NCBI RefSeq assembly: GCF_002931075.1 | Contig: NZ_PSTQ01000008.1 | Coordinates: 62,001-126,000, forward strand | DNA: 64,000 nt | Reading direction: 5' to 3' | Origin: Pseudoclavibacter sp. AY1F1 | GTDB lineage: Bacteria > Actinomycetota > Actinomycetes > Actinomycetales > Microbacteriaceae | In this document: positions 1-64,000 of the stretch, one piece after another | Position numbering within the stretch: the first letter of the stretch is position 1 | Layout of the letters: each line of letters opens with the position of its first letter | The notes under the pieces: generated by a model | What the model was told of the DNA's origin: nothing | The model's input: only the letters and a program-made list of their open reading frames with translations | The model's database searches: none | Program-made: the position numbers and the translations under genes

Positions 1-192
1 TTCGTCGATCACATCGGCGACTTCTACGGTCTCGAGGTCGACGAGCCCGTCGAGCGGGTGCCCGGGAAGATGTTCCCCTGGCTGCGCAAGACGAACGTCA
101 TGAACGTTCCTGTTGCCGGTCCGCAGACGAACCAGGTCCCGGTTGTCGGTTCTGATGCGGCGGAGACTGACGGCGAGCGTCCGGAGCGGTAG
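1..192 (+). CDS. C-terminal end of an unidentified protein (partial)
   Basis: The first 63 codons of the window are open from base 1 to a TAG at 190-192, and the upstream part lies outside the window. The visible tail starts FVDHIGDFYGLEVDEP and ends in an acidic, Pro/Val-rich stretch (DAAETDGERPER). No family motif is recognisable. A strong hairpin follows within 20 bases, which supports this as the true end of a gene. The function cannot be named from the tail alone. Confidence 0.6.
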   Translation, partial: FVDHIGDFYGLEVDEPVERVPGKMFPWLRKTNVMNVPVAGPQTNQVPVVGSDAAETDGERPER

Positions 193-490
193 CCGGAGCT
201 CGAGACTGCACGAAGAGGCGGGGCGGATGCACGTGCATCCACCCCGCCTCTTCGTCGTACCTGCGTCGTGTAGGCCACTGATTTAGTCCGTCTGAAAATT
301 GTGGACGGCGTTCACTTCTGGCAGTCTGGAGCCACACCCAACCAAGTGGTAGGTGCCCCTTCCCTGGGCGCCAGTTCTCGCACGGTCGTTGCGTCCGCCC
401 TCACCTTCAGAAGCTCTCTTCCTAGCGCAGAGGCATGCGGACCCGCCGTCGCGCGCACCCGCTTTGGACACCATCCACCCCAGGAGCCCC
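193..490. other. Intergenic region before first Tat-type gene
   Basis: About 300 bases. It holds the terminator at 211-254 and then a stretch without convincing coding potential. Open frames through it (for example a GTG at 353 in frame with the next gene) lack a ribosome binding site. The promoter of the gene at 491 must lie here, but no clear -10/-35 pair was assigned. Confidence 0.5.
211..254 (+). terminator. Hairpin terminator
   Basis: A near-perfect inverted repeat of about 20 bp (cgaagaggcggggcggatgc, then its complement with one mismatch) with a very short loop lies just after the stop at 192. It probably ends transcription of the partial gene. Confidence 0.7.
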
Positions 491-2092
491 GTGACGAACG
501 CAGCATCCAATCCCAAAAACCACCTCTCGCGCCGCACGGTCATCGCCACCGCCGCCTGGACCACGCCCGTCCTCGCCGCGGTCGCCAGCGCGCCGCTCGC
601 CGCCGCGTCCAACGAGCCCCTCATCGTGGGGCTCACCGGTTTCGGTGCAACGCGCTGCGGCATCATCGACGCCGGCGCCGTCCGTTTCGAGGCCACTGTC
701 GGCGAGAAGCCTGCACCGACGACTGGAACGGTCGCCATCCAGCTCCCCGTGGGGCTCGAGTTCACGACTGGCGGGCGCACAGCAACCGTCAACATCGGTC
801 AGGGTGGCGTCGCCCAGGTCCCCGCCTTCACAGCGACTGGAGCGGCGGGCGCCTACACGATCACCGCCACCTACCAGGGCGTCGTCGCGTACGCCTTCGG
901 GAATATCACTGCCTCACCCGGCCAGGTGGTGCAGATCACGCGCACCGTCGGAACCACCTCCAGCAACGCTCCGACGATCAACTGGTCGACAGTGCCCGGA
1001 CTCACGACGGCGACAGTCGGAGCGATCTCAGGCGACCAAGCAAATGGCAGCGCCGGTTCGAACGCTGCCGTGCTCGTCGCAGGTGGGCTTGTCCGCTACT
1101 GGGGTCTCAACGTCGGATCGACGCAGAGCGCCCCCGGCACGCTGCAGCACGGCGGTGCCAACGTCGCGAACATGAAGTTCGTGGACGCCTGGACCTCACT
1201 TCAGGTGAACAACAACTCGACCGGCGGCGTCGCAGCTGGCAGCACCGGCGGCGAGGTCTACCAGTGGTACCGGACAGGGACAGGCACGGGGTCGCCGATT
1301 GTCGTGAAGGTCAACGGGATCACCGGCACCCTCGTCGCTGCCGAGTCGAACGACGGCTTCAGCTACGCCCTCACGTCCACGGGCCTCTACTACTGGGGCA
1401 ACGCGACCAGCGGCACGACCGTCGACGCCACACTCATCCCGGGCACCGCTGGTGCCTCGGCCATCAGCACTTTCGGCGTACGCGAAACCAGCTTCGTGCA
1501 CGGCGGGGCGGTTCTCTTCGCGAACGGCACCATCCGTCAGTGGAACAACGGGCACACACTTTCCACTGTCGCGGGGGCGCCAGCCGGCATCGCGCAGGTC
1601 GAGGCGAACTCCGGTGCCATCATCGTGCGCACCGCGAGCGGCGACCTGTGGACAAGCGGCGCCGCGTTGGGCTTCTCCTCGGGTGGGACTGCGTGGACGA
1701 GGCGCGCCCGAAACGTCGCCGCGTTCGCCTCATGGGCGATCCGCAACTACGTCGGCGGCCTGTACATCACATCGACGGGAACGATGATGCAGTTCCACGC
1801 TTCGACGCGCATCCCGGGCATCAGCGTCGACTACGCGTTCAGGGCTGAGGCCAAGACCGGGGACGCCACTGGCAAGGCCATCACGAAGGTCTTCGCGTCC
1901 GACGGCACCTACCTCGCCCTCGCCTCCGACGGCAGCGTGTACGCGTGGGGCGGCAACCTCGACAACGGAACCCGCGGCAACCCGAAGCTGGTTCCGAGCG
2001 ACAATGTCATCGACCTCAACGTGTGGGGCTACCACCCCACCGCCGGTAGCTACTACGGGGGCGGCTACGTCATCGAGGGCACCGTCTGCTGA
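491..2092 (+). CDS. Secreted RCC1-repeat-like protein with RR-x7-W-x2-P Tat-type signal
   Basis: 533 residues. GTG 491 was chosen because CAGGAG lies just upstream; the frame is open further 5' (GTG 353) without a binding site. R14-R15, W23 and P26 are followed by a hydrophobic run ending PLAAAS, predicting export, probably by Tat, and cleavage near residue 39. An Ig-like beta region follows (about 45-160). The rest has repeated short units with YWG, AWG or QW cores (GLVRYWG, GLYYWG, GSVYAWGGN) that resemble RCC1/BNR-type beta-propeller blades. It has no LPXTG or C-terminal anchor. It is the largest family member in the window. The mature function is unknown; a surface or secreted binding protein is inferred. 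Confidence 0.8.
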   Translation: MTNAASNPKNHLSRRTVIATAAWTTPVLAAVASAPLAAASNEPLIVGLTGFGATRCGIIDAGAVRFEATVGEKPAPTTGTVAIQLPVGLEFTTGGRTATVNIGQGGVAQVPAFTATGAAGAYTITATYQGVVAYAFGNITASPGQVVQITRTVGTTSSNAPTINWSTVPGLTTATVGAISGDQANGSAGSNAAVLVAGGLVRYWGLNVGSTQSAPGTLQHGGANVANMKFVDAWTSLQVNNNSTGGVAAGSTGGEVYQWYRTGTGTGSPIVVKVNGITGTLVAAESNDGFSYALTSTGLYYWGNATSGTTVDATLIPGTAGASAISTFGVRETSFVHGGAVLFANGTIRQWNNGHTLSTVAGAPAGIAQVEANSGAIIVRTASGDLWTSGAALGFSSGGTAWTRRARNVAAFASWAIRNYVGGLYITSTGTMMQFHASTRIPGISVDYAFRAEAKTGDATGKAITKVFASDGTYLALASDGSVYAWGGNLDNGTRGNPKLVPSDNVIDLNVWGYHPTAGSYYGGGYVIEGTVC

Positions 2093-2110
2093 CCAGCTCC
2101 AACGAGCGGA

Positions 2111-2142
2111 CGGGGGTCGGATGCACGTGCTTCCGGCCCCTG
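2111..2142 (+). terminator. Hairpin terminator
   Basis: ggggtcgga and ttccggcccc pair around a short loop, with one G-T pair, about 20 bases after the stop of the RCC1-like gene. No strong T-run follows. Confidence 0.5.
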
Positions 2143-2272
2143 GCCGTCTTGGCGTCTCCTGAGGACAGATCCGGGAGTGATCGGGAAGATCCGCGTTGCA
2201 TCCCTCCTCATCACGGACGACCGGCTGTCAAGTCCCAGCACAAGGTGAGCACGAGGCATCATCCTGAGATGG

Positions 2273-3355
2273 ATGCATAGAATCGCGAGCGCACTCGTCC
2301 CCGCCGTCACGCCTCCCCGCCTGCTGCACGTCGCCAAGACGGCTGCCGCAGCGACGCTTGCCTGGTACGCCGGACACCTCGTCCCCGGCGAGGCGAATGC
2401 GTACGCCTACTACGCGCCCCTCGGTGCGTTGGTCGCCAGTGTGCCGACCGTGGCCGGATCCGTGCGGTCGAGTGTGCAGGTCGTGGTTGGTGTTCTCCTC
2501 GGCGTACTCGCATCCGGTGCGCTTGTCACCATCGGAATCCCAGTGGCGCTCGCTGTTCCCGTGGCGGTCGGAGTCGGAACGCTGCTGGCGGGCATCCCCG
2601 CCTTCGGGGCAGGGCGCGACTACATCCCGATCGCGGCGCTGTTCGTGTTCGTCGTCGGCGGTGCGAACCCGGATGGCTTCTCCATCGGCTACGTCGTCCA
2701 GATGGCTGTCGGGGCGGCCATCGGCGTCGGGCTGAACCTGCTGGTCCCGCCCTCGACCGGGACCAAGCACGCGTTGGAGGCCCTCAGCACGGTCAAGAAA
2801 TCGGCCGCTGACGCTATCAAACGCGCTACCGAGCTGCCCGGCGAAGAGCACCCTCGGGATGCACTCGATGAGTGGCGGGCCTCGCTTCGTCGCCTCGAGG
2901 CTCACCTCGCCGACACCAAGACGCTCGTCGGCGAGGCGCAAGACAATTTGCGAGGCAACGCGCGGCGCCTTCGGTCGAAGTTCGACACCAATTCGGCGCA
3001 GGGCGAGCTCGACAGCATCAGCCGCATCGTCCGGCATACCGAGGAGCTGCAGGAACCGTTCCTCGAGAGCTCGTGGAGCGAGGCGCGAACGGAGTCGCGC
3101 CGCGCTCTCGCTGCGGCCGGCGAGCAGATCGCGCAGCTCCTCCAAGCGTGGGATGAGTCCTACGACGAGCTGTCCCCGAGACTCGGCGCCGCATCCACCG
3201 CTCTCGAAGATCTGCAGCAACTCGAGTTCGAGCACCACACGGGATGGGACCCGGCCGCTCAACGCCGATCAGTCACGATCTACGCACTCCGGAAGGTCGT
3301 CGCCGAAATCGAGTACCGCGTCGATGGGGAGAAGCACGCAAGTTCCGAGAGTTGA
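2273..3355 (+). CDS. FUSC / aromatic-acid-exporter-like membrane protein
   Basis: 360 residues starting at ATG 2273. The first 170 residues form about five to six hydrophobic helices (LLHVAKTAAAATLAWYAG onward; GVLLGVLASGALVTIGIPV; GYVVQMAVGAAIGVGLNLLVPP). The remaining half is charged and helical, probably coiled coil and cytoplasmic. This layout matches the FUSC/ArAE family of putative exporters (half-size bacterial form). The substrate is unknown. The gene stands alone between two secreted-protein genes on the same strand. Confidence 0.7.
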   Translation: MHRIASALVPAVTPPRLLHVAKTAAAATLAWYAGHLVPGEANAYAYYAPLGALVASVPTVAGSVRSSVQVVVGVLLGVLASGALVTIGIPVALAVPVAVGVGTLLAGIPAFGAGRDYIPIAALFVFVVGGANPDGFSIGYVVQMAVGAAIGVGLNLLVPPSTGTKHALEALSTVKKSAADAIKRATELPGEEHPRDALDEWRASLRRLEAHLADTKTLVGEAQDNLRGNARRLRSKFDTNSAQGELDSISRIVRHTEELQEPFLESSWSEARTESRRALAAAGEQIAQLLQAWDESYDELSPRLGAASTALEDLQQLEFEHHTGWDPAAQRRSVTIYALRKVVAEIEYRVDGEKHASSES

Positions 3356-3490
3356 CTCGATCCGATGACGCTGGCCCCGCCGCATTGACGCCCGAGGGAG
3401 CATATTATGCGGAGACATAGCCAAAGGCTAGGCTCGTTCTGAGATTCGTGAGGCGCCCCACCCACGAACCGACCACAGAAGAGGAACCCT

Positions 3491-4129
3491 TTGCTGGAAC
3501 GCACGTCCCCCTCGTCCGAGCCTCGTCTCTCCCGCCGCCACCTGGTTGCGGGAGCTGCGTGGGCAGCACCAGTCGTCGCCATCGCTGTGGCGGCACCCGC
3601 CCGCGCCGCCTCGACAGAGTGCACTCCGCAGGCAGCAGCACAGATCACCACCGCGTGGCGCTTCAACGGCAACATCACCAACTGGACCCTCGCACGCTCC
3701 CCGGCCAACGCCCCCAACGTCGGCTACTCCGCGAGCTACCAGGGGCAGGGCCCCAACAGCGTGAGCAATGCGGCCGTCCTGGATGCAGACCCGCTCGCGG
3801 TTGCATCCACGACGAGCCTTTCCAACACGGCCTGCTTCGGCCCCGGCACGTACACGTTCACGTACACGGGCCGCGCCTGGACCACGAACACCCGCACCCT
3901 CACCTTGACCGGCCGCGTCGTCAGCGATGCAGCTCCGGGAACAACCTTGGCGACCGACACCTTCACGACGGCGACGAACACGACGACGTTCACACGAACC
4001 CTCACCGTGACCATCCCAGTGCGCACTCGTCTTCGCTTCACGTACGCATGGGGGTTCACTGCCGGTTCGGCGAGCCAGACCGGTGACGACATCGGTGTGG
4101 GCGCCCCGGCAGTCGCGAAAACGGCGTAA
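3491..4129 (+). CDS. Secreted protein with RR-x7-W-x2-P Tat-type signal
   Basis: 212 residues from TTG 3491, chosen because AGAGGAA lies a few bases upstream. R15-R16, W24 and P27 are followed by a hydrophobic stretch ending ARAAS near residue 40. The mature part has two cysteines (TEC, TAC), is rich in Thr/Ser/Ala and reads as beta strands (GTYTFTYTGRAW; LTVTIPVRTRLRFTYAWGF). It has no membrane anchor. The fold suggests a small beta-sandwich, but no family was recognised. A shared terminator with lysS follows. Confidence 0.78.
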   Translation: MLERTSPSSEPRLSRRHLVAGAAWAAPVVAIAVAAPARAASTECTPQAAAQITTAWRFNGNITNWTLARSPANAPNVGYSASYQGQGPNSVSNAAVLDADPLAVASTTSLSNTACFGPGTYTFTYTGRAWTTNTRTLTLTGRVVSDAAPGTTLATDTFTTATNTTTFTRTLTVTIPVRTRLRFTYAWGFTAGSASQTGDDIGVGAPAVAKTA

Positions 4130-4159
4130 CGGGCGCGCCCCACACGCTTCGCGAGCCGC

Positions 4160-4194
4160 AAGAAGCCGCCGCCCGGTTCGGGCGGCGGCTTCTT
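4160..4194. terminator. Bidirectional terminator
   Basis: A perfect 15-bp stem (aagaagccgccgccc with its complement) closes a 5-base loop between the convergent secreted-protein gene and lysS. A-rich and T-rich ends on the two sides fit use in both directions. Confidence 0.85.
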
Positions 4195-4209
4195 GCGTGT
4201 GGCTGCGCG

Positions 4210-5709
4210 CTACTTCACGAGCGGGAACAGTACCGTCTCGCGGATGCCCAGGCCCGTGATGGCCATGAGGAGACGGTCGATGCCCATCCCCATGCCTCCT
4301 GACGGTGGCATGGCGTGCTCGAGTGCGGCGAGGAACTCCTCGTCGACGCGCATGGCCTCGACGTCACCCTTGGCGCCGAGTGCCGCTTGTTCGACGAAGC
4401 GGGCACGCTGCTCGACGGGGTCGATGAGCTCGGAGTAGCCCGTGGCGAGCTCGAAGCCGCGAACGTAGAGGTCCCACTTCTCGACGACACCCGGGATGGA
4501 GCGGTGGGATGCGGTGAGCGGGGACGTCTCGACGGGGAAGTCCATGACGAACGTGGGGCGCGTGAGGCCGTCCTTCACGAAGTGCTCCCAGAGCTCTTCA
4601 ACGAGCTTGCCGTGCGTGGGGTGGCTGACCTCGACTTCGACCTTCTCGGCGAGCGCGAGGAGCTCGGCAAGCGGAGTCTCTGGCGTGATCTCAACGCCGG
4701 CTGCTTCGGAAAGCGACGGGTACATCGACAGGCGGTCCCAGTCGCCGCCGAGGTCGAACTCGGTGCCGTCTGTCCAGGTGACGACGTGCGAGCCGGACAC
4801 GGCAAGCGCCGCGTTCTGCACGAGCTCCTGCGTGAGGTCGGCGATCGAGTTGTAGTCGCCGTACGCCTGGTAGGCCTCGAGCATCGCGAACTCGGGACTG
4901 TGCGTCGAGTCTGCGCCCTCGTTGCGGAAGTTGCGGTTGATCTCGAAGACCCGGTCGAGGCCGCCGACGACGGCTCGCTTCAGGTACAGCTCTGGCGCGA
5001 TGCGCAGGAACAGTTCGGTGTCGAACGCGTTCGAGTGCGTGACGAACGGGCGGGCCGCGGCGCCGCCGTGCATCGTCTGCAGCATGGGCGTCTCGACCTC
5101 GAGGAACTCGTGGTTCGCGAACGTCTGGCGCAGCGACGCGTTAGTCTTCGCGCGTGCCACCACAACCTCGCGGGCGACGGGGCGCTGGATGAGGTCGAGG
5201 TACCGCTGACGAACGCGCGTCTCCTCGCTGAGCTCCGAGTGCAGGTTCGGCAGCGGACGGACAGCTTTGGAGGCCATCTTCCATTCGTCGGCCATGATGC
5301 TCAGCTCACCGCGGCGCGAGGAGATGATCTCGCCGGCGGCGAAGACGTGGTCGCCGAGGTCGACGAACTCCTTCCACAGGTCAAGCTGCTCTTGGCCGAC
5401 AACGGCGAGCGAGAGCATGATCTGGATGCGCGCACCGTCGCCGGCCTGCAAGCTCGCGAAGCAGAGCTTGCCGGTGTTGCGGAGGTGCACGATGCGGCCT
5501 GCGACGCCGGCGCGCTCACCGGTCGAGGCGCCGTCTTCGAGCTCGACGTGCGCGGCACGCACTTCGGAGATCGTGTGCGTAATGGGGAGCGTCAGTGGGT
5601 AGGGCGCGATACCCGACTCGAGCATCCGCGCACGCTTGTCGAGACGCACCTGCTTCTGCTCGGAGGCTTCCGCCTCGGAGAGTGCATCTTGGATGGGCGC
5701 GTCGGCCAT
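4210..5709 (-). CDS. lysS: Lysyl-tRNA synthetase, class II
   Basis: 499 residues from ATG 5709 (MADAPIQDAL), preceded by AAGGAG; a longer in-frame ORF reaches 5802 but has no binding site. It charges tRNA-Lys with lysine in the cytoplasm. Class II motifs are visible: motif 2 around FRNEGADSTHSPEF and motif 3 GMGIDRLLMAITG near the C-terminus. The N-terminal OB-fold region includes GVAGRIVHLRNTGKLCF. The length is normal. The gene is convergent with the secreted-protein gene on its left. In Microbacteriaceae lysS usually sits close to panC; here about 3.8 kb separates them. Confidence 0.97.
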   Translation of the reverse strand: MADAPIQDALSEAEASEQKQVRLDKRARMLESGIAPYPLTLPITHTISEVRAAHVELEDGASTGERAGVAGRIVHLRNTGKLCFASLQAGDGARIQIMLSLAVVGQEQLDLWKEFVDLGDHVFAAGEIISSRRGELSIMADEWKMASKAVRPLPNLHSELSEETRVRQRYLDLIQRPVAREVVVARAKTNASLRQTFANHEFLEVETPMLQTMHGGAAARPFVTHSNAFDTELFLRIAPELYLKRAVVGGLDRVFEINRNFRNEGADSTHSPEFAMLEAYQAYGDYNSIADLTQELVQNAALAVSGSHVVTWTDGTEFDLGGDWDRLSMYPSLSEAAGVEITPETPLAELLALAEKVEVEVSHPTHGKLVEELWEHFVKDGLTRPTFVMDFPVETSPLTASHRSIPGVVEKWDLYVRGFELATGYSELIDPVEQRARFVEQAALGAKGDVEAMRVDEEFLAALEHAMPPSGGMGMGIDRLLMAITGLGIRETVLFPLVK

Positions 5710-5882
5710 TCGGGCTCCTTGCGTGTCGTGCGTTCGGGCGTGGATGCGCATCCTGGGCACGACGAAGGCCGCGCAGAATCGCACTCCCCCAGTTTGAGGC
5801 ACATCGCGCCCGCGCGCGAACTGGCGGCGCCCTACGGACTACCCCTCTGGGATTCGATGTGCGCTTCCGCGCGTCCGCCGCG

Positions 5883-6464
5883 TCACCAGGTTGGGTTCGC
5901 TCCGGAGTGAGTGAGCACGGTCGACGCTTGCGGTGAGGTGACGGAGGCTGTGAAGTTCACGGCTTGCGCCGTGGGGACGCCGGGCTTTGCCGTGGCAATC
6001 CAGGTGAGGTTCGATGACGAGGCTGAGTTCCCTATGGACTCCGTGAGGCGGATCGTGAACGTGATGGTCCCGCCTGAGACGACTCTGCTGAGTTCGGTGA
6101 GCCCGCTGCTGAGGCTCGTGAGTGGAACGTCTGCGATATAGGCGGCCGGGTAGGAAATGACGATGTCGGTGGTGATGATGGTCACCGCGTTGAGCTGGTA
6201 GATGTTCTCGAACTTCGTCTCGAAGCGGTATCCCTGGGCAACGTTTGCGTTGATCGCCGGGTTCCAGGTTGAGCCTTGAATGAACATCTGCGGGGGCGTG
6301 TTGAAGCGGGTTGTGGTTTTCATGCCCGATGCGGCAGCTGCGGGGGCGGCGACGGCGAGCGCGATAGTGGGTGCCGCCCACAGCCCGCCGCGGAGGAGTT
6401 CTCGTCGATGCAGGTTTCGGTGCTCGCCGGAAAGCGGGGTTGGTGTGTGAGGTGATGACGTCAT
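5883..6464 (-). CDS. Secreted protein with RR-x7-W-x2-P Tat-type signal
   Basis: 193 residues from ATG 6464, with GAAGGA 6 bases upstream. R20-R21, W29 and P32 are followed by hydrophobic residues ending PAAAAS near residue 46. The mature part (about 147 residues) has no cysteine and alternates Thr/Ser and Val/Ile, as in an extracellular beta-sandwich (VTIITTDIVISYP; GGTITFTIRLTESIG). No homologous domain was recognised. It is transcribed toward lysS, with no operon partner. Confidence 0.77.
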   Translation of the reverse strand: MTSSPHTPTPLSGEHRNLHRRELLRGGLWAAPTIALAVAAPAAAASGMKTTTRFNTPPQMFIQGSTWNPAINANVAQGYRFETKFENIYQLNAVTIITTDIVISYPAAYIADVPLTSLSSGLTELSRVVSGGTITFTIRLTESIGNSASSSNLTWIATAKPGVPTAQAVNFTASVTSPQASTVLTHSGANPTW

Positions 6465-6830
6465 GGGTCCTTCACGGGGGGTGATGCGAGCGCAGAACGA
6501 AAGAATGGAGCGGTTCGAAACTCTTCAAGACCAGTTTCGGCGTTAACCATAGAGTCCGATATGCAGGAAATAGCAGTTAAGTGACCATTTGGTTGGCCGG
6601 AATGCGCGATTCGTCGCGAAACAGTCGCTTCATGTCGCCAAACGTTTCGTCAGACCCCGAACATCTGGCTCGAGGACACCGCGCAGAACAGCGCAGGACA
6701 ACGCAGAACGCCGCGCGCGCGCGAAAAAACCGCACCGCGCAGAGTGCGCGTTGCGGTCAGTTCAGTTGGACGAGTGCCAGATCGTCAGGACGATCGCAGC
6801 CCCGTCATGAGCGTCGTGGGCTGATGTTCG
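6465..6830. other. Intergenic, AT-richer upstream region
   Basis: About 365 bases between two minus-strand genes. The part nearest 6464 is relatively AT-rich and should carry the promoter of the secreted-protein gene. The words gcgttaac, gttaagt and ccatttg occur at about 6540-6592 and recur upstream of the gene at 53201-53848. A purine-rich stretch with repeated cgcagaac words lies at about 6683-6760. No gene was seen. Confidence 0.45.
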
Positions 6831-7526
6831 TCACGCGCTGCGCGCCTTCGCCCAGTCGACGACCCCTTCGAGGTAGGCGACGATCGTCTCGGCGGCGGGC
6901 ACGAGCTCGCGGCCAGAGCGCTGGTAGGTCTCTTCTGAGCGTCGGAACGGGTCGACGACGTCGTAGTCGCTGGCGTTCTCGAGCGGGGCGATAACGCCTC
7001 GAAGTGGGGCCGCCGCGCTGACGGCGGCGGCGAGTGCCGCGGCGACGATGTCCTGTTCGGATGCTCCCGACGCGGGTGCGTCGGCTCCACCGTCAAGCGA
7101 TTCGCGGCGCGAGCGACGAGAACCGGATGCCGCACCCGGGGCCTCATAAGACTCCTCGAGGTCTTCAGCCGTGACCTGGCTGGCGATGTGCGCGAACTCG
7201 CGCAGGGTGAAGGTGCGGCGTACGACTGAGGGCGCGAGTTCGACGATGCGCTGGCGGTGATCACGCGACAGGGCCAGAACAAGGCCGGCACCGCGAGCGA
7301 TGTCCTCGGTGAGCTGTCTGGAGATGTGGGCTTCCGCATCCGTCACCCCGTACTGGGCGGCGAGGGCCAGCGCGGGCTGCGGCATGCCGCTCCCGACGAG
7401 GGCACCCGTGCCGCCGCTTTCGACGGTCACGCCCGGGAGGCCCTTGAGGCCGTCGCGCAGGAGTTGCTCGGCGAGGGGTGACCGGCAGATGTTGCCCGTG
7501 CAGACCGTCAGGATGCGAAAGCTCAT
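6831..7526 (-). CDS. Low-molecular-weight protein tyrosine phosphatase with insertion
   Basis: 231 residues from ATG 7526. The catalytic P-loop C9-TGNIC-R15-S is intact (Cx5RS), and the general-acid Asp lies in DVVDPF (D192-P193), so it should be active. Members usually run about 150-180 residues; here about 70 extra residues (about 118-187, Arg/Ser-rich then Ala-rich) separate the core from the DP loop. A second such phosphatase lies at 38379-38930 beside its kinase; this one has no kinase neighbour and sits between secreted-protein genes. Its substrate is unknown. Confidence 0.88.
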   Translation of the reverse strand: MSFRILTVCTGNICRSPLAEQLLRDGLKGLPGVTVESGGTGALVGSGMPQPALALAAQYGVTDAEAHISRQLTEDIARGAGLVLALSRDHRQRIVELAPSVVRRTFTLREFAHIASQVTAEDLEESYEAPGAASGSRRSRRESLDGGADAPASGASEQDIVAAALAAAVSAAAPLRGVIAPLENASDYDVVDPFRRSEETYQRSGRELVPAAETIVAYLEGVVDWAKARSA

Positions 7527-7588
7527 GCGTGTGTTCCCCCAGGGGTCGTGGAACGTTCAGCGTAGCAACGCCACGACCCCTGGTTGGA

Positions 7589-8377
7589 CTACGACGTGCT
7601 GGTCGGGCAGTTCGCGACCTGCGGGGTCTGGACCCAGATGTCGGCGTTCTGGCGGGCACCGCCGGTGACCTTGGGCATGACGAACGTGTACGTGAGGGTG
7701 ATCGGCCCGGTGGACGTGGGCGTCAGGCTCGCCTTGAACACCTGCACGCTGCTCAGGGCTGGGTAGCCAGCGTAGGCGGCGGGGACCGCGGTAATGGATG
7801 CGGTGCCTGCGGCACCCTGTGCGATGGTCTCCGAGACGCCCGGGCCAGCGGCGTCGATGGTGAGGTACTGCTGGCCGAGGTACGGAGCTCCGACGTAGAC
7901 GGGGAGGTCGAGTTCGTAGGTAAAGCCCGAGATGCCCTGCAGGACAAACGTGGTCACGACCTGCAACGGCTCGTCGCTCGCCTCGGCGCGGTTGTCTCGG
8001 TCGTCCATCGACATGAAGCCGACCGGCGACGAGCCGCCCGGTCGTGAGGAGCCGTTCCACCAGTCGGTGGTCGCGTGGCCCGAGTCCTGAACGGTGGAGC
8101 TGCCGTTCCAGATGCCTGGCTTGGTCGGCGTCCAACCGGTGGTGTAGTTGCCGCCGTTGCCAGCCGGGATGCCCTGCGAACCGTCGGCGTAGAGGTTTCC
8201 TCCCGGAACCGTCCAGCTGCCGTTGGCGACTTCGCAGTCGACGGTGACGGCGGTGGATGCGGCACGCGCCGGGGTGGCGACGGCGGCGGCGATCACGGGG
8301 ATGCTCCAGGCGGCGGTTGTCAAGAGCGTGCGGCGTGCGGGGGTGGAGCGGACGGCTGGGGTGGCGTCGAGAGTCAT
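7589..8377 (-). CDS. Secreted protein with RR-x7-W-x2-P Tat-type signal
   Basis: 262 residues from ATG 8377. R15-R16, W24 and P27 lead into a hydrophobic stretch ending ARAAS near residue 41. The mature protein starts with a CEVANGSWTVPGG region, has one Cys near each end, and carries Gly/Asn/Trp-rich loops (NWT-like turns, GSSRPGGSSPVGFMSMDD) and later beta strands (TSTGPITLTYTFVMPKVTGG). It could be a carbohydrate-binding-like beta-sandwich, but no family was recognised. An AraC-like gene lies 265 bases upstream on the same strand. Confidence 0.77.
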   Translation of the reverse strand: MTLDATPAVRSTPARRTLLTTAAWSIPVIAAAVATPARAASTAVTVDCEVANGSWTVPGGNLYADGSQGIPAGNGGNYTTGWTPTKPGIWNGSSTVQDSGHATTDWWNGSSRPGGSSPVGFMSMDDRDNRAEASDEPLQVVTTFVLQGISGFTYELDLPVYVGAPYLGQQYLTIDAAGPGVSETIAQGAAGTASITAVPAAYAGYPALSSVQVFKASLTPTSTGPITLTYTFVMPKVTGGARQNADIWVQTPQVANCPTSTS

Positions 8378-8642
8378 GCTGGAACTGTCCTGACGTGGCT
8401 GGGCGCGCGACGTGCGGCCCTCAGGGAACGTGCGCGTCTCGCGCGCCGGGGGAACGGGGGTATGGCGCGTGCGGGTGGCAGCGCTGCCTAGGAGAGCCTG
8501 GCATCGAGGTCGGCAGTCCCCGCGTCTTCAAGGAAATTGTGACGTTTCAAGTATGGGAACTGTCGCTTCAAGGAGCGAATTGGACCAGTACAAAATTGAC
8601 CCACCGCCCCGGATATTTCCGGGAGGACGGAACGCATTCGAG

Positions 8643-9488
8643 TTAGGGGCGATAGCTCCTGGGGCTGGCATGCCCAACCGCCGACATGGCGCGGGCGAGG
8701 GCGGACCCACCGCTGAAACCCGTGAGAGCGGCGATCTGGGAGATGGTGAGACCGGCACGTGAAGGGTCCCGCAACAGGTCTAGGGCGTGCAGGACCCGAG
8801 CATCCCGGACCGCGCGACGCACCGTCTGCCCGCGCTGCTGGAACTCGCGTTCGAGGTTCCTGAGCGAGACGTTGAGCTCGTTAGCGATGCTCCCTGCTGA
8901 GCAGTTGGGTTGCGTCGCATCGCGTCGGATCACCTGAAGGGCAAGCTCGTACGTGGATGGTCGCTCGGGGAACCGGATCTCGCCTTCGGAGTAGGCAAGC
9001 AGTTCACGAACCATGACTCGCGCCATGCGCTCGAGCGCTCTGGCGTCGAGGCTCGTCCCCGGATGCTTGTCGGCGAGCAGGGCAACGCCGAATCCGGTGA
9101 TGCCGGAGATCAGCGGTGAGGGTCTCAGGGAGAGCAGACCGTTGATCGCAACGTCGCTTTCGTCGCGGTTGCCTTCGCCGGCGGAGCCGATGAGGGAGAG
9201 CACTGTCGTCGGTGTCGTGACGTTGATCTCGAGCTTCGTCTCCTCGAGGTGCAGGAACCCGGCCCCCGCCTCGACCTGCAATTCGCGCTGTTCTTGGTTC
9301 GTGATGGTGACTGGCCCACCGTCGAGAACCACGGTGAGGCGGGAGGTGAGCGGTCGCTCGTGCATTCGCTGCACGACGGCTCGGCCTTCGCCGAGCGTGA
9401 GCTGCTGGACGGCGACGTGCGCGAACTGGAGAGAGCGGGTCGTTGTGACTCGGTGTGCTCCTTCTTGGAGCGGGAGCTGAGCCCACAC
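8643..9488 (-). CDS. AraC-family transcriptional regulator
   Basis: 281 residues. GTG 9488 is the first usable start, 8 bases after the panC stop, so translational coupling to panC is possible; no strong binding site is visible. The N-terminal about 150 residues form a sensor-like beta region. The C-terminal 100 residues carry two helix-turn-helix units (CSAGSIANELNVSLRNLEREF; ISQIAALTGFSGGSALARAM) as in AraC DNA-binding domains. The gene lies directly upstream of the secreted-protein gene 7589-8377. It differs in sequence from the AraC-like proteins at 47742, 49499 and 60556. Confidence 0.82.
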   Translation of the reverse strand: MWAQLPLQEGAHRVTTTRSLQFAHVAVQQLTLGEGRAVVQRMHERPLTSRLTVVLDGGPVTITNQEQRELQVEAGAGFLHLEETKLEINVTTPTTVLSLIGSAGEGNRDESDVAINGLLSLRPSPLISGITGFGVALLADKHPGTSLDARALERMARVMVRELLAYSEGEIRFPERPSTYELALQVIRRDATQPNCSAGSIANELNVSLRNLEREFQQRGQTVRRAVRDARVLHALDLLRDPSRAGLTISQIAALTGFSGGSALARAMSAVGHASPRSYRP

Positions 9489-9496
9489 GGTCGCGT

Positions 9497-10351
9497 CTAG
9501 CGGTACTCGCCGACGTAGGCGCTCATGTTGTCGATGAGGCGGGTCGTGCCGACTCGTGCCGCGACGAGCACAAGCGCCTTGCCTCGGTACGCCTCGTTGA
9601 CCAGCGCGAAGGTCTCGGGGTCGACGATGGAGACGTAGTCCATCTTGACGAGCTTCTCGTCCATGAGCGCACCCTGGGCGCCGGAGATCATCTCTCGGAT
9701 TCCGCGGTCGCCGTTGGATGCGGCTGCGGAGAGGGCGCGCACGAGGCTGAGCGCGGCGGCGCGTTCCTCGGTGGAGAGGTAGCGGTTGCGGCTGGAGAGC
9801 GCGAGGCCGTCGTCTTCGCGGATGATCGGTGCGCCGATGACGTTGATGTCGAGGTTGAGGTCGCGCACGAGTCGACGCACGAGGAACAGCTGCTGTGCGT
9901 CTTTCTCGCCGAAGACTGCGACGTTGGGGCGGACGATGTTGAAGAGCTTGGTGACGACGGTGAGGACGCCGTCGAAGTGCGCGAGGCGGTGGGCGGCTTC
10001 GAGGAGGCCCGCCGCGTAGCCGCCGACGACGCGCGTCTGCTTGACACCTTCGGGGTACATGTCGCTGACGGCGGGCGCGAACACGTAGTCGACTCCGGCT
10101 GCGTCGAGTTTCGCGAGGTCGTCGTCGAAGGTGCGCGGGTAGCGTTCGAAGTCTTCCCCAGGCGCGAACTGCATGGGGTTCACGAACACGGAGACGACGG
10201 TCTTGGTGGCGTTTCGCTTGGCGATGTCGACGAGCGAGAGGTGTCCGTCGTGGAGGGCGCCCATCGTGGGCACTAGCGCGATCGTGTCGGTTTTGCCGAC
10301 CTCACGGAGCACTTCTTTTGCTTCGGCGATCGTGGTCAGAACGTGTGGCAA
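9497..10351 (-). CDS. panC: Pantothenate synthetase
   Basis: 284 residues. The start is TTG 10351, fixed by a perfect AAGGAGGGG binding site 3-4 bases upstream. It condenses pantoate and beta-alanine with ATP to make pantothenate for CoA. Family motifs are present: VPTMGALHDGHLSLV near residue 28 (HxGH), FVNPMQFAPGEDFERYPR and the VFGEKDAQQL region. The length is normal. It lies 28 bases downstream of the DUF2520 gene in a panC / DUF2520 / PH-domain unit. Confidence 0.97.
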   Translation of the reverse strand: MPHVLTTIAEAKEVLREVGKTDTIALVPTMGALHDGHLSLVDIAKRNATKTVVSVFVNPMQFAPGEDFERYPRTFDDDLAKLDAAGVDYVFAPAVSDMYPEGVKQTRVVGGYAAGLLEAAHRLAHFDGVLTVVTKLFNIVRPNVAVFGEKDAQQLFLVRRLVRDLNLDINVIGAPIIREDDGLALSSRNRYLSTEERAAALSLVRALSAAASNGDRGIREMISGAQGALMDEKLVKMDYVSIVDPETFALVNEAYRGKALVLVAARVGTTRLIDNMSAYVGEYR

Positions 10352-10379
10352 GACCCCTCCTTGGAACCTGCGGCTGCCG

Positions 10380-11117
10380 CTACGAGCGCGGGTCCGCCTC
10401 AGGAAGCGTACCGTCGAGCGGGTCGAGCCGCTGCGGGTTGGCGTCGGCGAGGGCGTTGTCGGCGGCGGAGCGGACGAGGCTGGAGAGCATGAAGCCCGGG
10501 TTTTCGACGCCGATTCCGGTGAGCAGCTCGGTCGCCTGTTTGACGATGGAGCGAGTGAATTCGGTTGCTGTGTTCAGGGCTTCTGCGTAGGTCGGCCTGT
10601 CCTGTTCGGCGATGACGACGGGTTCTGCGCCGAGTTCGACGACGAGGGCCTGCGCGATGGGGAGCACCGGGCGTGGTGCGGTCACCGCGCACCAGGCTTC
10701 CTTGAGCCGGTGCAGGTCGAGGCTTGTGCCGGTGATCTCGATCGCGGGATGCACGGCGAGCGGGATCACGCCCCGGTCGAGGGCTGTGCCCAGGACTGCG
10801 GTACCCCGGCCGGCGATGGTGTGCAGGACGAGTTGCCCGGCCACCCACGCCTTGGTTTCGGAGAGCTCGAGCACGCGCGCTTCGATCTCGTGGTCCTCGT
10901 AGGCGAGGATCACGAGTTCGCTGCGCTCGATCGCCTGGCGCTGCGTGAGCTGGGGCGCGCCGGGGAGCATCGCGGATGCACGCTCGGTGGCTTCGTCAGA
11001 GTCGGTTGCGACGCCCACCAGGGCGTGGCCGGCCCCGGCGAGGGCGGTCGCGACGATCAGTCCCGTGGGCGAGTCACCCACGAGTCCGATCCCAAGGCGT
11101 CCTTCGCGGCCGCTCAT
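10380..11117 (-). CDS. Rossmann-like / DUF2520 protein
   Basis: 245 residues from ATG 11117, which overlaps the stop of the PH-domain gene (ATGA). The N-terminus resembles a Rossmann nucleotide-binding fold (IGLVGDSPTGLIVATAL). The C-terminal half matches the DUF2520 helical region (VHPAIEITGTSLDLHRLKEA). In actinobacteria such proteins are often encoded beside panC and have been proposed to act in pantoate or CoA metabolism as ketopantoate-reductase-like enzymes. That role is inference from context and fold. Confidence 0.82.
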   Translation of the reverse strand: MSGREGRLGIGLVGDSPTGLIVATALAGAGHALVGVATDSDEATERASAMLPGAPQLTQRQAIERSELVILAYEDHEIEARVLELSETKAWVAGQLVLHTIAGRGTAVLGTALDRGVIPLAVHPAIEITGTSLDLHRLKEAWCAVTAPRPVLPIAQALVVELGAEPVVIAEQDRPTYAEALNTATEFTRSIVKQATELLTGIGVENPGFMLSSLVRSAADNALADANPQRLDPLDGTLPEADPRS

Positions 11118-13735
11118 GCGTCACCCTCTGGCAGCTGCTGCTCGCGCGGCAGATCGGCGGTGGCTGGCGGCAGGATGCCATTCTGGCGCTGTTCGCGGAG
11201 CTGACGCCGAGTGAGCGGTTGCGGAGCTCCGTCTGCGGCAGGAGTGACCGGAGCTGGCGCAGCGGGCGATGCTGGTGCAGCAGACGGAGCCGGCGCAGCA
11301 GACGGAGCCGGCGCAGCAGACGGAGCCGGCGCAGCAGACGGAGCCGGCGGCGTTTCAACGACCGGCGGCGGGCCCTGGACTGCCGGGGCGGCCTGCACCG
11401 GGGCGGGCCCGATTGTGGCCGGAGCCTGGATCGGCGTCGGCGTGGTGTCGATCGCCGAGTCTGGTGTGGCCGGTGGTGCGGCGACTGGTTCCCAGGAGAC
11501 TGGCGCCCAGGCGCCAGTTGCGGGCGCTCCCGGCACTGGCCCGATGGGTGACGACGAGGCGGCACCGTCCCGCGCAGGCGGGACCGGAGCAGAGACAGAG
11601 GACGGCGCCGTCGACCACGCCGGGGTGCTCGGAGCGGTAGGAGCTGGTGCGCTCGTGGTGGTTTCAGCGACAGCTGCTGGCGCAGAAGCTACTGGCGCAC
11701 CGGCTGCTGCCGGAGCTCCTGGCGCCGACCCGAATTGGGCGGGGATCCGCGACAGGTCCGGCTCGGACGTTGCCTGCTGCGTGGCGTGCGGTTGGGCGAC
11801 GGGTGGCGTCGACGTTGCTTGCACCCCGCTCTGGGCGAGCGCGTGCTGGTACTCGCGTTCTGCCTGCAGGACGGCGATCGTCTGGCTGTCGACGGGGATG
11901 CCACGTGACTGGGCGTCGGCGACGCGCATCCGTGCGGTTGCGATGGCACTGAGCGTCGCGGCTTCGCGCCAGCGGTGGGACGAGTCGAGACTCGCCGCAC
12001 GGATGGCGACGGCGGACACGTCGTCGAAGAGGCGGATGCCGATGTTGCCGTCGACCATGCCGATGCGCGTTGTCACACCGATTCCGAGCACGGTGTGGGC
12101 GTGGAGGTTGACGACGTTGGCGAAGTAGCCGATTGGTCCGCGGTCGAGGCCGATGGACTGCATCCGCTCGGCCGGGATGATCGTGAGTTTGCGCGACCAG
12201 GCGCCGAAGCGCAGGTAGAGCGCCCGGTTGTCGAGGCGGAAGCCGTGACGCTTCCAGGAGAAGGGGCGCATCCAGGCGGCTCGCTTGGGCGCGGTGACGA
12301 AGTAGTCGTCGTTGCCCTTGCTGTACATGCCGAGTTCGATGAGGCGACGTACTTCGTCGTCGACGAGCATCGGCAGAAGGAGCGCGAGCACACGCTCGGT
12401 CTCGGCGCGCGTACCGACGGGGAGGACGAGGTTGCGGGTGAGCGCGGCCTGGTTCTGCGAGCCGTCGGATGACACCTGCTCGGTGCCGGCGCGGGTGATG
12501 CGGACCATCCACCAGTCGAAGGGACGCCAGAAGAGCGGCTGCGAGACCTGCACGGCGTGGATACGGCCGGGTGGGACCGTGTCGTTGCTCGTGGTGAGGA
12601 GGCCTCGGCCGACGCGGACGCCGTCTGGTGTGGCCGCGATGCTGTAGTTGAGCGAGGGCAGGATCTGGCCGACGGTGACGGCGAAGAACACGGCGCCGAG
12701 GGGCAAGATCGAGAAGAGCAGCCACCAGAAACCGAACGTGAAGGTCACGATGAGTCCGGCGACGAGCGCGACGATGATCACGATGAGCCACGGGTTGACG
12801 AGGTTGGCGACGACGAGGCGCCACGGTGGGAGGCGAACAACCGACTGCGGCGCTGCCTCCCCGGGCGCGAGTTCCGGGCTCGTGAGCTCTTCCACCCGCT
12901 GGGCGAAGAACTCGGATGCCCGCGTGCGGAGCTGCTCGGCGGTCGGCGGCTTCTGCTCGACCGGTGTACCACCGCTCGAGCGGGCGTCGGCGAACTGGCC
13001 GACGCCGTCGGCCGAGGCCAAGCCCTGCCCCTGCCCCTGCCCCTGCCCGGCGGGCGTGTGAGCCTGCGCCTGGCGCTCGTTGCGCTTGGCTCCGGATGCG
13101 CGCTGCAGGATGCCGGCACGGATGCCGTCGGCGTCGCGGGTGCGCACGTAGATGAGTTGGATGTTCGCGTTCTCGCCGGCGACGCCGATCTCGATCTTCG
13201 AGGCACCGACGATGCGGGCGATGAGCGGGCGTTGAATGTTGATGTCCTGCACGCGGTCGAGCCGCGCCTGGCGGCTCTTGCGGAAGAGCACTCCGCTCTG
13301 CAGCTCGATGGTGGTGTCGCTGACTCTGAACTGCGCGAAGCGCCAGGAGAGGTAGCTGAAGAGGCCGATCAGGATGATGACGAGCAGGGTGCCGATGGCG
13401 GCCCAGAGCAGCCAGGTCTGGTTCTGGAAGACCATCGAGGTCGGGTCGTACTCGTTGTAGTTGTACTCGTCGAGCTGCGGGAAGAGGAAGCTCGTGATGG
13501 TCTGCCAGGACTGGTTGATGAGGAACGCGCCGATGGCGATGACGAACACGCCGACGCGAAGGAGCGGCGTGAGCGGGTGGAGCCTGTGCCACTCGCCGTC
13601 GATGAGGTCGGAGCCCTGACCGAGCGCGGGTCCGGGAGGCGGGCCGCCAATCGGTGCCCCGAAGGGCGCCTGTGGTGCTGGCGGGGGCGTTCCTGGCTGT
13701 TGGTTCCAGTTCCCTGGAGGGGTTGGCGCGCTCAT
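11114..13735 (-). CDS. Large bacterial PH-domain (bPH2) membrane protein with Pro/Ala tail
   Basis: 873 residues from ATG 13735. An N-terminal Pro/Gly-rich segment precedes two pairs of membrane helices (about 60-130 and 310-360). Each pair is followed by bPH2 (DUF304/YdbT-like) beta domains, for example VSDTTIELQSGVLFRKSRQA, with a third near GFRLDNRALYLRFGAWSRK. A (GQ)n stretch lies near 233. The last about 250 residues are low-complexity Ala/Pro/Ser, including four near-identical SAAPAP units coded by an 18-bp DNA repeat. It forms an overlapping unit with the smaller PH protein upstream and DUF2520 downstream. The function is unknown. Confidence 0.85.
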   Translation of the reverse strand: MSAPTPPGNWNQQPGTPPPAPQAPFGAPIGGPPPGPALGQGSDLIDGEWHRLHPLTPLLRVGVFVIAIGAFLINQSWQTITSFLFPQLDEYNYNEYDPTSMVFQNQTWLLWAAIGTLLVIILIGLFSYLSWRFAQFRVSDTTIELQSGVLFRKSRQARLDRVQDINIQRPLIARIVGASKIEIGVAGENANIQLIYVRTRDADGIRAGILQRASGAKRNERQAQAHTPAGQGQGQGQGLASADGVGQFADARSSGGTPVEQKPPTAEQLRTRASEFFAQRVEELTSPELAPGEAAPQSVVRLPPWRLVVANLVNPWLIVIIVALVAGLIVTFTFGFWWLLFSILPLGAVFFAVTVGQILPSLNYSIAATPDGVRVGRGLLTTSNDTVPPGRIHAVQVSQPLFWRPFDWWMVRITRAGTEQVSSDGSQNQAALTRNLVLPVGTRAETERVLALLLPMLVDDEVRRLIELGMYSKGNDDYFVTAPKRAAWMRPFSWKRHGFRLDNRALYLRFGAWSRKLTIIPAERMQSIGLDRGPIGYFANVVNLHAHTVLGIGVTTRIGMVDGNIGIRLFDDVSAVAIRAASLDSSHRWREAATLSAIATARMRVADAQSRGIPVDSQTIAVLQAEREYQHALAQSGVQATSTPPVAQPHATQQATSEPDLSRIPAQFGSAPGAPAAAGAPVASAPAAVAETTTSAPAPTAPSTPAWSTAPSSVSAPVPPARDGAASSSPIGPVPGAPATGAWAPVSWEPVAAPPATPDSAIDTTPTPIQAPATIGPAPVQAAPAVQGPPPVVETPPAPSAAPAPSAAPAPSAAPAPSAAPASPAAPAPVTPAADGAPQPLTRRQLREQRQNGILPPATADLPREQQLPEGDA
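11275..11346. repeat. 18-bp tandem repeat, four units, inside the PH-domain gene
   Basis: Four units of gcgcagcagacggagccg in a row, the first with one change. Each unit encodes six residues of the Ala/Pro/Ser tail on the minus strand. Copy number may vary between strains. Confidence 0.9.
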
Positions 13736-14220
13736 CAGAGCCCAGCTCGGCGAGTCTCAGCGAGTGCGACGAGGTCGTCTCGGAGCTTTTCCGCGTCCTG
13801 CCAGCCGAGGCCGGGGATCGTCACGTTGGTGACGGCGGCCGCGGTCACCACCTTGAGTGAGGAGAGCCCGAAGATTCGCGTGAGCGGACCGCGCTGGATG
13901 TCGACGAGCTGCAGGCGACCGTACGGGATTGCGACCATGCGGCTCCAGAAGAGGCCGCGGCGGAAGACGAGGTCGTCCTGACGTAGCTGGTAGCCGATGG
14001 CGCGCACGCGTCGCCATTCGAACGGGATGGAGATGAGGATCGCGAGGAGCCCGACGCCGGGGAACACGACAACCCATTTGGGCACTTCGGGAATCACGAG
14101 GATGGCGATGACGCCCGCGAGCGCGACCAGGCCCCAGAAGAAGGCGGAGATCAGTTCCGACCAGATGTACTTGGGCGACACCCTGCGCCATTGCACGGTG
14201 GTGTGGTCTAGCGCGGTCAT
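13735..14220 (-). CDS. Small bacterial PH-domain (bPH2) membrane protein
   Basis: 161 residues from ATG 14220, with GAGGGGG upstream. Two hydrophobic helices (about 23-65; FFWGLVALAGVIAILVIP) precede one bPH2 domain (YQLRQDDLVFRRGLFW; VAIPYGRLQLVDIQRGPL). Its stop overlaps the start of the large PH-domain gene. Paired small and large bPH2 genes are the YdbS/YdbT arrangement of Gram-positive bacteria. A membrane-associated complex is inferred; the activity is unknown. Confidence 0.87.
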   Translation of the reverse strand: MTALDHTTVQWRRVSPKYIWSELISAFFWGLVALAGVIAILVIPEVPKWVVVFPGVGLLAILISIPFEWRRVRAIGYQLRQDDLVFRRGLFWSRMVAIPYGRLQLVDIQRGPLTRIFGLSSLKVVTAAAVTNVTIPGLGWQDAEKLRDDLVALAETRRAGL

Positions 14221-14326
14221 GCTGCCCCCTCATTGCGACGACTCGTCATGCAACTACCGTAGCGAGTACCGCCGACATCACGGGTGGGCGTGGCGGGCGT
14301 CGACAGAACTGACCAGTGCTTGGGGG

Positions 14327-14911
14327 TCAGCAGGTCGGCGCGACGAGTGCTTTGACGAACGCTGCCGACTGGTAGGCGTACATCCACGCCCAGTTGGAGT
14401 CTTCGATGCCCGCGCCGTCGTCGGTGGCGAGTACTCCCCCGCCGAGGCAGTCGGTGAAGATCATGCGTGCGCGGGAGATGTGGGTGACGTTTGTCACGAT
14501 CATGACGCTCTCCCACCCTTCGGCTGCCGCGAGTCGTTTCACCATGAGCGCCTCGCCTGCTGTGGTGAAGGGTTCGGGGATGAGGCAGCGCGTGACTGAG
14601 CTGTCCGGCCCTGTCGTCGCATCCGGCGCGCAGGCTCCGATGTTGATGGCCGAGTCGATGCCGTAGTCGTCGACCGCGATGACGATCGTGTCGCTGTAGC
14701 CGTCGGCGACCAGCTGCTGAGCGGCCTGGATGCGCGCCTCGCGTGGGGGCCCGAGCACGATGATGGCGTCGACTTCTCGCGGTTCGTCTGTTGATGGAAA
14801 GACGAACAGCGGGAGTCCGGCCACCACGACGGCGACAACGAGGGCCAGCGCGATGCATGCGATCGTGATCGCGCGTCGCGCTGGCCCTCGTCTGTGTTCC
14901 TTCACCAGCAC
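14327..14911 (-). CDS. YdcF/SanA-type (DUF218) membrane-anchored protein
   Basis: 194 residues from GTG 14911; GTG 14905 is equally possible and neither has a clear binding site. One N-terminal transmembrane helix (about 14-37) is followed by a DUF218 fold: DAIIVLGPPREARIQAA, DTIVIAVDD and an SVMIVTNVTHISRARMIF segment. ElyC, SanA and YdcF are family members linked to envelope integrity. The C-terminus ends in Cys. The gene follows the 47-codon signal-only gene by 59 bases on the same strand. Confidence 0.78.
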   Translation of the reverse strand: MLVKEHRRGPARRAITIACIALALVVAVVVAGLPLFVFPSTDEPREVDAIIVLGPPREARIQAAQQLVADGYSDTIVIAVDDYGIDSAINIGACAPDATTGPDSSVTRCLIPEPFTTAGEALMVKRLAAAEGWESVMIVTNVTHISRARMIFTDCLGGGVLATDDGAGIEDSNWAWMYAYQSAAFVKALVAPTC

Positions 14912-14970
14912 AGGCTACGGGAGCGGCACGAATTCACTGCGGCGCGCTCCCGTCCCTGTTCGTGAACGGA

Positions 14971-15114
14971 TCAGCCGGGTGCCTCGTTGGACGCGGCCTG
15001 CGCCGGCGCCGCGATGGATACCGCGATGATCGGTGCGACCCAGGCTGCTGCGCCGAGAACTCGGCGACGATCGGCCCACGTTTCAGGCCGCTTCTCGTTT
15101 TCGTCAGCTGACAT
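14971..15114 (-). CDS. 47-residue signal-only RR-x7-W-x2-P protein
   Basis: A short ORF from ATG 15114, preceded by AAGGGGGA at good spacing. The N-terminus has R16-R17, W25 and P28, then a hydrophobic run ending PAQAAS, so the whole family signature is intact. After the likely cleavage site only about seven residues remain (ASNEAPG) before a TGA. It is either a family member that lost its mature domain or a gene whose product is a very short secreted peptide. The binding site and conserved signal argue that the reading frame is still under selection or was lost recently. Confidence 0.68.
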   Translation of the reverse strand: MSADENEKRPETWADRRRVLGAAAWVAPIIAVSIAAPAQAASNEAPG

Positions 15115-15460
15115 GTCTGTTCCCCCTTGCTTCCGAAGCGAAGAAGTAGATTCCCCCGCTTCGTTCCGGTCGGCGACTGACCCCCGTCGTGAGCCGACCT
15201 CGTGAGCTTTCACGCTAACCCGACAGGTGCGGTCTGTGCGGGGGCAGAACTTCCCTGTGGATGCTTTGGGCCGCAAGTCTGCGGAAACGGACAAGCGGGG
15301 CGGGTGGAGAACACGCTCCGCCCGCCCGGTCAGTGCACGACAGCCGTCGAGACGCTGCCGGTCACCTTCTCGCGGTGGAAGGAACGCACGAAGATGGCCG
15401 CGTCCGAAAACAGGCATTCGGGCTTCTGGTGGCGTGCGCCGAGGCGAATACGATGGGCGC
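15115..15460. other. Divergent intergenic region
   Basis: About 345 bases between the divergent 47-codon gene and the membrane-protein gene. It contains a hairpin at 15298-15327 (gggcgggtggag paired with ctccgcccgccc, one G-T pair). Open frames crossing the region lack binding sites and typical composition. No gene was seen. Confidence 0.45.
15298..15327. terminator. Terminator-like hairpin without an obvious upstream gene
   Basis: A 12-bp GC-rich stem with a 6-base loop. No convincing gene ends just before it on either strand, so it may be a remnant or an attenuator. Confidence 0.4.
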
Positions 15461-16153
15461 ATGAATAGCCCGCGGTTCCCCGCCGCTCGCAGCCGACTGC
15501 TCGACACCCTCGACCGGCGGCTCCCTGCCACGCTGGTCGCGCATCCGCTGCTCTGGAATTGGGCTTGGTTTGTTGTCTTCGGGACGCTGACCGTCGTTGG
15601 CTGGCTCGCCGACTGGCCGATGGCGGTGTGGGTGGCCGTCATGGTTGTGGGGTCGTTGCCAGCGCTCACCACCACCGTCGCCCTCCTGCTGCACACCCCA
15701 CGCAGCCACCTCGATGCGCACGATTCGGTCTTCGGTCACTTCTTCGTGCGCTTCGTGACGCTCATCGTCGGTTTTGTTGCCTGGACCGTCTCGGTCGTGA
15801 TGAGCGCGAGCCTCTCCTCGATGCTGCAGCTCATCGCGGAGAACCGTGAGGACGAGATCACCTTCTCCGGGGTTCAGCTGTTCGCCGGCCTCATGCTCCC
15901 CGTGGTGCTGGCCATCTGGCTGGCTTTCCTCTTGCGGTGCGCGTGGTTCCTGGCGAAGCTGCGGGGCTGGCGGGAACACCCCTCTCCTGAGCGGTCGCGG
16001 GTTCCGGATGCGTTCCTCGCGAACCGGCCGGGGTTGCGTTCCGTGGTGGTCGGGTTGGCGCATCCTGGCGCGCTGATCGCGACGGCCGGCCTGTCGTCCG
16101 CCGCAGTGCTGACGGAAGAAGCAATGCGCCTGACGCTCGACATCTTCTTCTGA
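15461..16153 (+). CDS. Membrane protein of unknown function
   Basis: 230 residues from ATG 15461. Four to five hydrophobic helices are visible (WNWAWFVVFGTLTVVGWLA, VWVAVMVVGSLPALTTTVALLL, FVRFVTLIVGFVAWTVSVVM, LFAGLMLPVVLAIWLAFLL and a C-terminal one). No family motif was recognised. The longer open frame upstream lacks a binding site. It is convergent with the acyltransferase gene that follows. Confidence 0.65.
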   Translation: MNSPRFPAARSRLLDTLDRRLPATLVAHPLLWNWAWFVVFGTLTVVGWLADWPMAVWVAVMVVGSLPALTTTVALLLHTPRSHLDAHDSVFGHFFVRFVTLIVGFVAWTVSVVMSASLSSMLQLIAENREDEITFSGVQLFAGLMLPVVLAIWLAFLLRCAWFLAKLRGWREHPSPERSRVPDAFLANRPGLRSVVVGLAHPGALIATAGLSSAAVLTEEAMRLTLDIFF

Positions 16154-16154
16154 C

Positions 16155-16185
16155 GGCAAGGCCGACCCGATGGCCGGGGCTTGCC
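16155..16185. terminator. Possible terminator between convergent genes
   Basis: An imperfect inverted repeat (ggcaaggcc with ggcc...cttgcc) lies in the 30 bases between two convergent stops. Confidence 0.35.
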
Positions 16186-17258
16186 TAGTCCTGGTCGCGG
16201 GGCGGGCGGTGTAGCGCGGACCGCGCCTTCCGCGGAGAGGCCCTGGCCGGAACGAGGTGCCGCAGTCGCATAGCCGGCTCTTCGACGCCCTTCCAGGACA
16301 GCCAGGCGAGCGGGAGCGTGCAGGCGAGTGCGAGCAGGGCGCTCAGCCACGGCCCGAGCGCCTGGGCGCCGGCGAGGACCAGCAGCTGCTGCACGGGCCA
16401 CGCCCAGATGTAGAGGCCGTAGGAGATGTCGTTGTCTCGCCCGATTGGGATGCGCATCCGCGCCCCAAGCCAGAGCAGCGCGAATCCGTATGGCAGCTGC
16501 CCGTAGTGCTCGGCCAGACCGAGCGCGGCGAGGCCACCGAGCAACACCAGGGCAGCCATGAACGGCCACCAGGTGAGGCGGATGCGGTCGGACAGGAAGT
16601 AGAGCAGCATCCCTGCGAGGAAGAAGACGCCAAGGCGTAGCACGTTGACCACGACGAGTTGCGTGACGGCGAGGGGGCCGAGCGCGATGGGTTGGAGCGC
16701 GATCACAACGATGAGCAGGGCCGCCAGGACCCAGACCGCGTGCTTCCGTAGCAACGGAACTGTAAGTATGAGCGCCGCGAAGACGTAGGCGGCGAACTCG
16801 TAGACCAAGGTCCAGAGGGAGCCGTTCCAGATGTCGGCGAGGGGCACATTCTGCAGCGTGGCATCGATGCCGGTCTGCTGGATCGAGAGTGCGAAGTTGG
16901 AGAGGACGTAGCTCAGGGCACTGCCGAACTCGTACCGCTCCCCTGCCCAGGCCGCCGCGATCGGAACCACGATGAAGGCTGTGACGAACAGGCAGGCCCA
17001 GAACGCAGGCAGGATGCGCAGCGCTCGTCGCCAGAGGAAGCCGGGCAGCACGGTGCGCATCCGGGATCCTGCGATCAGGTATCCCGAGACCGCGAAGAAC
17101 CCGTTGACCGCCCAAGTGCCGAGCTCCGGGAACGGACTGTTCTCGAACCCCCCGATCGTCCACGCATGGCCGAGGATCACTGCAGCCGCGAGGCACAGGC
17201 GCAGAAAGTTCAGTGAGTTGTCGCGCGTGGAGAGCGCTTCGCGGAGCGTGGGTGGCAC
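16185..17258 (-). CDS. Acyltransferase family 3 membrane protein
   Basis: About 357 residues from GTG 17258; an upstream extension to 17366 is open but reads through the likely promoter of the divergent gene and is Arg-rich, so it was not used. It has ten or so transmembrane helices. The acyltransferase-3 pattern is visible: NSLNFLRLCLAAAVILGHAW at the start, then FAVSGYLIAGSRM. Such enzymes O-acetylate or acylate extracytoplasmic sugars. It is one of three acyltransferases at the left end of the polysaccharide locus. Confidence 0.85.
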   Translation of the reverse strand: MPPTLREALSTRDNSLNFLRLCLAAAVILGHAWTIGGFENSPFPELGTWAVNGFFAVSGYLIAGSRMRTVLPGFLWRRALRILPAFWACLFVTAFIVVPIAAAWAGERYEFGSALSYVLSNFALSIQQTGIDATLQNVPLADIWNGSLWTLVYEFAAYVFAALILTVPLLRKHAVWVLAALLIVVIALQPIALGPLAVTQLVVVNVLRLGVFFLAGMLLYFLSDRIRLTWWPFMAALVLLGGLAALGLAEHYGQLPYGFALLWLGARMRIPIGRDNDISYGLYIWAWPVQQLLVLAGAQALGPWLSALLALACTLPLAWLSWKGVEEPAMRLRHLVPARASPRKARSALHRPPRDQD

Positions 17259-17303
17259 GGGCGCGAGCCTAGCGGGCGCGCACCTGAGCAAGGCGACGCG
17301 GCT

Positions 17304-19433
17304 ATGATCCGGTTTGTGACGCGGCCGAATTCTCAAGTGAACAGCATCCCATCGCCGACGACGCATCCCCGTAAACGGCGACTCGACATACAGGGGCTAC
17401 GCGCTCTCGCCGTCCTCGGCGTCTTCGCCGACCACTTGCTGCACTGGCCTTCGGGTGGCTTCGTGGGTGTGGATATCTTCTTCGTGCTTTCTGGCTTTCT
17501 CATCACAGGAATTCTCCTGAGAGAAATCGAGGATAAAGGGCGTGTCCCACTCGTCCGCTTCTACCTTCGACGATTCAAGAGACTCGTACCGGCCGCACTG
17601 CTGGTCACGCTCGTCTCCATCGCGCTGAGCCGCGCGATCTTCTACGCTGACGGCGCTGCCAGCGTCTTGCAAGACGGCATCTGGGCGACGTTGTTTATCG
17701 CCAATTGGCGTTTCATTCGCAACGGCACCGACTACTTCGCGATGGACGGCCCTACATCGCCGCTGCAGCACTATTGGTCTCTTTCCGTGGAAGAACAGTT
17801 CTACCTCGCGTGGCCGCTCCTCCTCATTGCAGCTTCCCTCATCGCCGTTCGCGCACTTCGTAGGACTGAGTCACTGCGTCTCGTCGCGCTGGTCATCATC
17901 GGCGGCCTGACAGCTGTGTCCTTCGCCTGGTCTCTGCTCGAGTCGCAGACCGAGCCAGTCGTGGCCTACTTCTCGACGTTCACTCGCGCCTGGGAGCTCG
18001 GAGCGGGCGCGATATTAGCTATCGTTGCGCCCCACTTCATGGGGATGGCAATTCGGAACCGAGTCGCACTCGCCTACCTCGGTGTAGCCTGCATGCTCGG
18101 TTCGATGCTCTTCATCACTTCAAACCTTCCATTTCCCGGCCCATGGGCAATCGTTCCGGTCGTCGGCGCGGGCCTGTTCATAGCGTCCGGCATCGGACAG
18201 GAAGCCCCCAACCTGCGGGCGTTCACGAACCCTGTCGCGACATACGTCGGCAACATCTCCTACAGCCTGTACCTGTGGCATTTTCCGGCAATTGTCTTTG
18301 GCTCGATCGCCTTCGCCGGACTCGGCGACTGGGCGCCGCTAGCAATCGCGGCTGTAGCGTTCGGCGCGGCGGCTTCGGCCTATCACCTCATCGAGCAACC
18401 GATCCTGCGCTCTCCACTCTTCGAACGCACACCTCGCGGCCGTTTCTTGAGCGATTGGGCCAAGTGGTTGCGCAGATGGCGGGCACAAGGTTTGCGCGGG
18501 ACCGTCGGCGCCCTCGTTGTGATAGCAGTGGCCGCCCTCGCGACGAACGTCACGGTCCAAGCGATTCCTGCTGGTGCCACCTTTGCGGTCCCCGCCGACC
18601 AGCCGATAGCGGATCTGCTCGCAGCCTCCGTTTCCGCGCCCACCCTTCCCCCAGAGATCAGCGCGCAGATCGACGCTGTGGCAACGGACGCGCCTGCCAC
18701 TTACTTTCCGGCGTCCGGTTGCCACAATCCAGTTGCGCCAGAAGACACAGATCGGTGCCGCTTCGGAAATGGTGACCTGCATGCTCTGGTGCTAGGAGAC
18801 TCGATTGCCGCAGCGACCCTCCCGTCCATCGCAAGCGCTCTCGAACCGCTCGGATACCGGACGACCGGCATGGCCTTCAGCTCCTGCGCAGTCTCGACCG
18901 CTCCCCTCGTCTGGGTCAGTAGCCCCGAGCGAGAACAGGGCTGCGCAGAATTTCAGACCAACCTCGCCAGCATCCTCGAGTCCGAGTCCCCAGACCTCGT
19001 GATCATCCTCGACTCCGAGATCGCGTACGAGGGAATCGCCACTCAGGGGAAGACCCGCCAGGAAGCCTGGCAGAACGGTCGCAAGGACGCGTTCTCCGAG
19101 ATCTTGGCCGCGACGCCCGAGGTCATGCTCGTCCAACCAAACCCTCGGGGAACTTCCCTCGGAGAATGCGCCAACCGACTCACCAGCTCGGCCGCTTCCT
19201 GCCTGTCACCGATTACAACGTCTTGGCAAGAGAAAACGTCGATAGACGAACGCGTCACCGCGGAATTCGGCATCCCCGTGGTCAATACGGTGGATCTCTT
19301 CTGCAGCGATGAGCGCTGCCCAATCTACGCAGGCACCACTGTCCAACGCTTCGACAAAGGCCACCCGACGCAGTCTTACCTCGATCTGATTCAGGCCGAC
19401 TTCAGTCAGCGCGTCGCAGATGCACTCGGCTGA
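17304..19433 (+). CDS. OafA-type acyltransferase with C-terminal SGNH domain
   Basis: 709 residues from ATG 17304 (GTG 17316 and 17337 are alternatives). The first about 390 residues are a membrane acyltransferase-3 domain: DIQGLRALAVLGVFADHLLH, FFVLSGFLITGILL and YWSLSVEEQFYLAWP. The C-terminal 250 residues are an extracytoplasmic SGNH-hydrolase-like domain with VLGDSIAAATLP as the Ser block and DKGHPTQSYLD as the Asp/His end. This fusion is the form known for O-antigen and peptidoglycan O-acetylation. The 3' end overlaps the convergent next gene by 28 bases. Confidence 0.92.
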   Translation: MIRFVTRPNSQVNSIPSPTTHPRKRRLDIQGLRALAVLGVFADHLLHWPSGGFVGVDIFFVLSGFLITGILLREIEDKGRVPLVRFYLRRFKRLVPAALLVTLVSIALSRAIFYADGAASVLQDGIWATLFIANWRFIRNGTDYFAMDGPTSPLQHYWSLSVEEQFYLAWPLLLIAASLIAVRALRRTESLRLVALVIIGGLTAVSFAWSLLESQTEPVVAYFSTFTRAWELGAGAILAIVAPHFMGMAIRNRVALAYLGVACMLGSMLFITSNLPFPGPWAIVPVVGAGLFIASGIGQEAPNLRAFTNPVATYVGNISYSLYLWHFPAIVFGSIAFAGLGDWAPLAIAAVAFGAAASAYHLIEQPILRSPLFERTPRGRFLSDWAKWLRRWRAQGLRGTVGALVVIAVAALATNVTVQAIPAGATFAVPADQPIADLLAASVSAPTLPPEISAQIDAVATDAPATYFPASGCHNPVAPEDTDRCRFGNGDLHALVLGDSIAAATLPSIASALEPLGYRTTGMAFSSCAVSTAPLVWVSSPEREQGCAEFQTNLASILESESPDLVIILDSEIAYEGIATQGKTRQEAWQNGRKDAFSEILAATPEVMLVQPNPRGTSLGECANRLTSSAASCLSPITTSWQEKTSIDERVTAEFGIPVVNTVDLFCSDERCPIYAGTTVQRFDKGHPTQSYLDLIQADFSQRVADALG

Positions 19434-20533
19434 GGCAACGTACCCTTCAGTAGCCTGCCCACCAACAGCGCCAACCGGTGGCTCGGTCGCTCCACGAAGC
19501 GAAGAAACACTGAAGCGAGAAGCAGAGACGAGAAGCAGGACACCACACCGGCCAGTATCAAATTCTCAGCGCCGAACCAGAAGGCCGACGCGATCACGAT
19601 CGGCTCGTGGATGAGATACAGGCTGAAGGAAATCGCTCCGAGCCACTGGAAGGGCCTCGCTTTGAGCAAGTTCCCGAACGAGGGAACACAGATCGCACAC
19701 CAGACCGTGAGCATTGCACCCGCTGCGACGGCCACTCTGAGGTGACCGACAAGTCCGCCCGGTACTGAGACGAGTTGCGCGAGCCAGGGTGATACGAGCA
19801 GGAGTGCGGCACAGATGAGGAGCAGTCCCCGCCAGCGCGGCTTGAGGGCTTCACCGGAACGCCGAATGTCGTCGAGTCCCGCCGCTGATGCCACGCCGAG
19901 CATGAACATGGGAAGGATCGACAGATACTCGTTGTCAAGGCGGAAGCCGACGCCGATCAAGATCAGGCTTGCGAGCGCGAGAGCCCACCATTGTCGGCGG
20001 AACTTCGTTGCCAGAAACATGTAGACCGGTAGCAGAAGCGAGAAGAGCACCTCCCAACGGAGGGTCCAGAGCGGCGACACCACGCCGCCTACGCCGGCTA
20101 CCAGTGTCAGGTCGAGCGCAATCTGTGTCGCGCCAAACGTGTCAGGTGCGGACTCCAGCCAGATGGACCCCATCTCAGCTCCGCGAGGGACTAGCGCAAT
20201 CAGAGCGACGCCAAGAGCGACGGCGGCCCACACCGGAAGGTACAAGCGGATGAGGCGTTGCGGGTAGTACGCGAGCCAAGGATAAGCCCGTCCTCTCGCC
20301 AGGACCGGGAGCGCAAGCACAAGACCGCTCAGCACGAAGAAGATGTAGACCGCCATCCGCCCGTCCCGCAGCAGGTGTAGCGGCGTGTAGGTGAGAGCGA
20401 ACGCCAGCGGACCCTCAACTGGCTGCGCATAGTAGGGAGCTGCGAGGCTGGGGTATGTCAGTGAGATGTGGTAGATGAGTACGATCAAAGCGGCAAGCCC
20501 GCGGAGCCCATCCAGCTCGCGAAGACGGTTCAT
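19406..20533 (-). CDS. Acyltransferase family 3 membrane protein
   Basis: 375 residues from ATG 20533, overlapping the upstream glycosyltransferase stop (ATGA). The acyltransferase-3 start RLRELDGLRGLAALIVLIYH and YIFFVLSGLVLALP are visible, followed by about ten hydrophobic helices. There is no SGNH domain. It is the last gene of the five-gene unit 25307-19406, so it probably acylates the glycan made by that unit. Confidence 0.9.
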   Translation of the reverse strand: MNRLRELDGLRGLAALIVLIYHISLTYPSLAAPYYAQPVEGPLAFALTYTPLHLLRDGRMAVYIFFVLSGLVLALPVLARGRAYPWLAYYPQRLIRLYLPVWAAVALGVALIALVPRGAEMGSIWLESAPDTFGATQIALDLTLVAGVGGVVSPLWTLRWEVLFSLLLPVYMFLATKFRRQWWALALASLILIGVGFRLDNEYLSILPMFMLGVASAAGLDDIRRSGEALKPRWRGLLLICAALLLVSPWLAQLVSVPGGLVGHLRVAVAAGAMLTVWCAICVPSFGNLLKARPFQWLGAISFSLYLIHEPIVIASAFWFGAENLILAGVVSCFSSLLLASVFLRFVERPSHRLALLVGRLLKGTLPQPSASATR

Positions 20534-21624
20534 TCCGTGGCTCTTACGGCCGGCCGGAGGCCGCGTTTGAGATGACGGGCGATCTCATGCCACATGCGTT
20601 CGAAGGTGTAGTTCGCTTCGACTGTGGCCCGCGCTCGAGCCCCCACCAGTTCGAGGCGATCTTGGTCGGAGAGCAGTCTCGAGATGGTGGAGGCGACGCC
20701 CACTGGGTCGTGGAGTGGCATCGAGAAGTTCGACTGGCCCTCATCGATGTACTCGGTCATCGCAGGTGTTTTGGTCACAACAACCGGTCGGCCAGAGGCC
20801 ATTCCCTCCAGGAGGACACTCTGCCCAGTTGGGTAGGCCAGATCGTGTGTCGGAATGACGATCAAGTCGGCGGCCAGAAGGTTCTTTCGATGTTCCTCAC
20901 CGTTGGTCGGAGCATGCACAGTCACATTCGCGGGCGGGACTACACCCTTGAGGATGTCCATCTGGGTGACGATGTCGAACCGCACCTCAGGCAGCAGTCT
21001 CGCGGCCGAGACAAGGGTCGCGAAATCGCGTCCGCGGTCGAAGCCAGCGCTGAAGACCTGGAACCTACGCTCGTGCCCTGTTTCCGGCCGGAAGTTATGG
21101 TGGTCGACGCCGAAGCTGACCGGGATGACTCGTCCGCCAGCGCCGGCCTTCTCAAAGATCGGAACCTGGTTTCGTGAGAAAACGAAGATCTGGTCGAGGC
21201 CCTGGATCGCTCGCTGGATCTCAGCTCGGGTCTGCCGGTCCCCATTCAGGAGCTCCTCGCCCCACCAGCAGGAAACGACGGAGAGTCGACGATGGGAGTA
21301 CGGCGGAAGGCTGCGCTGTCGCATGAGCGAGGGCAGCACCGACTTGTCCTCAAGGATTGCCAGGATCACGTCGCTCTTGTGAGCAGCCGGGATACCGCGG
21401 ATCGCTAGGTCCGTGCGCACACCCGTCCGGTGCTCGACGAAGTCGCGGATCTTCTTGTGCAGCGGATGGGTGACCATCCGCATCGTGCGCATGTCGACGC
21501 CCTGGTCCATGAGGAGGTCGACGCGGTACGGACCGGGGACGCGGTCACCTGCGGCGAGCGACCTCTGTGATCGCTCTACGCCGTTGTGGTCGAAGAGACC
21601 CAGGACTTTCAGGAGCTCAGACAT
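20530..21624 (-). CDS. Glycosyltransferase, GT-B fold (GT4-like)
   Basis: 364 residues from ATG 21624. The C-terminal Rossmann half carries the GT4 features: FSAGFDRGRDFATLVSAARLLP, then LLAADLIVIPTHDLAYPTGQSVLLEGMASG with the E-x7-E-like acceptor region and PVVVTKTPAMTEYI. The N-terminal half is variable, as usual. It is part of the minus-strand unit with GT2, flippase and acyltransferase genes. The sugar specificity cannot be told. Confidence 0.85.
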   Translation of the reverse strand: MSELLKVLGLFDHNGVERSQRSLAAGDRVPGPYRVDLLMDQGVDMRTMRMVTHPLHKKIRDFVEHRTGVRTDLAIRGIPAAHKSDVILAILEDKSVLPSLMRQRSLPPYSHRRLSVVSCWWGEELLNGDRQTRAEIQRAIQGLDQIFVFSRNQVPIFEKAGAGGRVIPVSFGVDHHNFRPETGHERRFQVFSAGFDRGRDFATLVSAARLLPEVRFDIVTQMDILKGVVPPANVTVHAPTNGEEHRKNLLAADLIVIPTHDLAYPTGQSVLLEGMASGRPVVVTKTPAMTEYIDEGQSNFSMPLHDPVGVASTISRLLSDQDRLELVGARARATVEANYTFERMWHEIARHLKRGLRPAVRATE

Positions 21625-21660
21625 GGCGGGCGTCCTTGAGGGTTGTTCCGTAGGCGAGGG

Positions 21661-22518
21661 TCACCACATCGGTGTCCGGACTCTGTTCTGCGCTGAACCG
21701 AGTATCCGACCCGCTTGGAACGCCAACGCAGGATATGTGACTCGCCAGCTCTTGATGGGGTGGCGCAGGGCGCGCCGGATAAAGGACAGCCACCACCGAG
21801 CGCGCCACTTGGTGCTCTGGACCGGGATGGGCTCGGCTCGGTACCGCGCGCACAAGTCAGCGAAAGCCCGTCCGTACTTGAACTGCTGCCGCATCTTGGC
21901 ACGGAGGCCAACGCGCTGCTCGTAGTCGACGATGGCCCCGGGCGCATGCGCGATCGAGAATCCATGTTTCGTGAGACGCCAACCGAAGTCGACGTCCTCC
22001 TGACCTCTCCAGAGCCCGGCGTCAAAGCCAGTCAGCATCTCGAATGCCTGTCGGCGAAAGGACATGTTGCACCCCGGCATGTACGGCAGATAGCCGGCTG
22101 CGATCGGGACTCCGTCGGTAGCCCACTCACCGAAGCCACGCTCCCCGCACTCCGTGAGGAGCAACGGGCCGGTGACAGCGTCGGCGGAAGCTAGAGCCGT
22201 GACGTGGGCCTGCACCCAGTCGGGCCCAACGACATCGTCGCTGTCGCACACCAGGATCAGAGGCGCGGCGCTGTGTTCGATTCCACGGTTCCTCGCGTGT
22301 GCAACCCCGGGCCGGTCCCCCGAATCGACGCAGGACAACGACGCGAACGTCGCTGGCCACGCCTCGACTACTGCGCGAGTTCCATCGCTCGAGCCGTTGT
22401 CGCTGACAATGACGTCGAAATCGAGCATCGTCTGCGCGTTGAGTGCACGAAGCTGGGTCTCGATGACGCCCTCAACGTTCTTAGCAGGGATAACAACGAC
22501 AACCCCGGACGCTGTCAC
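21661..22518 (-). CDS. Glycosyltransferase family 2
   Basis: 285 residues from the start at 22518, overlapping the flippase gene stop by 4 bases. GT-A features are present: VVVVIPAKNVEGVIETQLRA, FDVIVSDNGSSDGT, LILVCDSDDVVGPDWV (DxD), then GLWRGQEDVDFGWRL. It transfers a sugar from an NDP-sugar on the cytoplasmic side. The C-terminal about 70 residues are basic and amphipathic, perhaps membrane-associated. Confidence 0.9.
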   Translation of the reverse strand: MTASGVVVVIPAKNVEGVIETQLRALNAQTMLDFDVIVSDNGSSDGTRAVVEAWPATFASLSCVDSGDRPGVAHARNRGIEHSAAPLILVCDSDDVVGPDWVQAHVTALASADAVTGPLLLTECGERGFGEWATDGVPIAAGYLPYMPGCNMSFRRQAFEMLTGFDAGLWRGQEDVDFGWRLTKHGFSIAHAPGAIVDYEQRVGLRAKMRQQFKYGRAFADLCARYRAEPIPVQSTKWRARWWLSFIRRALRHPIKSWRVTYPALAFQAGRILGSAQNRVRTPMW

Positions 22519-24326
22519 GAAAGGCGCCCCAGTTCTACGAGCGAACGGAACTCGTCGTTGCGCTCAACCAGCTGCGCCATTGTCCCGCGAGAGGCAATTT
22601 TACCTTCGGAGAAGAAGAGAATCTCGTCAGCGTTCCTGACCGTGGAAAGACGGTGGGCGACGACGACGATGGTCATCTTGCCGCGTAGAGCATCGATCGT
22701 GCGGGTGATCTTCGCCTCGGTCTCGTTGTCCAGCGCAGACGTCGCCTCGTCGAGAATGAGCAGTTTCGGCTCACGGTAGAGCGCTCGGGCAATACCGATG
22801 CGTTGCTTCTGCCCGCCCGAGATACGTGCTCCTTGGTAGCCCACGACTGTCTCGATTCCGTCGGGAAGCGCAGCGATGAAGTCGGTGAGCTGTGCCATCT
22901 CAACAGCCTTCGTGAGACGTTCCGGATCGATCCGGGAGGCTTCCGTCTCGAAAGCGATGTTCTCGCGGATCGACGCGTCGAGCAGGTAGACATCCTGCGT
23001 TACGACGCCGAGCTGCCGACGCCACGCGTATGGATCCGAGTGGATCGACTTACCGTCGACCTCGACAGACCCTCCGGTGGGGGTGAGGAGGCCAAGGAGG
23101 ATGTCGACGAACGTGGTTTTGCCTGCACCACTCGACCCGACGAGTGCAATCGTGGCCCCTTCAGGCAGCTTCACAGAGACTTCATCGAGCACGGATCGCT
23201 CGCCGTCAGCGAAGCGGAATGACAACTGTGACACGTCGATGTCGCCGAAGCCGAAGGTCGCTTGGTCCGTGTTGGGACGGTAGCGTCCCGGCTCAGCCTC
23301 AAGCAAGTCGATCTGTTCGGCTAGGCCGAAGGCATTGGCCTGCGCCGCCCGGATGCCGGTCGCGCTCGCGAGTGCCCGGTTCAGGGTCGGAATGATACGA
23401 ACGGACGCGACTGCGAAGACACCCAGGACTGCCACGGCGGTCTGCTCATCTGACGTGGCGAAAAGAACCACCGCGATGAGCGCTATCCCGAGAATCATCG
23501 TGACTTCGAGAACGTACTTGGGCAGTTCCGCGAGCATCGTCGACTTGCGGCCGAGCATGTTTCCCTCGCGGCGGCTCTTCGAGTACCCCGTGACGAAGTC
23601 GCTCTCCATCTCCGCGAGCCTAACCTGCGTGAATCCCTCGACTGCGGGGCTGAGGTATCGCCATCCTGCGAGACCGACGTCCCGCATGTCCATGCCAATT
23701 CGGACGGTGCGCTTGCGAAGCAGCGCCTGCATGAGGAACGCTGTTCCGCCGAAGACGAGAAGGGCGAGCAACGTCGCCATGGGCGACACGGCAGCCAGCG
23801 CGACCACGATGAGGAAAGCAGAGAGCCCGTCAACGAAGAGTTGGATGAACCCGAGCATCACGATGCCGAACGAGCCAGGGATGTAGACATTCAGAGTCTG
23901 ATAAATGTCAGACGTATCTCGCTTGCGGTGACTCTCGTATGACGCCGAGAGGTAGAGCGCAAAAACTTCATGGACGACCGCCGACTGTGCTTCGGCCATG
24001 ACACCGAGGCTCCACCAACGGAAGACCGCGCTCAGGATGTTCTTCATGATCATGAGAGCGATAACGACGCCGAGAGTGAAGACCAGCATGGTCTGCACGT
24101 CCTCCGTACCGACGATGTTCGCGATGATCTGCAGGTAGACGCTGCTTTGGACGCTTTGTCCTGAGACCAGTTCCATGACGGGCAGCATGAGCGCCACCGA
24201 AGCCATGTCCATCAGAGCAACTCCGACCGAGCCGAGAAGGATCGCGATGAGCTTCGAGCGCATCCGCCACGGGACGATTCTGAGGCAGGTGCGGATGGCC
24301 GTGAAGAGGCCTCTGTTGTTGTCCAT
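22515..24326 (-). CDS. ABC exporter, probable lipid-linked glycan flippase
   Basis: 603 residues from ATG 24326, directly abutting the upstream GT2 stop. The N-terminal membrane domain (about 20-335, six helices) is fused to an ATPase: Walker A GSSGAGKTT at 397-405, signature SGGQKQRIGIARAL, Walker B LLILDEATSALD. Half-transporters of this shape that sit among glycosyltransferases (the PglK/MsbA type) flip lipid-linked oligosaccharides. No Wzx-type flippase was seen, so this is the best candidate in the window. A lipid or peptide exporter is the alternative. Confidence 0.88.
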   Translation of the reverse strand: MDNNRGLFTAIRTCLRIVPWRMRSKLIAILLGSVGVALMDMASVALMLPVMELVSGQSVQSSVYLQIIANIVGTEDVQTMLVFTLGVVIALMIMKNILSAVFRWWSLGVMAEAQSAVVHEVFALYLSASYESHRKRDTSDIYQTLNVYIPGSFGIVMLGFIQLFVDGLSAFLIVVALAAVSPMATLLALLVFGGTAFLMQALLRKRTVRIGMDMRDVGLAGWRYLSPAVEGFTQVRLAEMESDFVTGYSKSRREGNMLGRKSTMLAELPKYVLEVTMILGIALIAVVLFATSDEQTAVAVLGVFAVASVRIIPTLNRALASATGIRAAQANAFGLAEQIDLLEAEPGRYRPNTDQATFGFGDIDVSQLSFRFADGERSVLDEVSVKLPEGATIALVGSSGAGKTTFVDILLGLLTPTGGSVEVDGKSIHSDPYAWRRQLGVVTQDVYLLDASIRENIAFETEASRIDPERLTKAVEMAQLTDFIAALPDGIETVVGYQGARISGGQKQRIGIARALYREPKLLILDEATSALDNETEAKITRTIDALRGKMTIVVVAHRLSTVRNADEILFFSEGKIASRGTMAQLVERNDEFRSLVELGRLS

Positions 24327-25307
24327 CTAAACCTCGCGACGTGTTTGACCGAAGGCGGTCATCGAGCGGATCGTGCGTCCGGAGATACCGATGCCAGACG
24401 CCATCGAGATCAGTCGGAGCTTCAGATCGGGGTTGGGAAGTGCCCGGATGAGAAGTTTTGCGTTGGTGTGGATCCAGGCTGGTGACTCCCCCTCCCAGTA
24501 GAGCTGGGAGATTCGCACGCGCAGCTTGTCTTGGATCCCAGCGGGCACGGCCTCGTCGGCGGCCGCGTGCTTGATGAGGAGGCTCACTTGCGCCTTCTGG
24601 AAATCGCGCTGGCCCTCGGTCGTGAAAAACATTCGATGGCCGTACGAGTCATCGAGTTCCCTATGGGTGGCCAACGGCTCGGCGAGCCAGGTGACTCCGA
24701 ATCGCTGCGCCAAGCGCAGGTACATGTCGTGGTCCTCGAAGAAGATGTCCTCGTCGTAGCCGCCGATGGCCCTCACGGCATCCGTCCGCAGCATCACCGA
24801 GGGCGCTGGGATCCAATTCCCGACAAGCAGCTGCGAATACGCGTCAGGGTCCTCGGCAGCGAGCCACTGCTCGTGATGAATCTGGGCGTAGCTCTCTTCG
24901 AAGCGCCGACCGCTCTCATCAGCGCGATATACGTCGCTGTAGATGAGTGCGCACTCGGGCCCCGCTTGCAGTGCGGCCTGGAGCTGGAGCTCCACGCGGC
25001 GGGGCTCCATCCAGTCGTCGGCCGCAATATAGGCGAAGTAGGGGGTCTCGATCTTCAGCAGCGCCTCGTTGAGCGTGCGAACCAATCCGCGGTTTTCCGC
25101 GTGGTAGATGCGCTCGGCCTGGACCTCAGGGTGCACGGCGAACCAGGCCTCTGCGACACGCTCCGTATCGTCACCCGAAGCGTCATCGATCACGATGCAG
25201 CGGGGCTGAACCGTCTGCGCCGCTACACTTTCGAGACACTGTTCGATAAATGCTGCGTGCTTGTAGCCGATAACGACGACCGTCACCGCTGGTGAGCTGT
25301 TGTCCAC
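24327..25307 (-). CDS. Glycosyltransferase family 2
   Basis: 326 residues from GTG 25307. GT-A features are TVVVIGYKHAAFIEQCLESV, CIVIDDASGDDTERV, YFAYIAADDWMEP (DD motif) and GGYDEDIFFEDHDMYLRL. It is the first gene of the five-gene unit that runs to 19406. It is divergent from the glycosyltransferase at 25520 across about 210 bases that must contain both promoters. Confidence 0.9.
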   Translation of the reverse strand: MDNSSPAVTVVVIGYKHAAFIEQCLESVAAQTVQPRCIVIDDASGDDTERVAEAWFAVHPEVQAERIYHAENRGLVRTLNEALLKIETPYFAYIAADDWMEPRRVELQLQAALQAGPECALIYSDVYRADESGRRFEESYAQIHHEQWLAAEDPDAYSQLLVGNWIPAPSVMLRTDAVRAIGGYDEDIFFEDHDMYLRLAQRFGVTWLAEPLATHRELDDSYGHRMFFTTEGQRDFQKAQVSLLIKHAAADEAVPAGIQDKLRVRISQLYWEGESPAWIHTNAKLLIRALPNPDLKLRLISMASGIGISGRTIRSMTAFGQTRREV

Positions 25308-25519
25308 CGATCCGCCAAACTCATAGAAGTTCTCTCGTCGTCGCCGATCTTAGACGGGCGCCGTCTCTCGTCAACGCTACAGACTAACCAGCAACGGGCC
25401 ACTCCCCGCGGCACATCATGTGAATGATACCCGGACCGAGCCCGAGGCTGAGCACGGTCAGTGGTATCTTCCTTGCGGATGAAAGTCGCTGGGTCTTCCA
25501 GCGTCGGACGAAGAGGATT

Positions 25520-26767
25520 ATGGTGCCCGCTTCTCGCACGCAGATCTGCTCCATCACCCCGGTCCTGCCACATGCACGCGTTCAGCACGCGGGGGGCACG
25601 TACGTTTGGCAACTGCACACGGCCCTGGAGAGCGAACTCGGCGCCGACGTCCACTACCTCGTTCCCGATCTGCCGAGCAACGTTCTCGCCAGTGAGGATC
25701 CGACCCACGCGCGCAGCTTCAACCTCGTGGCGCGAGCGGGCAGCACGCGCCATTCGCTCGCCTTGAAGGTCTACAACTTCGTGAGACGTGTCGACCCGGA
25801 CGTGCCGTACCTTCCTGCGTTGCTCGACCTCTGGTGCAATCGTCGATGGCGGGCAGCGATCCGTGAAGCAGATGTCCTCGACTTCCAATGGTCATCTTGG
25901 GCTCGGCTTATAGGGCTCCGCCGCCTCGGTCGCGGTGCGACTACGGTGGTCACCCTGCACGATGTGACGTCGCAACGCGGGCTGAGAGAGCGGAACAACG
26001 CAATTTCGCGTGCGCAGCGCCTGAAGTGGCATCTCGCCTACAGGACAGCGCTCGCTTCCGAGCAGAGTCTGCTGAGAAGGGCGGATCATGTCATCGTGTT
26101 CAGTGAGAAGGACCGCGCGCTGCTCGACCCGCGAGCCATTCACTCACACATCCGCGTGATCCCTCCGCCGCTCGCCGATAGTGGCGCAGCGGGGGCTGCT
26201 GTCTCTAGCTCGGCAACTGTGCTCTTTCTTGGCTATTTCGCGCGAGCCGAGAACCGCGACGGGCTGATCTGGTTCATCGAAAGCTGCTGGCCGAGCATCC
26301 GAAGCGCTGTGCCGGAGGCTCGCCTGCGCGTCGCCGGCGCTGGCATGTCCGATGAGCTACGCTCCCGACTCGAAGCTGACCGCAGCATCGACCTGCTCGG
26401 ATTCGTCGACGATCTCAACGAGGTCTACGAGGACGTGTGCGTCGCCGTCATCCCACTCCTCTCGGGGGCTGGAGTGAAATTCAAGACCGTCGAGCCCGTC
26501 GTCAGAGGTATCCCTGTGGTCGCCACCGCTGTCGGAGCTGAAGGAGTCGGGGAACCAGACTGGTATGCGGGCGTCTCAGACGACCCGAAACAGTTCTCCG
26601 CTGCCGTCGCCGATGCCCTGCTCGAACCTGGGGCGGCCTTTGAGCGTGCAGCTCGCTCTCGCGAGCATGCCAGGACCGTCTTCGGGCGCGAGTCGTTCCT
26701 CGGACATCTCAGAAGCGTCTATCTGCACGAACAATCGAATCATGAGGAACCCGCCCATGGCATCTGA
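25520..26767 (+). CDS. Glycosyltransferase, GT4-like
   Basis: About 415 residues. ATG 25520 or GTG 25523 is preferred because AAGAGGA lies just upstream; the ORF is open to 25424. GT-B features: VQHAGGTYVWQLHTALESEL at the start, VVTLHDVTSQRG and ATVLFLGYFARAENRDGLIWF. The acceptor/donor region is CVAVIPLLSGAGVKFKTVE, PVVATAVGAEGV. Its 3' end overlaps the start of the next gene by 11 bases, so the two are cotranscribed. Confidence 0.87.
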   Translation: MVPASRTQICSITPVLPHARVQHAGGTYVWQLHTALESELGADVHYLVPDLPSNVLASEDPTHARSFNLVARAGSTRHSLALKVYNFVRRVDPDVPYLPALLDLWCNRRWRAAIREADVLDFQWSSWARLIGLRRLGRGATTVVTLHDVTSQRGLRERNNAISRAQRLKWHLAYRTALASEQSLLRRADHVIVFSEKDRALLDPRAIHSHIRVIPPPLADSGAAGAAVSSSATVLFLGYFARAENRDGLIWFIESCWPSIRSAVPEARLRVAGAGMSDELRSRLEADRSIDLLGFVDDLNEVYEDVCVAVIPLLSGAGVKFKTVEPVVRGIPVVATAVGAEGVGEPDWYAGVSDDPKQFSAAVADALLEPGAAFERAARSREHARTVFGRESFLGHLRSVYLHEQSNHEEPAHGI

Positions 26768-27926
26768 CGTCTCGCCGCCGACGCGCCCTGCGACGATGCT
26801 CGCCATCGTTATGCCCGGTCATCACCCCTGGGACGGCCGTGGACGGATCCGCATCTCGGACAAGACGCTCACCGGCATGATCGCCTACCAGGAGCGGTGG
26901 CCGGGAACGGTGACCATGGTCACGCGCGGCAAGCTCGAAAGCAGCGACAGCAATCTCGGTCTCAATTGGATCGACATAGATGACCTCCCCTTCAATGTGG
27001 AAGTCGTCGAGGGATTCGCTGACTCAACATCGCTACGAACAGCGAGTGTCGTCATGGCGCCGCACACAAAAGAATACGAGTGGCTGCTCGACCTCGATAG
27101 CAAGACCGTGTTCTACACGGAAAATCTCTCGGCCGATTGGGCAGCGAGCGAGCTCCGCGAGGCGACGGGGTTCATCCTGCGCCTGCGCCTGCGCCTCGGA
27201 TGGATGCGCCACGAACGGATTCGTCAGCGAATGGCTCGCCGCGCGGACGGATTGCAGTGCAACGGCCGAGCGGTCTGGGCCGCGTACGGACGCTCCTCGA
27301 GAAACGCCTTGGTCTACTACGACACGCGTCTCGAGCTCGCGCATGTGCAAGCGTCCGAGCCACGTGGCTCAGAGACATCAACAAACGGGCCCAGTCCCCT
27401 GCGTATCGCGTTCTCGGGTCGGTACCTTCCCATCAAGGGACCCGGTTACGTCATCAAGGTCCATGAGCGACTCGTCGACCTTGGCGTCGCCCACCACGTC
27501 TCCCTGATCGGAGCAGGACCCCTCGAGGATGAACTACGAGCTCGTGCGGGTGCGGGCGTGGAGTTCCTCGAACCTATGGAGTTCGCCTCGCAGTGGACAT
27601 CGCACGTCCGGGAAAACGTCGATGTGATGCTGCTGCCGCATGTGCTCGGCGACCCATCAGGAACCTACCTCGAGGCCGCTGGCCTAGGCGTACCGGTCGT
27701 CGGCTTTGAGAACGCTGCACTCTCGGCGCTCGTGCAGGAGTTCGGCCTCGGCTGGACGGCACCGATGGGCGATGTCGACGGCCTCGCGTCGATCATCAAG
27801 AGGCTTTCAGAGGACCGCGCGGAGCTCGCCGCAAAGGCGTCCGCCGGTCGCAAGGCCATGCTGTCGCATCACGCCGCAGCCGAGTTCGATCGCAGGGTCG
27901 CACACCTGGCGGCCCTTGCAGGCTGA
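26757..27926 (+). CDS. Glycosyltransferase, GT4-like
   Basis: 389 residues from ATG 26757, with ATGAGGAAC upstream; the frame is open back to 26565 inside the previous gene. The C-terminal half has PLRIAFSGRYLPIKGPGYVIKV and VDVMLLPHVLGDPSGTYLEA AGLG, PVVGFENAALSALV, the usual GT4 order. The N-terminal half is atypical (MPGHHPWDGRGRIRISDK). It overlaps its upstream partner by 11 bases and ends 13 bases before a convergent gene. Confidence 0.85.
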   Translation: MASDVSPPTRPATMLAIVMPGHHPWDGRGRIRISDKTLTGMIAYQERWPGTVTMVTRGKLESSDSNLGLNWIDIDDLPFNVEVVEGFADSTSLRTASVVMAPHTKEYEWLLDLDSKTVFYTENLSADWAASELREATGFILRLRLRLGWMRHERIRQRMARRADGLQCNGRAVWAAYGRSSRNALVYYDTRLELAHVQASEPRGSETSTNGPSPLRIAFSGRYLPIKGPGYVIKVHERLVDLGVAHHVSLIGAGPLEDELRARAGAGVEFLEPMEFASQWTSHVRENVDVMLLPHVLGDPSGTYLEAAGLGVPVVGFENAALSALVQEFGLGWTAPMGDVDGLASIIKRLSEDRAELAAKASAGRKAMLSHHAAAEFDRRVAHLAALAG

Positions 27927-27939
27927 GCCTCGGGGAGTC

Positions 27940-28905
27940 CTAGAAGTTCGTATCGAGGGTCCGAGTGTTCCGGTATCCCGCGACGGCCGCGGCCTCCACA
28001 AGAAAAGCGACAAGCTTTTCCCCGGCGAACTCCGGAACGCGCCCCAGTAGCACATCGACGCGTCGCCCACGGCGCATGAGCACGTCCAGAGATGAGCTCC
28101 GGCCCGTTCTCACCACGGCTTTGCCCCACAGTCCGGTTGGCGACGCCCCGGCGGACAAGGAGTGCTTGGCATCGAAGTCGGCTCGCGCTGACCCCGAGTA
28201 GAAGGCACGCTTAACACGGATCTCTGTCGTCGTGGCGGCAACGAAGTGCGGCGTCTCCAGCTCCGGCACGAGCCGGACGGCCACGCCAGCTTGCGCCAGC
28301 CGGTAGCCCATATCGACATCCTCGTAGCCGTACGCCCGGAATGCCGTGTCGTACTCCCCGACGAGTTCGTACGTCGTACGACTGACAGATACATTCCCGG
28401 CCCAGTACTTCCAGTGCCTGTCTGCAGGGCTGGAGTACGCGTCCTTGCGGAACTTCACATCGTGCGGCCGCCCGTACGCTTCGGCGTAGGCCGTGTCGGG
28501 GTAGACGTTCTGGTACAGGCCGACGAGACCAACTTGCTGGCCCCGGGCGCTGGCGTCTTCATGCGCGCGGAAGTGCGTCGCCACGTAATCAACGCCTGGC
28601 ACGAGGTCGTCGTCGCAGCGCACGATGATGTCGCCGACCGACGCGCGGAACCCAGCGTTCAGAGCTTCGGAGCGTCCGCGATTTTCAGGAAACACCTCAG
28701 CTCGCACTCTCGGATCCGCGCTGGCCGCCGCGGCGCAGACTGCGGCGGAATCGTCAGTGTCGCCGTCGATGACCACGACCACTTCCCAGCGGTCATCCGT
28801 CTGCCGGGCCAACGCATCAAACAGCTTGGGGAGGCGCCCTGCGCCACCCCTGGTTGGCACGACGATGGAGACCATTTGCGGCGCCACAGGCCCTCTTTTC
28901 CGCAC
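27940..28905 (-). CDS. Glycosyltransferase family 2
   Basis: 321 residues from GTG 28905; ATG 28872 is an alternative start. GT-A features: VSIVVPTRGGAGRLPKLFDAL, EVVVVIDGDTDDSAAV, DIIVRCDDDLVPG (DDD) and DTAFRAYGYEDVDMGYRL. It stands alone on the minus strand between two plus-strand glycosyltransferase genes. About 200 bases separate it from the divergent gene at 29103. Confidence 0.88.
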   Translation of the reverse strand: MRKRGPVAPQMVSIVVPTRGGAGRLPKLFDALARQTDDRWEVVVVIDGDTDDSAAVCAAAASADPRVRAEVFPENRGRSEALNAGFRASVGDIIVRCDDDLVPGVDYVATHFRAHEDASARGQQVGLVGLYQNVYPDTAYAEAYGRPHDVKFRKDAYSSPADRHWKYWAGNVSVSRTTYELVGEYDTAFRAYGYEDVDMGYRLAQAGVAVRLVPELETPHFVAATTTEIRVKRAFYSGSARADFDAKHSLSAGASPTGLWGKAVVRTGRSSSLDVLMRRGRRVDVLLGRVPEFAGEKLVAFLVEAAAVAGYRNTRTLDTNF

Positions 28906-29102
28906 GCGAGTGAGTACTGCTAACGCTCGGGACGGTCAAACCAGCGGCGAACGTCGTCACCGAGCACGCTTCGACACTAACGCACTGCTTGCCCTGGCGC
29001 GTGCATCGGCAGCACGCTGACTGTAGCGTTGTACAAACAGGTCCCCCAGGCTCCAGCGCCGCCAAGTTCGGCCCATCTCGACAAGCAGGAAGACCAGACG
29101 AA

Positions 29103-30014
29103 ATGAACATCACCACGCCCGGAGTCTCCGTCGTCATACCGCACTATGGCGACCCCGCACCGACGCAGGAGCTCGTCAGAGCACTCGCCGAGCAGGTGGA
29201 TGCCCCGGAGTTGCAGATCATCGTGGTCGATGACGCGTCGCCGGAACCATATGTTCCCATCGGTGGCGAGTCGACGATACGTCGGACCGGCAACGGGGGC
29301 TTCGGCAGCACGGTGAATGTCGGGGCCGCTGCAGCGAGCCGCGAATACCTGCTCATCCTCAACAGCGACCTCACCATTGGCCCGGTATTCATCTCCAAAC
29401 TCGTCCGCACCGCGGCTCCGCTCATGCCGGCCGTCGCTTCCCCGGAGGTCATAGGGCACAACGGCTCGACGCAGTGGACGGGTCGCCACTTTCCGCGCGT
29501 CAAGCACACGTTCGTGAATGCCTTCAGCGGTCTGGCACGATTCCGCCACACGCGATGGTGGCACGAGTCCGTAGGCCACGACACATCGACCGTGACGCCC
29601 GGAGTCCACCGAACTGACTGGGTCGTCGGTGCGGTGCTGTTCCTGCGGACACAGTCCTTCCGCGACGTCGACGGATTCGATGAGCGGTTCTACATGAACT
29701 CCGAGGAGATCGACCTGCAGCGCCGCCTCGGTCAGCGCGGGGTGCCCTCCTATGTGCTCGGGGATCTGCAGGTCGAGCACGAAGGCGGCGGTTCCTCGAA
29801 CCCTGACCTCCGACGTACCTGGGTCGTGACCTCAGCGCTGCGCTTCGCTGACAAGTGGAACGAGCGCCCCGGACTCCATAGGGTGGCGCTGGGCTCCGCT
29901 GCCGCCTTGAACTTGGTCATCAACGCTGTCAGACAGGTCGCGGGTCGCGACATCAAGGCGCTTGGCACGTTCCGCCGTGAGTTCCGCTACGCTCAGCTCC
30001 CCATCAAGCCTTAG
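29103..30014 (+). CDS. Glycosyltransferase family 2 (rhamnosyltransferase-like)
   Basis: 303 residues from ATG 29103; the frame is open to 28989 without a binding site. GT-A features: VSVVIPHYGDPAPTQELV, IIVVDDASPE, TGNGGFGSTVNVGAAAA, LILNSDLTIGP and ERFYMNSEEIDLQRRLGQRG. The GFG / N-x-G pattern resembles GT2 enzymes that add rhamnose or galactofuranose; that is a weak inference. Its stop overlaps that of the convergent gene. Confidence 0.88.
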   Translation: MNITTPGVSVVIPHYGDPAPTQELVRALAEQVDAPELQIIVVDDASPEPYVPIGGESTIRRTGNGGFGSTVNVGAAAASREYLLILNSDLTIGPVFISKLVRTAAPLMPAVASPEVIGHNGSTQWTGRHFPRVKHTFVNAFSGLARFRHTRWWHESVGHDTSTVTPGVHRTDWVVGAVLFLRTQSFRDVDGFDERFYMNSEEIDLQRRLGQRGVPSYVLGDLQVEHEGGGSSNPDLRRTWVVTSALRFADKWNERPGLHRVALGSAAALNLVINAVRQVAGRDIKALGTFRREFRYAQLPIKP

Positions 30015-31153
30015 CGAGACCGCGCTGAAGCCGCCTCGGCGCAAAGCGCAACCACCGCGTCCGCCCAGGAATCCCAGTTCAGGATGGCTTCGTGTCGTTC
30101 TCTTGCGCCCACTGCGTAGCGGGATCGGACTTGGCGGTCAGCCATACGCTTGAGCGCTTCCACAGCTGCGCTGAATGTATCCGCGCCACCCGGCACGAGA
30201 ATCCCTGTCGTCTCGTCATCGACGATCGAAGAGACGCCGCCCGTGTCCGTAGCGATGGCGGGCAGGCCGAATGCGGCGGCGTCGGTCAGTGTTACACCGC
30301 CGGCGTTGGCGGTAGCGAGTTCGAGCAGCACATCCGCGCGCTCATACTGCTCGGCAAGCTGCTGCCGAGGCAGGCGACCCAGGTTCTCGACCCAGCCTGG
30401 CAGATCGTCCGGCGTGTTGCCGACTACGGTGAGGGTGACTTCTGGATGTTGTGCTCGCACCTCCTGCACAACCCGAACGGCGAGATCCCCACCTTTTCTG
30501 GCCCAGTCGCTCGTTACCAGCAGCGCCTGAACTGTACCGTCGGCGGGCAAGGAGAGCGAGGTGGAGTGCGCAGGTGTTAGCGCAGGCCCGAAGGGCGCAA
30601 GTATGCATGAGCCTTCCGCCACCCCGTAGTCATCAACCAACGAGTCGATCGACCACTGTGTAGCCATCGCGAATCGATCCGTCGCACGGCTGGAGCGCTG
30701 AGCGACCGACTCCTGCTGCACGACCGAAAGGGGATGAAGGTTCGTGAACATCGGGTAGTAGTCCCTGATGGCCTTGAAGGTCGCGTCTCCGACCTGGACG
30801 ATTGGTGTACCGCCCGAACGCAGGAAGGCCACGTCCTGCGACGCTGCTACGGCCAGGATCACGTCGACATCGGCAGCTCGAACGACCTCGCTCGCGTTTC
30901 TGCCACGTGCCCTGGACGTGGCTATGGCCTGGTCCCACAGGTACTTCTTCGACGAGACAGCACCGAGTAGGCGAGCAAGCGCACGGTCTAGAAGTGCCGT
31001 GGGTACTCCCGCGGTCGAGAGTGTGACCAAAGTGGCGCGATCCGCGAGCGACGCCATCATGGGAGTCAGAACGCCGGACCACGCGTTCGGATCCGACGTG
31101 TTCCACGGCGTGAGGAGTCCGATTCTGAGGCGCGTACTGTTTGCGGTGTTCAT
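30011..31153 (-). CDS. Glycosyltransferase, GT4-like
   Basis: 380 residues from ATG 31153 (MNTANSTRLRIGLLTPWN), with GGAGTCC upstream; the frame is open to 31441 inside the previous gene and that part was rejected. GT-B features: TVQALLVTSDWARKGGDLAV, VTLTVVGNTPDDLPGW, ADVLLELATANAGGVTLTDA and LPAIATDTGGVSSIVDDE. It is the last gene of the long minus-strand unit that starts near 41803. Confidence 0.87.
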   Translation of the reverse strand: MNTANSTRLRIGLLTPWNTSDPNAWSGVLTPMMASLADRATLVTLSTAGVPTALLDRALARLLGAVSSKKYLWDQAIATSRARGRNASEVVRAADVDVILAVAASQDVAFLRSGGTPIVQVGDATFKAIRDYYPMFTNLHPLSVVQQESVAQRSSRATDRFAMATQWSIDSLVDDYGVAEGSCILAPFGPALTPAHSTSLSLPADGTVQALLVTSDWARKGGDLAVRVVQEVRAQHPEVTLTVVGNTPDDLPGWVENLGRLPRQQLAEQYERADVLLELATANAGGVTLTDAAAFGLPAIATDTGGVSSIVDDETTGILVPGGADTFSAAVEALKRMADRQVRSRYAVGARERHEAILNWDSWADAVVALCAEAASARSR

Positions 31154-31223
31154 GTGGACGCAGGACTCCGTTGCTCCGTGTGTGATGTTGCTCGGCGAAA
31201 GTGCGTTGCCGTGGCTCTGAACG

Positions 31224-33350
31224 TCAGCCTCGAACTCGAAGGGCGGCCAGCATGCTGGCGACTCTCTCAGTTCCGGCCTCCGGGCTGAATTTCGTCCGCC
31301 ACCTGACGAACTGGTCCTCGACATGCCGCGAGGGAACGTCGTCGAAGTGTTTGCTGATCGCCTCGGCAAGCGCCGAGGCATCGCCTGCTTTGAAGACCAA
31401 CGACTGGTCGCCGATGACTTCCGGAAGGGCTCCAGCATCACTCACGATCACGGGGATACGAGCAGACATGGCCTCGCTAACAACGAGACCGAAAGGCTCC
31501 GCCCAGATTGAGGGGACGACGAGGAGATCGATACTCGCGAGAAAGTCGTCTCGGAGTGTCCATCCAGTGAACTCAACAATGTCGCTGATCGGTGCGAGGG
31601 CGGCCTCGACGGTCGCCCTTGCGGATTCGGACACGAACCTCGGTTCGCCTGCCATGCGCAGTCTGAAACGGCCAGGGTTCGATTTCTCGAGCTGCGCCAT
31701 GGCATCCGCGAGTACTGGAACGCCCTTGTCGACCGAAAACCGTCCGAGGAACCCGACGATGGCTGGCTCCCCTTCTCTGCGCTCACGAGCCGCAGGGAGC
31801 TCTACCATCTCGGCCCAGTTCGGGAGCACCGTCGATCTCGAGATCGCACCCCGCATCGACTCGGACGGTACCAAGGTGCGGAGACTCCCGATCCGCGCGA
31901 TCGACGACAAGAGTCTCTGGACGCCCGTCGGCCGCTGGTGCAAATGCACGATGCGCCGCGGGTGAAAGGACGTCGCGAAAGCTGGGACCAGCCCGTTGCA
32001 CCAGAGCAGTCCCTCGCGTTGGCTCCCATCCCATGCGCGAAGCTGCGCTATCCACTGGCGTCGACCATTGGCTGGCAATTCGACGACCTTACAACCCTGC
32101 TCGCGAGCAGCCTCGACGAGCGCGGCCGGTTCGGATGGGCCCACGACGGTGACCTCAACGCCGAGCGTTCGAAGCGCCTTCGCGATGCTCAGAAGCATGA
32201 CTTCCCCGCCGCCGATGTCGCCGTTGTTCGTCGCGAGCGTGATGTGAGCCGGAAGCCCACCGCGTGCGTCCGCAGGCAGCGCCTCGCCGTAGACCTCGGC
32301 GACGGCCTTAGTCATGTCGCTCACAGAAAGCCAACCATCAAGGTGCGTCTCGGCTCTCTCGTCCAAGAGCGCCGCTGCCACTGCGTCGATATCGTCAGCA
32401 TCGACAAGTCCGCGCGGGTCCACGATCTCGGGATTGCCGCCGACCCGTGACGCGATGACCCTCATCCCTCGGTTGGCAGCGTCGAGGAGGGAGTAAGAGC
32501 AGTTCTCCCAGACGGAGAGCTGCGCTAAGACATCCGCTTCCTCCATAGCGCGGTCTGCATCCACGAACCCGGGGAAAGTCACTGATTCAGTCATACCCAG
32601 ATCGGAGGCGAGTTGTTTGAGCTCGCTTTCCAGCTCGCCCACACCGGCAACTGTGAGGTGGGCGTCTGGCTTTCGTTCGAGGACAACCGAAAACGCTTTG
32701 AGGAGCTGCGGGATTCGCTTCTCCGGTGAGAGTCGAGCGAGGGCGAGGATGCGCAGGGATGAGTTCCGTGAGACTGGTAGCGAAGTCTGCCTGATCGGGT
32801 CGACTCCGTTGAGGATCACGCGAATATCCTGAGACGGAGCCCACTTCTCCGTCATAGCGCGTTTTGTTGCCTCGGCGACTGCTATCACCCCATCAAAACG
32901 GCGAAGGCGCAGTTGATGGACTTTCGCCATCAATCTCGACTTCAGTGCTGTGCGGTGATAAACCTGATCATCGCCCGCGATACCGTGCTCTGTGGTCACG
33001 CGAACAGTGCCCGCAGGGAGTGGTGTCGCGGCCACGATCACGTCCGCGTACGCGAGGTGTGAGTGGACGACGGCGGGACGCAACCGTGCGGCAGCCGTGC
33101 GCAAAGTTCGGATCGACGAGAGGGTTCCCGCATCGGGGCCGAAACTGCCGACCGCGACGCGAGCTCCACGCTTACGCAGCTCCGCGGGGAGCGGCCCCTC
33201 GGGCGAGAGCACGATAAGTTCGTAGCCCGGTATGCCGGCTGAAGCGACATCAAGGATGTGGCGGGCCACGCCGCCCAGCCCGGAGACGGGAACCACCCAC
33301 AGTGCGATGGGCAGTGGGCTCCCCGTCCTCGGAATGTCGCCTACAGCCAT
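31224..33350 (-). CDS. Tandem glycosyltransferase: two GT4-like modules in one chain
   Basis: 708 residues from ATG 33350. Two complete GT-B modules are visible. The first (about 1-350) starts ALWVVPVSGLGGVARHIL and has LRILALARLSPEKRIPQLLKA and DVLAQLSVWENCSYSLLDA. The second (about 365-708) starts ITLATNNGDIGGGEVMLL and has PAIVGFLGRFSVDKGVPVLA and DLLVVPSIWAEPFGLVVSEA. Twice the usual family length suggests it adds two sugars in sequence. Its start overlaps the NeuB-like gene by 10 bases. Confidence 0.88.
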   Translation of the reverse strand: MAVGDIPRTGSPLPIALWVVPVSGLGGVARHILDVASAGIPGYELIVLSPEGPLPAELRKRGARVAVGSFGPDAGTLSSIRTLRTAAARLRPAVVHSHLAYADVIVAATPLPAGTVRVTTEHGIAGDDQVYHRTALKSRLMAKVHQLRLRRFDGVIAVAEATKRAMTEKWAPSQDIRVILNGVDPIRQTSLPVSRNSSLRILALARLSPEKRIPQLLKAFSVVLERKPDAHLTVAGVGELESELKQLASDLGMTESVTFPGFVDADRAMEEADVLAQLSVWENCSYSLLDAANRGMRVIASRVGGNPEIVDPRGLVDADDIDAVAAALLDERAETHLDGWLSVSDMTKAVAEVYGEALPADARGGLPAHITLATNNGDIGGGEVMLLSIAKALRTLGVEVTVVGPSEPAALVEAAREQGCKVVELPANGRRQWIAQLRAWDGSQREGLLWCNGLVPAFATSFHPRRIVHLHQRPTGVQRLLSSIARIGSLRTLVPSESMRGAISRSTVLPNWAEMVELPAARERREGEPAIVGFLGRFSVDKGVPVLADAMAQLEKSNPGRFRLRMAGEPRFVSESARATVEAALAPISDIVEFTGWTLRDDFLASIDLLVVPSIWAEPFGLVVSEAMSARIPVIVSDAGALPEVIGDQSLVFKAGDASALAEAISKHFDDVPSRHVEDQFVRWRTKFSPEAGTERVASMLAALRVRG

Positions 33351-35587
33351 TGCTCGAGTCTGTCGAGTGCCGTCCAGAAACCTTGACCGTTGTCGATGTG
33401 CCCCTGCCAGATTTCAGGGATGAACGGAGCTCCCGGGGCTAGCTCGTCGAGCTGTCCGGCGAGGAGGGGCCAGTCGACCTCGCCGTCACCGACCTGTACT
33501 CCCTCACCGTCGACACCGGTGGCATCCACGAGGTGGAGGTGGATGCTGTGCGGGGCGATCAGTTCGGTGTAGTCCGAGAACTGCATGCCGAGGAAATTGG
33601 CGGCAAGTTTCGAGTGCGAAACGTCGAAACACAGTTTCGTTCCCGTCGTGCTTGAGAACTCGGCCGTGTCGTGCGGGTCGAGGAACAGGTTGTGGAACTG
33701 CTGACCGCCCATGAGCCAGGGGAAAGGCGGGAGCGTCTGGGCGGCGATCCGAACCCCGTCGGTATCTAGGCGCTTGACGGCTTCAGCGATGCGCGCGTAC
33801 ATGGCCGTACGAGCCTCAGCGGGCACGTGCTTGTCCTTCGTGAAACCACCCATGGTGACGACCATGATCGGTTCGCTTGACCGCGTGAACCACTTCTTCA
33901 AGCTGCGCGTCGTGTCGATAGTTCGCTGCACTTCGCGGATCGAACGTTCCCAGTGCTCGTCATCGGTCGAAGCCAGATCGACGAGGAAGTCGCCCGAGAA
34001 GAGATCCGGGAGGTGTGTCGTGAAGTCCATATCGAGCGGCTCGGTGAAGAAGCTGTCGATGTCGACTTCGAGGTCCTTGTAGGAGAAGTGGAACTCCAGG
34101 AAGTCTGGCGTGGAATTCTCGATGAGCTTCTTGTAGTCGTGATAACGGACCGGGAGCCCCCATGGGCGCCGGAACTCAAACTCGCGCCCCACGGACGCGG
34201 TGTCAGTGAGGTCGCTTTCGAAGAAGAACTCGCCCTCCGCCATATCGTGGTTTACAGTCCGGCCCACGAGCTCGTCGAGACGGTTCGGTTGGAGACCACG
34301 GCCCGGGCTCTTGACTGAGATGTCCTCAGCGCGCAGCACTTCGCCCTCTCGTAGCTCACGAGCGGCCACCAAGGACTTAGCGAGCGTCGTGCGGTTCATG
34401 AGCTCGCCGGTCGAGACCTCGCGGGGCGCTGCGTCGCCGAGCGAGAGCTCGATGTCGCGGATCTGCTCGACCATCTGGGCGAACTCCTCCGGGAGGAGCG
34501 ACACGGTGTGGTCGTTGCCTTCCATCCCTCGGTCAACTGTGAAGTGCTTCTCGATGATGCGGGCTCCGCGGGCGACTGCGGCGACCGGCACATGCCAGCC
34601 GCGCTCATGTCCCGAATAGCCGACGATGCTGTCGCCGATCTCCCCGAGGCGATCGAGGTAGGCGAGGTTGATGTCCTTGAACGGCGCTGGGTATGTGGAC
34701 TGGCAGTGCAGCAAGGCGAAGCTGGAACCCAAGGACCGCATGAGGCCAACTGTTTCGAGGATCTCTGACTCGCGCGACATACCCGTCGAGAGGATGAGGG
34801 GCAGACCACGCGAGCCAGCATCGCGAAGGAGCTCGTGGTTGGTGAGATCGGCTGAGGCGATCTTCAGCCCCTCGATGCCGTAGTCGACGAGGGCTTGGAC
34901 GCTCGGCCCATCCCATGGAGTGCACATGAGATCGACTCCACGCGCCCTGGCATGGTCAAAGACCGTGAACAGCTCCTCCGCCGGTAGCGACACACGAGAA
35001 AGCAGATCGAGGGTGTACTGCGCGCCTAGGTCTTCGCCCGCGGTTGATGCCCCGGCCTGCCGGTAGAGCGCGTCCATGTCTCGGAGCTGGAACTTGACGG
35101 CATCGGCACCTGCATCAGCGGCCAGATCGACCAGGCGCTTCGCGAGATCGACGTCCCCGTTGTGGTTGTTGCCGATCTCCGCGATCACGAAGGCGGGATG
35201 TCCAGCCCCGATCTCGTGGCTACCGATCCGGAGCACATCGTTGCGATCGATCGCAACCGCGATCAGATGCCCGGTCTCATCGACCAGCGGCAGATGCGTG
35301 ATCCCCCCGTGGCCCAGCATCGGGGCGAGGTCAGCTGGTGTGGAGGTGGCTGATGCGGTCCGAGTGTTCCTATTCGCGACTTCCAGGCAGGTCACGTCGA
35401 GCGAAGCAGTCGGGTTGGCGACAATCCAGCGACGGAAGTCGCCATCTGACAGCGAACCACGCAAGCGGCCGTGCTCGTCGACGCAGAATACGATTCGCTG
35501 CTGGTTCGCGCTGATCTTCTGCAGACCGACCACGATCGGGTCCTCCGCGAAGACGATGTACGGGGTGAGGTTGCGCTCGAAAATCAC
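33341..35587 (-). CDS. Multidomain nonulosonic acid synthase (CBS - NeuB - SAF - sugar isomerase-like)
   Basis: 748 residues from GTG 35587, overlapping the NeuA-like stop (GTGA). Two CBS repeats (about 5-120) precede a NeuB barrel (about 128-385: FVIAEIGNNHNGDVDLAKRL, DAVKFQLRD, PLILSTGMS, IIEKHFTVDRGMEGNDHTVS). A SAF/antifreeze-like domain follows (about 395-460: ELREGEVLRAEDISVKSPG). A C-terminal TIM barrel resembles xylose-isomerase-like epimerases (about 480-748: LCFDVSHSKLAANFLG, SIHLHLVDATG). NeuB enzymes condense phosphoenolpyruvate with an amino sugar to make sialic- or legionaminic-type acids. The added domains are unusual. A coupled sugar step is inferred. Confidence 0.9.
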   Translation of the reverse strand: MIFERNLTPYIVFAEDPIVVGLQKISANQQRIVFCVDEHGRLRGSLSDGDFRRWIVANPTASLDVTCLEVANRNTRTASATSTPADLAPMLGHGGITHLPLVDETGHLIAVAIDRNDVLRIGSHEIGAGHPAFVIAEIGNNHNGDVDLAKRLVDLAADAGADAVKFQLRDMDALYRQAGASTAGEDLGAQYTLDLLSRVSLPAEELFTVFDHARARGVDLMCTPWDGPSVQALVDYGIEGLKIASADLTNHELLRDAGSRGLPLILSTGMSRESEILETVGLMRSLGSSFALLHCQSTYPAPFKDINLAYLDRLGEIGDSIVGYSGHERGWHVPVAAVARGARIIEKHFTVDRGMEGNDHTVSLLPEEFAQMVEQIRDIELSLGDAAPREVSTGELMNRTTLAKSLVAARELREGEVLRAEDISVKSPGRGLQPNRLDELVGRTVNHDMAEGEFFFESDLTDTASVGREFEFRRPWGLPVRYHDYKKLIENSTPDFLEFHFSYKDLEVDIDSFFTEPLDMDFTTHLPDLFSGDFLVDLASTDDEHWERSIREVQRTIDTTRSLKKWFTRSSEPIMVVTMGGFTKDKHVPAEARTAMYARIAEAVKRLDTDGVRIAAQTLPPFPWLMGGQQFHNLFLDPHDTAEFSSTTGTKLCFDVSHSKLAANFLGMQFSDYTELIAPHSIHLHLVDATGVDGEGVQVGDGEVDWPLLAGQLDELAPGAPFIPEIWQGHIDNGQGFWTALDRLEQWL

Positions 35588-36339
35588 AGAGCGGTGTCCT
35601 TGTCTGTCGATGCTGCTGGTTGTGACGATGCGGCGTCCGCCGCATCACGCTGAATCTGCACGAGCTGGTGGTCGGCGATCGAGAGGTCGAGCTCTGTGTC
35701 TATATCGACGCCCTCTACATCGTCCATCTCGAAGATGCCGATCCTTCCGCCGAGGCGGTTGTGCTCGTGTTCGTAGGTTTCGGTTCTTGTGACGTAGAGC
35801 GAGCCGGTTTCACGGTAGAACATCTGCGCACGCTCGAGGTCTTGGCGGCGCGGACGAGCGCCGACCGTGAAATGCGCGTGCGGCTGATCGTGCATATCTG
35901 CGCCGTACTGCCAAAGGAAAGGAGTCTGCGGAACGGCCCCAACCATGGAGTCAACACCGCTCTCGGTGAACTGACCAATAGCCCGATCGAGTGTGCCAGG
36001 AAGTCGCACCGGAGAAGTGGCTTGCAGCAGCATGACCGCATCTGGCCGGTGCCCTGCCTTGGTGTACTCGGCGATGGCGTGCTCGACGACAGGTTCGGTG
36101 GCCGTCGTGTCCTCAGCGAGATGAGCCGGGCGGAGCCATGGCACCTGCGCCCCGGCGGCCCTCGCGATCGCAGCGAGCTGTTCATCGTCGGTCGAGACCA
36201 GGACGTCCATCGCGGGGCGTGCTGCGAGTGCTTGTTCGATCGTCCAGACCACCAGAGGCTTGCCAGCTACTAGACGCCGGTTCTTACCGGGGATTCCCTT
36301 GGATCCCCCACGAACCGGGATGACGCAGAGCATTTTCAT
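35584..36339 (-). CDS. CMP-nonulosonate cytidylyltransferase (NeuA-like)
   Basis: 251 residues from ATG 36339 (MKMLCVIPVRGGSKGIPGKN), with GGAAGGA upstream and ATGA overlap with the previous stop. The nucleotide-binding motif VIPVRGGSKGIPGKNRR and the PLVVWTIEQAL, DVLVSTDDEQLAAIARAAGA and ATSPVRLPGTLDRAI segments are typical of acylneuraminate cytidylyltransferases. It activates the product of the NeuB-like enzyme as a CMP-sugar in the cytoplasm. No NeuC or Leg/Pse precursor enzymes were seen in the window. Confidence 0.92.
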   Translation of the reverse strand: MKMLCVIPVRGGSKGIPGKNRRLVAGKPLVVWTIEQALAARPAMDVLVSTDDEQLAAIARAAGAQVPWLRPAHLAEDTTATEPVVEHAIAEYTKAGHRPDAVMLLQATSPVRLPGTLDRAIGQFTESGVDSMVGAVPQTPFLWQYGADMHDQPHAHFTVGARPRRQDLERAQMFYRETGSLYVTRTETYEHEHNRLGGRIGIFEMDDVEGVDIDTELDLSIADHQLVQIQRDAADAASSQPAASTDKDTAL

Positions 36340-37367
36340 GCCGTTCCTTCCAGAATGTGCGCGAGGCTCGCGGCAATGGCTTTGGCTGGTTCTACTGGGG
36401 GAACAACGGGAGCGGGCGTCGGGTCGCCGCCCCATTCAGACAAAGAGTAGCGTGCCCAGAATTCCCGAATCCACTCAGGCCCGCCAACGCACGTGACCCA
36501 GGCCGGGCGGCCGGAGGCCGCGGCTTCCAGAACGCCAGTGGAGAAGATGGACACTACGGGGCGGGTCAAAGTGCGCAGCGGTGCACGAGAATCGTCGATC
36601 ACGATTCCGGACCGACGCCACCGGTCGTGCTGGAGTCGCGAGAGCTTGTCGATTTCCGCCGGGTGCGGCCGATAGCTGGCTCCCGTCGAGGCGCAGAACT
36701 GGCTGGCCGTCCTGGCCGCGATCCGACGCGCAAGTTCCGCCCCGTGCAATTGTCCGAGAAAGACTGGCGGCCCAGTGACTTCGGTGGGTTCGGCCTGCTG
36801 CGTTGAAGCATTCCACAGCATCTGCGAACCTACGACGTCAAACGTCACGTCGGAACGTCCGGATTTCCAGAACAAAGCATCATCCGTGGAGAAGGCGAGC
36901 GCGTGCGCTCCTGGCGGCAGCGGCGGCTGGAACGGTGTCAGCAGGCCGTGCTGGGCCACAACGAACCGAGCATTGAGTGCCTGAGCCCACGTGTGGGCAA
37001 GTGCGCTCGCTGGGAGGAAGTGACCGGACGCGAAGACGACGCTGACTTCAGCCAGCAGGTCAGGAGCTGAGTTCCCTGCAACCTCGTGCTCTGACCAGTC
37101 CGCCGGAAGGAGGTGACGAAGCTCACCTTGAGCCAGCACGGCGATCTGTGCGCCGTCGACCAGGAGCGCTGGCTCGAGATAGGCAGCAATCTGCGATGGA
37201 GTCGGAGCGTCGACGACGACCAGAATAGACGGAGACGCCCCCGACGAATAGAGCTTGAATGTTGGCGGCGTTGCGCGAGCCAGCTTGGATTTGATGCGCC
37301 GCAGCGCATGCCGAGATTCCTGCCAATGCCGCCAGGCATCCAGGTCCTGGGGATGCTCTAGCCCCAC
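36336..37367 (-). CDS. Putative GT-B-like surface polysaccharide protein
   Basis: 343 residues from GTG 37367, overlapping the previous stop by 10 bases. The central part reads FVVAQHGLLTPFQPPLPPG, HALAFSTDDALFWKSGRSDV, then SYRPHPAEIDKL and PVVSIFSTGVLEAAASGRPAWV. A QHG motif, an R-P-H-P-x-E motif and a late S/T-x-x-x-E segment recall CDP-glycerol or sialyl/polysialyl-type transferases of GT-B fold. Placed directly before the CMP-sugar synthetase, it could be the transferase that uses the CMP-nonulosonate. That is inference; no family was assigned with certainty. Confidence 0.68.
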   Translation of the reverse strand: MGLEHPQDLDAWRHWQESRHALRRIKSKLARATPPTFKLYSSGASPSILVVVDAPTPSQIAAYLEPALLVDGAQIAVLAQGELRHLLPADWSEHEVAGNSAPDLLAEVSVVFASGHFLPASALAHTWAQALNARFVVAQHGLLTPFQPPLPPGAHALAFSTDDALFWKSGRSDVTFDVVGSQMLWNASTQQAEPTEVTGPPVFLGQLHGAELARRIAARTASQFCASTGASYRPHPAEIDKLSRLQHDRWRRSGIVIDDSRAPLRTLTRPVVSIFSTGVLEAAASGRPAWVTCVGGPEWIREFWARYSLSEWGGDPTPAPVVPPVEPAKAIAASLAHILEGTA

Positions 37368-38386
37368 AGTCGTTCGACCTCCGCGACCCGGTGTACAAAG
37401 GTGTGTTTTGCGAGCGTCTTGCGCCGGCCGGCGTCGCGGATGGACCGCGACCAGCTGCTGTCGGCCTCGGCTCTGCGCATGATGTCGACGATGTCGTCCG
37501 CACCTGAGTAGACGAGCGTCTCCTTGCCGACGTCGTAGTAACGCTCGACCTCGGGCTTGTCGATGAGCGAGAGCCCTCCGACACCTGGCGCCTCGAAGGT
37601 GCGCATGCTGAAGTCATGACCGTCGCCGTGCATGTTGAGAGTTGCCGTCGAGCCGGCCATGATGCCGTAGTACTTGGCCCGTGGGACATCGCCGCCGCTG
37701 GGGAATCCAGCCCCGCGGAAGCGGCGGGTCCTGGCGACGTCCCAGAGCGAACGCGACCATTCCCGTCCGAAAGCTACTACGTCGATACCCTCAGCAGCGA
37801 CGGAGCGGAGAAGGTCCTCGCGCCGAGGGTAGCGAGCGCCGACAAAGCTGAGCCCTGTGACCGGCACTGGAGTGTATTCGAGCAGGGAATCGTGAGCATC
37901 GGGCACGTGCTCGGCACTGGCGCCTGAGCGGCGCAGCACTTCGACGTCGCTTTCGCTGTAGCTGACCACTGGGCCCAGCCCTCGGAGTCGTTCGGGTGTG
38001 TAGGACATCCGCTCGAGTTCGTCGTAGAGCCAAACGACACGTGCCGCACCGGACTTCTCAACTGCCGACCACCAAGTGTCGGTCAGCTGATCCCCCTTGA
38101 TGACGAGGACGACATCGGGCTGGACCCGATCCATGACGCGCACAGCGCGGACGCTCGCCGCTTCCCTGAGCCCAGGCCACTGGAGTGCCTGAGGCAGCTC
38201 GTGCACGAGCTTGTTCTGCATTTTGCCTTGCAGGCCACTCGACGCGTCATAGCAGTGCGGATAGACCTCGTGTCCCCGGAACCTCAGAGCATCGGCGATC
38301 GCGTTCCAGTACCCGTGAAAGGCTGGGCTGACAAGGAGCACTCGTCTCTGGCGAGACGCGGGTGCCGGGTACTCCGCCTCAACCAC
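37358..38386 (-). CDS. CgeB-like glycosyltransferase
   Basis: 342 residues from GTG 38386, chosen for the GAGGAG just upstream; the ORF is open to 38464. The N-terminal half has RVLLVSPAFHGYWNAIADAL and VQPDVVLVIKGDQLTDTWW. The C-terminal half has STATLNMHGDGHDFSMRTFEAPG and GLSLIDKPEVERYYDVGKE, matching the CgeB / Glyco_trans_1_2 pattern. It overlaps both neighbours in the unit. The sugar it transfers is unknown. Confidence 0.83.
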   Translation of the reverse strand: MVEAEYPAPASRQRRVLLVSPAFHGYWNAIADALRFRGHEVYPHCYDASSGLQGKMQNKLVHELPQALQWPGLREAASVRAVRVMDRVQPDVVLVIKGDQLTDTWWSAVEKSGAARVVWLYDELERMSYTPERLRGLGPVVSYSESDVEVLRRSGASAEHVPDAHDSLLEYTPVPVTGLSFVGARYPRREDLLRSVAAEGIDVVAFGREWSRSLWDVARTRRFRGAGFPSGGDVPRAKYYGIMAGSTATLNMHGDGHDFSMRTFEAPGVGGLSLIDKPEVERYYDVGKETLVYSGADDIVDIMRRAEADSSWSRSIRDAGRRKTLAKHTFVHRVAEVERLWG

Positions 38387-38930
38387 GAGTCTCCTCGCCG
38401 TTGCCGACCGCAATCCTGGGCAGAGCATCGATGCCGGGGAGAATCCGACCGAGCAAAGCGTCAATTTCCTGAATCGCCTGACGCGCGACCTCTGGCCCGC
38501 GTCCGTATGGATCCGCGAAGTCCTCGTCTGTCCCGGATGTCTTCACATTCGAAAGATACGCGAGAGGGGCAGCCCTACGCGGAATGTTGTCCAGCAACGC
38601 AGCTGCTCCCCGAATCGTGAAGGTCTTGCGAACAGACTTGGGCGACTCACGCAACATCCACATGCGATGTGTCGACTCGAAGGCAAGCACAATGTCCGCG
38701 GAATCGAGCATCGAGTTGGTCACCTGCTGAGCGCTGTGCTGCCCCGGGGTGAGTCCTCGCTCCCTCAGCGCACCTGCGATCACCTCGTCGATATCCTCTC
38801 CAACCAAGGCGCGGACCCCCGCGCTCTCGACGGTCCACGTGCTTGAATCGCCCAGCTTGGACTGCGCCAGAACTTCCGCGGCAGCCGACCGCGCGATATT
38901 CGCGTGGCAGACGAAGAGCAGTTTGGGCAC
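38379..38930 (-). CDS. Low-molecular-weight protein tyrosine phosphatase (Wzb-like)
   Basis: 183 residues from GTG 38930, overlapping the kinase stop by one base. The P-loop is C8-HANIA-R14-S, and a DEDFADPYGRG region provides the general-acid Asp. In polysaccharide loci such phosphatases dephosphorylate the Wzc-type tyrosine kinase and control chain length. The direct coupling to the kinase gene supports that role here. Confidence 0.93.
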   Translation of the reverse strand: MPKLLFVCHANIARSAAAEVLAQSKLGDSSTWTVESAGVRALVGEDIDEVIAGALRERGLTPGQHSAQQVTNSMLDSADIVLAFESTHRMWMLRESPKSVRKTFTIRGAAALLDNIPRRAAPLAYLSNVKTSGTDEDFADPYGRGPEVARQAIQEIDALLGRILPGIDALPRIAVGNGEETRG

Positions 38931-40531
38931 TACGCGCCTCGGCGCGAGCGCCGAGTCGGGGCACCCTGAACCTCGGGGGTCGAGGACAGGTCAGAGGGAG
39001 TTTCAGACGCGGGTGCTTGTTGTTGAGCAACCACGGCCTGAGGGGGCTGCTCGGAGGACTGCGAGTTTGGTCGGGGGGCAAGGCTAATCGCCGCCGAAGC
39101 GTTTTTCTCAGGCTGGGGCTCGAGCAGGTCCACGTGCCCCTTCGAGGACTTGAAGACGGGCATGCCCTTCTTGTCCGCCGTGACGTAGTAGCTGCGGTTG
39201 CGGCGGTACTCGTAGCCGTCCGCGGTGTCACGCGGGGGCACCATGTTGAGGACTGTGCCGAGCAGTCGACCGTGGACCTGCGACAGCATGTCGCGTGCTG
39301 CGCCAACGTCTTCTCGCCGAGTCCGACCCGCCGTAGCGACGAGAACGACCCCATCGACGCGCGTGGAAAGGATCGCGGCGTCGGTGACCGGGAGGAGAGG
39401 TGGCGCATCGATGACGACGATGTAGTCCTGCGACAGCAGGCGGATGATGGAGCGCATCGCCTCAGACCCGAGCATCTCCGACGGGTTCGGGGGGATACGA
39501 CCTGACGGGAGCGCATAGAGTCCAGGCGTCTTGGTGGCAGTGAGCGCGTCCTCGAGCGAAACCTGCCCGCTGAGCACTTCGCTGAGCCCGACGCTGCCGT
39601 CGATCCCTAGTACGGATGCGACCGTGGGCCTACGAAGGTCAGCATCGATGAGGATCGTCGGCGTGTTTGACTGCGCGAGGACTTGAGCGAGTGACGTCGC
39701 GATAGTCGATTTGCCCTCACCCGCATTTGAGCTGGTGATGACCATCGAACGAATCTCTTCGTCGACGCTCGCGAACCGCAGGTTAGTACGCAGACGACGG
39801 AAGGATTCGGCGGCAATCGCGTCAGCGTCGTTCGAGGCTCGGTTCTTGCCCATGAGCTGAGGAGATTTCGGGATACGACCCAACGAGCCGACGCCAGCCG
39901 CGCTGGCGAGGTCCTTAGAGTTCCGAACCTTGACGTCGAGAGCCTTCCTCAAAAAGACGAAGACATACGCGAGCACGAGGCCGAGACCCGCACCGATCAG
40001 GAGATTGTTTCGGAGGTTGGGGCTCTCGGGCGACGTCGGCTCGACGGCATCCTGGAGCGGCAGAACGGTAACGCTTGAGACACCACCGCCTGCTTGTGAC
40101 TCAAGATCGGTGATCACATCGGCAAGGGCTTGGAGGGCACCGTTGGCGAGGGCGACGGCGCTAGACGGGGAGTCGGCGCTCGCCTGTACTTGGATGAGGT
40201 TGCTCCCGGGTGCCACAGACGCGCTCAGACGGCCCGTAAGAGCCTGGCCCTCGGCGAGACCCAAGGCTGGGTTCTCGGCAATCTTCGCGTACACCGGCTG
40301 GCTCGTGATGAGCGGGATGTACGACTGAGCCTTGGCGATCGCGGCTTCAGAGCCGCCGATGTAACCGCCCTCAGCTGCTGGACCGGCCATAACAAAGCCG
40401 GATGAGTTCGCTGTGAATACGTGCGGCTGCACCTGCGTGTACCCGAATGCGGCGAGAAGGCCGATTGCGACACCGATGAGCAGCGTCCTCCAACTGCGGC
40501 CCGTAAGCCTCAGAAAATCAAGTACCGTCAC
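38930..40531 (-). CDS. Wzc-like chain-length regulator and tyrosine autokinase
   Basis: 533 residues from GTG 40531, with GAGAGGG 7 bases upstream (the ORF is open to 40555). Two membrane helices (about 16-32 and 176-195) bracket an extracytoplasmic Wzz-like domain. The cytoplasmic part is a BY-kinase: Walker A SSNAGEGKST at about 267, Walker A' LIDADLRRP, Walker B VVIDAPPLL. Tyrosines cluster in GYEYRRNRSYYV, and the tail is Gln/Pro/Ser-rich. Sensor and kinase are in one chain, as in Gram-negative and actinobacterial forms. Confidence 0.95.
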   Translation of the reverse strand: MTVLDFLRLTGRSWRTLLIGVAIGLLAAFGYTQVQPHVFTANSSGFVMAGPAAEGGYIGGSEAAIAKAQSYIPLITSQPVYAKIAENPALGLAEGQALTGRLSASVAPGSNLIQVQASADSPSSAVALANGALQALADVITDLESQAGGGVSSVTVLPLQDAVEPTSPESPNLRNNLLIGAGLGLVLAYVFVFLRKALDVKVRNSKDLASAAGVGSLGRIPKSPQLMGKNRASNDADAIAAESFRRLRTNLRFASVDEEIRSMVITSSNAGEGKSTIATSLAQVLAQSNTPTILIDADLRRPTVASVLGIDGSVGLSEVLSGQVSLEDALTATKTPGLYALPSGRIPPNPSEMLGSEAMRSIIRLLSQDYIVVIDAPPLLPVTDAAILSTRVDGVVLVATAGRTRREDVGAARDMLSQVHGRLLGTVLNMVPPRDTADGYEYRRNRSYYVTADKKGMPVFKSSKGHVDLLEPQPEKNASAAISLAPRPNSQSSEQPPQAVVAQQQAPASETPSDLSSTPEVQGAPTRRSRRGA

Positions 40532-40633
40532 AGGGCGACCCTCTCTTTGACACAAAAATGCGCGCTCGTAGAGCTTTCCCCTCGTGCGCGACCGAACTCA
40601 AGAGTAACAACATCGGCGAACCTGACAAGATCG

Positions 40634-41803
40634 TCATCGGCTTCCGCCCGGGCCAGCCACGGCATCATCTACGAGATGCCTAAGCCGACGCGCGAAAGAC
40701 TCCTCGGAGAAGAGCCGCGCGTGGGCCTTGATTTTCTGGATATCCCAGACGTCGAACCTGGAAGCAGCAATGGCCGCGGCGATGTCTGTCGCCTCGGGGC
40801 GCGGAAAGAAGCGTCCAGTGGTGCCCTCGTCAACGGTGTCGAGGTAGCCGCCTGAACGCAACGCGATGCTGGGCTTGCCCCACGCAGCCGCTTCGACGAC
40901 CGTTAAACCGAAGTCCTCATGCGAAGGCGCCAGCAGAGCCCTGCTTCGCGCGTAAAGCCACCTGAGCGACGCATCGGAGATTCCGGAGACCATTCTGACG
41001 TTATCCGGAAGCGATGCCCTCAGCGCCTCCCGCTCGGGGCCATCACCGACGATGACGAGCCGCTCCAGCGGCAAGTTCCCCACTGCCCTGATCGCCTTGT
41101 CGACGTTCTTGTATGGAAGCAGTCGCGACACCAACAGCACGTGCCCGCCAAGGCCGACAAACTCCTCGAGTTCCGGGAGCGGGGAGCGAGGACCACTGAC
41201 GTCGACGCTGTGCGGAGGGAAGATCAACTGCGACTCGCGTCCGTATATTTCGCGCACGCGATCCCGGACGACCGTGGAGTTGCTCACGTAGGTGTCGACA
41301 GTTCCGGCAGCGCGCTGATCCCAGCGACGCAGGTAGGGCGTCAGCGCCTTTACCCCGAGTGAAGCGGGCGACAGAGGGCTGGAGTCGCCGAGGTACTGGT
41401 CTTGGAGGTACAGGTACCGCGCCGGGCTGTGGCAGTACGCGATCTTCTTACCCGTCGCTTCAAATCCATGCGCCCACCCAGTCGTCGATGCGATCACGAC
41501 ATCCGCGTCGATGTGTATCCGCGAACTGGCCGGGGCAAGTAGGGGCAAGGCCTTGCGGTGGTCGCGTCGCAGGACGCCGACGTGGTTGAGAGGGGAAGCG
41601 ATGATGTCAAGCTCGCTGAACTCGGGAAAAGTCGTCTCGGGTGCGTAAAGCGTCGTGAAGACCGACGCCTCCGGGAACGCCCGGTGCAGCGCGAGGACCA
41701 CTCGCTCAGCTCCCCCACGCTGCGTGATGTAGTCGTGAGCGATCGCCACACGAGGGCGAGAACCGCTTGATCCATCCACCTGCTTACCGCGGCTCTTCGT
41801 CAT
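40634..41803 (-). CDS. Glycosyltransferase, GT4-like (mannosyltransferase type)
   Basis: 389 residues from ATG 41803. The N-terminus VAIAHDYITQRGGAERVVLA and the middle KIAYCHSPARYLYLQDQYL are typical of WbaZ/mannosyl-type GT4 enzymes. The C-terminal half has LLVSRLLPYKNVDKAIRA, LVIVGDGPEREAL and ALLAPSHEDFGLTVVEAAAWG (E-x7-E region). It is the first gene of the minus-strand unit and lies about 100 bases ahead of the Wzc-like gene. Confidence 0.9.
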   Translation of the reverse strand: MTKSRGKQVDGSSGSRPRVAIAHDYITQRGGAERVVLALHRAFPEASVFTTLYAPETTFPEFSELDIIASPLNHVGVLRRDHRKALPLLAPASSRIHIDADVVIASTTGWAHGFEATGKKIAYCHSPARYLYLQDQYLGDSSPLSPASLGVKALTPYLRRWDQRAAGTVDTYVSNSTVVRDRVREIYGRESQLIFPPHSVDVSGPRSPLPELEEFVGLGGHVLLVSRLLPYKNVDKAIRAVGNLPLERLVIVGDGPEREALRASLPDNVRMVSGISDASLRWLYARSRALLAPSHEDFGLTVVEAAAWGKPSIALRSGGYLDTVDEGTTGRFFPRPEATDIAAAIAASRFDVWDIQKIKAHARLFSEESFARRLRHLVDDAVAGPGGSR

Positions 41804-41993
41804 ACGTACACCGTCGTCGCCATGGCAACGACACGCCTCTCGCTAGTGGATGTAGATATTGAGCGCAAGCATACGGACTCCAGGCACAAGAGCACCGAAC
41901 GCGACGCGGTATGGCAGAGCCAGTCCCCCCGAACAGCCCAGCCGCGCCTCACACAGTTGGTCGGCGACTGGGAAACAACGTACCATCGTCGGC

Positions 41994-43229
41994 GTGGCAG
42001 AACAGGTGAATGACGCTTACTCGCAGAAGTCGGCGACGCGAGCGTTCCAGGATTCCGTACTTGCGCTCGGCGAGACTCGGATCATCGATGCGGTGATCAT
42101 GGCTGCGTTCATCATTCGCCTCCCGGTACCTGGACTGGGCTTCCTCATCAACGACCTGGCGGGGCTCATACTGATCGGCATCGCCACCTTCCGCAGGCCT
42201 TCACGAAGCCTCGCTGGTGCCTACTGGTATCCGGCAATCTGCGCCGTCATTCTGGCCTACATCGGCCTGAACGCGCTCGCTGCGGGCATTGCGCAGGAAG
42301 ACATAAACCGCGGCGCGCGAATCGTGATGATGATGGTCATGGGAGCCTTCATCGCCACTGGCCGAATCGACATCGCGTCTGCTCTCAAAGGATTCGCGAT
42401 CGCGCTCCTCGCCAACGTGCCCCTCTTCTACGCCGGGATCGCGCCTGACTCATACGGTGGTTTGCTGACGGGTTACCTGGGCGATAAGAACGTCGCCGGC
42501 CTCACCTACGCCGTCGTCACCATCTTGCTCCTGCTCGTAGCGAAGCGGCTGTGGGTTCGAATGGCGATCATCCTGGTGGGTGGGGCGTGTGTGGTCCTCA
42601 CTGATTCACGCACGTCGATGGCTGCTCTCGCCGCCGCGCTCATCTGGCTCGTCGTGGCGCGATACCTGGGTCCGTTCTGGCGAATTTGCCTAGCTGCGAT
42701 CCTCTACGCAGGATTTATATTCGCGGAGACGAACTTGTCGACAGCAGGCACCTACGCAACCACCCGCGAGGGGTCTGACGCACTGCGGGAACGAATCGAC
42801 GCGGCTTCTCTCGCGAAGACGCTCGACGCCCCCTGGAACGGGTACGGCTTGGGCGAAGCAGTTACGCAGATTGCCGGAGATAACTGGCTCTACCACAACG
42901 CATACTGGGGCCTCATCACCGAGGGCGGCTACTTCCTGCTCATCGCGTTCCTCGCACTGGTTGCGCTGGCCGGGTTCCAGTTCTTGGCTAAGGGACCGAC
43001 ATCGCTTGATGCACGCATCATCGAAGCCGCATCTATCGTCATGCTTCTGTGCGCGTTCCGTCTTGGCGAGGTCTTCATCACCCAGTCGGCCTTCATCATT
43101 ATCGGAATCGGTGTGGCGATTGCCGCTCGGCGAAACCAGGAGTGGGCTCGCGATCGCGAGGCAGAACGTGTCGCAGAGGCAGTTCGTCTGGGCTCACTCA
43201 TGCCGGTCGCAAAGCACACGAGCTTCTAG
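41994..43229 (+). CDS. O-antigen ligase / Wzy-like membrane protein
   Basis: About 411 residues from GTG 41994; GTG 42006 is possible and the binding site is weak. Ten to twelve hydrophobic helices are present. The long outside loop before the last helices contains GYGLGEAVTQIAGDNWLYHNAYWGLITEGGYFLL, here read in pieces as the G-x-G...HNxY...EGG pattern of Wzy_C/WaaL proteins. Such proteins polymerise or ligate lipid-linked repeat units outside the membrane. It is the only Wzy candidate in the window. Confidence 0.82.
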   Translation: MAEQVNDAYSQKSATRAFQDSVLALGETRIIDAVIMAAFIIRLPVPGLGFLINDLAGLILIGIATFRRPSRSLAGAYWYPAICAVILAYIGLNALAAGIAQEDINRGARIVMMMVMGAFIATGRIDIASALKGFAIALLANVPLFYAGIAPDSYGGLLTGYLGDKNVAGLTYAVVTILLLLVAKRLWVRMAIILVGGACVVLTDSRTSMAALAAALIWLVVARYLGPFWRICLAAILYAGFIFAETNLSTAGTYATTREGSDALRERIDAASLAKTLDAPWNGYGLGEAVTQIAGDNWLYHNAYWGLITEGGYFLLIAFLALVALAGFQFLAKGPTSLDARIIEAASIVMLLCAFRLGEVFITQSAFIIIGIGVAIAARRNQEWARDREAERVAEAVRLGSLMPVAKHTSF

Positions 43230-43441
43230 CCGTGCCTCGCGGCCACAGACTTTGTGACCGCTGGCGAGATCAAGGTTCCAGCTTGGAAGATCCGCGCTTC
43301 GCTCAGTCACCTCGACGTAGTCGACTTTCACCACGACATGACGCCCTCTTCAACGCACTTTCTGGAAGGTCTCACGTTGGCATCCTCAACCCGTCTCATT
43401 TCGGCGCGCGTGACGAGGCGCCCAACCTGCTCGCGCAGTTC

Positions 43442-43459
43442 GGGCGTTCCGCTTCCAGC
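43442..43459. repeat. 18-bp direct repeat, left copy
   Basis: gggcgttccgcttccagc occurs here and again, identically, at 43888-43905. Similarity continues weakly for about 25 more bases (ggaagtt in both). The two copies bracket the signal-peptidase fragment. Confidence 0.8.
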
Positions 43460-43519
43460 ACAAGCGCCAGGCCGGAAGTTGCCGCGTCCTAGGGGGAGAT
43501 TGGCGCCAAGACGCCACAA

Positions 43520-43756
43520 TCCACCGAACCTCGGCAGGGGCCACACGATCGAGAAGACTTCACCGACGACGTCGTCGTCGCGCTCCGTGCGCAGGCAGGA
43601 TGCGTCGACTCCCCCGTTGCGGCAGGCCGCGAGCGAGTCGGAAGAGTCCGTGCGGTTGTCGCCGGGCGCCTCGATCTGCCCCTCGGGCACCGTGAATTCG
43701 TCAAGGCAACGTAGCAAAGCCGGTGACGTCGAGCAATCGAGGGCGCCGGGCATGAA
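43520..43756 (-). pseudogene. 3' fragment of a type I signal peptidase gene
   Basis: On the minus strand this segment encodes about 79 residues very close to the C-terminal third of the intact peptidase at 51259-51993, for example DCSTSPALLRCLDEFTVPEG and DDDVVGEVFSIVWPLPRFGG. The GDNRT-DSSDS box is kept, but the region with the catalytic Ser and Lys is absent. Upstream sequence in the same frame is unrelated and no start or binding site is seen. At the DNA level the two copies appear roughly 90% alike by eye. It is a truncated duplicate. Confidence 0.88.
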
Positions 43757-43860
43757 CTCGACGCCCACGGACGAGACACTCTGCTGAACGCAACACTCCG
43801 ACGAAGCGACCCGATGGAGCGACCACGGCATCCGTCGACCTCGACCCCGGCCAGCGTCTA

Positions 43861-43895
43861 GAACGCCCCGCCTGACAGTCGCAAGCGGGGCGTTC
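43861..43895. terminator. Terminator-like hairpin
   Basis: A perfect 11-bp stem (gaacgccccgc with gcggggcgttc) around a 13-base loop. Its right arm overlaps the right copy of the 18-bp direct repeat. No intact gene ends here, so it may be left from a deleted gene. Confidence 0.5.
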
Positions 43896-43905
43896 CGCTT
43901 CCAGC
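43888..43905. repeat. 18-bp direct repeat, right copy
   Basis: It is identical to 43442-43459; see that entry for the shared sequence and the fragment lying between the copies. Confidence 0.8.
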
Positions 43906-44484
43906 CCAGGGGGGCCAAGCTGGAAGTTTTTCGGCGGCCGAGTCCATCTCCCCAGACAGGACTCGGCTAACGCTTCGCGGTCGGACTCGATTCATCCCCA
44001 GGAGTGACCGCATCAGCAAGACGATGCTCACCTATGGCGTCTCCAGACCAAAGTGAGGGTGGGTCGCGCGCGGCTTCGAACGCGAATCCGGCGGATTCTG
44101 GCAAGCACCGGGGCAACACAGGTCCTGGTTATCGAGCGAGCACAGCGCCCGATCAAAGCGAAGAAAGGGTTGCGTTGCGATTCCCCAGCGCAACGCAACC
44201 CATGCCAACCGTCTGCTCTCGCTCCGTGGAGCAGCACACCCCGTGTCCGGTTGGCATGCTCGAATGTAGACAGTCTCGTTTCACGACGCGACCGCGGGTC
44301 CCCATCTCTCCGCGTATATGCGAATTCCGGCCTGAAACGTGCGCGATGAACCCCGACCAGAATCCGCACACTCTCGGCCCTCCGCCGAAATCGTTCCTCT
44401 CCAGCTACCTACCGGTCGCTTGGCTCTCTACGTTGTCGTATCGAGAAGAGTTCTCACCCGAGCCGACAGAGAGCAGCAACACGA

Positions 44485-45324
44485 GTGAACACCACACCTA
44501 CAAACACCGGTGCCGTTGGGACTGAGATCCAAGACTTCGAAACCGCTACCGCCAGCAAGCGCAGAACGATTCTCAAGACAGCAGTTTGGAGCGTCCCCAT
44601 CATCGCGACGGCAATCGCGGTCCCGGCCCACGCCGCGAGCCGATGCACGCCCGTCCCAAACAACGTCACGCAGACGTTTACCAACGTGACGCGTCCCTCC
44701 GGGCCCTGGACAAATCCGACCTCAACCAGTTTCGGCGGCCGGGTCGATCTGGCAGCCTCGACAGCAAACGTCACCAGCACCGTCACCTTCACAAATTCAG
44801 CCCCCGTTGCCATCCCGGCGGGAACGCTCAGCGTACGAGTTGCACTTTGGTCCAACCCCGGGCTCGCGACGCCGGGTACTTCGACGCCATCATCAGCGCT
44901 TGGGCTACCGTCACCGCTTCCCACCGGATGGATACTGGACAGCAGCTACATCGCACAGGGCACCGCAAGCAACGGGAGCGTTGAGATACGGCAGTACAAC
45001 CACGTACTCCGATACACGCTTGCGCTGCCCGCCGGGGCCGCAGCCCCATCCTTGGCGCTGACCGCAGTAGCGACCGTACCTCGACCGTCTGCAACCAGTT
45101 ACGGAAGCAACCTCAGCCAAGCTCCGCTGCCAGCGACCTCCGACTATGGTTCGAACTTTTTTGCAACGGCCAGCATCGCTACCTGCAGCGCTGTCAATGG
45201 AGCGCCGACCACCGTCACAAATACAGCAGTCGCTTCTCAGCTCTGGGGTGTTTACATCGTGCGCCCCAGCGCGACAGCGCGAACGGGCGAACAAGCGTCG
45301 GTGGCGATCGAGCCAGTGAACTGA
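44485..45324 (+). CDS. Secreted protein with RR-x7-W-x2-P Tat-type signal
   Basis: 279 residues from GTG 44485. A longer polar N-region (24 residues) precedes K25-R26-R27, W35 and P38, then a hydrophobic run ending AHAAS near residue 51. The mature part has Cys near each end (SRCTPV, ATCSAV), DUF11-like alternating strands (NVTSTVTFTNSAPVAIPAGT) and many Ser/Thr/Pro. A surface beta-sandwich is likely; no specific family was recognised. A strong terminator follows. Confidence 0.77.
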   Translation: MNTTPTNTGAVGTEIQDFETATASKRRTILKTAVWSVPIIATAIAVPAHAASRCTPVPNNVTQTFTNVTRPSGPWTNPTSTSFGGRVDLAASTANVTSTVTFTNSAPVAIPAGTLSVRVALWSNPGLATPGTSTPSSALGLPSPLPTGWILDSSYIAQGTASNGSVEIRQYNHVLRYTLALPAGAAAPSLALTAVATVPRPSATSYGSNLSQAPLPATSDYGSNFFATASIATCSAVNGAPTTVTNTAVASQLWGVYIVRPSATARTGEQASVAIEPVN

Positions 45325-45423
45325 GCTGCTGGCCCCGCCGTAAGAGCTAGGCGTGGGCTGGAGCTTTCCGTCGCCCTGCGTCCTGGCTGGCGCGCAACTT
45401 CTCGACGGCCGCAGCAAACCACA

Positions 45424-45463
45424 GAACCCGCTGTTCCGCGCTCGGCGCCGGAACAGCGGGTTC
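45424..45463 (+). terminator. Hairpin terminator
   Basis: A perfect 15-bp stem (gaacccgctgttccg with its complement) and a 10-base loop, about 100 bases after the stop of the plus-strand gene and 50 bases before the end of the convergent pseudogene. It could serve both. Confidence 0.75.
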
Positions 45464-45515
45464 CTGGGACCAGCTTTACCGGCCGGACCTTGACGCTCAC
45501 CGAATACTGAGCAAC

Positions 45516-46108
45516 CTAGCTGTAGCGAATCCGAATCGAGCCGTTCCCGCCCGCGGAAATGGCTGTGTTCAATGGACTTACCGGAGTGGTCAACGAGACT
45601 CCCCTAGCCGCGAACGAAGAGCCAGAGCCGCCAACACCTGTCGTGGTCGCCGTGGAGTCCACGCCGTTCGTTCCAACGGCCTGTCCGAGGCTTGCGAACT
45701 CGGACGTCGGATACTGAGCGTAGGCCAACCGCCCGCCGGGTCTCGCGAAGTACCCCACTACCTCCGTAACCAAAGCCGACGCCGCCAGCCTCCGTCGTCG
45801 CCGAAGCGCCCGAACCGACGATGATCCTTAGCGTCCGAGCTGCTGTCCCGCTTGCGGACACCGCGAATGAGCTTTCCAAGTTGGTGCCCGCACCCCAGGT
45901 CCGGTACTTCCGCAACCGTTTCCCCGACAACGGTGAACTTCACCGCTCGCGCGCACTCAGGCATCACGACCATGTATTCACCTGGCCCGTAGGTCTGGCC
46001 AAAGGAGGCTCCGCAAGATGGGCTGGCTAGCGGCGCAGCCGCTGCTGCTGCTGCAATCACGGGCACGGTCCAAGCCACCCCCTGGACGATGGCGCGACGA
46101 CGTAGCAA
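45516..46108 (-). pseudogene. Frameshifted glycine-rich RR-x7-W-x2-P secreted protein
   Basis: The start region (TTG 46108) encodes R4-R5, W13 and P16 and a hydrophobic run ending PLASPS, then CGASFGQTYGPGEYMVVMPE and VKFTVVGE. The sensible reading then moves to a second frame near 45880-45905 (GAGTNLESSFAVSASGT, GGVGFGYGG) and to a third near 45750-45775 (GYFARPGGRLAYAQ to the stop at 45516). The joined product resembles the intact glycine-rich neighbour at 46513. Two shifts, both close to GGGG runs, suggest a decayed gene; sequencing error is the alternative. Confidence 0.72.
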
Positions 46109-46512
46109 TCCCGCAGACAGTTTGCAAACGGTAAGGGCGATTTGTCATGACTGGACCGATTGACGTCGCAAAGAGCCACTCACTTTGCACGCGGGGTCAT
46201 CAAGCGCCCCGGGTCCCCCGACTCGACCAACCGATCCCCTCGCGTAACGCGAGTAAGAAACCGACGAAACGCTCAGAACGCTCCGGCAGGGCTCCCACCA
46301 ACGGCGCCAACACCTGCCGTCCATTCGGCGGCTGAGGCGACACGTGACGCACGCAGCGTCAATCTAATGAGAAGCGCACGTTCACTTACCTTCTGCGCAT
46401 CGGCCTCGTTTCGCTGCAGTTCTGTTCGAATACTGGATCCAGACCAGACCGCAACTCGCGCAGAGCTCGCGCGTTCAGTGTGCGCGTCTGCACGAAGAGA
46501 GTTCCAGAAGAC
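46109..46512. other. Divergent intergenic region
   Basis: About 400 bases between the frameshifted gene and its intact relative. A small inverted repeat (ctcgcg-taa-cgcgag) lies at 46239-46253. No gene was seen. It must contain the promoter of the gene at 46513. Confidence 0.45.
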
Positions 46513-47640
46513 ATGTCAGAAGAACAGCATCAAAAGCTCAACTTGCCTCGGCGAACCGTCGTCGCCGGAGCAGCGTGGTCGATACCGACCATTCTCGTCG
46601 CCACAACCGCGCCACTGGCCGCGGCTTCACCCTGCCGAACGACGGTCACGTTCCAGGCCACGGCGCCAGCCGCTGCCGGAATCGACTCGTTTACTACGCC
46701 CTTCACGGTGCCAGCTGGCGTCACGAAGGTGAACTTCACCGTTGTCGGTGCCCCCGGCGGCGGTGACGTACCCAACCGCCTCACAGGAGGTCTCGGCGGC
46801 ATCGTCACCGGCGAACTCTCGGTGGCGCCCGGAACGATACTCCAACTTCAAGTCGGACAGGGAGGAACCGGCGGGCCCGGACCCTCACCGTACGTAGCCT
46901 CCACCACCGGAGGGCGTGGTTTCGGCAACGGCGGTGACTCAATCCCGGTTGTGGCTGGCGAGAGAGCGCACGCAGGCTCCAGTGGCGGCGGCGGTTCCGC
47001 GATCCTCGTCGGCACTAATCCCCTCGTTGTCGCGGGTGGAGGCGGTGGGTCTCCCACTTACAACATTTCGCCGATCATCGCCTTGACTGGCCCGCCCCAG
47101 TCATACGGCCAAGGTGGCTCACCCGGCGATCCCGCTGACGATCTGCTGGTGCAGACGACACTCGCGGCGAACGGACATACAGATCAGCTTTCCGGACCCG
47201 CGGGGGGTAATGCCAGCGGCAGCACGCCAGGTGCAGGCGGAATTGCGACCTCGGTACCCACAGAAGGGCCAATCACCTACTTCGGCACCAACAATGGACT
47301 CCCTGGTTCCGGCAGGAACGGGGGCAATGGTGTTTCGGTCGCAGGCGCACTGCCGAGCACTTCGTGGAGGAAGTCAAGTCCAGGCGGCGGCGGTGGCTAC
47401 GCAGGCGGCGGCAGCGGTTCCGCGCAGAGGGCAGAATGGGGCATTGCCCCAGGGAACCACGCGAGCACGAGGCTGATCATCGACACCGCCGGTGCCGGCG
47501 GTGCCGGTTCCAACTTCGTATCCAGCGTTCCCGTTGGCACGTCAGCCGTGACATCTTCCCTCGAGGAGATTCCCACGGGTGTTGGTCCTGCGGGGCCAGT
47601 CCGTGTCCCGGGCTCGATCACGCTAACCTACTGCGCCTAA
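46513..47640 (+). CDS. Glycine-rich secreted protein with RR-x7-W-x2-P Tat-type signal
   Basis: 375 residues from ATG 46513 (the ORF is open to 46480). R13-R14, W22 and P25 lead to a hydrophobic stretch ending PLAAAS. The mature protein begins CRTTVTFQ, then has FTVPAGVTKVNFTVVGAPGG, a motif found at the start of bacterial glycine-rich surface proteins. Long Gly/Ser runs follow (SSGGGGSAIL, VAGGGGGSPTY, PGGGGGYAGGGSGS), and it ends SITLTYCA with a last Cys. Gly-rich loops with two end cysteines suggest a rigid extended surface protein. It is convergent with an AraC-like gene. Confidence 0.8.
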   Translation: MSEEQHQKLNLPRRTVVAGAAWSIPTILVATTAPLAAASPCRTTVTFQATAPAAAGIDSFTTPFTVPAGVTKVNFTVVGAPGGGDVPNRLTGGLGGIVTGELSVAPGTILQLQVGQGGTGGPGPSPYVASTTGGRGFGNGGDSIPVVAGERAHAGSSGGGGSAILVGTNPLVVAGGGGGSPTYNISPIIALTGPPQSYGQGGSPGDPADDLLVQTTLAANGHTDQLSGPAGGNASGSTPGAGGIATSVPTEGPITYFGTNNGLPGSGRNGGNGVSVAGALPSTSWRKSSPGGGGGYAGGGSGSAQRAEWGIAPGNHASTRLIIDTAGAGGAGSNFVSSVPVGTSAVTSSLEEIPTGVGPAGPVRVPGSITLTYCA

Positions 47641-47673
47641 TCCTCACCCCCAGAGGACTTGCAGGGCAGGTCG

Positions 47674-47731
47674 GGGTGCCTCTGCAGGTGCTGTCGGTCC
47701 CTTCGAACTGACTACACCTTCAGAGGCACCC
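47674..47731. terminator. Inverted repeat between convergent genes
   Basis: gggtgcctctg and cagaggcaccc pair perfectly over 11 bp with a 36-base loop. It lies between the glycine-rich gene and the convergent AraC-like gene and could act as a shared terminator. Confidence 0.4.
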
Positions 47732-47741
47732 TTGCACATAT

Positions 47742-48653
47742 TCACTCTTGCGGTTCGTCCGAACCAAATTCGAACTCTCGAATCGCGGCGCGCAATCGTT
47801 TGGCAGACGTGAAGCCAGAGCGGGCAGCGACTATCGCGAGGTCGAGCGTCGCGTCATCATCGATCAGCACCGTCGCGATCTCGAAACGCGCACGACGGAT
47901 CGCGCGAATCACCGTCTCCCCGTGCGCTTGGAATGCCGACTGCAGTTTCCGCTCAGAGACTCCAAACTTCGTCGCGACCCTCAGTGGAGTCAACCCGTGT
48001 TCGATCGCGTGCACTCGGATGAACCTACTCGCTCCGGCGTAGACATCGATGTCGTGATCGCTGGGGAAAACCCATTGCATGAGCAACGTGCGTGCGACCG
48101 CACCAGCGGCGCTCTGCAGTTCTCTGCCAGCCTGCTGGGTCTTCGGCGCCCCTGCTTGCGCCAGGCCGAAGCAAGCGCCGAACGCGAAAGAATTAATCGC
48201 GCCTTCCGTGAGCAACTGGATCGGCGGTTCATCGGCTCGTCGCATCATCTGGCCCAGCGCCGTATCGACGCTGAAGACCAGGGCTTCGTTGTGCGTGGAT
48301 GTGGATCGGAATTTGACGGGTTCCGCTCCAGGTCGCAGGGCAGCAACCCCGCCCTTATCCAAAACAGCAAACGTCTCACCAGATCGTAATTCCGCCTGTC
48401 CCTGGCTGACGAAGACGAAGATTGTGCGGCTACGTCGAGCAGGAGTATCCCGACGGAACTCAGCTTCAATTCGCGAGCATTCAAGCCAGGCGGAAATGAA
48501 GTGTGGGCCTCTGAGCGCGATGAAGTTGACTTCCGCAGGAGCACTGGGCATGCCGAAGCGCACCCCCATGCTCGCCGTGGCTGACACGAACGTAGGCGGC
48601 TGCGTGGCACCTCTCCAGGAGGCCTGGATCCGCTCGAAGTTGGGAAGCTCCAT
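47742..48653 (-). CDS. AraC-like transcriptional regulator
   Basis: 303 residues from ATG 48653. The sensor half has VNFIALRGPHFISAWLECSRIEAEF and VAALRPGAEPVKF, as in AraC-binding-like domains. The DNA-binding half has GLTPLRVATKFGVSERKLQSAF and a second HTH (IVAARSGFTSAKRLRAAI). It is a clear paralog of the protein at 60556-61485 (shared LRGPxFISxWLECS, FAFGACFGLAQA, FGVSERKLQ). It is convergent with the glycine-rich secreted-protein gene. Confidence 0.83.
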   Translation of the reverse strand: MELPNFERIQASWRGATQPPTFVSATASMGVRFGMPSAPAEVNFIALRGPHFISAWLECSRIEAEFRRDTPARRSRTIFVFVSQGQAELRSGETFAVLDKGGVAALRPGAEPVKFRSTSTHNEALVFSVDTALGQMMRRADEPPIQLLTEGAINSFAFGACFGLAQAGAPKTQQAGRELQSAAGAVARTLLMQWVFPSDHDIDVYAGASRFIRVHAIEHGLTPLRVATKFGVSERKLQSAFQAHGETVIRAIRRARFEIATVLIDDDATLDLAIVAARSGFTSAKRLRAAIREFEFGSDEPQE

Positions 48654-49498
48654 GGTGGTCTTTCTCTAACGAGTCAACGAACGGAGCTTCGATCCAGTCG
48701 CCAACGTGTCGGCTCGGCCCGCGCGTCCTCTCGTCGTCACTGACGAGTGAGGGCCGGCGGATCTGAAGGCGCAAGCCTTCAGGCACCGGACAGAATCAGC
48801 GTCGCGAGTCGGGCGCAGCGCGGCCATCGGTGTTGGGGGTGTCAATCGCGCAGTTCTGCGCAGGGGTGGGTACTTTTTACGACACCGAGGCCTTCCAGTC
48901 AAGTCCTTGAATCCACTACGGCGACGACGATGGCCGAGCCTTGTGCAGACTAATTCGCGCGTCCCCCGGCGCGCGCTTCCGAACGGAAAATCCGCTCTGG
49001 CGCACGGAAAACAAACGCAGGGCCTCAGCATCGTGCGATCAGCGAGCTGATGAAGCGAACGCTGAAGTACCCACCGGGAGGCAGGGAACCGGATGCGCAT
49101 CAAAGTCGCCCACTTGCGCACTTTGAGGCGAGGAAGCCGCAAATCGTCACAGTATGACCTCAGAGGCCGAACGCGCCCCTGAGCAAAGGACACTATGACC
49201 TCAGATCAAGAGTAATCCCGATTCCCTTCGGACCCGCTCGCCCGAACCCCAGATCTGTAAAGCAAGCCGCAGGCCCCTAGGGCAGTCGAAAACCACTCAA
49301 CCGTTCCGGGATTGTCGCTTCGGCGCGTTCCGTGAGGCAGGGGGTGCCTCGACGCTCCTTGAGGACCGTCAGCACGCAGCTCGCTCTGCGCCGTCGCTTC
49401 ATAGATTCGGTCTGCAGCGCTTCGACGCGATTTTGATATCCCTACGCCGGCATCGGCGTTGCACTTCTGCCCGTTCCTGCGGGACAGAAAGGTTCTTC
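48654..49498. other. 845-base intergenic region between divergent AraC-like genes
   Basis: It should contain the promoters of both divergent AraC-like genes. A 12-bp word, tatgacctcaga, occurs twice in direct orientation at 49153-49164 and 49194-49205. Open frames here (for example 48666-49193 minus) lack binding sites and look like chance. No RNA gene was recognised. Confidence 0.5.
49153..49205. promoter_or_regulatory. Direct repeat pair, candidate regulator site
   Basis: Two exact copies of tatgacctcaga with starts 41 bases apart (about four helical turns), 290-345 bases before the AraC-like start at 49499. Direct half-sites at whole-turn spacing are typical of AraC-type operators, but there is no direct evidence of binding. 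Confidence 0.35.
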
Positions 49499-50449
49499 GT
49501 GCAATCTGACGAATCCACATCCGCACTCCACAACTTCGAACATGTTGCGATCAGTTCGCATGCAACGCTCCTCCCGCGTGAGCTGGAGCGCTTTCTCCTC
49601 AGCACCGGCATGGCGATCGATTGGGGTCCGCAGACCTCTCCCTTCACTGTCCACGCAACGCGTACTTCGACATTCATCTCCGCAGTCGTGAGCACAGGGC
49701 AGACCACCGTCAGCTGGCCCAGGATGCACGGGCGTCCTCCGCGACGCGTACTGTTCCTCTTCAGCAAGCACGGCTCGAACACCGTCCGAGTTGCATCCGA
49801 GACCGTTGAAATGTCAGCAGGCTCCGCCGTGGTGGTCTCACCCGGCCGGGAGCTCGTCGAGTTCACGGCGGCGGCAAGGCGACAGACGCTGCTTCTGTTC
49901 AGCGTCGACTTTCGGGCGCTCGGCGTACCTTTTCTCTCCGCAGACCGGAAGATTCACTTGCTGAATGAAGCCACCATGACCTCCATGGCCTACGGTGCCT
50001 GGCATGCGCTCGCGAACTCCGCGAATCCCAGTTCTCTGCACGCTGAGACGATCACGCAGGCTCAGGCGATCTCCGTCGCCCGGGCGCTTCTGGCTCAGTG
50101 GAAGGGACCTGAAGAGTCAGGCGGAGACCTCTACGCGCGCGCGAAACACTACATTCGAGTGCACGCCAGCGACCCTGACCTCGACCCGACCCGAGTCGCG
50201 GACGCACTTGGCACTGCTCCGCGCACGCTGCAGGTGGCTTTCAAGAAGCACGGCACAACGATCAACCGCGAGTTGCGGCGTAAGCGCTACGAAAACGTGC
50301 AGCTGCTCCTCCAGGGACGCCCGACTGCTCCGCGTCTCGAGATCGCCCGCCAGGCCGGCTTCCGCAGCCTCAAGCAACTCCGCGACGCCGGCCGCGACTT
50401 CTCAACGGAAGTACTGCCGAACTCGACAACGAAGCGCAACTCGGATTAG
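49499..50449 (+). CDS. AraC-like transcriptional regulator
   Basis: 316 residues from GTG 49499, with AGAAAGG 7 bases upstream (the ORF is open to 49433). The sensor half has SPFTVHATRTSTFISAVVST and VVVSPGRELVEFTAAARRQT. The DNA-binding half has DLDPTRVADALGTAPRTLQVAF and RLEIARQAGFRSLKQLRDA. It has the same layout as the proteins at 47742 and 60556 but is more distant. Its stop overlaps that of the convergent secreted-protein gene. Confidence 0.8.
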   Translation: MQSDESTSALHNFEHVAISSHATLLPRELERFLLSTGMAIDWGPQTSPFTVHATRTSTFISAVVSTGQTTVSWPRMHGRPPRRVLFLFSKHGSNTVRVASETVEMSAGSAVVVSPGRELVEFTAAARRQTLLLFSVDFRALGVPFLSADRKIHLLNEATMTSMAYGAWHALANSANPSSLHAETITQAQAISVARALLAQWKGPEESGGDLYARAKHYIRVHASDPDLDPTRVADALGTAPRTLQVAFKKHGTTINRELRRKRYENVQLLLQGRPTAPRLEIARQAGFRSLKQLRDAGRDFSTEVLPNSTTKRNSD

Positions 50450-51078
50450 GAGGCGTTTTCGTTGTTGAAGTATGCGTAGTTCGAGTATCCGGGGTTGTTG
50501 GCTGGATCTGTTTCGATTGCCCCGGTGGCACCAACTCCGATGTTCGTGTAGGACCGAACTCGGTAGAAGTTTGTTGCCGTATTCGAGACACCGTTCAGCT
50601 CCACTCGGAAGACAAGATCGAACGATGCGCCAGCGGCTAGCGGCGTTGGCAATTGAAAGCTCCAGATGCGTCGAAGCGCGGCCGGGCTTCCGGGGATACT
50701 GATATCCGCAGTGGAGGTACCCGTGAATGCGGGATTTCTGCCGCTCGTGTCCTCGATGATCGTTAGCGAGTCTGTAACCCAGATGGCAGCGAATGGAAGC
50801 CCGAACTGGATGATTCCGCCAGCGGGAAGGGCATCCGGACCGTTGTTTCTGTACGTTGCCCGGAAAGTCAGCACCCTTGGGCCCTGATAGTAGGGATCGG
50901 CTAGATACGAACCGTTGCTGGCCTCGATCGGGAGCCTCGCGGTCGAGGCGAGATCCACGAGGATCGACCCCGACGCTGCAGCGAATGGCGTCGCCACCGA
51001 GACAGCGATCACGGGTGCGGCCCACGCCGCCGTCCGAATCACACTTCGTCGACTCGATTTCTGGTCGAGGGCATCCAT
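50446..51078 (-). CDS. Secreted protein with RR-x7-W-x2-P Tat-type signal
   Basis: 210 residues from ATG 51078, with AGGAAC upstream. R10-R11, W19 and P22 are followed by a hydrophobic run ending PFAAAS near residue 36. The mature part has no Cys and reads like a DUF11/Ig-type repeat (VLTFRATYRNNGPDALPAGG; AGASFDLVFRVELNGVSNTA), ending in Asn/Tyr-rich PGYSNYAYFNNENAS. It could be a cell-surface adhesin-like sandwich. It is convergent with the AraC-like gene at 49499. Confidence 0.78.
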   Translation of the reverse strand: MDALDQKSSRRSVIRTAAWAAPVIAVSVATPFAAASGSILVDLASTARLPIEASNGSYLADPYYQGPRVLTFRATYRNNGPDALPAGGIIQFGLPFAAIWVTDSLTIIEDTSGRNPAFTGTSTADISIPGSPAALRRIWSFQLPTPLAAGASFDLVFRVELNGVSNTATNFYRVRSYTNIGVGATGAIETDPANNPGYSNYAYFNNENAS

Positions 51079-51258
51079 GTGGAGTTCCTAACTTCTCGCG
51101 CAATCAATGATCGCGACGGGTTCCGTTGTAGACGGTGCCGGGAATCGTCACCGACGTCATCGTCCTTCACGCTTGGCGAATGCGCGCGGGCGGAAACGAC
51201 CGGTGCGGAAGAAGTACAGAAACCTGCGGAAGATGGACGAAGGTAGCCAGAGGTTCCC

Positions 51259-51993
51259 CTACACCCCGCCGAACCTCGGGAGGGGCCACACGATCGAGAA
51301 GACTTCACCGACGACGTCGTCGTCGCGCACCGTGCGCAGGCAGGATGCGTCCACTCCCCCGCCGCGGCAAGCCGCGAGCGAGTCGGACGAGTTCGTGCGG
51401 TTGTCGCCGAGCACCACGATCTGCCCCTCGGGCACCGTGAACTCGTCAAAGCAACGCAGCGAAGCCGGCGACGTCGAGCAGTCGATGGTGCCCGGCACGA
51501 ACTCGAAGTCGAGATCGACGTAGGCGCTCTCGTCGAGCGCAACACCGTCGACGACGATGCCGCCGGTCGCCGGGTCGACGGCCATGCTCTGCCCACCCGT
51601 AGCGATGACTCGCTTCACGAGGATGTGCGAGAAGCCCTGGCCGATGCCGAAGACCTCGCCGACCACGCGAGCGGCGAACCGCAGCGGGTCGCTCGGCGGC
51701 TCGGGAGGCGCCTCATCCCACGTGTCGGAAGCCGCGAAAACGACGATGTCACCTGTCGTCGGTTCGGCATCACCGAGGTACGCGAGGCGGTTCACCAGGA
51801 TGCGGTCGCCAACGGCGAGCGTGTCATCCATCGACGCCGACGGAATCGCGTACACCTTCACGAAGAAAGCTTGCACAAGCGCGAGCACGGCAAACGCGGC
51901 GACCAGATGAAAGAGCGGATGCGAGGTGACGCGTCGGAGGCGAGTCCGTGGGGCTCGCTTCGCCGGAGCGCTCGCGAGCTCTGCGTCGCTCAC
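51259..51993 (-). CDS. lepB: Type I signal peptidase (S26)
   Basis: 244 residues from ATG 51993, overlapping the stop of the kinase-like gene (ATGA). One N-terminal transmembrane helix (about 29-48) precedes the catalytic Ser in IPSASMDD (S54). The general-base Lys lies in VKRVIATGG (K127), and box E is LGDNRTNSSDS. It cleaves export signals on the outer face of the membrane. No C-terminal helix is present. Being cotranscribed with a family member and the kinase/PqqD protein suggests a special role rather than the only housekeeping copy. A fragment of a second copy lies at 43520-43756. Confidence 0.95.
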   Translation of the reverse strand: MSDAELASAPAKRAPRTRLRRVTSHPLFHLVAAFAVLALVQAFFVKVYAIPSASMDDTLAVGDRILVNRLAYLGDAEPTTGDIVVFAASDTWDEAPPEPPSDPLRFAARVVGEVFGIGQGFSHILVKRVIATGGQSMAVDPATGGIVVDGVALDESAYVDLDFEFVPGTIDCSTSPASLRCFDEFTVPEGQIVVLGDNRTNSSDSLAACRGGGVDASCLRTVRDDDVVGEVFSIVWPLPRFGGV

Positions 51994-53138
51994 CGAACCG
52001 CCGAATTGCCGACAACTGCCGCCTGAACGCGATCGACGAGATTCGCCTCGACAAGACCATCGAGGGCCACCTGCACGAGCTCGTGAGCATCCGCGACCTC
52101 ACCGTACTGCTCCATCAGTTCCGCCGTGAGCTGGGTGAGGGTCGTCCACTCGCCGAGGAGCTCCCAGAGGCCAGGAGCGATACCCGCAAGCTGACGGACC
52201 ATGCGCGACTCGAGCGTGACCGCCTCGTTCGCGAACAGCAGCCAGTGCACGCCCGCGGCGCGGCGGTAGGAATCCTCACCCACCGTCGCCGACGGCGTCG
52301 TCGAATCGGGCTCGCTGTGCCCGGAAGTCCACGGCTGCGTGTCGCCGTGCGAACTCAGGATCTCAGGAACAAGGTCAACAACCTGTGACGCCTCGGAGTA
52401 CGTGACGCGACGGACACCATCCGTCGAGTCGATGAGCTCCGCGAGCTGAACAAGCGGGTCGGGAAGCGCGGGAAGGTAGCTGAGCTCCGGCACCATCCAG
52501 CCGATAGCGCTGCCCGTCGCGACGGGAGACAGCTGCGGTCCACCATCGAGCTCGTGCTCTTCCACGCGGTGCAGCAGCACGATGGCGGCGATCCTCAACG
52601 GCACATCCGGCAGCGGACGCAAGCCGAGCGTCGCGGGAGACAACTGCGCCTTCGGCTCGCTCGGGTCGACAATGACCGAGAGCGGCTTGCGGTACGGCAG
52701 AACGTTGCCATCGAAGTCGACAGCAAGCGTCTCATCGGTGACATACCCGTACTCACGCCCGAGCGTCTTCGCGAGCGTCGTCTTGCCACGACCCGACGGC
52801 CCGACAAAGGCAATGACACGACCGTCATCGAGGGCGATACCCGCCGCGTGGATCATGACGAGCCGGCCCCCGTTGTGCTCGATCGCATCGAGCGTCACAA
52901 TCGTCGACAGCTGCGAGGCCAGATCAGCAGCCGAACCGCCGACAACATCGCTGACTTCGGGCTCGTCGAGCGGCGCGAGCGAGAGACGATGAGTCTCGTC
53001 TGGCTCTGCCTCCCCCGGCTGGCCAGACACATCCGCCCACGATTCCCGCAGATCTGCCTCGAACTCAGCCGAGATGCTCTCCTCAAACCTGAGTTCGACG
53101 TCTACGCCAAGGGGATTCAGGCGCAGTGTTCTCGTCAT
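51990..53138 (-). CDS. HPr-kinase-like ATPase with C-terminal PqqD-like domain
   Basis: About 382 residues from ATG 53138; GTG 53159 is also possible and neither has a clear binding site. The middle has a P-loop, GPSGRGKTT at about 113-121, then YVTDETLAVDFDG as in HPr-kinase-related proteins. The last about 75 residues (LWELLGEWTTLTQLTAELME, LVQVALDGLVEANLVDRV) resemble a PqqD domain. HprK-related kinases with PqqD and nucleotidyltransferase partners are known next to exopolysaccharide loci, but their substrate is not established. It is followed directly by the signal peptidase gene. Confidence 0.78.
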   Translation of the reverse strand: MTRTLRLNPLGVDVELRFEESISAEFEADLRESWADVSGQPGEAEPDETHRLSLAPLDEPEVSDVVGGSAADLASQLSTIVTLDAIEHNGGRLVMIHAAGIALDDGRVIAFVGPSGRGKTTLAKTLGREYGYVTDETLAVDFDGNVLPYRKPLSVIVDPSEPKAQLSPATLGLRPLPDVPLRIAAIVLLHRVEEHELDGGPQLSPVATGSAIGWMVPELSYLPALPDPLVQLAELIDSTDGVRRVTYSEASQVVDLVPEILSSHGDTQPWTSGHSEPDSTTPSATVGEDSYRRAAGVHWLLFANEAVTLESRMVRQLAGIAPGLWELLGEWTTLTQLTAELMEQYGEVADAHELVQVALDGLVEANLVDRVQAAVVGNSAVR

Positions 53139-53200
53139 AGTTGCAACTGTACCAAGCACGCAAGCGTCGGAACGGAACCGGGCAGAGCTCCCCTACGCCA

Positions 53201-53848
53201 CTAAACCGTGTAGACGAGGTTGGACGTGGTGGCGTCGAACTCGACGCCGTTCGAGAACAACCGAACCGTGACGAGGAACGTCACCGTGCCACTCCCGATC
53301 GCGAGCCCGGATGCGGGGACCGACCCCCACGTGATGTCTCGCGACACGTTGCTGTTGCCCGCGATCGTCCCCGCGATCGAGAAGTTCCGCGTCACGTTCC
53401 TCGCGAAGACATCACCGCCAACCGTGTTCCCCACATCCTGGAGTGCACTCGAGTACGACGTCATCGTCGCGTTCTGGATCGCGCTCGGACCGAACCCGCG
53501 GATCACAGCATCGCCAATCCCGAAGCCGCTCAAGGTGTCACTGACGTACGAGACCACGATCGTGCCCGTGATCGGCCCCGGAACGGCGCCATTCCCATTC
53601 GAGATGCGAATCACGCCCGGCCCGGCCAGGGCCACCGCGCCACCGCCCGTAGGGCCGTCAATTCTTGGCCTATTCGCCCTCGCAGGGCTGATCGTGCCCT
53701 CCAAGAACACAGCAGCGTCATTGATGGATGCCGCCGCGAGCGGTGCCGCGACCGCGATCGTGATCACCGGCGTCGCCCACGCTGCCGTTTTAAGTAGGGC
53801 GCGACGAGAGGAAGTCTGATTGGGCTGCAAAGTTTCGAACTGCGTCAT
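53201..53848 (-). CDS. Secreted protein with RR-x7-W-x2-P Tat-type signal
   Basis: 215 residues from ATG 53848, with AAAGGT upstream (the frame is open to 53917). R15-R16, W24 and P27 lead to a hydrophobic run ending PLAAAS. The mature part is Gly/Ala/Asn/Val-rich without Cys (GPGVIRISNGNGAVPGPITG; GSGTVTFLVTVRLFSNGVEF). It lies 62 bases upstream of the kinase/PqqD gene on the same strand, so it heads a three-gene unit with the signal peptidase. It is the best candidate substrate of that unit. Confidence 0.78.
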   Translation of the reverse strand: MTQFETLQPNQTSSRRALLKTAAWATPVITIAVAAPLAAASINDAAVFLEGTISPARANRPRIDGPTGGGAVALAGPGVIRISNGNGAVPGPITGTIVVSYVSDTLSGFGIGDAVIRGFGPSAIQNATMTSYSSALQDVGNTVGGDVFARNVTRNFSIAGTIAGNSNVSRDITWGSVPASGLAIGSGTVTFLVTVRLFSNGVEFDATTSNLVYTV

Positions 53849-54241
53849 GGGAGACCTTTTCGATGCCCCGGCATTGAAAGCCGGAGGAAGCGGGGGAGCT
53901 GGGGAACGGCCAGTCACAGACCAACCATTTGTTAAGTATTGCGTTAACAGAACGGGACTTCACCCCTCCAACCCAAAATCTTAAGAAAAATGCCGTAGTT
54001 GGCTTGTCTACCGACACACAAACAAGAGATTCCCCCTTATTCCCCATGACAAATCGCGGAAGATTCCTGCTTTCGTGACGCGCATCCGGATACACCCGGG
54101 GCACCAAAGGTGCCAACGCGAGACCGAACACCACCACACGCGCCGCACCGAACGGCACCGAGCACGCGCATCTGCCCACAGACCTCGATATGCTCACCGT
54201 GGCGAGTTCTCCAGGCTCGCGACGCAGATGTAAGGACCTCA
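53849..54241. promoter_or_regulatory. AT-rich divergent promoter region
   Basis: Between the secreted-protein gene and the nucleotidyltransferase gene. It is distinctly more AT-rich than its surroundings. A perfect inverted repeat TGTTAA-N8-TTAACA lies at 53930-53949, about 82 bases upstream of the start at 53848. The words ccatttg, gttaagt and gcgttaac recur upstream of the gene at 5883-6464. It probably carries a regulator site. Confidence 0.45.
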
Positions 54242-55231
54242 GTGACAGCAGCCGGCGCGTCTCCGGATACCGCGACCATCGCTTTCTCGGTAAGCGACGG
54301 AGTTGCGCTGTCAACCGCCCTCGCGCAGCACGTCGCCCGAGAACACCGCATCCGCATGCTTGTCATCAAGGGGCCCATCTCAGCCGACCTGGGACTGCGC
54401 ACTCGCAGGTACTCGACCGACGTCGACATCGTCGTCGAACCGGCCCGCACAAAAGACCTCATCGAGGCCCTCGGCGCCTACGGCTGGACCCCCCGCCCCT
54501 GGCCCGACTTCCCGAAACTCCTCGAGCAGCACTCGCGCACCCTCATCCACGAGTCGTGGCCGAACGACATCGACGTGCATCACTACTGGCCTGGCTTCCT
54601 CGGCGAGCCCCAGGACGCATTCGACCGCCTCTGGATGCACCGCATCCAGGTCAACGTCGCCGGCCACCCCATCGAGACCCCCGACCGTGCAGGAAGCGCA
54701 CTCGTGCTCGCCCTGCACTCACTCCGCGAAGAGGGACAAGTCGCGGACGACTCTCGTCAGATGACGGAGTACGCGGAACTCGTCGACGCGCTCAAGAAGA
54801 TGGAAGGCGCAGACGCCGAGTACGTCTCCCCCACCCGCACTTCGACTTCCCTCACCGAGCAGATCCTCCAAGATGCGGTGGGCACCGACTCCACGCAGAC
54901 AGCTCGACGGTTCCTCATCGACCTCGGCCACGACGTCCCACTGGTCCCAGACTCCACAGCAAGCGAACCATTGCGCCTGTGGCGCCTCAACGCGAAAGCC
55001 GAGCACGCCATGACCGGCTGGATGCTCAAACTCCAGCGGGCACCCCTGCTCAAGAAGCCCGGTATCGCCGCGCGAGCGTTCTTCCCTTCCCGCGCAGACC
55101 TCGAGGCAATCGACCCGGAGCTCCGCAACGGGACGATCAGCCTCCGGAAGTCCTGGTGGCGCCGAGTGAGCCGCGGCCTCCACGGACTGGTACAGGCAAG
55201 GCGCGACCTGCGGGCGTTCGACAAGCGCTGA
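54242..55231 (+). CDS. Nucleotidyltransferase family protein (NTP_transf_5-like)
   Basis: 329 residues from GTG 54242, with TAAGGA 5 bases upstream (the frame is open to 54110). LVIKGPISADLGL followed by YSTDVDIVVEP (D60, D62) is the metal-binding start of the NTP_transf_5-type nucleotidyltransferase fold. W and H residues follow (DIDVHHYWPGFLG). The C-terminal half is helical. Such proteins occur with HprK-like kinases and PqqD-like proteins at exopolysaccharide loci. Their nucleotide and target are not known. Confidence 0.75.
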   Translation: MTAAGASPDTATIAFSVSDGVALSTALAQHVAREHRIRMLVIKGPISADLGLRTRRYSTDVDIVVEPARTKDLIEALGAYGWTPRPWPDFPKLLEQHSRTLIHESWPNDIDVHHYWPGFLGEPQDAFDRLWMHRIQVNVAGHPIETPDRAGSALVLALHSLREEGQVADDSRQMTEYAELVDALKKMEGADAEYVSPTRTSTSLTEQILQDAVGTDSTQTARRFLIDLGHDVPLVPDSTASEPLRLWRLNAKAEHAMTGWMLKLQRAPLLKKPGIAARAFFPSRADLEAIDPELRNGTISLRKSWWRRVSRGLHGLVQARRDLRAFDKR

Positions 55232-55258
55232 GTCGCCGACGACACAGCCAGGGAACGC

Positions 55259-55603
55259 TCAGGCGGTCGTGGCCCCTGAGTCACGCTTCTGCAGCAGGCG
55301 AGCATCCAACAGCTGCGTCACAAAAGTCAGCACCTGCTCGCCGATGACCAACTCGTCGAGCCCGTACTCGCTCGCCAGCGCACTCACGACGAGACGCAAC
55401 GATCGCTCACCGTCCAGCTCGTCCCAGATGACCGCCGCGGTGCCAGTCAGCACAAGCGGCTTGCAGTCGGTGTCCGTCAGCGAGAGGAGCGTGAGGTCGC
55501 CGCTCTCCTCATCGCGAACAAGCGCCAACGATTCCACCGGGGAGACAACAGCGTCGAAGAGCCCTTCGCTTTCGCGTCGCTCATCGCGTGTGCCCAGGTC
55601 CAT
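55259..55603 (-). CDS. PqqD-like protein
   Basis: 114 residues from ATG 55603. The core LVLTGTAAVIWDELDGERSL, then VVSALASEYGLDELVIGEQV and TFVTQLLDARLL, matches the PqqD helical fold that binds leader peptides in peptide-modification systems. No radical-SAM partner is near. It is convergent with the nucleotidyltransferase gene (27 bases between stops). A second PqqD-like domain is fused to the kinase at 51990. Confidence 0.8.
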   Translation of the reverse strand: MDLGTRDERRESEGLFDAVVSPVESLALVRDEESGDLTLLSLTDTDCKPLVLTGTAAVIWDELDGERSLRLVVSALASEYGLDELVIGEQVLTFVTQLLDARLLQKRDSGATTA

Positions 55604-55661
55604 CCCGTCAGCCTACTGTTTGCGTGCGACGTCGGTGACGCACCACCCGCCGAGACAGAAA

Positions 55662-55693
55662 ACGGCGGCTGCTCGCAGAAGAGCAACCGCCGT
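55662..55693 (-). terminator. Hairpin terminator
   Basis: A 13-bp stem (acggcggctgctc with gagcaaccgccgt, one mismatch) ends in a T-rich stretch when read on the minus strand, just downstream of the sugar transferase stop at 55714. Confidence 0.75.
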
Positions 55694-55713
55694 CTCACGC
55701 CACCAAGTCGGGC

Positions 55714-57330
55714 CTAGTAGGCGCCTTCGCTCGCGACGACGGCGCGGGCCGTGCGGAAGAGAATGACGAAGTCGCCGGCCATCGACCAGTTCTCGACGTA
55801 GTAGAGGTCGAGGCGAACCGTTTCCTCCCACGTGAGGTTCGAGCGTCCGCTGACCTGCCAGAGGCCCGTGATGCCGGGCTTCACCATGAAGCGACGGTGC
55901 ACGTGGTCCTCGTACTGCTTGACCTCGCGGTCCAGGGGCGGGCGCGGACCGACAAGCGACATGGAGCCGCCGAAGACGTTGAGCAGCTGCGGGAGCTCAT
56001 CGATGGAGTAGCGACGGATGAACTTGCCGACCCTCGTGATACGAGGGTCGTCCTTCATCTTGAAGAGGATGTCGTTGCCGGCATCGCGACGTTCGCTCTG
56101 CAGCTTCTTAAGCACCTCTTCGGCATCGGCGCGCATGCTGCGGAACTTCCACATCGTGAAGCGGCTCCCGCCGTACCCGACGCGCTCCTGCTTGAAGAAC
56201 ACACCACCAGGCGACGTGACCGCGACCGCGACGGCCGTTCCGATGAGGATCGGCGAGAGCACCAGGATCAGGAGACCGGAGACGAGGACATCGAACGCAC
56301 GCTTGAGCAGCAGGCCCATACGCGTGAACTTCGGGGAGTCGACGTGCAGCAGCGGGAGTCCGGCGACAGGTCGGGTGACGATGCGAGGGCCACCCACATC
56401 CAGCAGACCCGGCGCAACGATAAGGAAGTGACGGTCGGGGTCGAGGTCCCAGCCGACCTCGCGGAGCCACTGCGTCGATGTGACGTCGTTGCCCGCGATG
56501 ACGACGGTGTCGGCGCCGATGGCGTCAAGCGAACCGGCGAGATCCTCGGGGTTGCCACCGATCGGCACCTCAGTGCCGGGCAGGAAGTCGGGAGCGTTCG
56601 GGTCGAGCTCACCGCTCTTCCCGTCGATGAGGCAAGCGCCGACGACGTTGTAGCCGGCCGCGTCGCGACGAGAAAGATCGCGGTTGAGGTCGAGAACCGA
56701 GTAGCGCGAACCCACGAGCAGCACTCGTGCCTGTAGGTTGCCGCCCTTGCGCTGGCGCACCAGCCACTGGCGGCCGATCCAACGCGACAGGATGAGCGCC
56801 ACCGTGCCGACAGGGAAGGCGATCAGAACATAACCACGAGCCAGCTCGAACGCGGAGAGGTACGCGAAGATCGACACGATTCCCGCGAGCATGAGCGACG
56901 CGTTGAAGACACCGCGGTACTCCTCGAAACCGGAGCCGAGGATGCGGTAGTCGCGAGTGTCGAAGAGGGAGAGCATCCACGCCCAGCCGGCGACGATCAC
57001 GGCGGAGACGAGCCAGTAGGAGACCTCGGTACTGAAAACGGCGTTAGCGCCAGACGGAACGGCGGCGTTGCCGCCGCCGAGCCAGATGAGCTGCGCGCCG
57101 AGCATGACAATCGCGAGGACGGCCAGGTCAGTGAGCACAAGAAGACGGGCGTAGCCCTGGCGCCAGTTCGCGCGACGCTTGATGCTGCGCTGAACGCGAG
57201 CCGACGGTTCAGCCGAGCTCTGCGCGAAGTGCGGCTCGACAGAGGGCACTGACTTGCTGTCGCGATCGCTGTCCGTCGTGGTTACGACGGGGATCTGCGC
57301 AGTAGCTGGCCCTGAGGTGGGAGGCGTCAC
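55714..57330 (-). CDS. Polyprenyl-phosphate sugar-1-phosphate transferase (WbaP-like)
   Basis: 538 residues from GTG 57330, with GGAG 6 bases upstream (the ORF is open to 57390). About five N-terminal membrane helices (about 60-180) precede a Rossmann-like segment (ARVLLVGSRYSVLDL). The C-terminal domain is catalytic: KRAFDVLVSGLLILVLSP, FFKQERVGYGGSRFTMWKFR, RRYSIDELPQLLNVF, SLVGPRPPLDREV. It starts repeat-unit synthesis by loading the first sugar phosphate on undecaprenyl phosphate. It lies apart from the main locus. Confidence 0.94.
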   Translation of the reverse strand: MTPPTSGPATAQIPVVTTTDSDRDSKSVPSVEPHFAQSSAEPSARVQRSIKRRANWRQGYARLLVLTDLAVLAIVMLGAQLIWLGGGNAAVPSGANAVFSTEVSYWLVSAVIVAGWAWMLSLFDTRDYRILGSGFEEYRGVFNASLMLAGIVSIFAYLSAFELARGYVLIAFPVGTVALILSRWIGRQWLVRQRKGGNLQARVLLVGSRYSVLDLNRDLSRRDAAGYNVVGACLIDGKSGELDPNAPDFLPGTEVPIGGNPEDLAGSLDAIGADTVVIAGNDVTSTQWLREVGWDLDPDRHFLIVAPGLLDVGGPRIVTRPVAGLPLLHVDSPKFTRMGLLLKRAFDVLVSGLLILVLSPILIGTAVAVAVTSPGGVFFKQERVGYGGSRFTMWKFRSMRADAEEVLKKLQSERRDAGNDILFKMKDDPRITRVGKFIRRYSIDELPQLLNVFGGSMSLVGPRPPLDREVKQYEDHVHRRFMVKPGITGLWQVSGRSNLTWEETVRLDLYYVENWSMAGDFVILFRTARAVVASEGAY

Positions 57331-57645
57331 GTGTGCTCCAATAAGAGATGAGTACTTTTTGGTGCGCACACCGCGTTGGGGACCGGGCATGCGCTTCGGG
57401 TCTCCACGGCCACTGGCCGCGCTCTGTCCGTGCCTGTGGGCTCGTCATAGAGATCCTGGGTGCCTCCTGAGAGTATCCCAACGTTCACGCATAACGAAAG
57501 GGTTACCCCGGTCTTTTTTGCGCATCTCTGGCGTGTTTTCCTGCCCGAAACATATTCGGTGTGCATTCGCGTGCGTACACATGCAAAAGGACCGCGCCGG
57601 CGCCCGAATCGTGCCAGAAACCAGGCCCGTGACATACTCACCTGC
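57331..57645. other. Divergent promoter region
   Basis: About 315 bases between the sugar transferase and LCP genes, relatively AT-rich near 57480-57560. It should contain both promoters. No gene or strong repeat was seen. Confidence 0.4.
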
Positions 57646-58755
57646 ATGGAGCAGACCCCAGGCCAGGCTTCGTCGCGCCCCCAAAGCAACGACGACGCCC
57701 TCTCAGATCTCTTCGAGCACGACGCAGCCGGCGGCTCGGACGGCACCCGCCGAGGAGCCCGCAACGAAGACAAGAAGAAGCGTCGCGGCCCGAAGATCCT
57801 TCTGTGGACGCTCGTCGGAATCCTCGTTGCGGCCGTTGCCGGCGCCGGGATCATCTGGTGGAACGTGAACCAGGCGTTCAACGACGTCGAGAAGATCCCA
57901 GACGCTCTCCCCGACTACGAGGGCCGCCCCGAGCCCCTCACTACCGACGCCGGCACACCCATGAACATCCTGCTCCTCGGCAGCGACTCACGCGCCCCAG
58001 GTAGTCCGTCGATCATGACCGACCTCGGCAGCCGCAGCGACACCATGATGCTTGTACACATTCCCGCGGACCGCAGCGACGTTCAAGTCATCTCAATCAT
58101 GCGTGACAGCTGGCTCGCCATCCCGGGGCATGGAGAGGCCAAGATCAATGCGGCCCTCTCGTACGGTGGCGTACCCCTGGTCGTCCAGACCGTCGAGGGG
58201 CTGCTCGGCCAGCGCATCGACCACGTTGCCGTTGTCGACTTCGACGGCTTCGCCGGCATCACGGATGCACTCGGTGGAGTCACGATCAACAATGACGTCG
58301 CGTTCACGTCCTCCCACAAGGCAGGTCACCAGTTCGCGGCCGGTCCCATCACACTGAACGGCGAGGAGGCGCTCGCGTTCGTTCGTGAGCGTTACGCCTT
58401 CACTGACGGCGACTACCAGCGCGTCCGCAACCAGCAGGCGTGGGTGAAGGCAGTTCTCGACAAGATGTTGACGACAGAGACCCTCACCAACCCTGGCAAG
58501 GTGCAGGACATCATCACGAAATTCTCCCCCTACATCGGCGTCGACGACACCTTTACGCTCCAGACGATGATCGATCTTGGAGTCTCCATGCGCGACGTCC
58601 GAGGAAGCAACATCCGCAGCTTCACGCTCCCCACAAACGGCACCGGCATGGTCGGTGACCAGTCCGTGGTCTTCCTCGACACCGTCAGCATCGCCGAGCT
58701 CAAGAAGCACCTCGCCGCCGACACGGTGAGCGAATACCAGCCGACAGGTCGCTGA
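57646..58755 (+). CDS. LytR-CpsA-Psr (LCP) family phosphotransferase
   Basis: 369 residues from ATG 57646 (the ORF is open to 57460; the binding site is poor). A charged cytoplasmic N-terminus and one helix (about 50-72) precede the LCP domain: MNILLLGSDSRA, SRSDTMMLVHIPADRSDVQVISIMRDSW, KINAALSYGG, and EEALAFVRERYAFTDGDYQRVRNQQ. The DS/R and RERY...D..R..NQQ residues that bind the polyprenyl pyrophosphate are present. Such enzymes attach glycans to peptidoglycan. Divergence from the initiating transferase suggests it handles the same polymer. Confidence 0.95.
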   Translation: MEQTPGQASSRPQSNDDALSDLFEHDAAGGSDGTRRGARNEDKKKRRGPKILLWTLVGILVAAVAGAGIIWWNVNQAFNDVEKIPDALPDYEGRPEPLTTDAGTPMNILLLGSDSRAPGSPSIMTDLGSRSDTMMLVHIPADRSDVQVISIMRDSWLAIPGHGEAKINAALSYGGVPLVVQTVEGLLGQRIDHVAVVDFDGFAGITDALGGVTINNDVAFTSSHKAGHQFAAGPITLNGEEALAFVRERYAFTDGDYQRVRNQQAWVKAVLDKMLTTETLTNPGKVQDIITKFSPYIGVDDTFTLQTMIDLGVSMRDVRGSNIRSFTLPTNGTGMVGDQSVVFLDTVSIAELKKHLAADTVSEYQPTGR

Positions 58756-58774
58756 CCGCTCGTCCGCTGCTCAT

Positions 58775-58806
58775 CGCCCCGCGCATCCACTCGGATGCGC
58801 GGGGCG
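58775..58806 (+). terminator. Hairpin terminator
   Basis: A perfect 14-bp stem (cgccccgcgcatcc with its complement) and a 4-base loop just after the LCP stop, followed by attcgtttg. It may also serve the convergent gene. Confidence 0.85.
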
Positions 58807-58843
58807 ATTCGTTTGCGCTGCGTTTCACCTATCTCAAGGAAAT

Positions 58844-59371
58844 TCAAGTCCCGCTGCAGAGGATCAGTGTCGAGGACACTGAGGCGGCTGATTTCGCGCC
58901 GGTCCCGATGTACCCGCTCGGGAGGGACACGACCGCGTTCATGGCGAAGGCGACGCTGATCGAGAGCGTCGTTCGCAGCGCCAGGGTCGCGCCCGCCGGG
59001 AGCGGAGAAGTGAGGACCGCCTGCCGCGCGGTGCCGCTGAGCGTCGTGATCGACGCCGTGCCGCCCGAGGCACTGAACGTGCCAATGTTCGCGATTCCGC
59101 TTCCGATGATCGTGATCGTGGTGTTGACCGGCAGCGGAACGGTCGAGGATGCGCTCAGGGTGAAACCTGGCCCGATCACACCAAGAACCCCGCAGCTGCC
59201 GCGGTTCACGTACGCCCCTACGTCGATATCCGCGCTCGTCGACGCCGACGCGAGCGGCGCGGCGATAGCTGTCGCGATCGCCGGCACCGCCCAGGCGGTG
59301 TTCCGAATCAACGATCGGCGATCGGTGGGCTTCTCGAGGGCTCTGTGACGGGACGCGAAGGAATTCTGCAC
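58844..59371 (-). CDS. Secreted protein with RR-x7-W-x2-P Tat-type signal
   Basis: 175 residues from GTG 59371, with AAAGG upstream. R18-R19, W27 and P30 are followed by a hydrophobic stretch ending PLASAS. The mature part has two Cys (GSCGVL, LILCSG) near its ends and repeated Thr/Ser/Ile strands (NTTITIIGSGIANIGTFSAS; LALRTTLSISVAFAM). It is convergent with the LCP gene and lies 171 bases downstream of the next family member. Confidence 0.77.
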   Translation of the reverse strand: MQNSFASRHRALEKPTDRRSLIRNTAWAVPAIATAIAAPLASASTSADIDVGAYVNRGSCGVLGVIGPGFTLSASSTVPLPVNTTITIIGSGIANIGTFSASGGTASITTLSGTARQAVLTSPLPAGATLALRTTLSISVAFAMNAVVSLPSGYIGTGAKSAASVSSTLILCSGT

Positions 59372-59498
59372 GGCAGGCCTTTACTCAATGGGAGAAATTG
59401 GAGCAGGACAAGTGGTGCATGCGCCGAGGGAAACACGACGCACAGAGGTTCAGATAGTAAACGCCCCGTTCGCCAACAGCAAGGCGCAGAGACACATC

Positions 59499-59529
59499 TG
59501 CCCCACGCACGGGAGCCATGCGTGGGGCA
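59499..59529 (-). terminator. Hairpin terminator
   Basis: A perfect 11-bp stem (tgccccacgca with its complement) just downstream of the secreted-protein gene ending at 59543, between it and the family member at 58844-59371. Confidence 0.7.
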
Positions 59530-59542
59530 AACGAAGCTTCGG

Positions 59543-60352
59543 CTAGCCGCAGGTCGTATTGAACGTCATGTTGCCGAGGAACACGCCCTGGCCCTGGGCA
59601 GCGGCCGTTGTGCCGTTCCATGAGTTGTAGCGGAGGCGGAACGAGGAAATCGTTCCAGGAATCGTAACGACCAGTGAGTTCGCCGTCGTGATCACACCAC
59701 TGGCCGCGTTTTCGACGTTGGCTCGCCAAGGGTTCGCGGCCGTGCCGGCGCCCTGCACCTGGGACCCGACGGCCGTGGACGTGGCCGTGAGCGCGGTGCC
59801 GGCGACCGTGGTGAGCGTGACGGCATCGTTGTACGTAGCAGCCCGAGTGATGCCCTCCAGACGGAAGGACAATCCGGTCACGGGACGCGAGAAGCTGATG
59901 TCGACCGTCTGTCCGCGCACGGGCGTCTCGGTGGCCACGCTGGTGCCCGTCACCGTCTGCACGATGGCGAACTTGCCAGGGGCGATCGTGTTGTTCCCGT
60001 CGAAGTTGCGCGCGTCGCGGGCGTAGGTGCCCCCGGTGGTGGCGCTCACGATGGAGCTGCTGCTGAACGTGACGTTGACGGGGGTGGTGGTGAAGCCGTT
60101 GACAGCGGGAAGCACGACGTTGGCGGAACCGGCAGTGGTCGAGCTCCCGGCGCCGCGAACGTAATTCACGGGCGAAGCGCCAACGGCCGAGAATCGCACC
60201 GCACCGGTGTAGGTCTGGACGCACGGCGACGCAGACGCGGCGGGAGTCGCAACCGCAATGGCCATGACGGGCACGCTCCAGGCGGCACTCTTGATGACAC
60301 CGCGACGGTTGAGGGGTTCGGAAGCGGGAGCAAACACTGGGCGCTCAGGCAT
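59543..60352 (-). CDS. Secreted protein with RR-x7-W-x2-P Tat-type signal
   Basis: 269 residues from ATG 60352. R16-R17, W25 and P28 lead to a hydrophobic run ending PAASAS. The mature part starts CVQTYTGAVRFSAVG and ends NMTFNTTCG, with Cys at both ends. The middle (TVDISFSRPVTGLSFRLEGI; GTISSFRLRYNSWNGT) resembles a jelly-roll surface domain with an N-S-W turn. The AraC-like gene at 60556 lies about 200 bases upstream on the same strand, and a nine-base G tract sits between them. Confidence 0.79.
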   Translation of the reverse strand: MPERPVFAPASEPLNRRGVIKSAAWSVPVMAIAVATPAASASPCVQTYTGAVRFSAVGASPVNYVRGAGSSTTAGSANVVLPAVNGFTTTPVNVTFSSSSIVSATTGGTYARDARNFDGNNTIAPGKFAIVQTVTGTSVATETPVRGQTVDISFSRPVTGLSFRLEGITRAATYNDAVTLTTVAGTALTATSTAVGSQVQGAGTAANPWRANVENAASGVITTANSLVVTIPGTISSFRLRYNSWNGTTAAAQGQGVFLGNMTFNTTCG

Positions 60353-60399
60353 AAAGGTATCCGTTCATTTGGGACCGGCGGAGATGCTGCAGTCCACGA

Positions 60400-60408
60400 G
60401 GGGGGGGG
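60400..60408. repeat. Nine-base G homopolymer tract upstream of a secreted-protein gene
   Basis: An uninterrupted run of nine G on the plus strand, about 48 bases before the ATG at 60352 of the minus-strand gene. Tracts of this length are prone to slippage, and its place in the likely promoter or leader region could tune expression. Confidence 0.85.
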
Positions 60409-60427
60409 AATCAAGTACAGGGGAATC

Positions 60428-60444
60428 GCCCGAGTATCTCGGGC
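60428..60444. promoter_or_regulatory. Short perfect hairpin between AraC-like and secreted-protein genes
   Basis: gcccgag-tat-ctcgggc forms a 7-bp stem about 110 bases after the AraC-like stop and 76 bases before the start at 60352. It could be a weak terminator or an operator palindrome. Confidence 0.4.
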
Positions 60445-60555
60445 ACAACAGCACCGTAGGTCGTGTTTGTGAACTCAATCGAGCGGTGCGGAAATAGTGC
60501 TGGAAAAACGCAAACCGGATGGTCGCTCGGCACGAACTGCTCGGTCTGGTCAAAT

Positions 60556-61485
60556 TTATGGGCTGATCGTGACCAGAGGACGAGGCGGGCGCTCTTCAGC
60601 ATTGAGCTCGCTGAGAGCTGCCCGCATGAACTTGGCGGAGGTGAAGCCAGAGCGCGTTGCTGCGAGCGCAGGGTCGCAGTCCGGATCGTCGTCGAGCAGA
60701 ATGCTGGCGAGTTCAGCTCGACTGCGTCTGATGACGCGAACAACCTTTTCGTCGGCCTGCTGGAAGACGGCTTGCAACTTGCGTTCAGAGACTCCGAACT
60801 CGATCGCGACCTTTCCAGGTGTCAGTGCCTGATCGACGGCGTGAACACGAATGAATCGCAGCGCCTCTTCCCGAAGATCCGCGTGATCGTCCCGCGGCAT
60901 GACCCACTGCTTGAGGAGCGAGCGAGCGACCGCATCAGCGGCGTCTTGAAGCTCCCGCCCCACTCGGGACGAACTCGGCGGGAGTGCTTGGGCCAGACCG
61001 AAACACGCGCCGAACGCGAAAGCGTTGAGCGAGGGCTCCGGCAGCATGTGAATTGCTGGCTCATCCGGACGGCGCATCGTCAACCCAAGCATGCTCTTGA
61101 TACTGAACACCAGCACATCGCTCTGGTCGTCGAACGCTTGGAAGCGGATGGTTTCGGCCCCCGGCCGCAAGGCCACCACTGCTCCTCTGTCCAGCGTCGC
61201 GCTCATACGACCGACGCTCAGCCGCACCTCTCCACTGTTCACGAAAAGGAACAGGCTGCGCGCTTGGCGCTCAGGCAGATCGCGAAGAAAGGTCGCTTCT
61301 ACCGGTGAGCACTCGAGCCAGGTAGAGATGAAGTTTGGCCCACGAAGCGCACTGATACTGATCCGGGTCGGAACTGCGGCCTGCGAAAAGCGCACGCCCG
61401 CGTGAGCTGCGGCGCGAGCGAATGGAGGCGGCTGGTCGGTGTTGAGCCAGTTGCCTCGTATGCGTTCGAACTCCTGCTGCGTCAT
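60556..61485 (-). CDS. AraC-like transcriptional regulator
   Basis: 309 residues from ATG 61485. The sensor half has ISALRGPNFISTWLECSPVEATF and VVALRPGAETIRF. The DNA-binding half has ALTPGKVAIEFGVSERKLQAVF and ALAATRSGFTSAKFMRAAL. It is a close paralog of the protein at 47742-48653 along its whole length. It lies directly upstream of the secreted-protein gene 59543-60352 on the same strand. Confidence 0.84.
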   Translation of the reverse strand: MTQQEFERIRGNWLNTDQPPPFARAAAHAGVRFSQAAVPTRISISALRGPNFISTWLECSPVEATFLRDLPERQARSLFLFVNSGEVRLSVGRMSATLDRGAVVALRPGAETIRFQAFDDQSDVLVFSIKSMLGLTMRRPDEPAIHMLPEPSLNAFAFGACFGLAQALPPSSSRVGRELQDAADAVARSLLKQWVMPRDDHADLREEALRFIRVHAVDQALTPGKVAIEFGVSERKLQAVFQQADEKVVRVIRRSRAELASILLDDDPDCDPALAATRSGFTSAKFMRAALSELNAEERPPRPLVTISP

Positions 61486-61819
61486 GAATTCGAGTCGATT
61501 TCCTCACTCACCCAGCGATTCGGCACCTGCCGAGCAGGTGCCGTTCGCAGGCGTCTCGGTTGCCGCATGGACGCGAACACTTCATCCGGTACTCCATCCA
61601 TTCGTCCCGCACCATCTGTCCCCACCGTCCGAGGACACCCGTCAGAGGCAGACGGTGGACTCGCGGTCGACGCGCATCTGCGAGATGAAGATCGTCTGGG
61701 GCACTCGAGATGCCATCTGAGGGGATGCGACCACCCTAGTGAGCCCCATACGAAACTCGCTAGCTAGGCTAGGTAAATGGACAGTGAAGTTGCAAACGGA
61801 AGTAACGCACGCCCACACA
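61486..61819. other. Intergenic region upstream of AraC-like gene
   Basis: About 335 bases. A perfect palindrome ggcacctgc-cga-gcaggtgcc lies at 61522-61542, 37 bases before the AraC-like start, and could be an operator or 5' leader hairpin. No gene was seen in the rest. Confidence 0.45.
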
Positions 61820-62668
61820 TCAGCACTGCTCTCGGTGGTAGAGATCGCTCCCCGGTGCAGTGAGGTCTCGGTCGCGGATGACCGTGAGCGGAGCCCGATC
61901 CGGGTCACCACACACCGCATCCGTCGAGATCTGTACATCCGCCCCCGGCGCCGGCAGGTTGTCGATGTACTCGATCTGCAGCACGCGCTCGCCATAGGCC
62001 CTCGAGTAGCTCGCGCATTCGCCGTACGCGCTGCATTCCTCGGTGACTGCGAAGTCGAACCCGAGCTCGTCGCGGCCCCGTTCGGCGAGTTCGGCGGCGT
62101 TCTTCTGCCCGATCGCGAGGCCGGATGCGTGCGCCGCGTCGACGTAGGCGCGTGCAAGGTCCAGCGCCCCGGCCTCATCGATACCGTCGAAGCGAGTAAA
62201 GGTGTCGAGGTTGTCGATCTCGACGGCGTCGAAACCCGACTCCGCGCATCCCGCGATGATCGGCGATATCACCTCGAGGATGCCGTCGCGTTGCTCGCTG
62301 GTCGACGGGTCGAGGACGTACTCGTCCGGCCAGTCGGGGTCGATGACAGGCTCTCCTGAAGAGTCCTGCAGCAGCAGGTCCGGGCGCTCGGCCAACCATT
62401 CGGCCGACTCCCCCGGCTGCGTCTGGAAACCGTTGACGTAGCAGATGCTGTAAGCGCCGGGTTCGGGGGCTGCACTCGAATCGCGGGCTACGACGTCGAT
62501 GCCGCCCTCGATCTCGTAGGGCTCACCCAACTGGTAGTCGAAAGTGCCAGCCGTGGGCGGCAGGGCCAATGATGAGACAGCGCCGTTCTGTGCGCATCCG
62601 CTCAGGGACATGCTCAGCAACGTCGCGGCGGCAAGCACGATCGGGGGCAAGGCGTGGCAGGAGCGCAT
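61820..62668 (-). CDS. GH114-like lipoprotein (endo-alpha-1,4-polygalactosaminidase type)
   Basis: 282 residues from ATG 62668 (the frame is open to 62836 inside the ABC gene). The N-terminus MRSCHALPPIVLAAATLL then SMSLSGC gives a lipobox, so the product is a lipoprotein. The body follows the GH114 pattern: GAYSICYVNGFQTQPGESAEW, EYVLDPSTSEQRDGI, GFDAVEIDNLDTF and ASGLAIGQKNAAEL. Family members hydrolyse galactosamine-containing polysaccharides. A role in trimming the organism's own glycan is possible but not shown. Confidence 0.8.
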   Translation of the reverse strand: MRSCHALPPIVLAAATLLSMSLSGCAQNGAVSSLALPPTAGTFDYQLGEPYEIEGGIDVVARDSSAAPEPGAYSICYVNGFQTQPGESAEWLAERPDLLLQDSSGEPVIDPDWPDEYVLDPSTSEQRDGILEVISPIIAGCAESGFDAVEIDNLDTFTRFDGIDEAGALDLARAYVDAAHASGLAIGQKNAAELAERGRDELGFDFAVTEECSAYGECASYSRAYGERVLQIEYIDNLPAPGADVQISTDAVCGDPDRAPLTVIRDRDLTAPGSDLYHREQC

Positions 62669-62729
62669 GAAGACATCATGAGCCACCACGGCTTCGCCGA
62701 GCAGAGCGGGCTCGGCGAAGCCAGCGGTG

Positions 62730-63893
62730 TCACCTGTCGTCGCGCAGCAGGACTCCGTCAGAGACGCTCCAGTGGAGTACACCCTGCTCCCCTGCACCCG
62801 GCACTCCGACATTGCTGTCGGTGCGAACCAGCGCACTTGAACCGTCTGGCAAGTCGATGACGATTCGCCACGCGGACCCCAGGTAGGTGACAGTCGAGAC
62901 GGTCACCGGAAGGAAGTTCCTGTTCGTGCCTGAGGACGCTTCGCGAGTTCTGGAAAGCGACAGCTTCTCGGGTCGTATGAGCAGCGCCACCTTCGTGTCG
63001 TTCAGCACTTGAGTCGTACGCAGTTCGTGGCCTGCGAAGAGAACGACGGTGCCTTCGCTTCCCCCATCGGAGGAACGCACTGAGCTCCCGTAGAGCACGG
63101 TGGATTCACCGAGGAAAGTGCCCACGAACAGCGTCGCCGGGCGCTCGTACAGCTCAACGCCTGTCCCGACCTGCTCAATCTTCCCGTTGTTGAAGACCGC
63201 GATGCGGTCAGACATCGACAGCGCTTCCTCCTGGTCGTGCGTAACGTAGACGAACGTCGAACCGACCTCGGTGTGGATGCGCTTGATCTCCGCTTGCAGC
63301 CAATCGCGCAGCTTCTTGTCGAGAGCGCCGAGCGGTTCGTCCATGAGCAGCACCGAGGGGCTGTAGACGAGTGCACGAGCCAGGGCGACACGCTGCTGCT
63401 GACCGCCGGAGAGCTCACCCGGGAAACGATCACCGTACTCGGTCATGCGAACCATGGCGAGTGCATCTTCGACCATGACCGCGCGCTTGGCCTTGGAGAT
63501 CTTCCGCACACGAAGCGGGAACTCGACGTTGGCACGGACGCTGAGGTGCGGGAACAGGGCGTAGTTCTGAAACACCATGCCGATGTCGCGCCTGTGGGCA
63601 GGGACTCTGGCGACTGACTCGCCATGGATCTTGAGTTCACCGCTGGTCACCTCCGTGAACCCGGCGATCATGCTCAATGTGGTGGTCTTCCCGGAGCCAC
63701 TGGGTCCGAGGAACGTCATGAACTCACCCGGGCGGATGGTCAGGTCGATCTGATCGACCACCGCCTTCTTGCCATAGGTCTTGGTCAGATCGATGATCGA
63801 GATCCCCGCAGGATCCCGTTCCTCGAACCGTCCCGCAGCGTTCGTCTCAAGCTCGACTGCCTGCGCGTCCTTCTGAACCTCGCGTGTGCTCAT
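62730..63893 (-). CDS. ABC importer ATPase (PotA-like, spermidine/putrescine type)
   Basis: 387 residues from ATG 63893, overlapping the permease stop (ATGA). Walker A is GPSGSGKTT at 63-71, signature LSGGQQQRVALARAL, Walker B VLLMDEPLGALD, followed by a TOBE-like C-terminal domain (ALLIRPEKLSLS). This layout fits ATPases of polyamine, thiamine, iron or sugar importers. The substrate cannot be fixed from the ATPase alone. Confidence 0.9.
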   Translation of the reverse strand: MSTREVQKDAQAVELETNAAGRFEERDPAGISIIDLTKTYGKKAVVDQIDLTIRPGEFMTFLGPSGSGKTTTLSMIAGFTEVTSGELKIHGESVARVPAHRRDIGMVFQNYALFPHLSVRANVEFPLRVRKISKAKRAVMVEDALAMVRMTEYGDRFPGELSGGQQQRVALARALVYSPSVLLMDEPLGALDKKLRDWLQAEIKRIHTEVGSTFVYVTHDQEEALSMSDRIAVFNNGKIEQVGTGVELYERPATLFVGTFLGESTVLYGSSVRSSDGGSEGTVVLFAGHELRTTQVLNDTKVALLIRPEKLSLSRTREASSGTNRNFLPVTVSTVTYLGSAWRIVIDLPDGSSALVRTDSNVGVPGAGEQGVLHWSVSDGVLLRDDR

Positions 63894-64000
63894 GCCTGTT
63901 GCCTTTTCCTGTTGACGAACCTCAGCTGAGCGACGGACACAGCGAGGATCGAGAAGACGGTGACGATCACGGAAACGGCCGCGACCGTGGGATCCGTGTC
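63890..64000 (-). CDS. ABC transporter permease, C-terminal end (partial)
   Basis: The last 36 codons of a protein that continues beyond the window. They encode one hydrophobic helix (VAAVSVIVTVFSILAVSVAQ) and a basic tail ending NRKRQQA, typical of PotC-type inner-membrane permeases. The TGA stop overlaps the ATPase start. Confidence 0.7.
   Translation of the reverse strand, partial: DTDPTVAAVSVIVTVFSILAVSVAQLRFVNRKRQQA

Follow-up and report, generated by a model that had tools for sequence, protein, structure and literature searches.

The known bacterial many-to-one sorting signals are mostly C-terminal, or N-terminal on Sec substrates. The leader described here shares the Arg-Arg pair, hydrophobic core and A-x-A site of standard twin-arginine signal peptides (TIGR01409), but unlike curated Tat models it has fixed Trp, Pro, Pro and Ser residues, whose spacing (RR-x7-W-x2-P-x8-P-x4-S) was kept without gaps in 120 of 122 distinct, mostly actinobacterial leaders. 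In the PEP-CTERM/EpsH (exosortase) system, as described in PMC1569441, a short near-invariant signal is sporadically distributed, occurs on many exported proteins and is linked to exopolysaccharide loci, and the partner EpsH was identified by phylogenetic profile. The present system resembles it in the sporadic pairing of many proteins with one marker enzyme and in the link to polysaccharide loci, whereas its signal is N-terminal and Tat-like and its candidate machinery comprises an RRE-kinase, a nucleotidyltransferase and a signal peptidase I rather than EpsH. Inspected by eye, the C-termini of the members showed no terminal hydrophobic segment with a basic tail of the PEP-CTERM type.

The second related system is a tailoring kit for lasso peptides, consisting of a PqqD-like B1 RRE, an HprK-like kinase (PadeK, ThcoK, BsfK) and a nucleotidyltransferase (PsmN, BsfN) (PMC9266682, PMC10368454). 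According to PMC9266682, these kinases carry a His-Lys-Asp-Asp motif and phosphorylate a Ser of the precursor, and PMC10368454 reports that B1 proteins require Tyr(-17), Pro(-14) and Leu(-12) of the leader. In the latter report, Ala changes in BsfA at -17, at -12, at -17 and -14, or at all three positions left phosphorylation unaffected, and leader removal was reduced by the triple change only. The present locus shares with this kit the three enzyme types (the nucleotidyltransferase being likened by type), an RRE match to TbiB1 and a proposed Ser target. It differs in its putative substrates, which are secreted proteins of full size, each with a Tat leader, and in the fusion of the RRE to the kinase.

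The analysed window is a 64-kb stretch of a Pseudoclavibacter genome, for which the original prediction listed twelve ORFs with an RR-x7-W-x2-P leader. All 12 leaders were located in the sequence, four on the forward strand (motif Arg at 530, 3533, 44560 and 46549) and eight on the reverse strand (6407, 8335, 15069, 46099, 51051, 53806, 59320 and 60307). Their description as twelve ORFs needed correction for two members: the one at 14971 is a leader-only ORF, and the one given at 45516 is not a single ORF, its leader lying in the reverse-strand frame 45758–46144. The latter looks like a decayed copy, given the lack of a convincing start and the defects listed in Table 1. Six-frame translation of the window gave 12 matches to the longer pattern ending in Ser, namely 11 of the predicted leaders and one chance match with an internal stop codon (48035, forward strand), compared with an average of 0.083 matches, and never more than 1, in 60 block shuffles. 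A profile search (E ≤ 0.001) found 43 leaders in the whole genome, and the density described as striking was borne out: 12 of the 43 fell within the window, against approximately 0.7 expected for 64 kb under an even spread over 4.1 Mb. The mature parts had been called completely different, which was nearly right; among the 28 members of this genome with a sufficiently long mature part, 12 of 378 pairs were related at E < 1e-3.

Table 1. Leader genes, candidate processing genes and selected neighbours in the window.
Feature	Position	Strand	Evidence or remark
Leader protein, 533 aa, GTG start at 491	491..2092	+	RCC1-type repeat in mature part, PF13540 E 1.3e-6
Leader protein, 212 aa (TTG start assumed)	3491..4129	+	
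Leader protein, 193 aa	5883..6464	-	
Low-molecular-weight tyrosine phosphatase type protein, recurrent neighbour	6831..7526	-	PF01451 E 3e-19
Leader protein, 262 aa	7589..8377	-	
AraC-family regulator	8643..9488	-	HTH_18 E 6e-14
Leader-only ORF, 47 aa	14971..15114	-	full leader, ends 5 residues later
Polysaccharide chain-length/tyrosine-kinase type protein, glycan cluster	38930..40555	-	ParA/AAA_31 matches
Remnant, second copy of signal peptidase paralogue	43331..43918	-	77-81% identity to C-terminal part; weak S26 match E 0.044
Leader protein, 279 aa	44485..45324	+	
Decayed leader gene	45758..46144	-	second Pro one position further on; glycine-rich remainder not in frame
Leader protein, 375 aa, glycine-rich	46513..47640	+	
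Leader protein, 210 aa, adjoins signal peptidase gene	50446..51078	-	
Signal peptidase I paralogue, overlaps kinase gene	51259..51993	-	Peptidase_S26 E 2.2e-27
HprK-like kinase with C-terminal PqqD/RRE domain	51990..53159	-	
Leader protein, 215 aa, adjoins kinase gene	53201..53848	-	
NTP_transf_5 nucleotidyltransferase, start uncertain	54110..55231	+	PF14907 E 3.1e-9
Stand-alone PqqD/RRE protein	55259..55603	-	PF05402 E 4e-10
Undecaprenyl-phosphate sugar transferase type (Bac_transf), polysaccharide neighbour	55714..57390	-	PF02397 E 1.9e-67
LCP glycopolymer transferase, neighbour	57460..58755	+	TIGR00350 E 5.5e-37
Leader protein, 175 aa	58844..59371	-	
Leader protein, 269 aa	59543..60352	-	

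The 122 distinct leaders showed the full spacing in 52/52 found by profile and in 68/70 found with the seed AAWSVPVI, which itself fixes Trp and Pro. Arg-Arg was present in all 122, and A-x-A preceded Ser26 in at least one register in 121; the fixed pattern spans 27 residues from RR to Ser. The leader region had no model match at E ≤ 1 in NCBIfam (12 of 12 window members) or Pfam (11 of 12), searches in which HMMER filters can drop weak matches, and the single TIGR01409 match in the genome lay at none of these leaders. The distribution was patchy. With 26 or 19 candidates scored per genome in the family and phylum sets, at least 37 of 299 family genomes and at least 4 of 396 phylum-level genomes, including the present one, were positive. 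Within these sets, the profile search proposed with the original prediction thus gave no spread over ordinary Tat substrates. Seventeen leader loci were filed outside Microbacteriaceae, three of them in metagenome-assembled genomes without a family name; their fetched flanks contained the kinase in five and the peptidase in one.

The kinase, PqqD, NTP_transf_5 and signal peptidase paralogue genes all lie in the window among the leader genes. At E < 1e-20, a cut-off set after the list was viewed, with six candidates scored per genome, the kinase was found in at least 30 of the 299 family genomes, 29 of which were leader-positive (29 with both, 8 with the leader only, 1 with the kinase only, 261 with neither; Fisher p 6e-32, ancestry ignored). 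Leader and kinase counts are both lower bounds, since the limited number of candidates scored could have led to misses. No kinase was detected in 8 of the 37 leader-positive genomes, five of which had only leader matches weaker than E 1e-5; one genome (G235) had a kinase without a detected leader, and weak kinase matches (E 2e-7 to 9e-7) in four leader-negative genomes were left out by the cut-off. Of the three genomes with the kinase and one detected leader, two (G084, G119) had a leader gene within 5 kb of the kinase-RRE and nucleotidyltransferase genes.

The structural model of the kinase (pLDDT 91) matched the folds of PEPCK and HprK (HprK/P 3tqf, E 3.3e-4), and its C terminus matched PqqD and TbiB1 with bound leader (E 7.6e-3, TM 0.80 by target, 1.8 Å). 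The kinase profile also found TbiB1 by sequence (E 3.7e-4), ranked below P-loop ATPases. His104, Lys126, Asp142 and Glu143 were invariant in 36 kinase sequences. Judged by the HprK_rel_A model (TIGR04352), the kinase does not belong to that family, the matches of 20.6 and 26.8 bits being weak, located around the P-loop and below the cut-off of 200.

The other candidate enzymes were compared between 34 leader-positive and 36 other genomes. NTP_transf_5 was found in 32 versus 4 and PqqD in 31 versus 4, the PqqD count not being independent of the kinase, as its profile also matches the kinase C terminus (the sole match in G084 and G278). The control NeuB, encoded in the same window, was found in 11 versus 13 (p 0.8). 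The stand-alone PqqD protein matched the lasso PqqD chaperone 9x90_B (E 1.1e-4), and its best NCBIfam model was lasso_PqqD_Bac at 27.7 bits, under the cut-off of 80. The signal peptidase paralogue retains the active-site Ser (in PSASM) and Lys (in KRVIA) and formed a clade of its own (support 100/100) against 20 housekeeping enzymes. This clade occurred in 22 leader-positive genomes, in none of the others and in 16 of 17 genomes with five or more leaders; it was not found in 12 of the 34, where diverged copies may have been missed because the query was taken from the present genome. The AraC-family regulator belonged to a single-linkage cluster covering 29 organism labels near leader genes, the protein at 38930..40555 grouped with BY-kinase type proteins found near leader genes, and 29/29 relatives of the 175-aa protein in the fetched loci, mostly picked by leader, bore the leader.

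A Tat route is compatible with the gene neighbourhoods. In Herbiconiux gentiana, the order is leader, signal peptidase, TatA (PF02416 E 7.8e-16), TatC (PF00902 E 6.7e-60) and leader; homologues of both TatA and TatC adjoin leader genes in three other loci from Herbiconiux (L131, L166, L155), and TatA alone does so in L160. The candidate readers, namely the RRE-bearing kinase, PqqD, nucleotidyltransferase and separate peptidase clade, co-occur with the leader, often beside it, and we consider it very likely that this dedicated cassette serves the leader.

Could the leaders instead be ordinary Tat signals of lineage-specific surface proteins, with Trp, Pro and Ser reflecting a preference of TatBC or the housekeeping peptidase, and the cassette an unrelated occupant of the same polysaccharide island? 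The standard elements of the leader, the single TatC in each leader-positive Pseudoclavibacter, the polysaccharide genes surrounding the cassette and the eight leader-positive genomes without a detected kinase all fit this explanation. However, TatC and a housekeeping peptidase are also present in leader-negative genomes of the same genus, which have none of these leaders; in several genera leader and cassette go together whereas NeuB does not follow the leader, and Ser26 is fixed even though the A-x-A register slips by one residue. We regard this explanation as unlikely. Still less probable is that the peptidase alone accounts for the signature, by cutting after Ser26 ([AS]-x-S) while Trp and Pro position the signal at the enzyme's membrane site; the kinase-RRE would then be incidental. 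A cut after Ser26 did fit 121 of the 122 leaders (after residue 25, 87; after residue 24, 46), and among the genomes compared the peptidase clade, distinct from the housekeeping enzymes, was found in leader-positive ones only; against this, Ser26 was retained in 10/10 leaders from five genomes without that clade (one of which, G108, also had no detected kinase), and leader-positive genomes more often had the kinase than the peptidase.

The kinase, PqqD and nucleotidyltransferase might also represent a lasso-peptide cluster co-occurring with the leaders by chance, given that this trio of enzyme types also takes part in the tailoring of some lasso peptides (PMC9266682, PMC10368454). A B2-type protease lies near NTP_transf_5 in three genomes of one genus (G010, G108, G220), with PqqD matches also near it in G108 and G220, and adjoins a PqqD match in G041 and leader-positive G007. 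A chance lasso cluster seems very improbable, as the B2 leader protease (PF13471) was not found in 29 of the 34 leader-positive genomes, including the present one, and was present in 2 of the 36 others. A single 5′ end that was recently duplicated, or spread by gene conversion, could place one leader on mostly unrelated mature parts, but this explanation has next to no chance of being correct: leaders occur in several families, and in 29 of the 43 own-genome leaders the third-base identity at shared fourfold sites was 0.308, against 0.309 expected at saturation. Arg codons were drawn from both codon classes, as were those of Ser26 (TCN 24, AGY 5). The saturated synonymous sites and the two Ser codon classes indicate that the leader is kept by selection rather than recent copying.

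Our preferred reading is that the leader is probably a Tat signal class acting as a many-to-one sorting signal for mostly unrelated secreted proteins, served by a dedicated cassette. The original prediction that Trp and Pro are read by something beyond TatC was supported by the patchy distribution of the leader in the genomes searched, by the presence of both residues in 55/55 profile-found leaders despite saturation and by the candidate readers, from which a physical reading is inferred. If cleavage occurs before Ser26, the spacing of W(-17)-x2-P(-14)-x-I(-12) equals that of the lasso YxxPxL, with Trp here and Tyr in lasso leaders, which suggests RRE docking, Ser(+1) phosphorylation, Tat export and cleavage. 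The first step would be a docking on W(-17)-x2-P(-14)-x-I/L/V(-12), prior to export, by the PqqD/RRE domain at the end of the kinase and by the stand-alone PqqD; by analogy, docking on Trp and Pro has a little less than an even chance, an estimate lowered slightly from even by the BsfA mutant data. An aliphatic residue at -12 is expected in any hydrophobic core, the -17 count holds only for a cut before Ser26, and the stretch bound by the RRE would also have to pass into the membrane when the protein is exported; all three points count against this reading.

The kinase would then phosphorylate the near-invariant Ser(+1), a step that we propose tentatively on the same analogy; a sugar or nucleotide may be attached to this Ser by the nucleotidyltransferase. 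Tat export could proceed via the single TatC in leader-positive Pseudoclavibacter or via the extra TatA-TatC in Herbiconiux, after which the paralogous signal peptidase I would cut at the A-x-A/Ser junction, leaving a (modified) N-terminal Ser that is perhaps attached to polysaccharide made by neighbouring genes. We infer the Ser modification, the order of steps and the attachment. The full RiPP-style sequence, in which the RRE docks on the Tat signal peptide itself, the kinase-RRE and nucleotidyltransferase modify the future N-terminal Ser while the protein is still cytoplasmic, and export by Tat is followed by exposure of the modified Ser through the dedicated peptidase, possibly for a polysaccharide tether, is possible but rather doubtful. 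Predictions of the preferred reading are RRE-leader binding, a modified N-terminal Ser and dependence on the peptidase. A Tat leader class of this kind, N-terminal and served by dedicated processing enzymes, would be a sorting signal of a type new to Gram-positive bacteria. It would bring surface proteins that now lack annotation, up to dozens in a genome, into one pathway, and would link RiPP maturation enzymes to protein export.

All 12 leaders listed in the original prediction were located in the window (C28:62001–126000 within a 4.1 Mb genome; 64% GC). Their description as secreted proteins did not hold throughout, as one gene is decayed and one is a short ORF, which may be a truncated gene or encode just a leader peptide. 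The spacing pattern RR-x7-W-x2-P-x8-P-x4-S, ending in Ser26, occurs in 11 of the 12 leaders and in one chance match, against an average of 0.083 matches in shuffled sequence. In the whole genome, 43 places match a 12-row leader profile at E ≤ 0.001, 12 of them inside the window. Few mature parts are related to one another (12 of the 378 own-genome pairs compared), and the leader region matched nothing in NCBIfam for any of the 12 window members and nothing in Pfam for the 11 of them compared with it. For the mature family of the gene at 58844, the predicted fold (pLDDT 73) matched nothing in PDB at E ≤ 0.001; the nearest folds, with TTHA1873 best (2.0e-3) and the biofilm hydrophobin BslA among others (3.7e-3), were kept out of the evidence.

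RR, W and P are invariant in the 55 leaders taken from 8 genomes, and the second P and Ser occur in 54, the sole exception being the decayed copy. Scanning GTDB genomes for the seed AAWSVPVI produced 171 matches, of which 100 were confirmed and 80 retained at 79 loci. The seed presets W and P and the confirmation step favours similar cores, but RR and Ser26 were left free and were nevertheless present in 74/74 and 73/74 seed-found leaders, respectively. Five of the 79 loci deviate from the seed and were left out of extraction; all five still match the full pattern. Overall, 120 of 122 distinct leaders (decayed L021 excluded) retain the full spacing, comprising 52/52 profile-found and 68/70 seed-found sequences. 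Across these 122, the A-x-A register slides by one residue while Ser26 stays constant: a cut at 25|26 alone suits 75, 24|25 alone 34, both 12 and neither one. A Cys follows the leader at position 28 in 17 of the 55 leaders, and some leader proteins also carry Cys near the C terminus. Recent duplication as the source of the likeness was ruled out by codon saturation: in 29 own-genome leaders, third-base identity at fourfold sites is 0.308 (0.309 at saturation), Ser26 is encoded by TCN in 24 and AGY in five, and the arginines by both CGN and AGR. No 6–8 base or gapped 4+4 word rose above shuffles upstream of these 29 genes.

The leader was found in 37 of 299 Microbacteriaceae genomes (20 of 85 genera) and, in the phylum sample, in 4 of 396 genomes including the source genome. 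A search of 40 relatives gave all-or-none counts within the genus (43, 26, 16, 11 and 35 in five members, 0 in five others) and 3, 10 and 1 leaders in G016, G020 and G035 outside it. Seed loci came from Herbiconiux, Microbacterium, Subtercola and Pseudoclavibacter, as well as Kocuria, Arthrobacter, Zhihengliuella, Nocardioides, Marmoricola, Flexivirga, Brevibacterium, Ornithinimicrobium and Propioniciclava; others lie in MAGs, and one is on a contig assigned to Sporosarcina. The latter locus (L132; 60.6% GC) looks like actinobacterial contamination of the Sporosarcina assembly.

An HprK-like kinase fused to a PqqD/RRE domain follows this distribution. Of the 299 family genomes, 30 contain it at E < 1e-20, and 29 of those carry the leader; weaker matches (2e-7 to 9e-7) occurred in four further genomes, all leader-negative. 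The remaining cassette genes were compared in 70 hand-picked genomes: 34 leader-positive (32 from the family scan plus G002 and G007, the latter a genus mate of the source genome; the weakest five, G096, G143, G169, G238 and G268, were left out) versus 36 genus mates and low-numbered leader-less genomes, with kinase-only G235 counted among the latter. Using the window's signal peptidase I paralogue as query, S26 scores were 154–532 bits in 22 genomes, all leader-positive, and ≤ 103.5 bits elsewhere except for a 148-bit remnant in the source genome. These 22 enzymes and relatives from named loci group apart from 20 housekeeping enzymes as a single clade (100/100). The nucleotidyltransferase NTP_transf_5 and PqqD also track the leader. 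Some PqqD matches fall on the C-terminal domain of the kinase itself, and in G108 and G220 a lasso-type protease is found close to the PqqD match. General hitch-hiking on an island was rejected, since the control gene NeuB showed no association. Leader and kinase are jointly present or absent between species within four genera (g1, g15, g33 and g51), and discordant genomes occur in four others (g2, g8, g47 and g49).

Gene order points the same way. In the window, the overlapping peptidase and kinase genes are flanked by two leader genes, with NTP_transf_5, PqqD, a sugar transferase and an LCP transferase close by. Three kinase-positive genomes have a single detected leader: in G084 and G119 a leader gene lies within 5 kb of the kinase and NTP_transf_5, and in G317 none was found within the 19 kb examined. 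Recurrent neighbours of leader genes included AraC regulators, chain-length/tyrosine kinases, an HprK-like protein, tyrosine phosphatase, NTP_transf_5 and signal peptidase I, with counts inflated by orthologous Microbacterium loci and overlapping organism labels. Among 17 leader loci filed outside Microbacteriaceae, the fetched flanks contained the kinase in five and the peptidase in one. The leader pattern searched for was absent at weak-match locus L060 and in stretches L198 and L199. In many relatives, an AraC-type regulator lies immediately upstream of leader genes, and at many Microbacterium loci a MauE-type membrane protein with Cys-x2-Cys (L071:10568–11557, + strand, and relatives) lies directly 3' of them.

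Features of the window discussed in the text
Feature	Coordinates	Strand	Remark
AraC-type regulator	8643-9488	-	amid leader genes
Leader-only ORF	14971-15114	-	47 residues; complete leader plus five residues; purine-rich site 5' of ATG
Large glycan cluster	16185-43229		several glycosyltransferases, acyltransferases, weak Wzy_C match
NeuB/xylose-isomerase-like fusion protein	33341-35587		within glycan cluster
Second peptidase-paralogue copy	43331-43918	-	remnant; other side of glycan cluster
Decayed leader gene	45758-46144	-	glycine-rich remainder out of frame
AraC-type regulator	47742-48653	-	amid leader genes
AraC-type regulator	49433-50449	+	amid leader genes
Signal peptidase I paralogue	51259-51993	-	
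HprK-like kinase with PqqD/RRE domain	51990-53159	-	

A link to the Tat pathway is indicated by Herbiconiux gentiana (L152), where the signal peptidase, TatA and TatC genes stand in this order between two leader genes. TatC and TatA matches also adjoin leader genes at L131, L166 and L155 (L070 covers the same stretch of contig); the peptidase lies directly upstream at L166 and ca. 3 kb away at L155, and none was found within the 10 kb covered at L131. At L160 the peptidase is accompanied by a TatA match, and TatC gave no match. The TatC encoded in the island shares 77% identity with a further TatC (L167) of the same genome. An extra TatC as the general reader of the leader was rejected in a survey of 15 genomes, as each of five leader-positive Pseudoclavibacter has one TatC; leader-negative G003 has two and H. 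gentiana three. The suspicion that something besides TatC reads the leader gains support from co-occurrence and gene order.

The kinase model, built from 36 sequences (pLDDT 91), best matches PEPCK folds (E ~1e-6, TM ≤ 0.43), with HprK/P at E 3.3e-4. Its C terminus resembles the B1 RRE protein TbiB1 with bound lasso leader (5v1v; 84 columns, E 7.6e-3, TM 0.80 by target, 1.8 Å) and the PqqD fold (E 9.6e-3). By sequence, the kinase profile matches TbiB1 at E 3.7e-4, ranked below P-loop ATPases, and the stand-alone PqqD matches a lasso PqqD chaperone (E 1.1e-4). Lasso B1 proteins are reported to depend on Tyr(-17), Pro(-14) and Leu(-12) of the precursor leader (PMC10368454); if the cut precedes Ser26, the W, P and I/L/V of the Tat-like leader fall at -17, -14 and -12. 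PMC9266682 describes HprK-like kinases that phosphorylate a precursor Ser and a nucleotidyltransferase tied to hexose addition onto phospho-Ser. These resemblances might suggest that the genes simply belong to lasso-peptide clusters; this reading is less favoured, given that PF13471, the family of the B2 protease, was not found in 29 of the 34 leader-positive genomes. Separate lasso-peptide-like clusters do occur, with a B2-type protease near NTP_transf_5 in G010, G108 (L198) and G220 and adjoining a PqqD match in G041 and G007:C9.

The preferred reading is a leader class with a dedicated cassette; the mechanism beyond that cassette is put forward as a hypothesis. Based on the fold and sequence matches, the -17/-14/-12 spacing and the lasso kinase and nucleotidyltransferase precedent, the RRE of the kinase and PqqD would dock on the W-P motif, Ser(+1) might then be modified, and Tat export would be followed by cleavage by the peptidase paralogue. 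Against this, PMC10368454 reports that single, double or triple Ala changes in the motif of the lasso precursor BsfA left phosphorylation unaffected, and only the triple change lowered leader removal. Furthermore, the putative docking site falls within the membrane-spanning part of the leader, and some leader genomes have no detected kinase or peptidase, yet still keep Ser26. The full BsfA mutant results slightly lowered our confidence throughout: docking, previously evenly balanced, is now considered possible but somewhat short of probable, and the scheme as a whole, cassette included, still appears modestly favoured.

Narrow literature queries found no account of this leader, its gene set or such a pairing; PEP-CTERM/EpsH offers the closest known logic. 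A further and more doubtful possibility is that the Tat leader doubles as an RRE docking peptide, in which case full-size secreted proteins would undergo RiPP-style modification.
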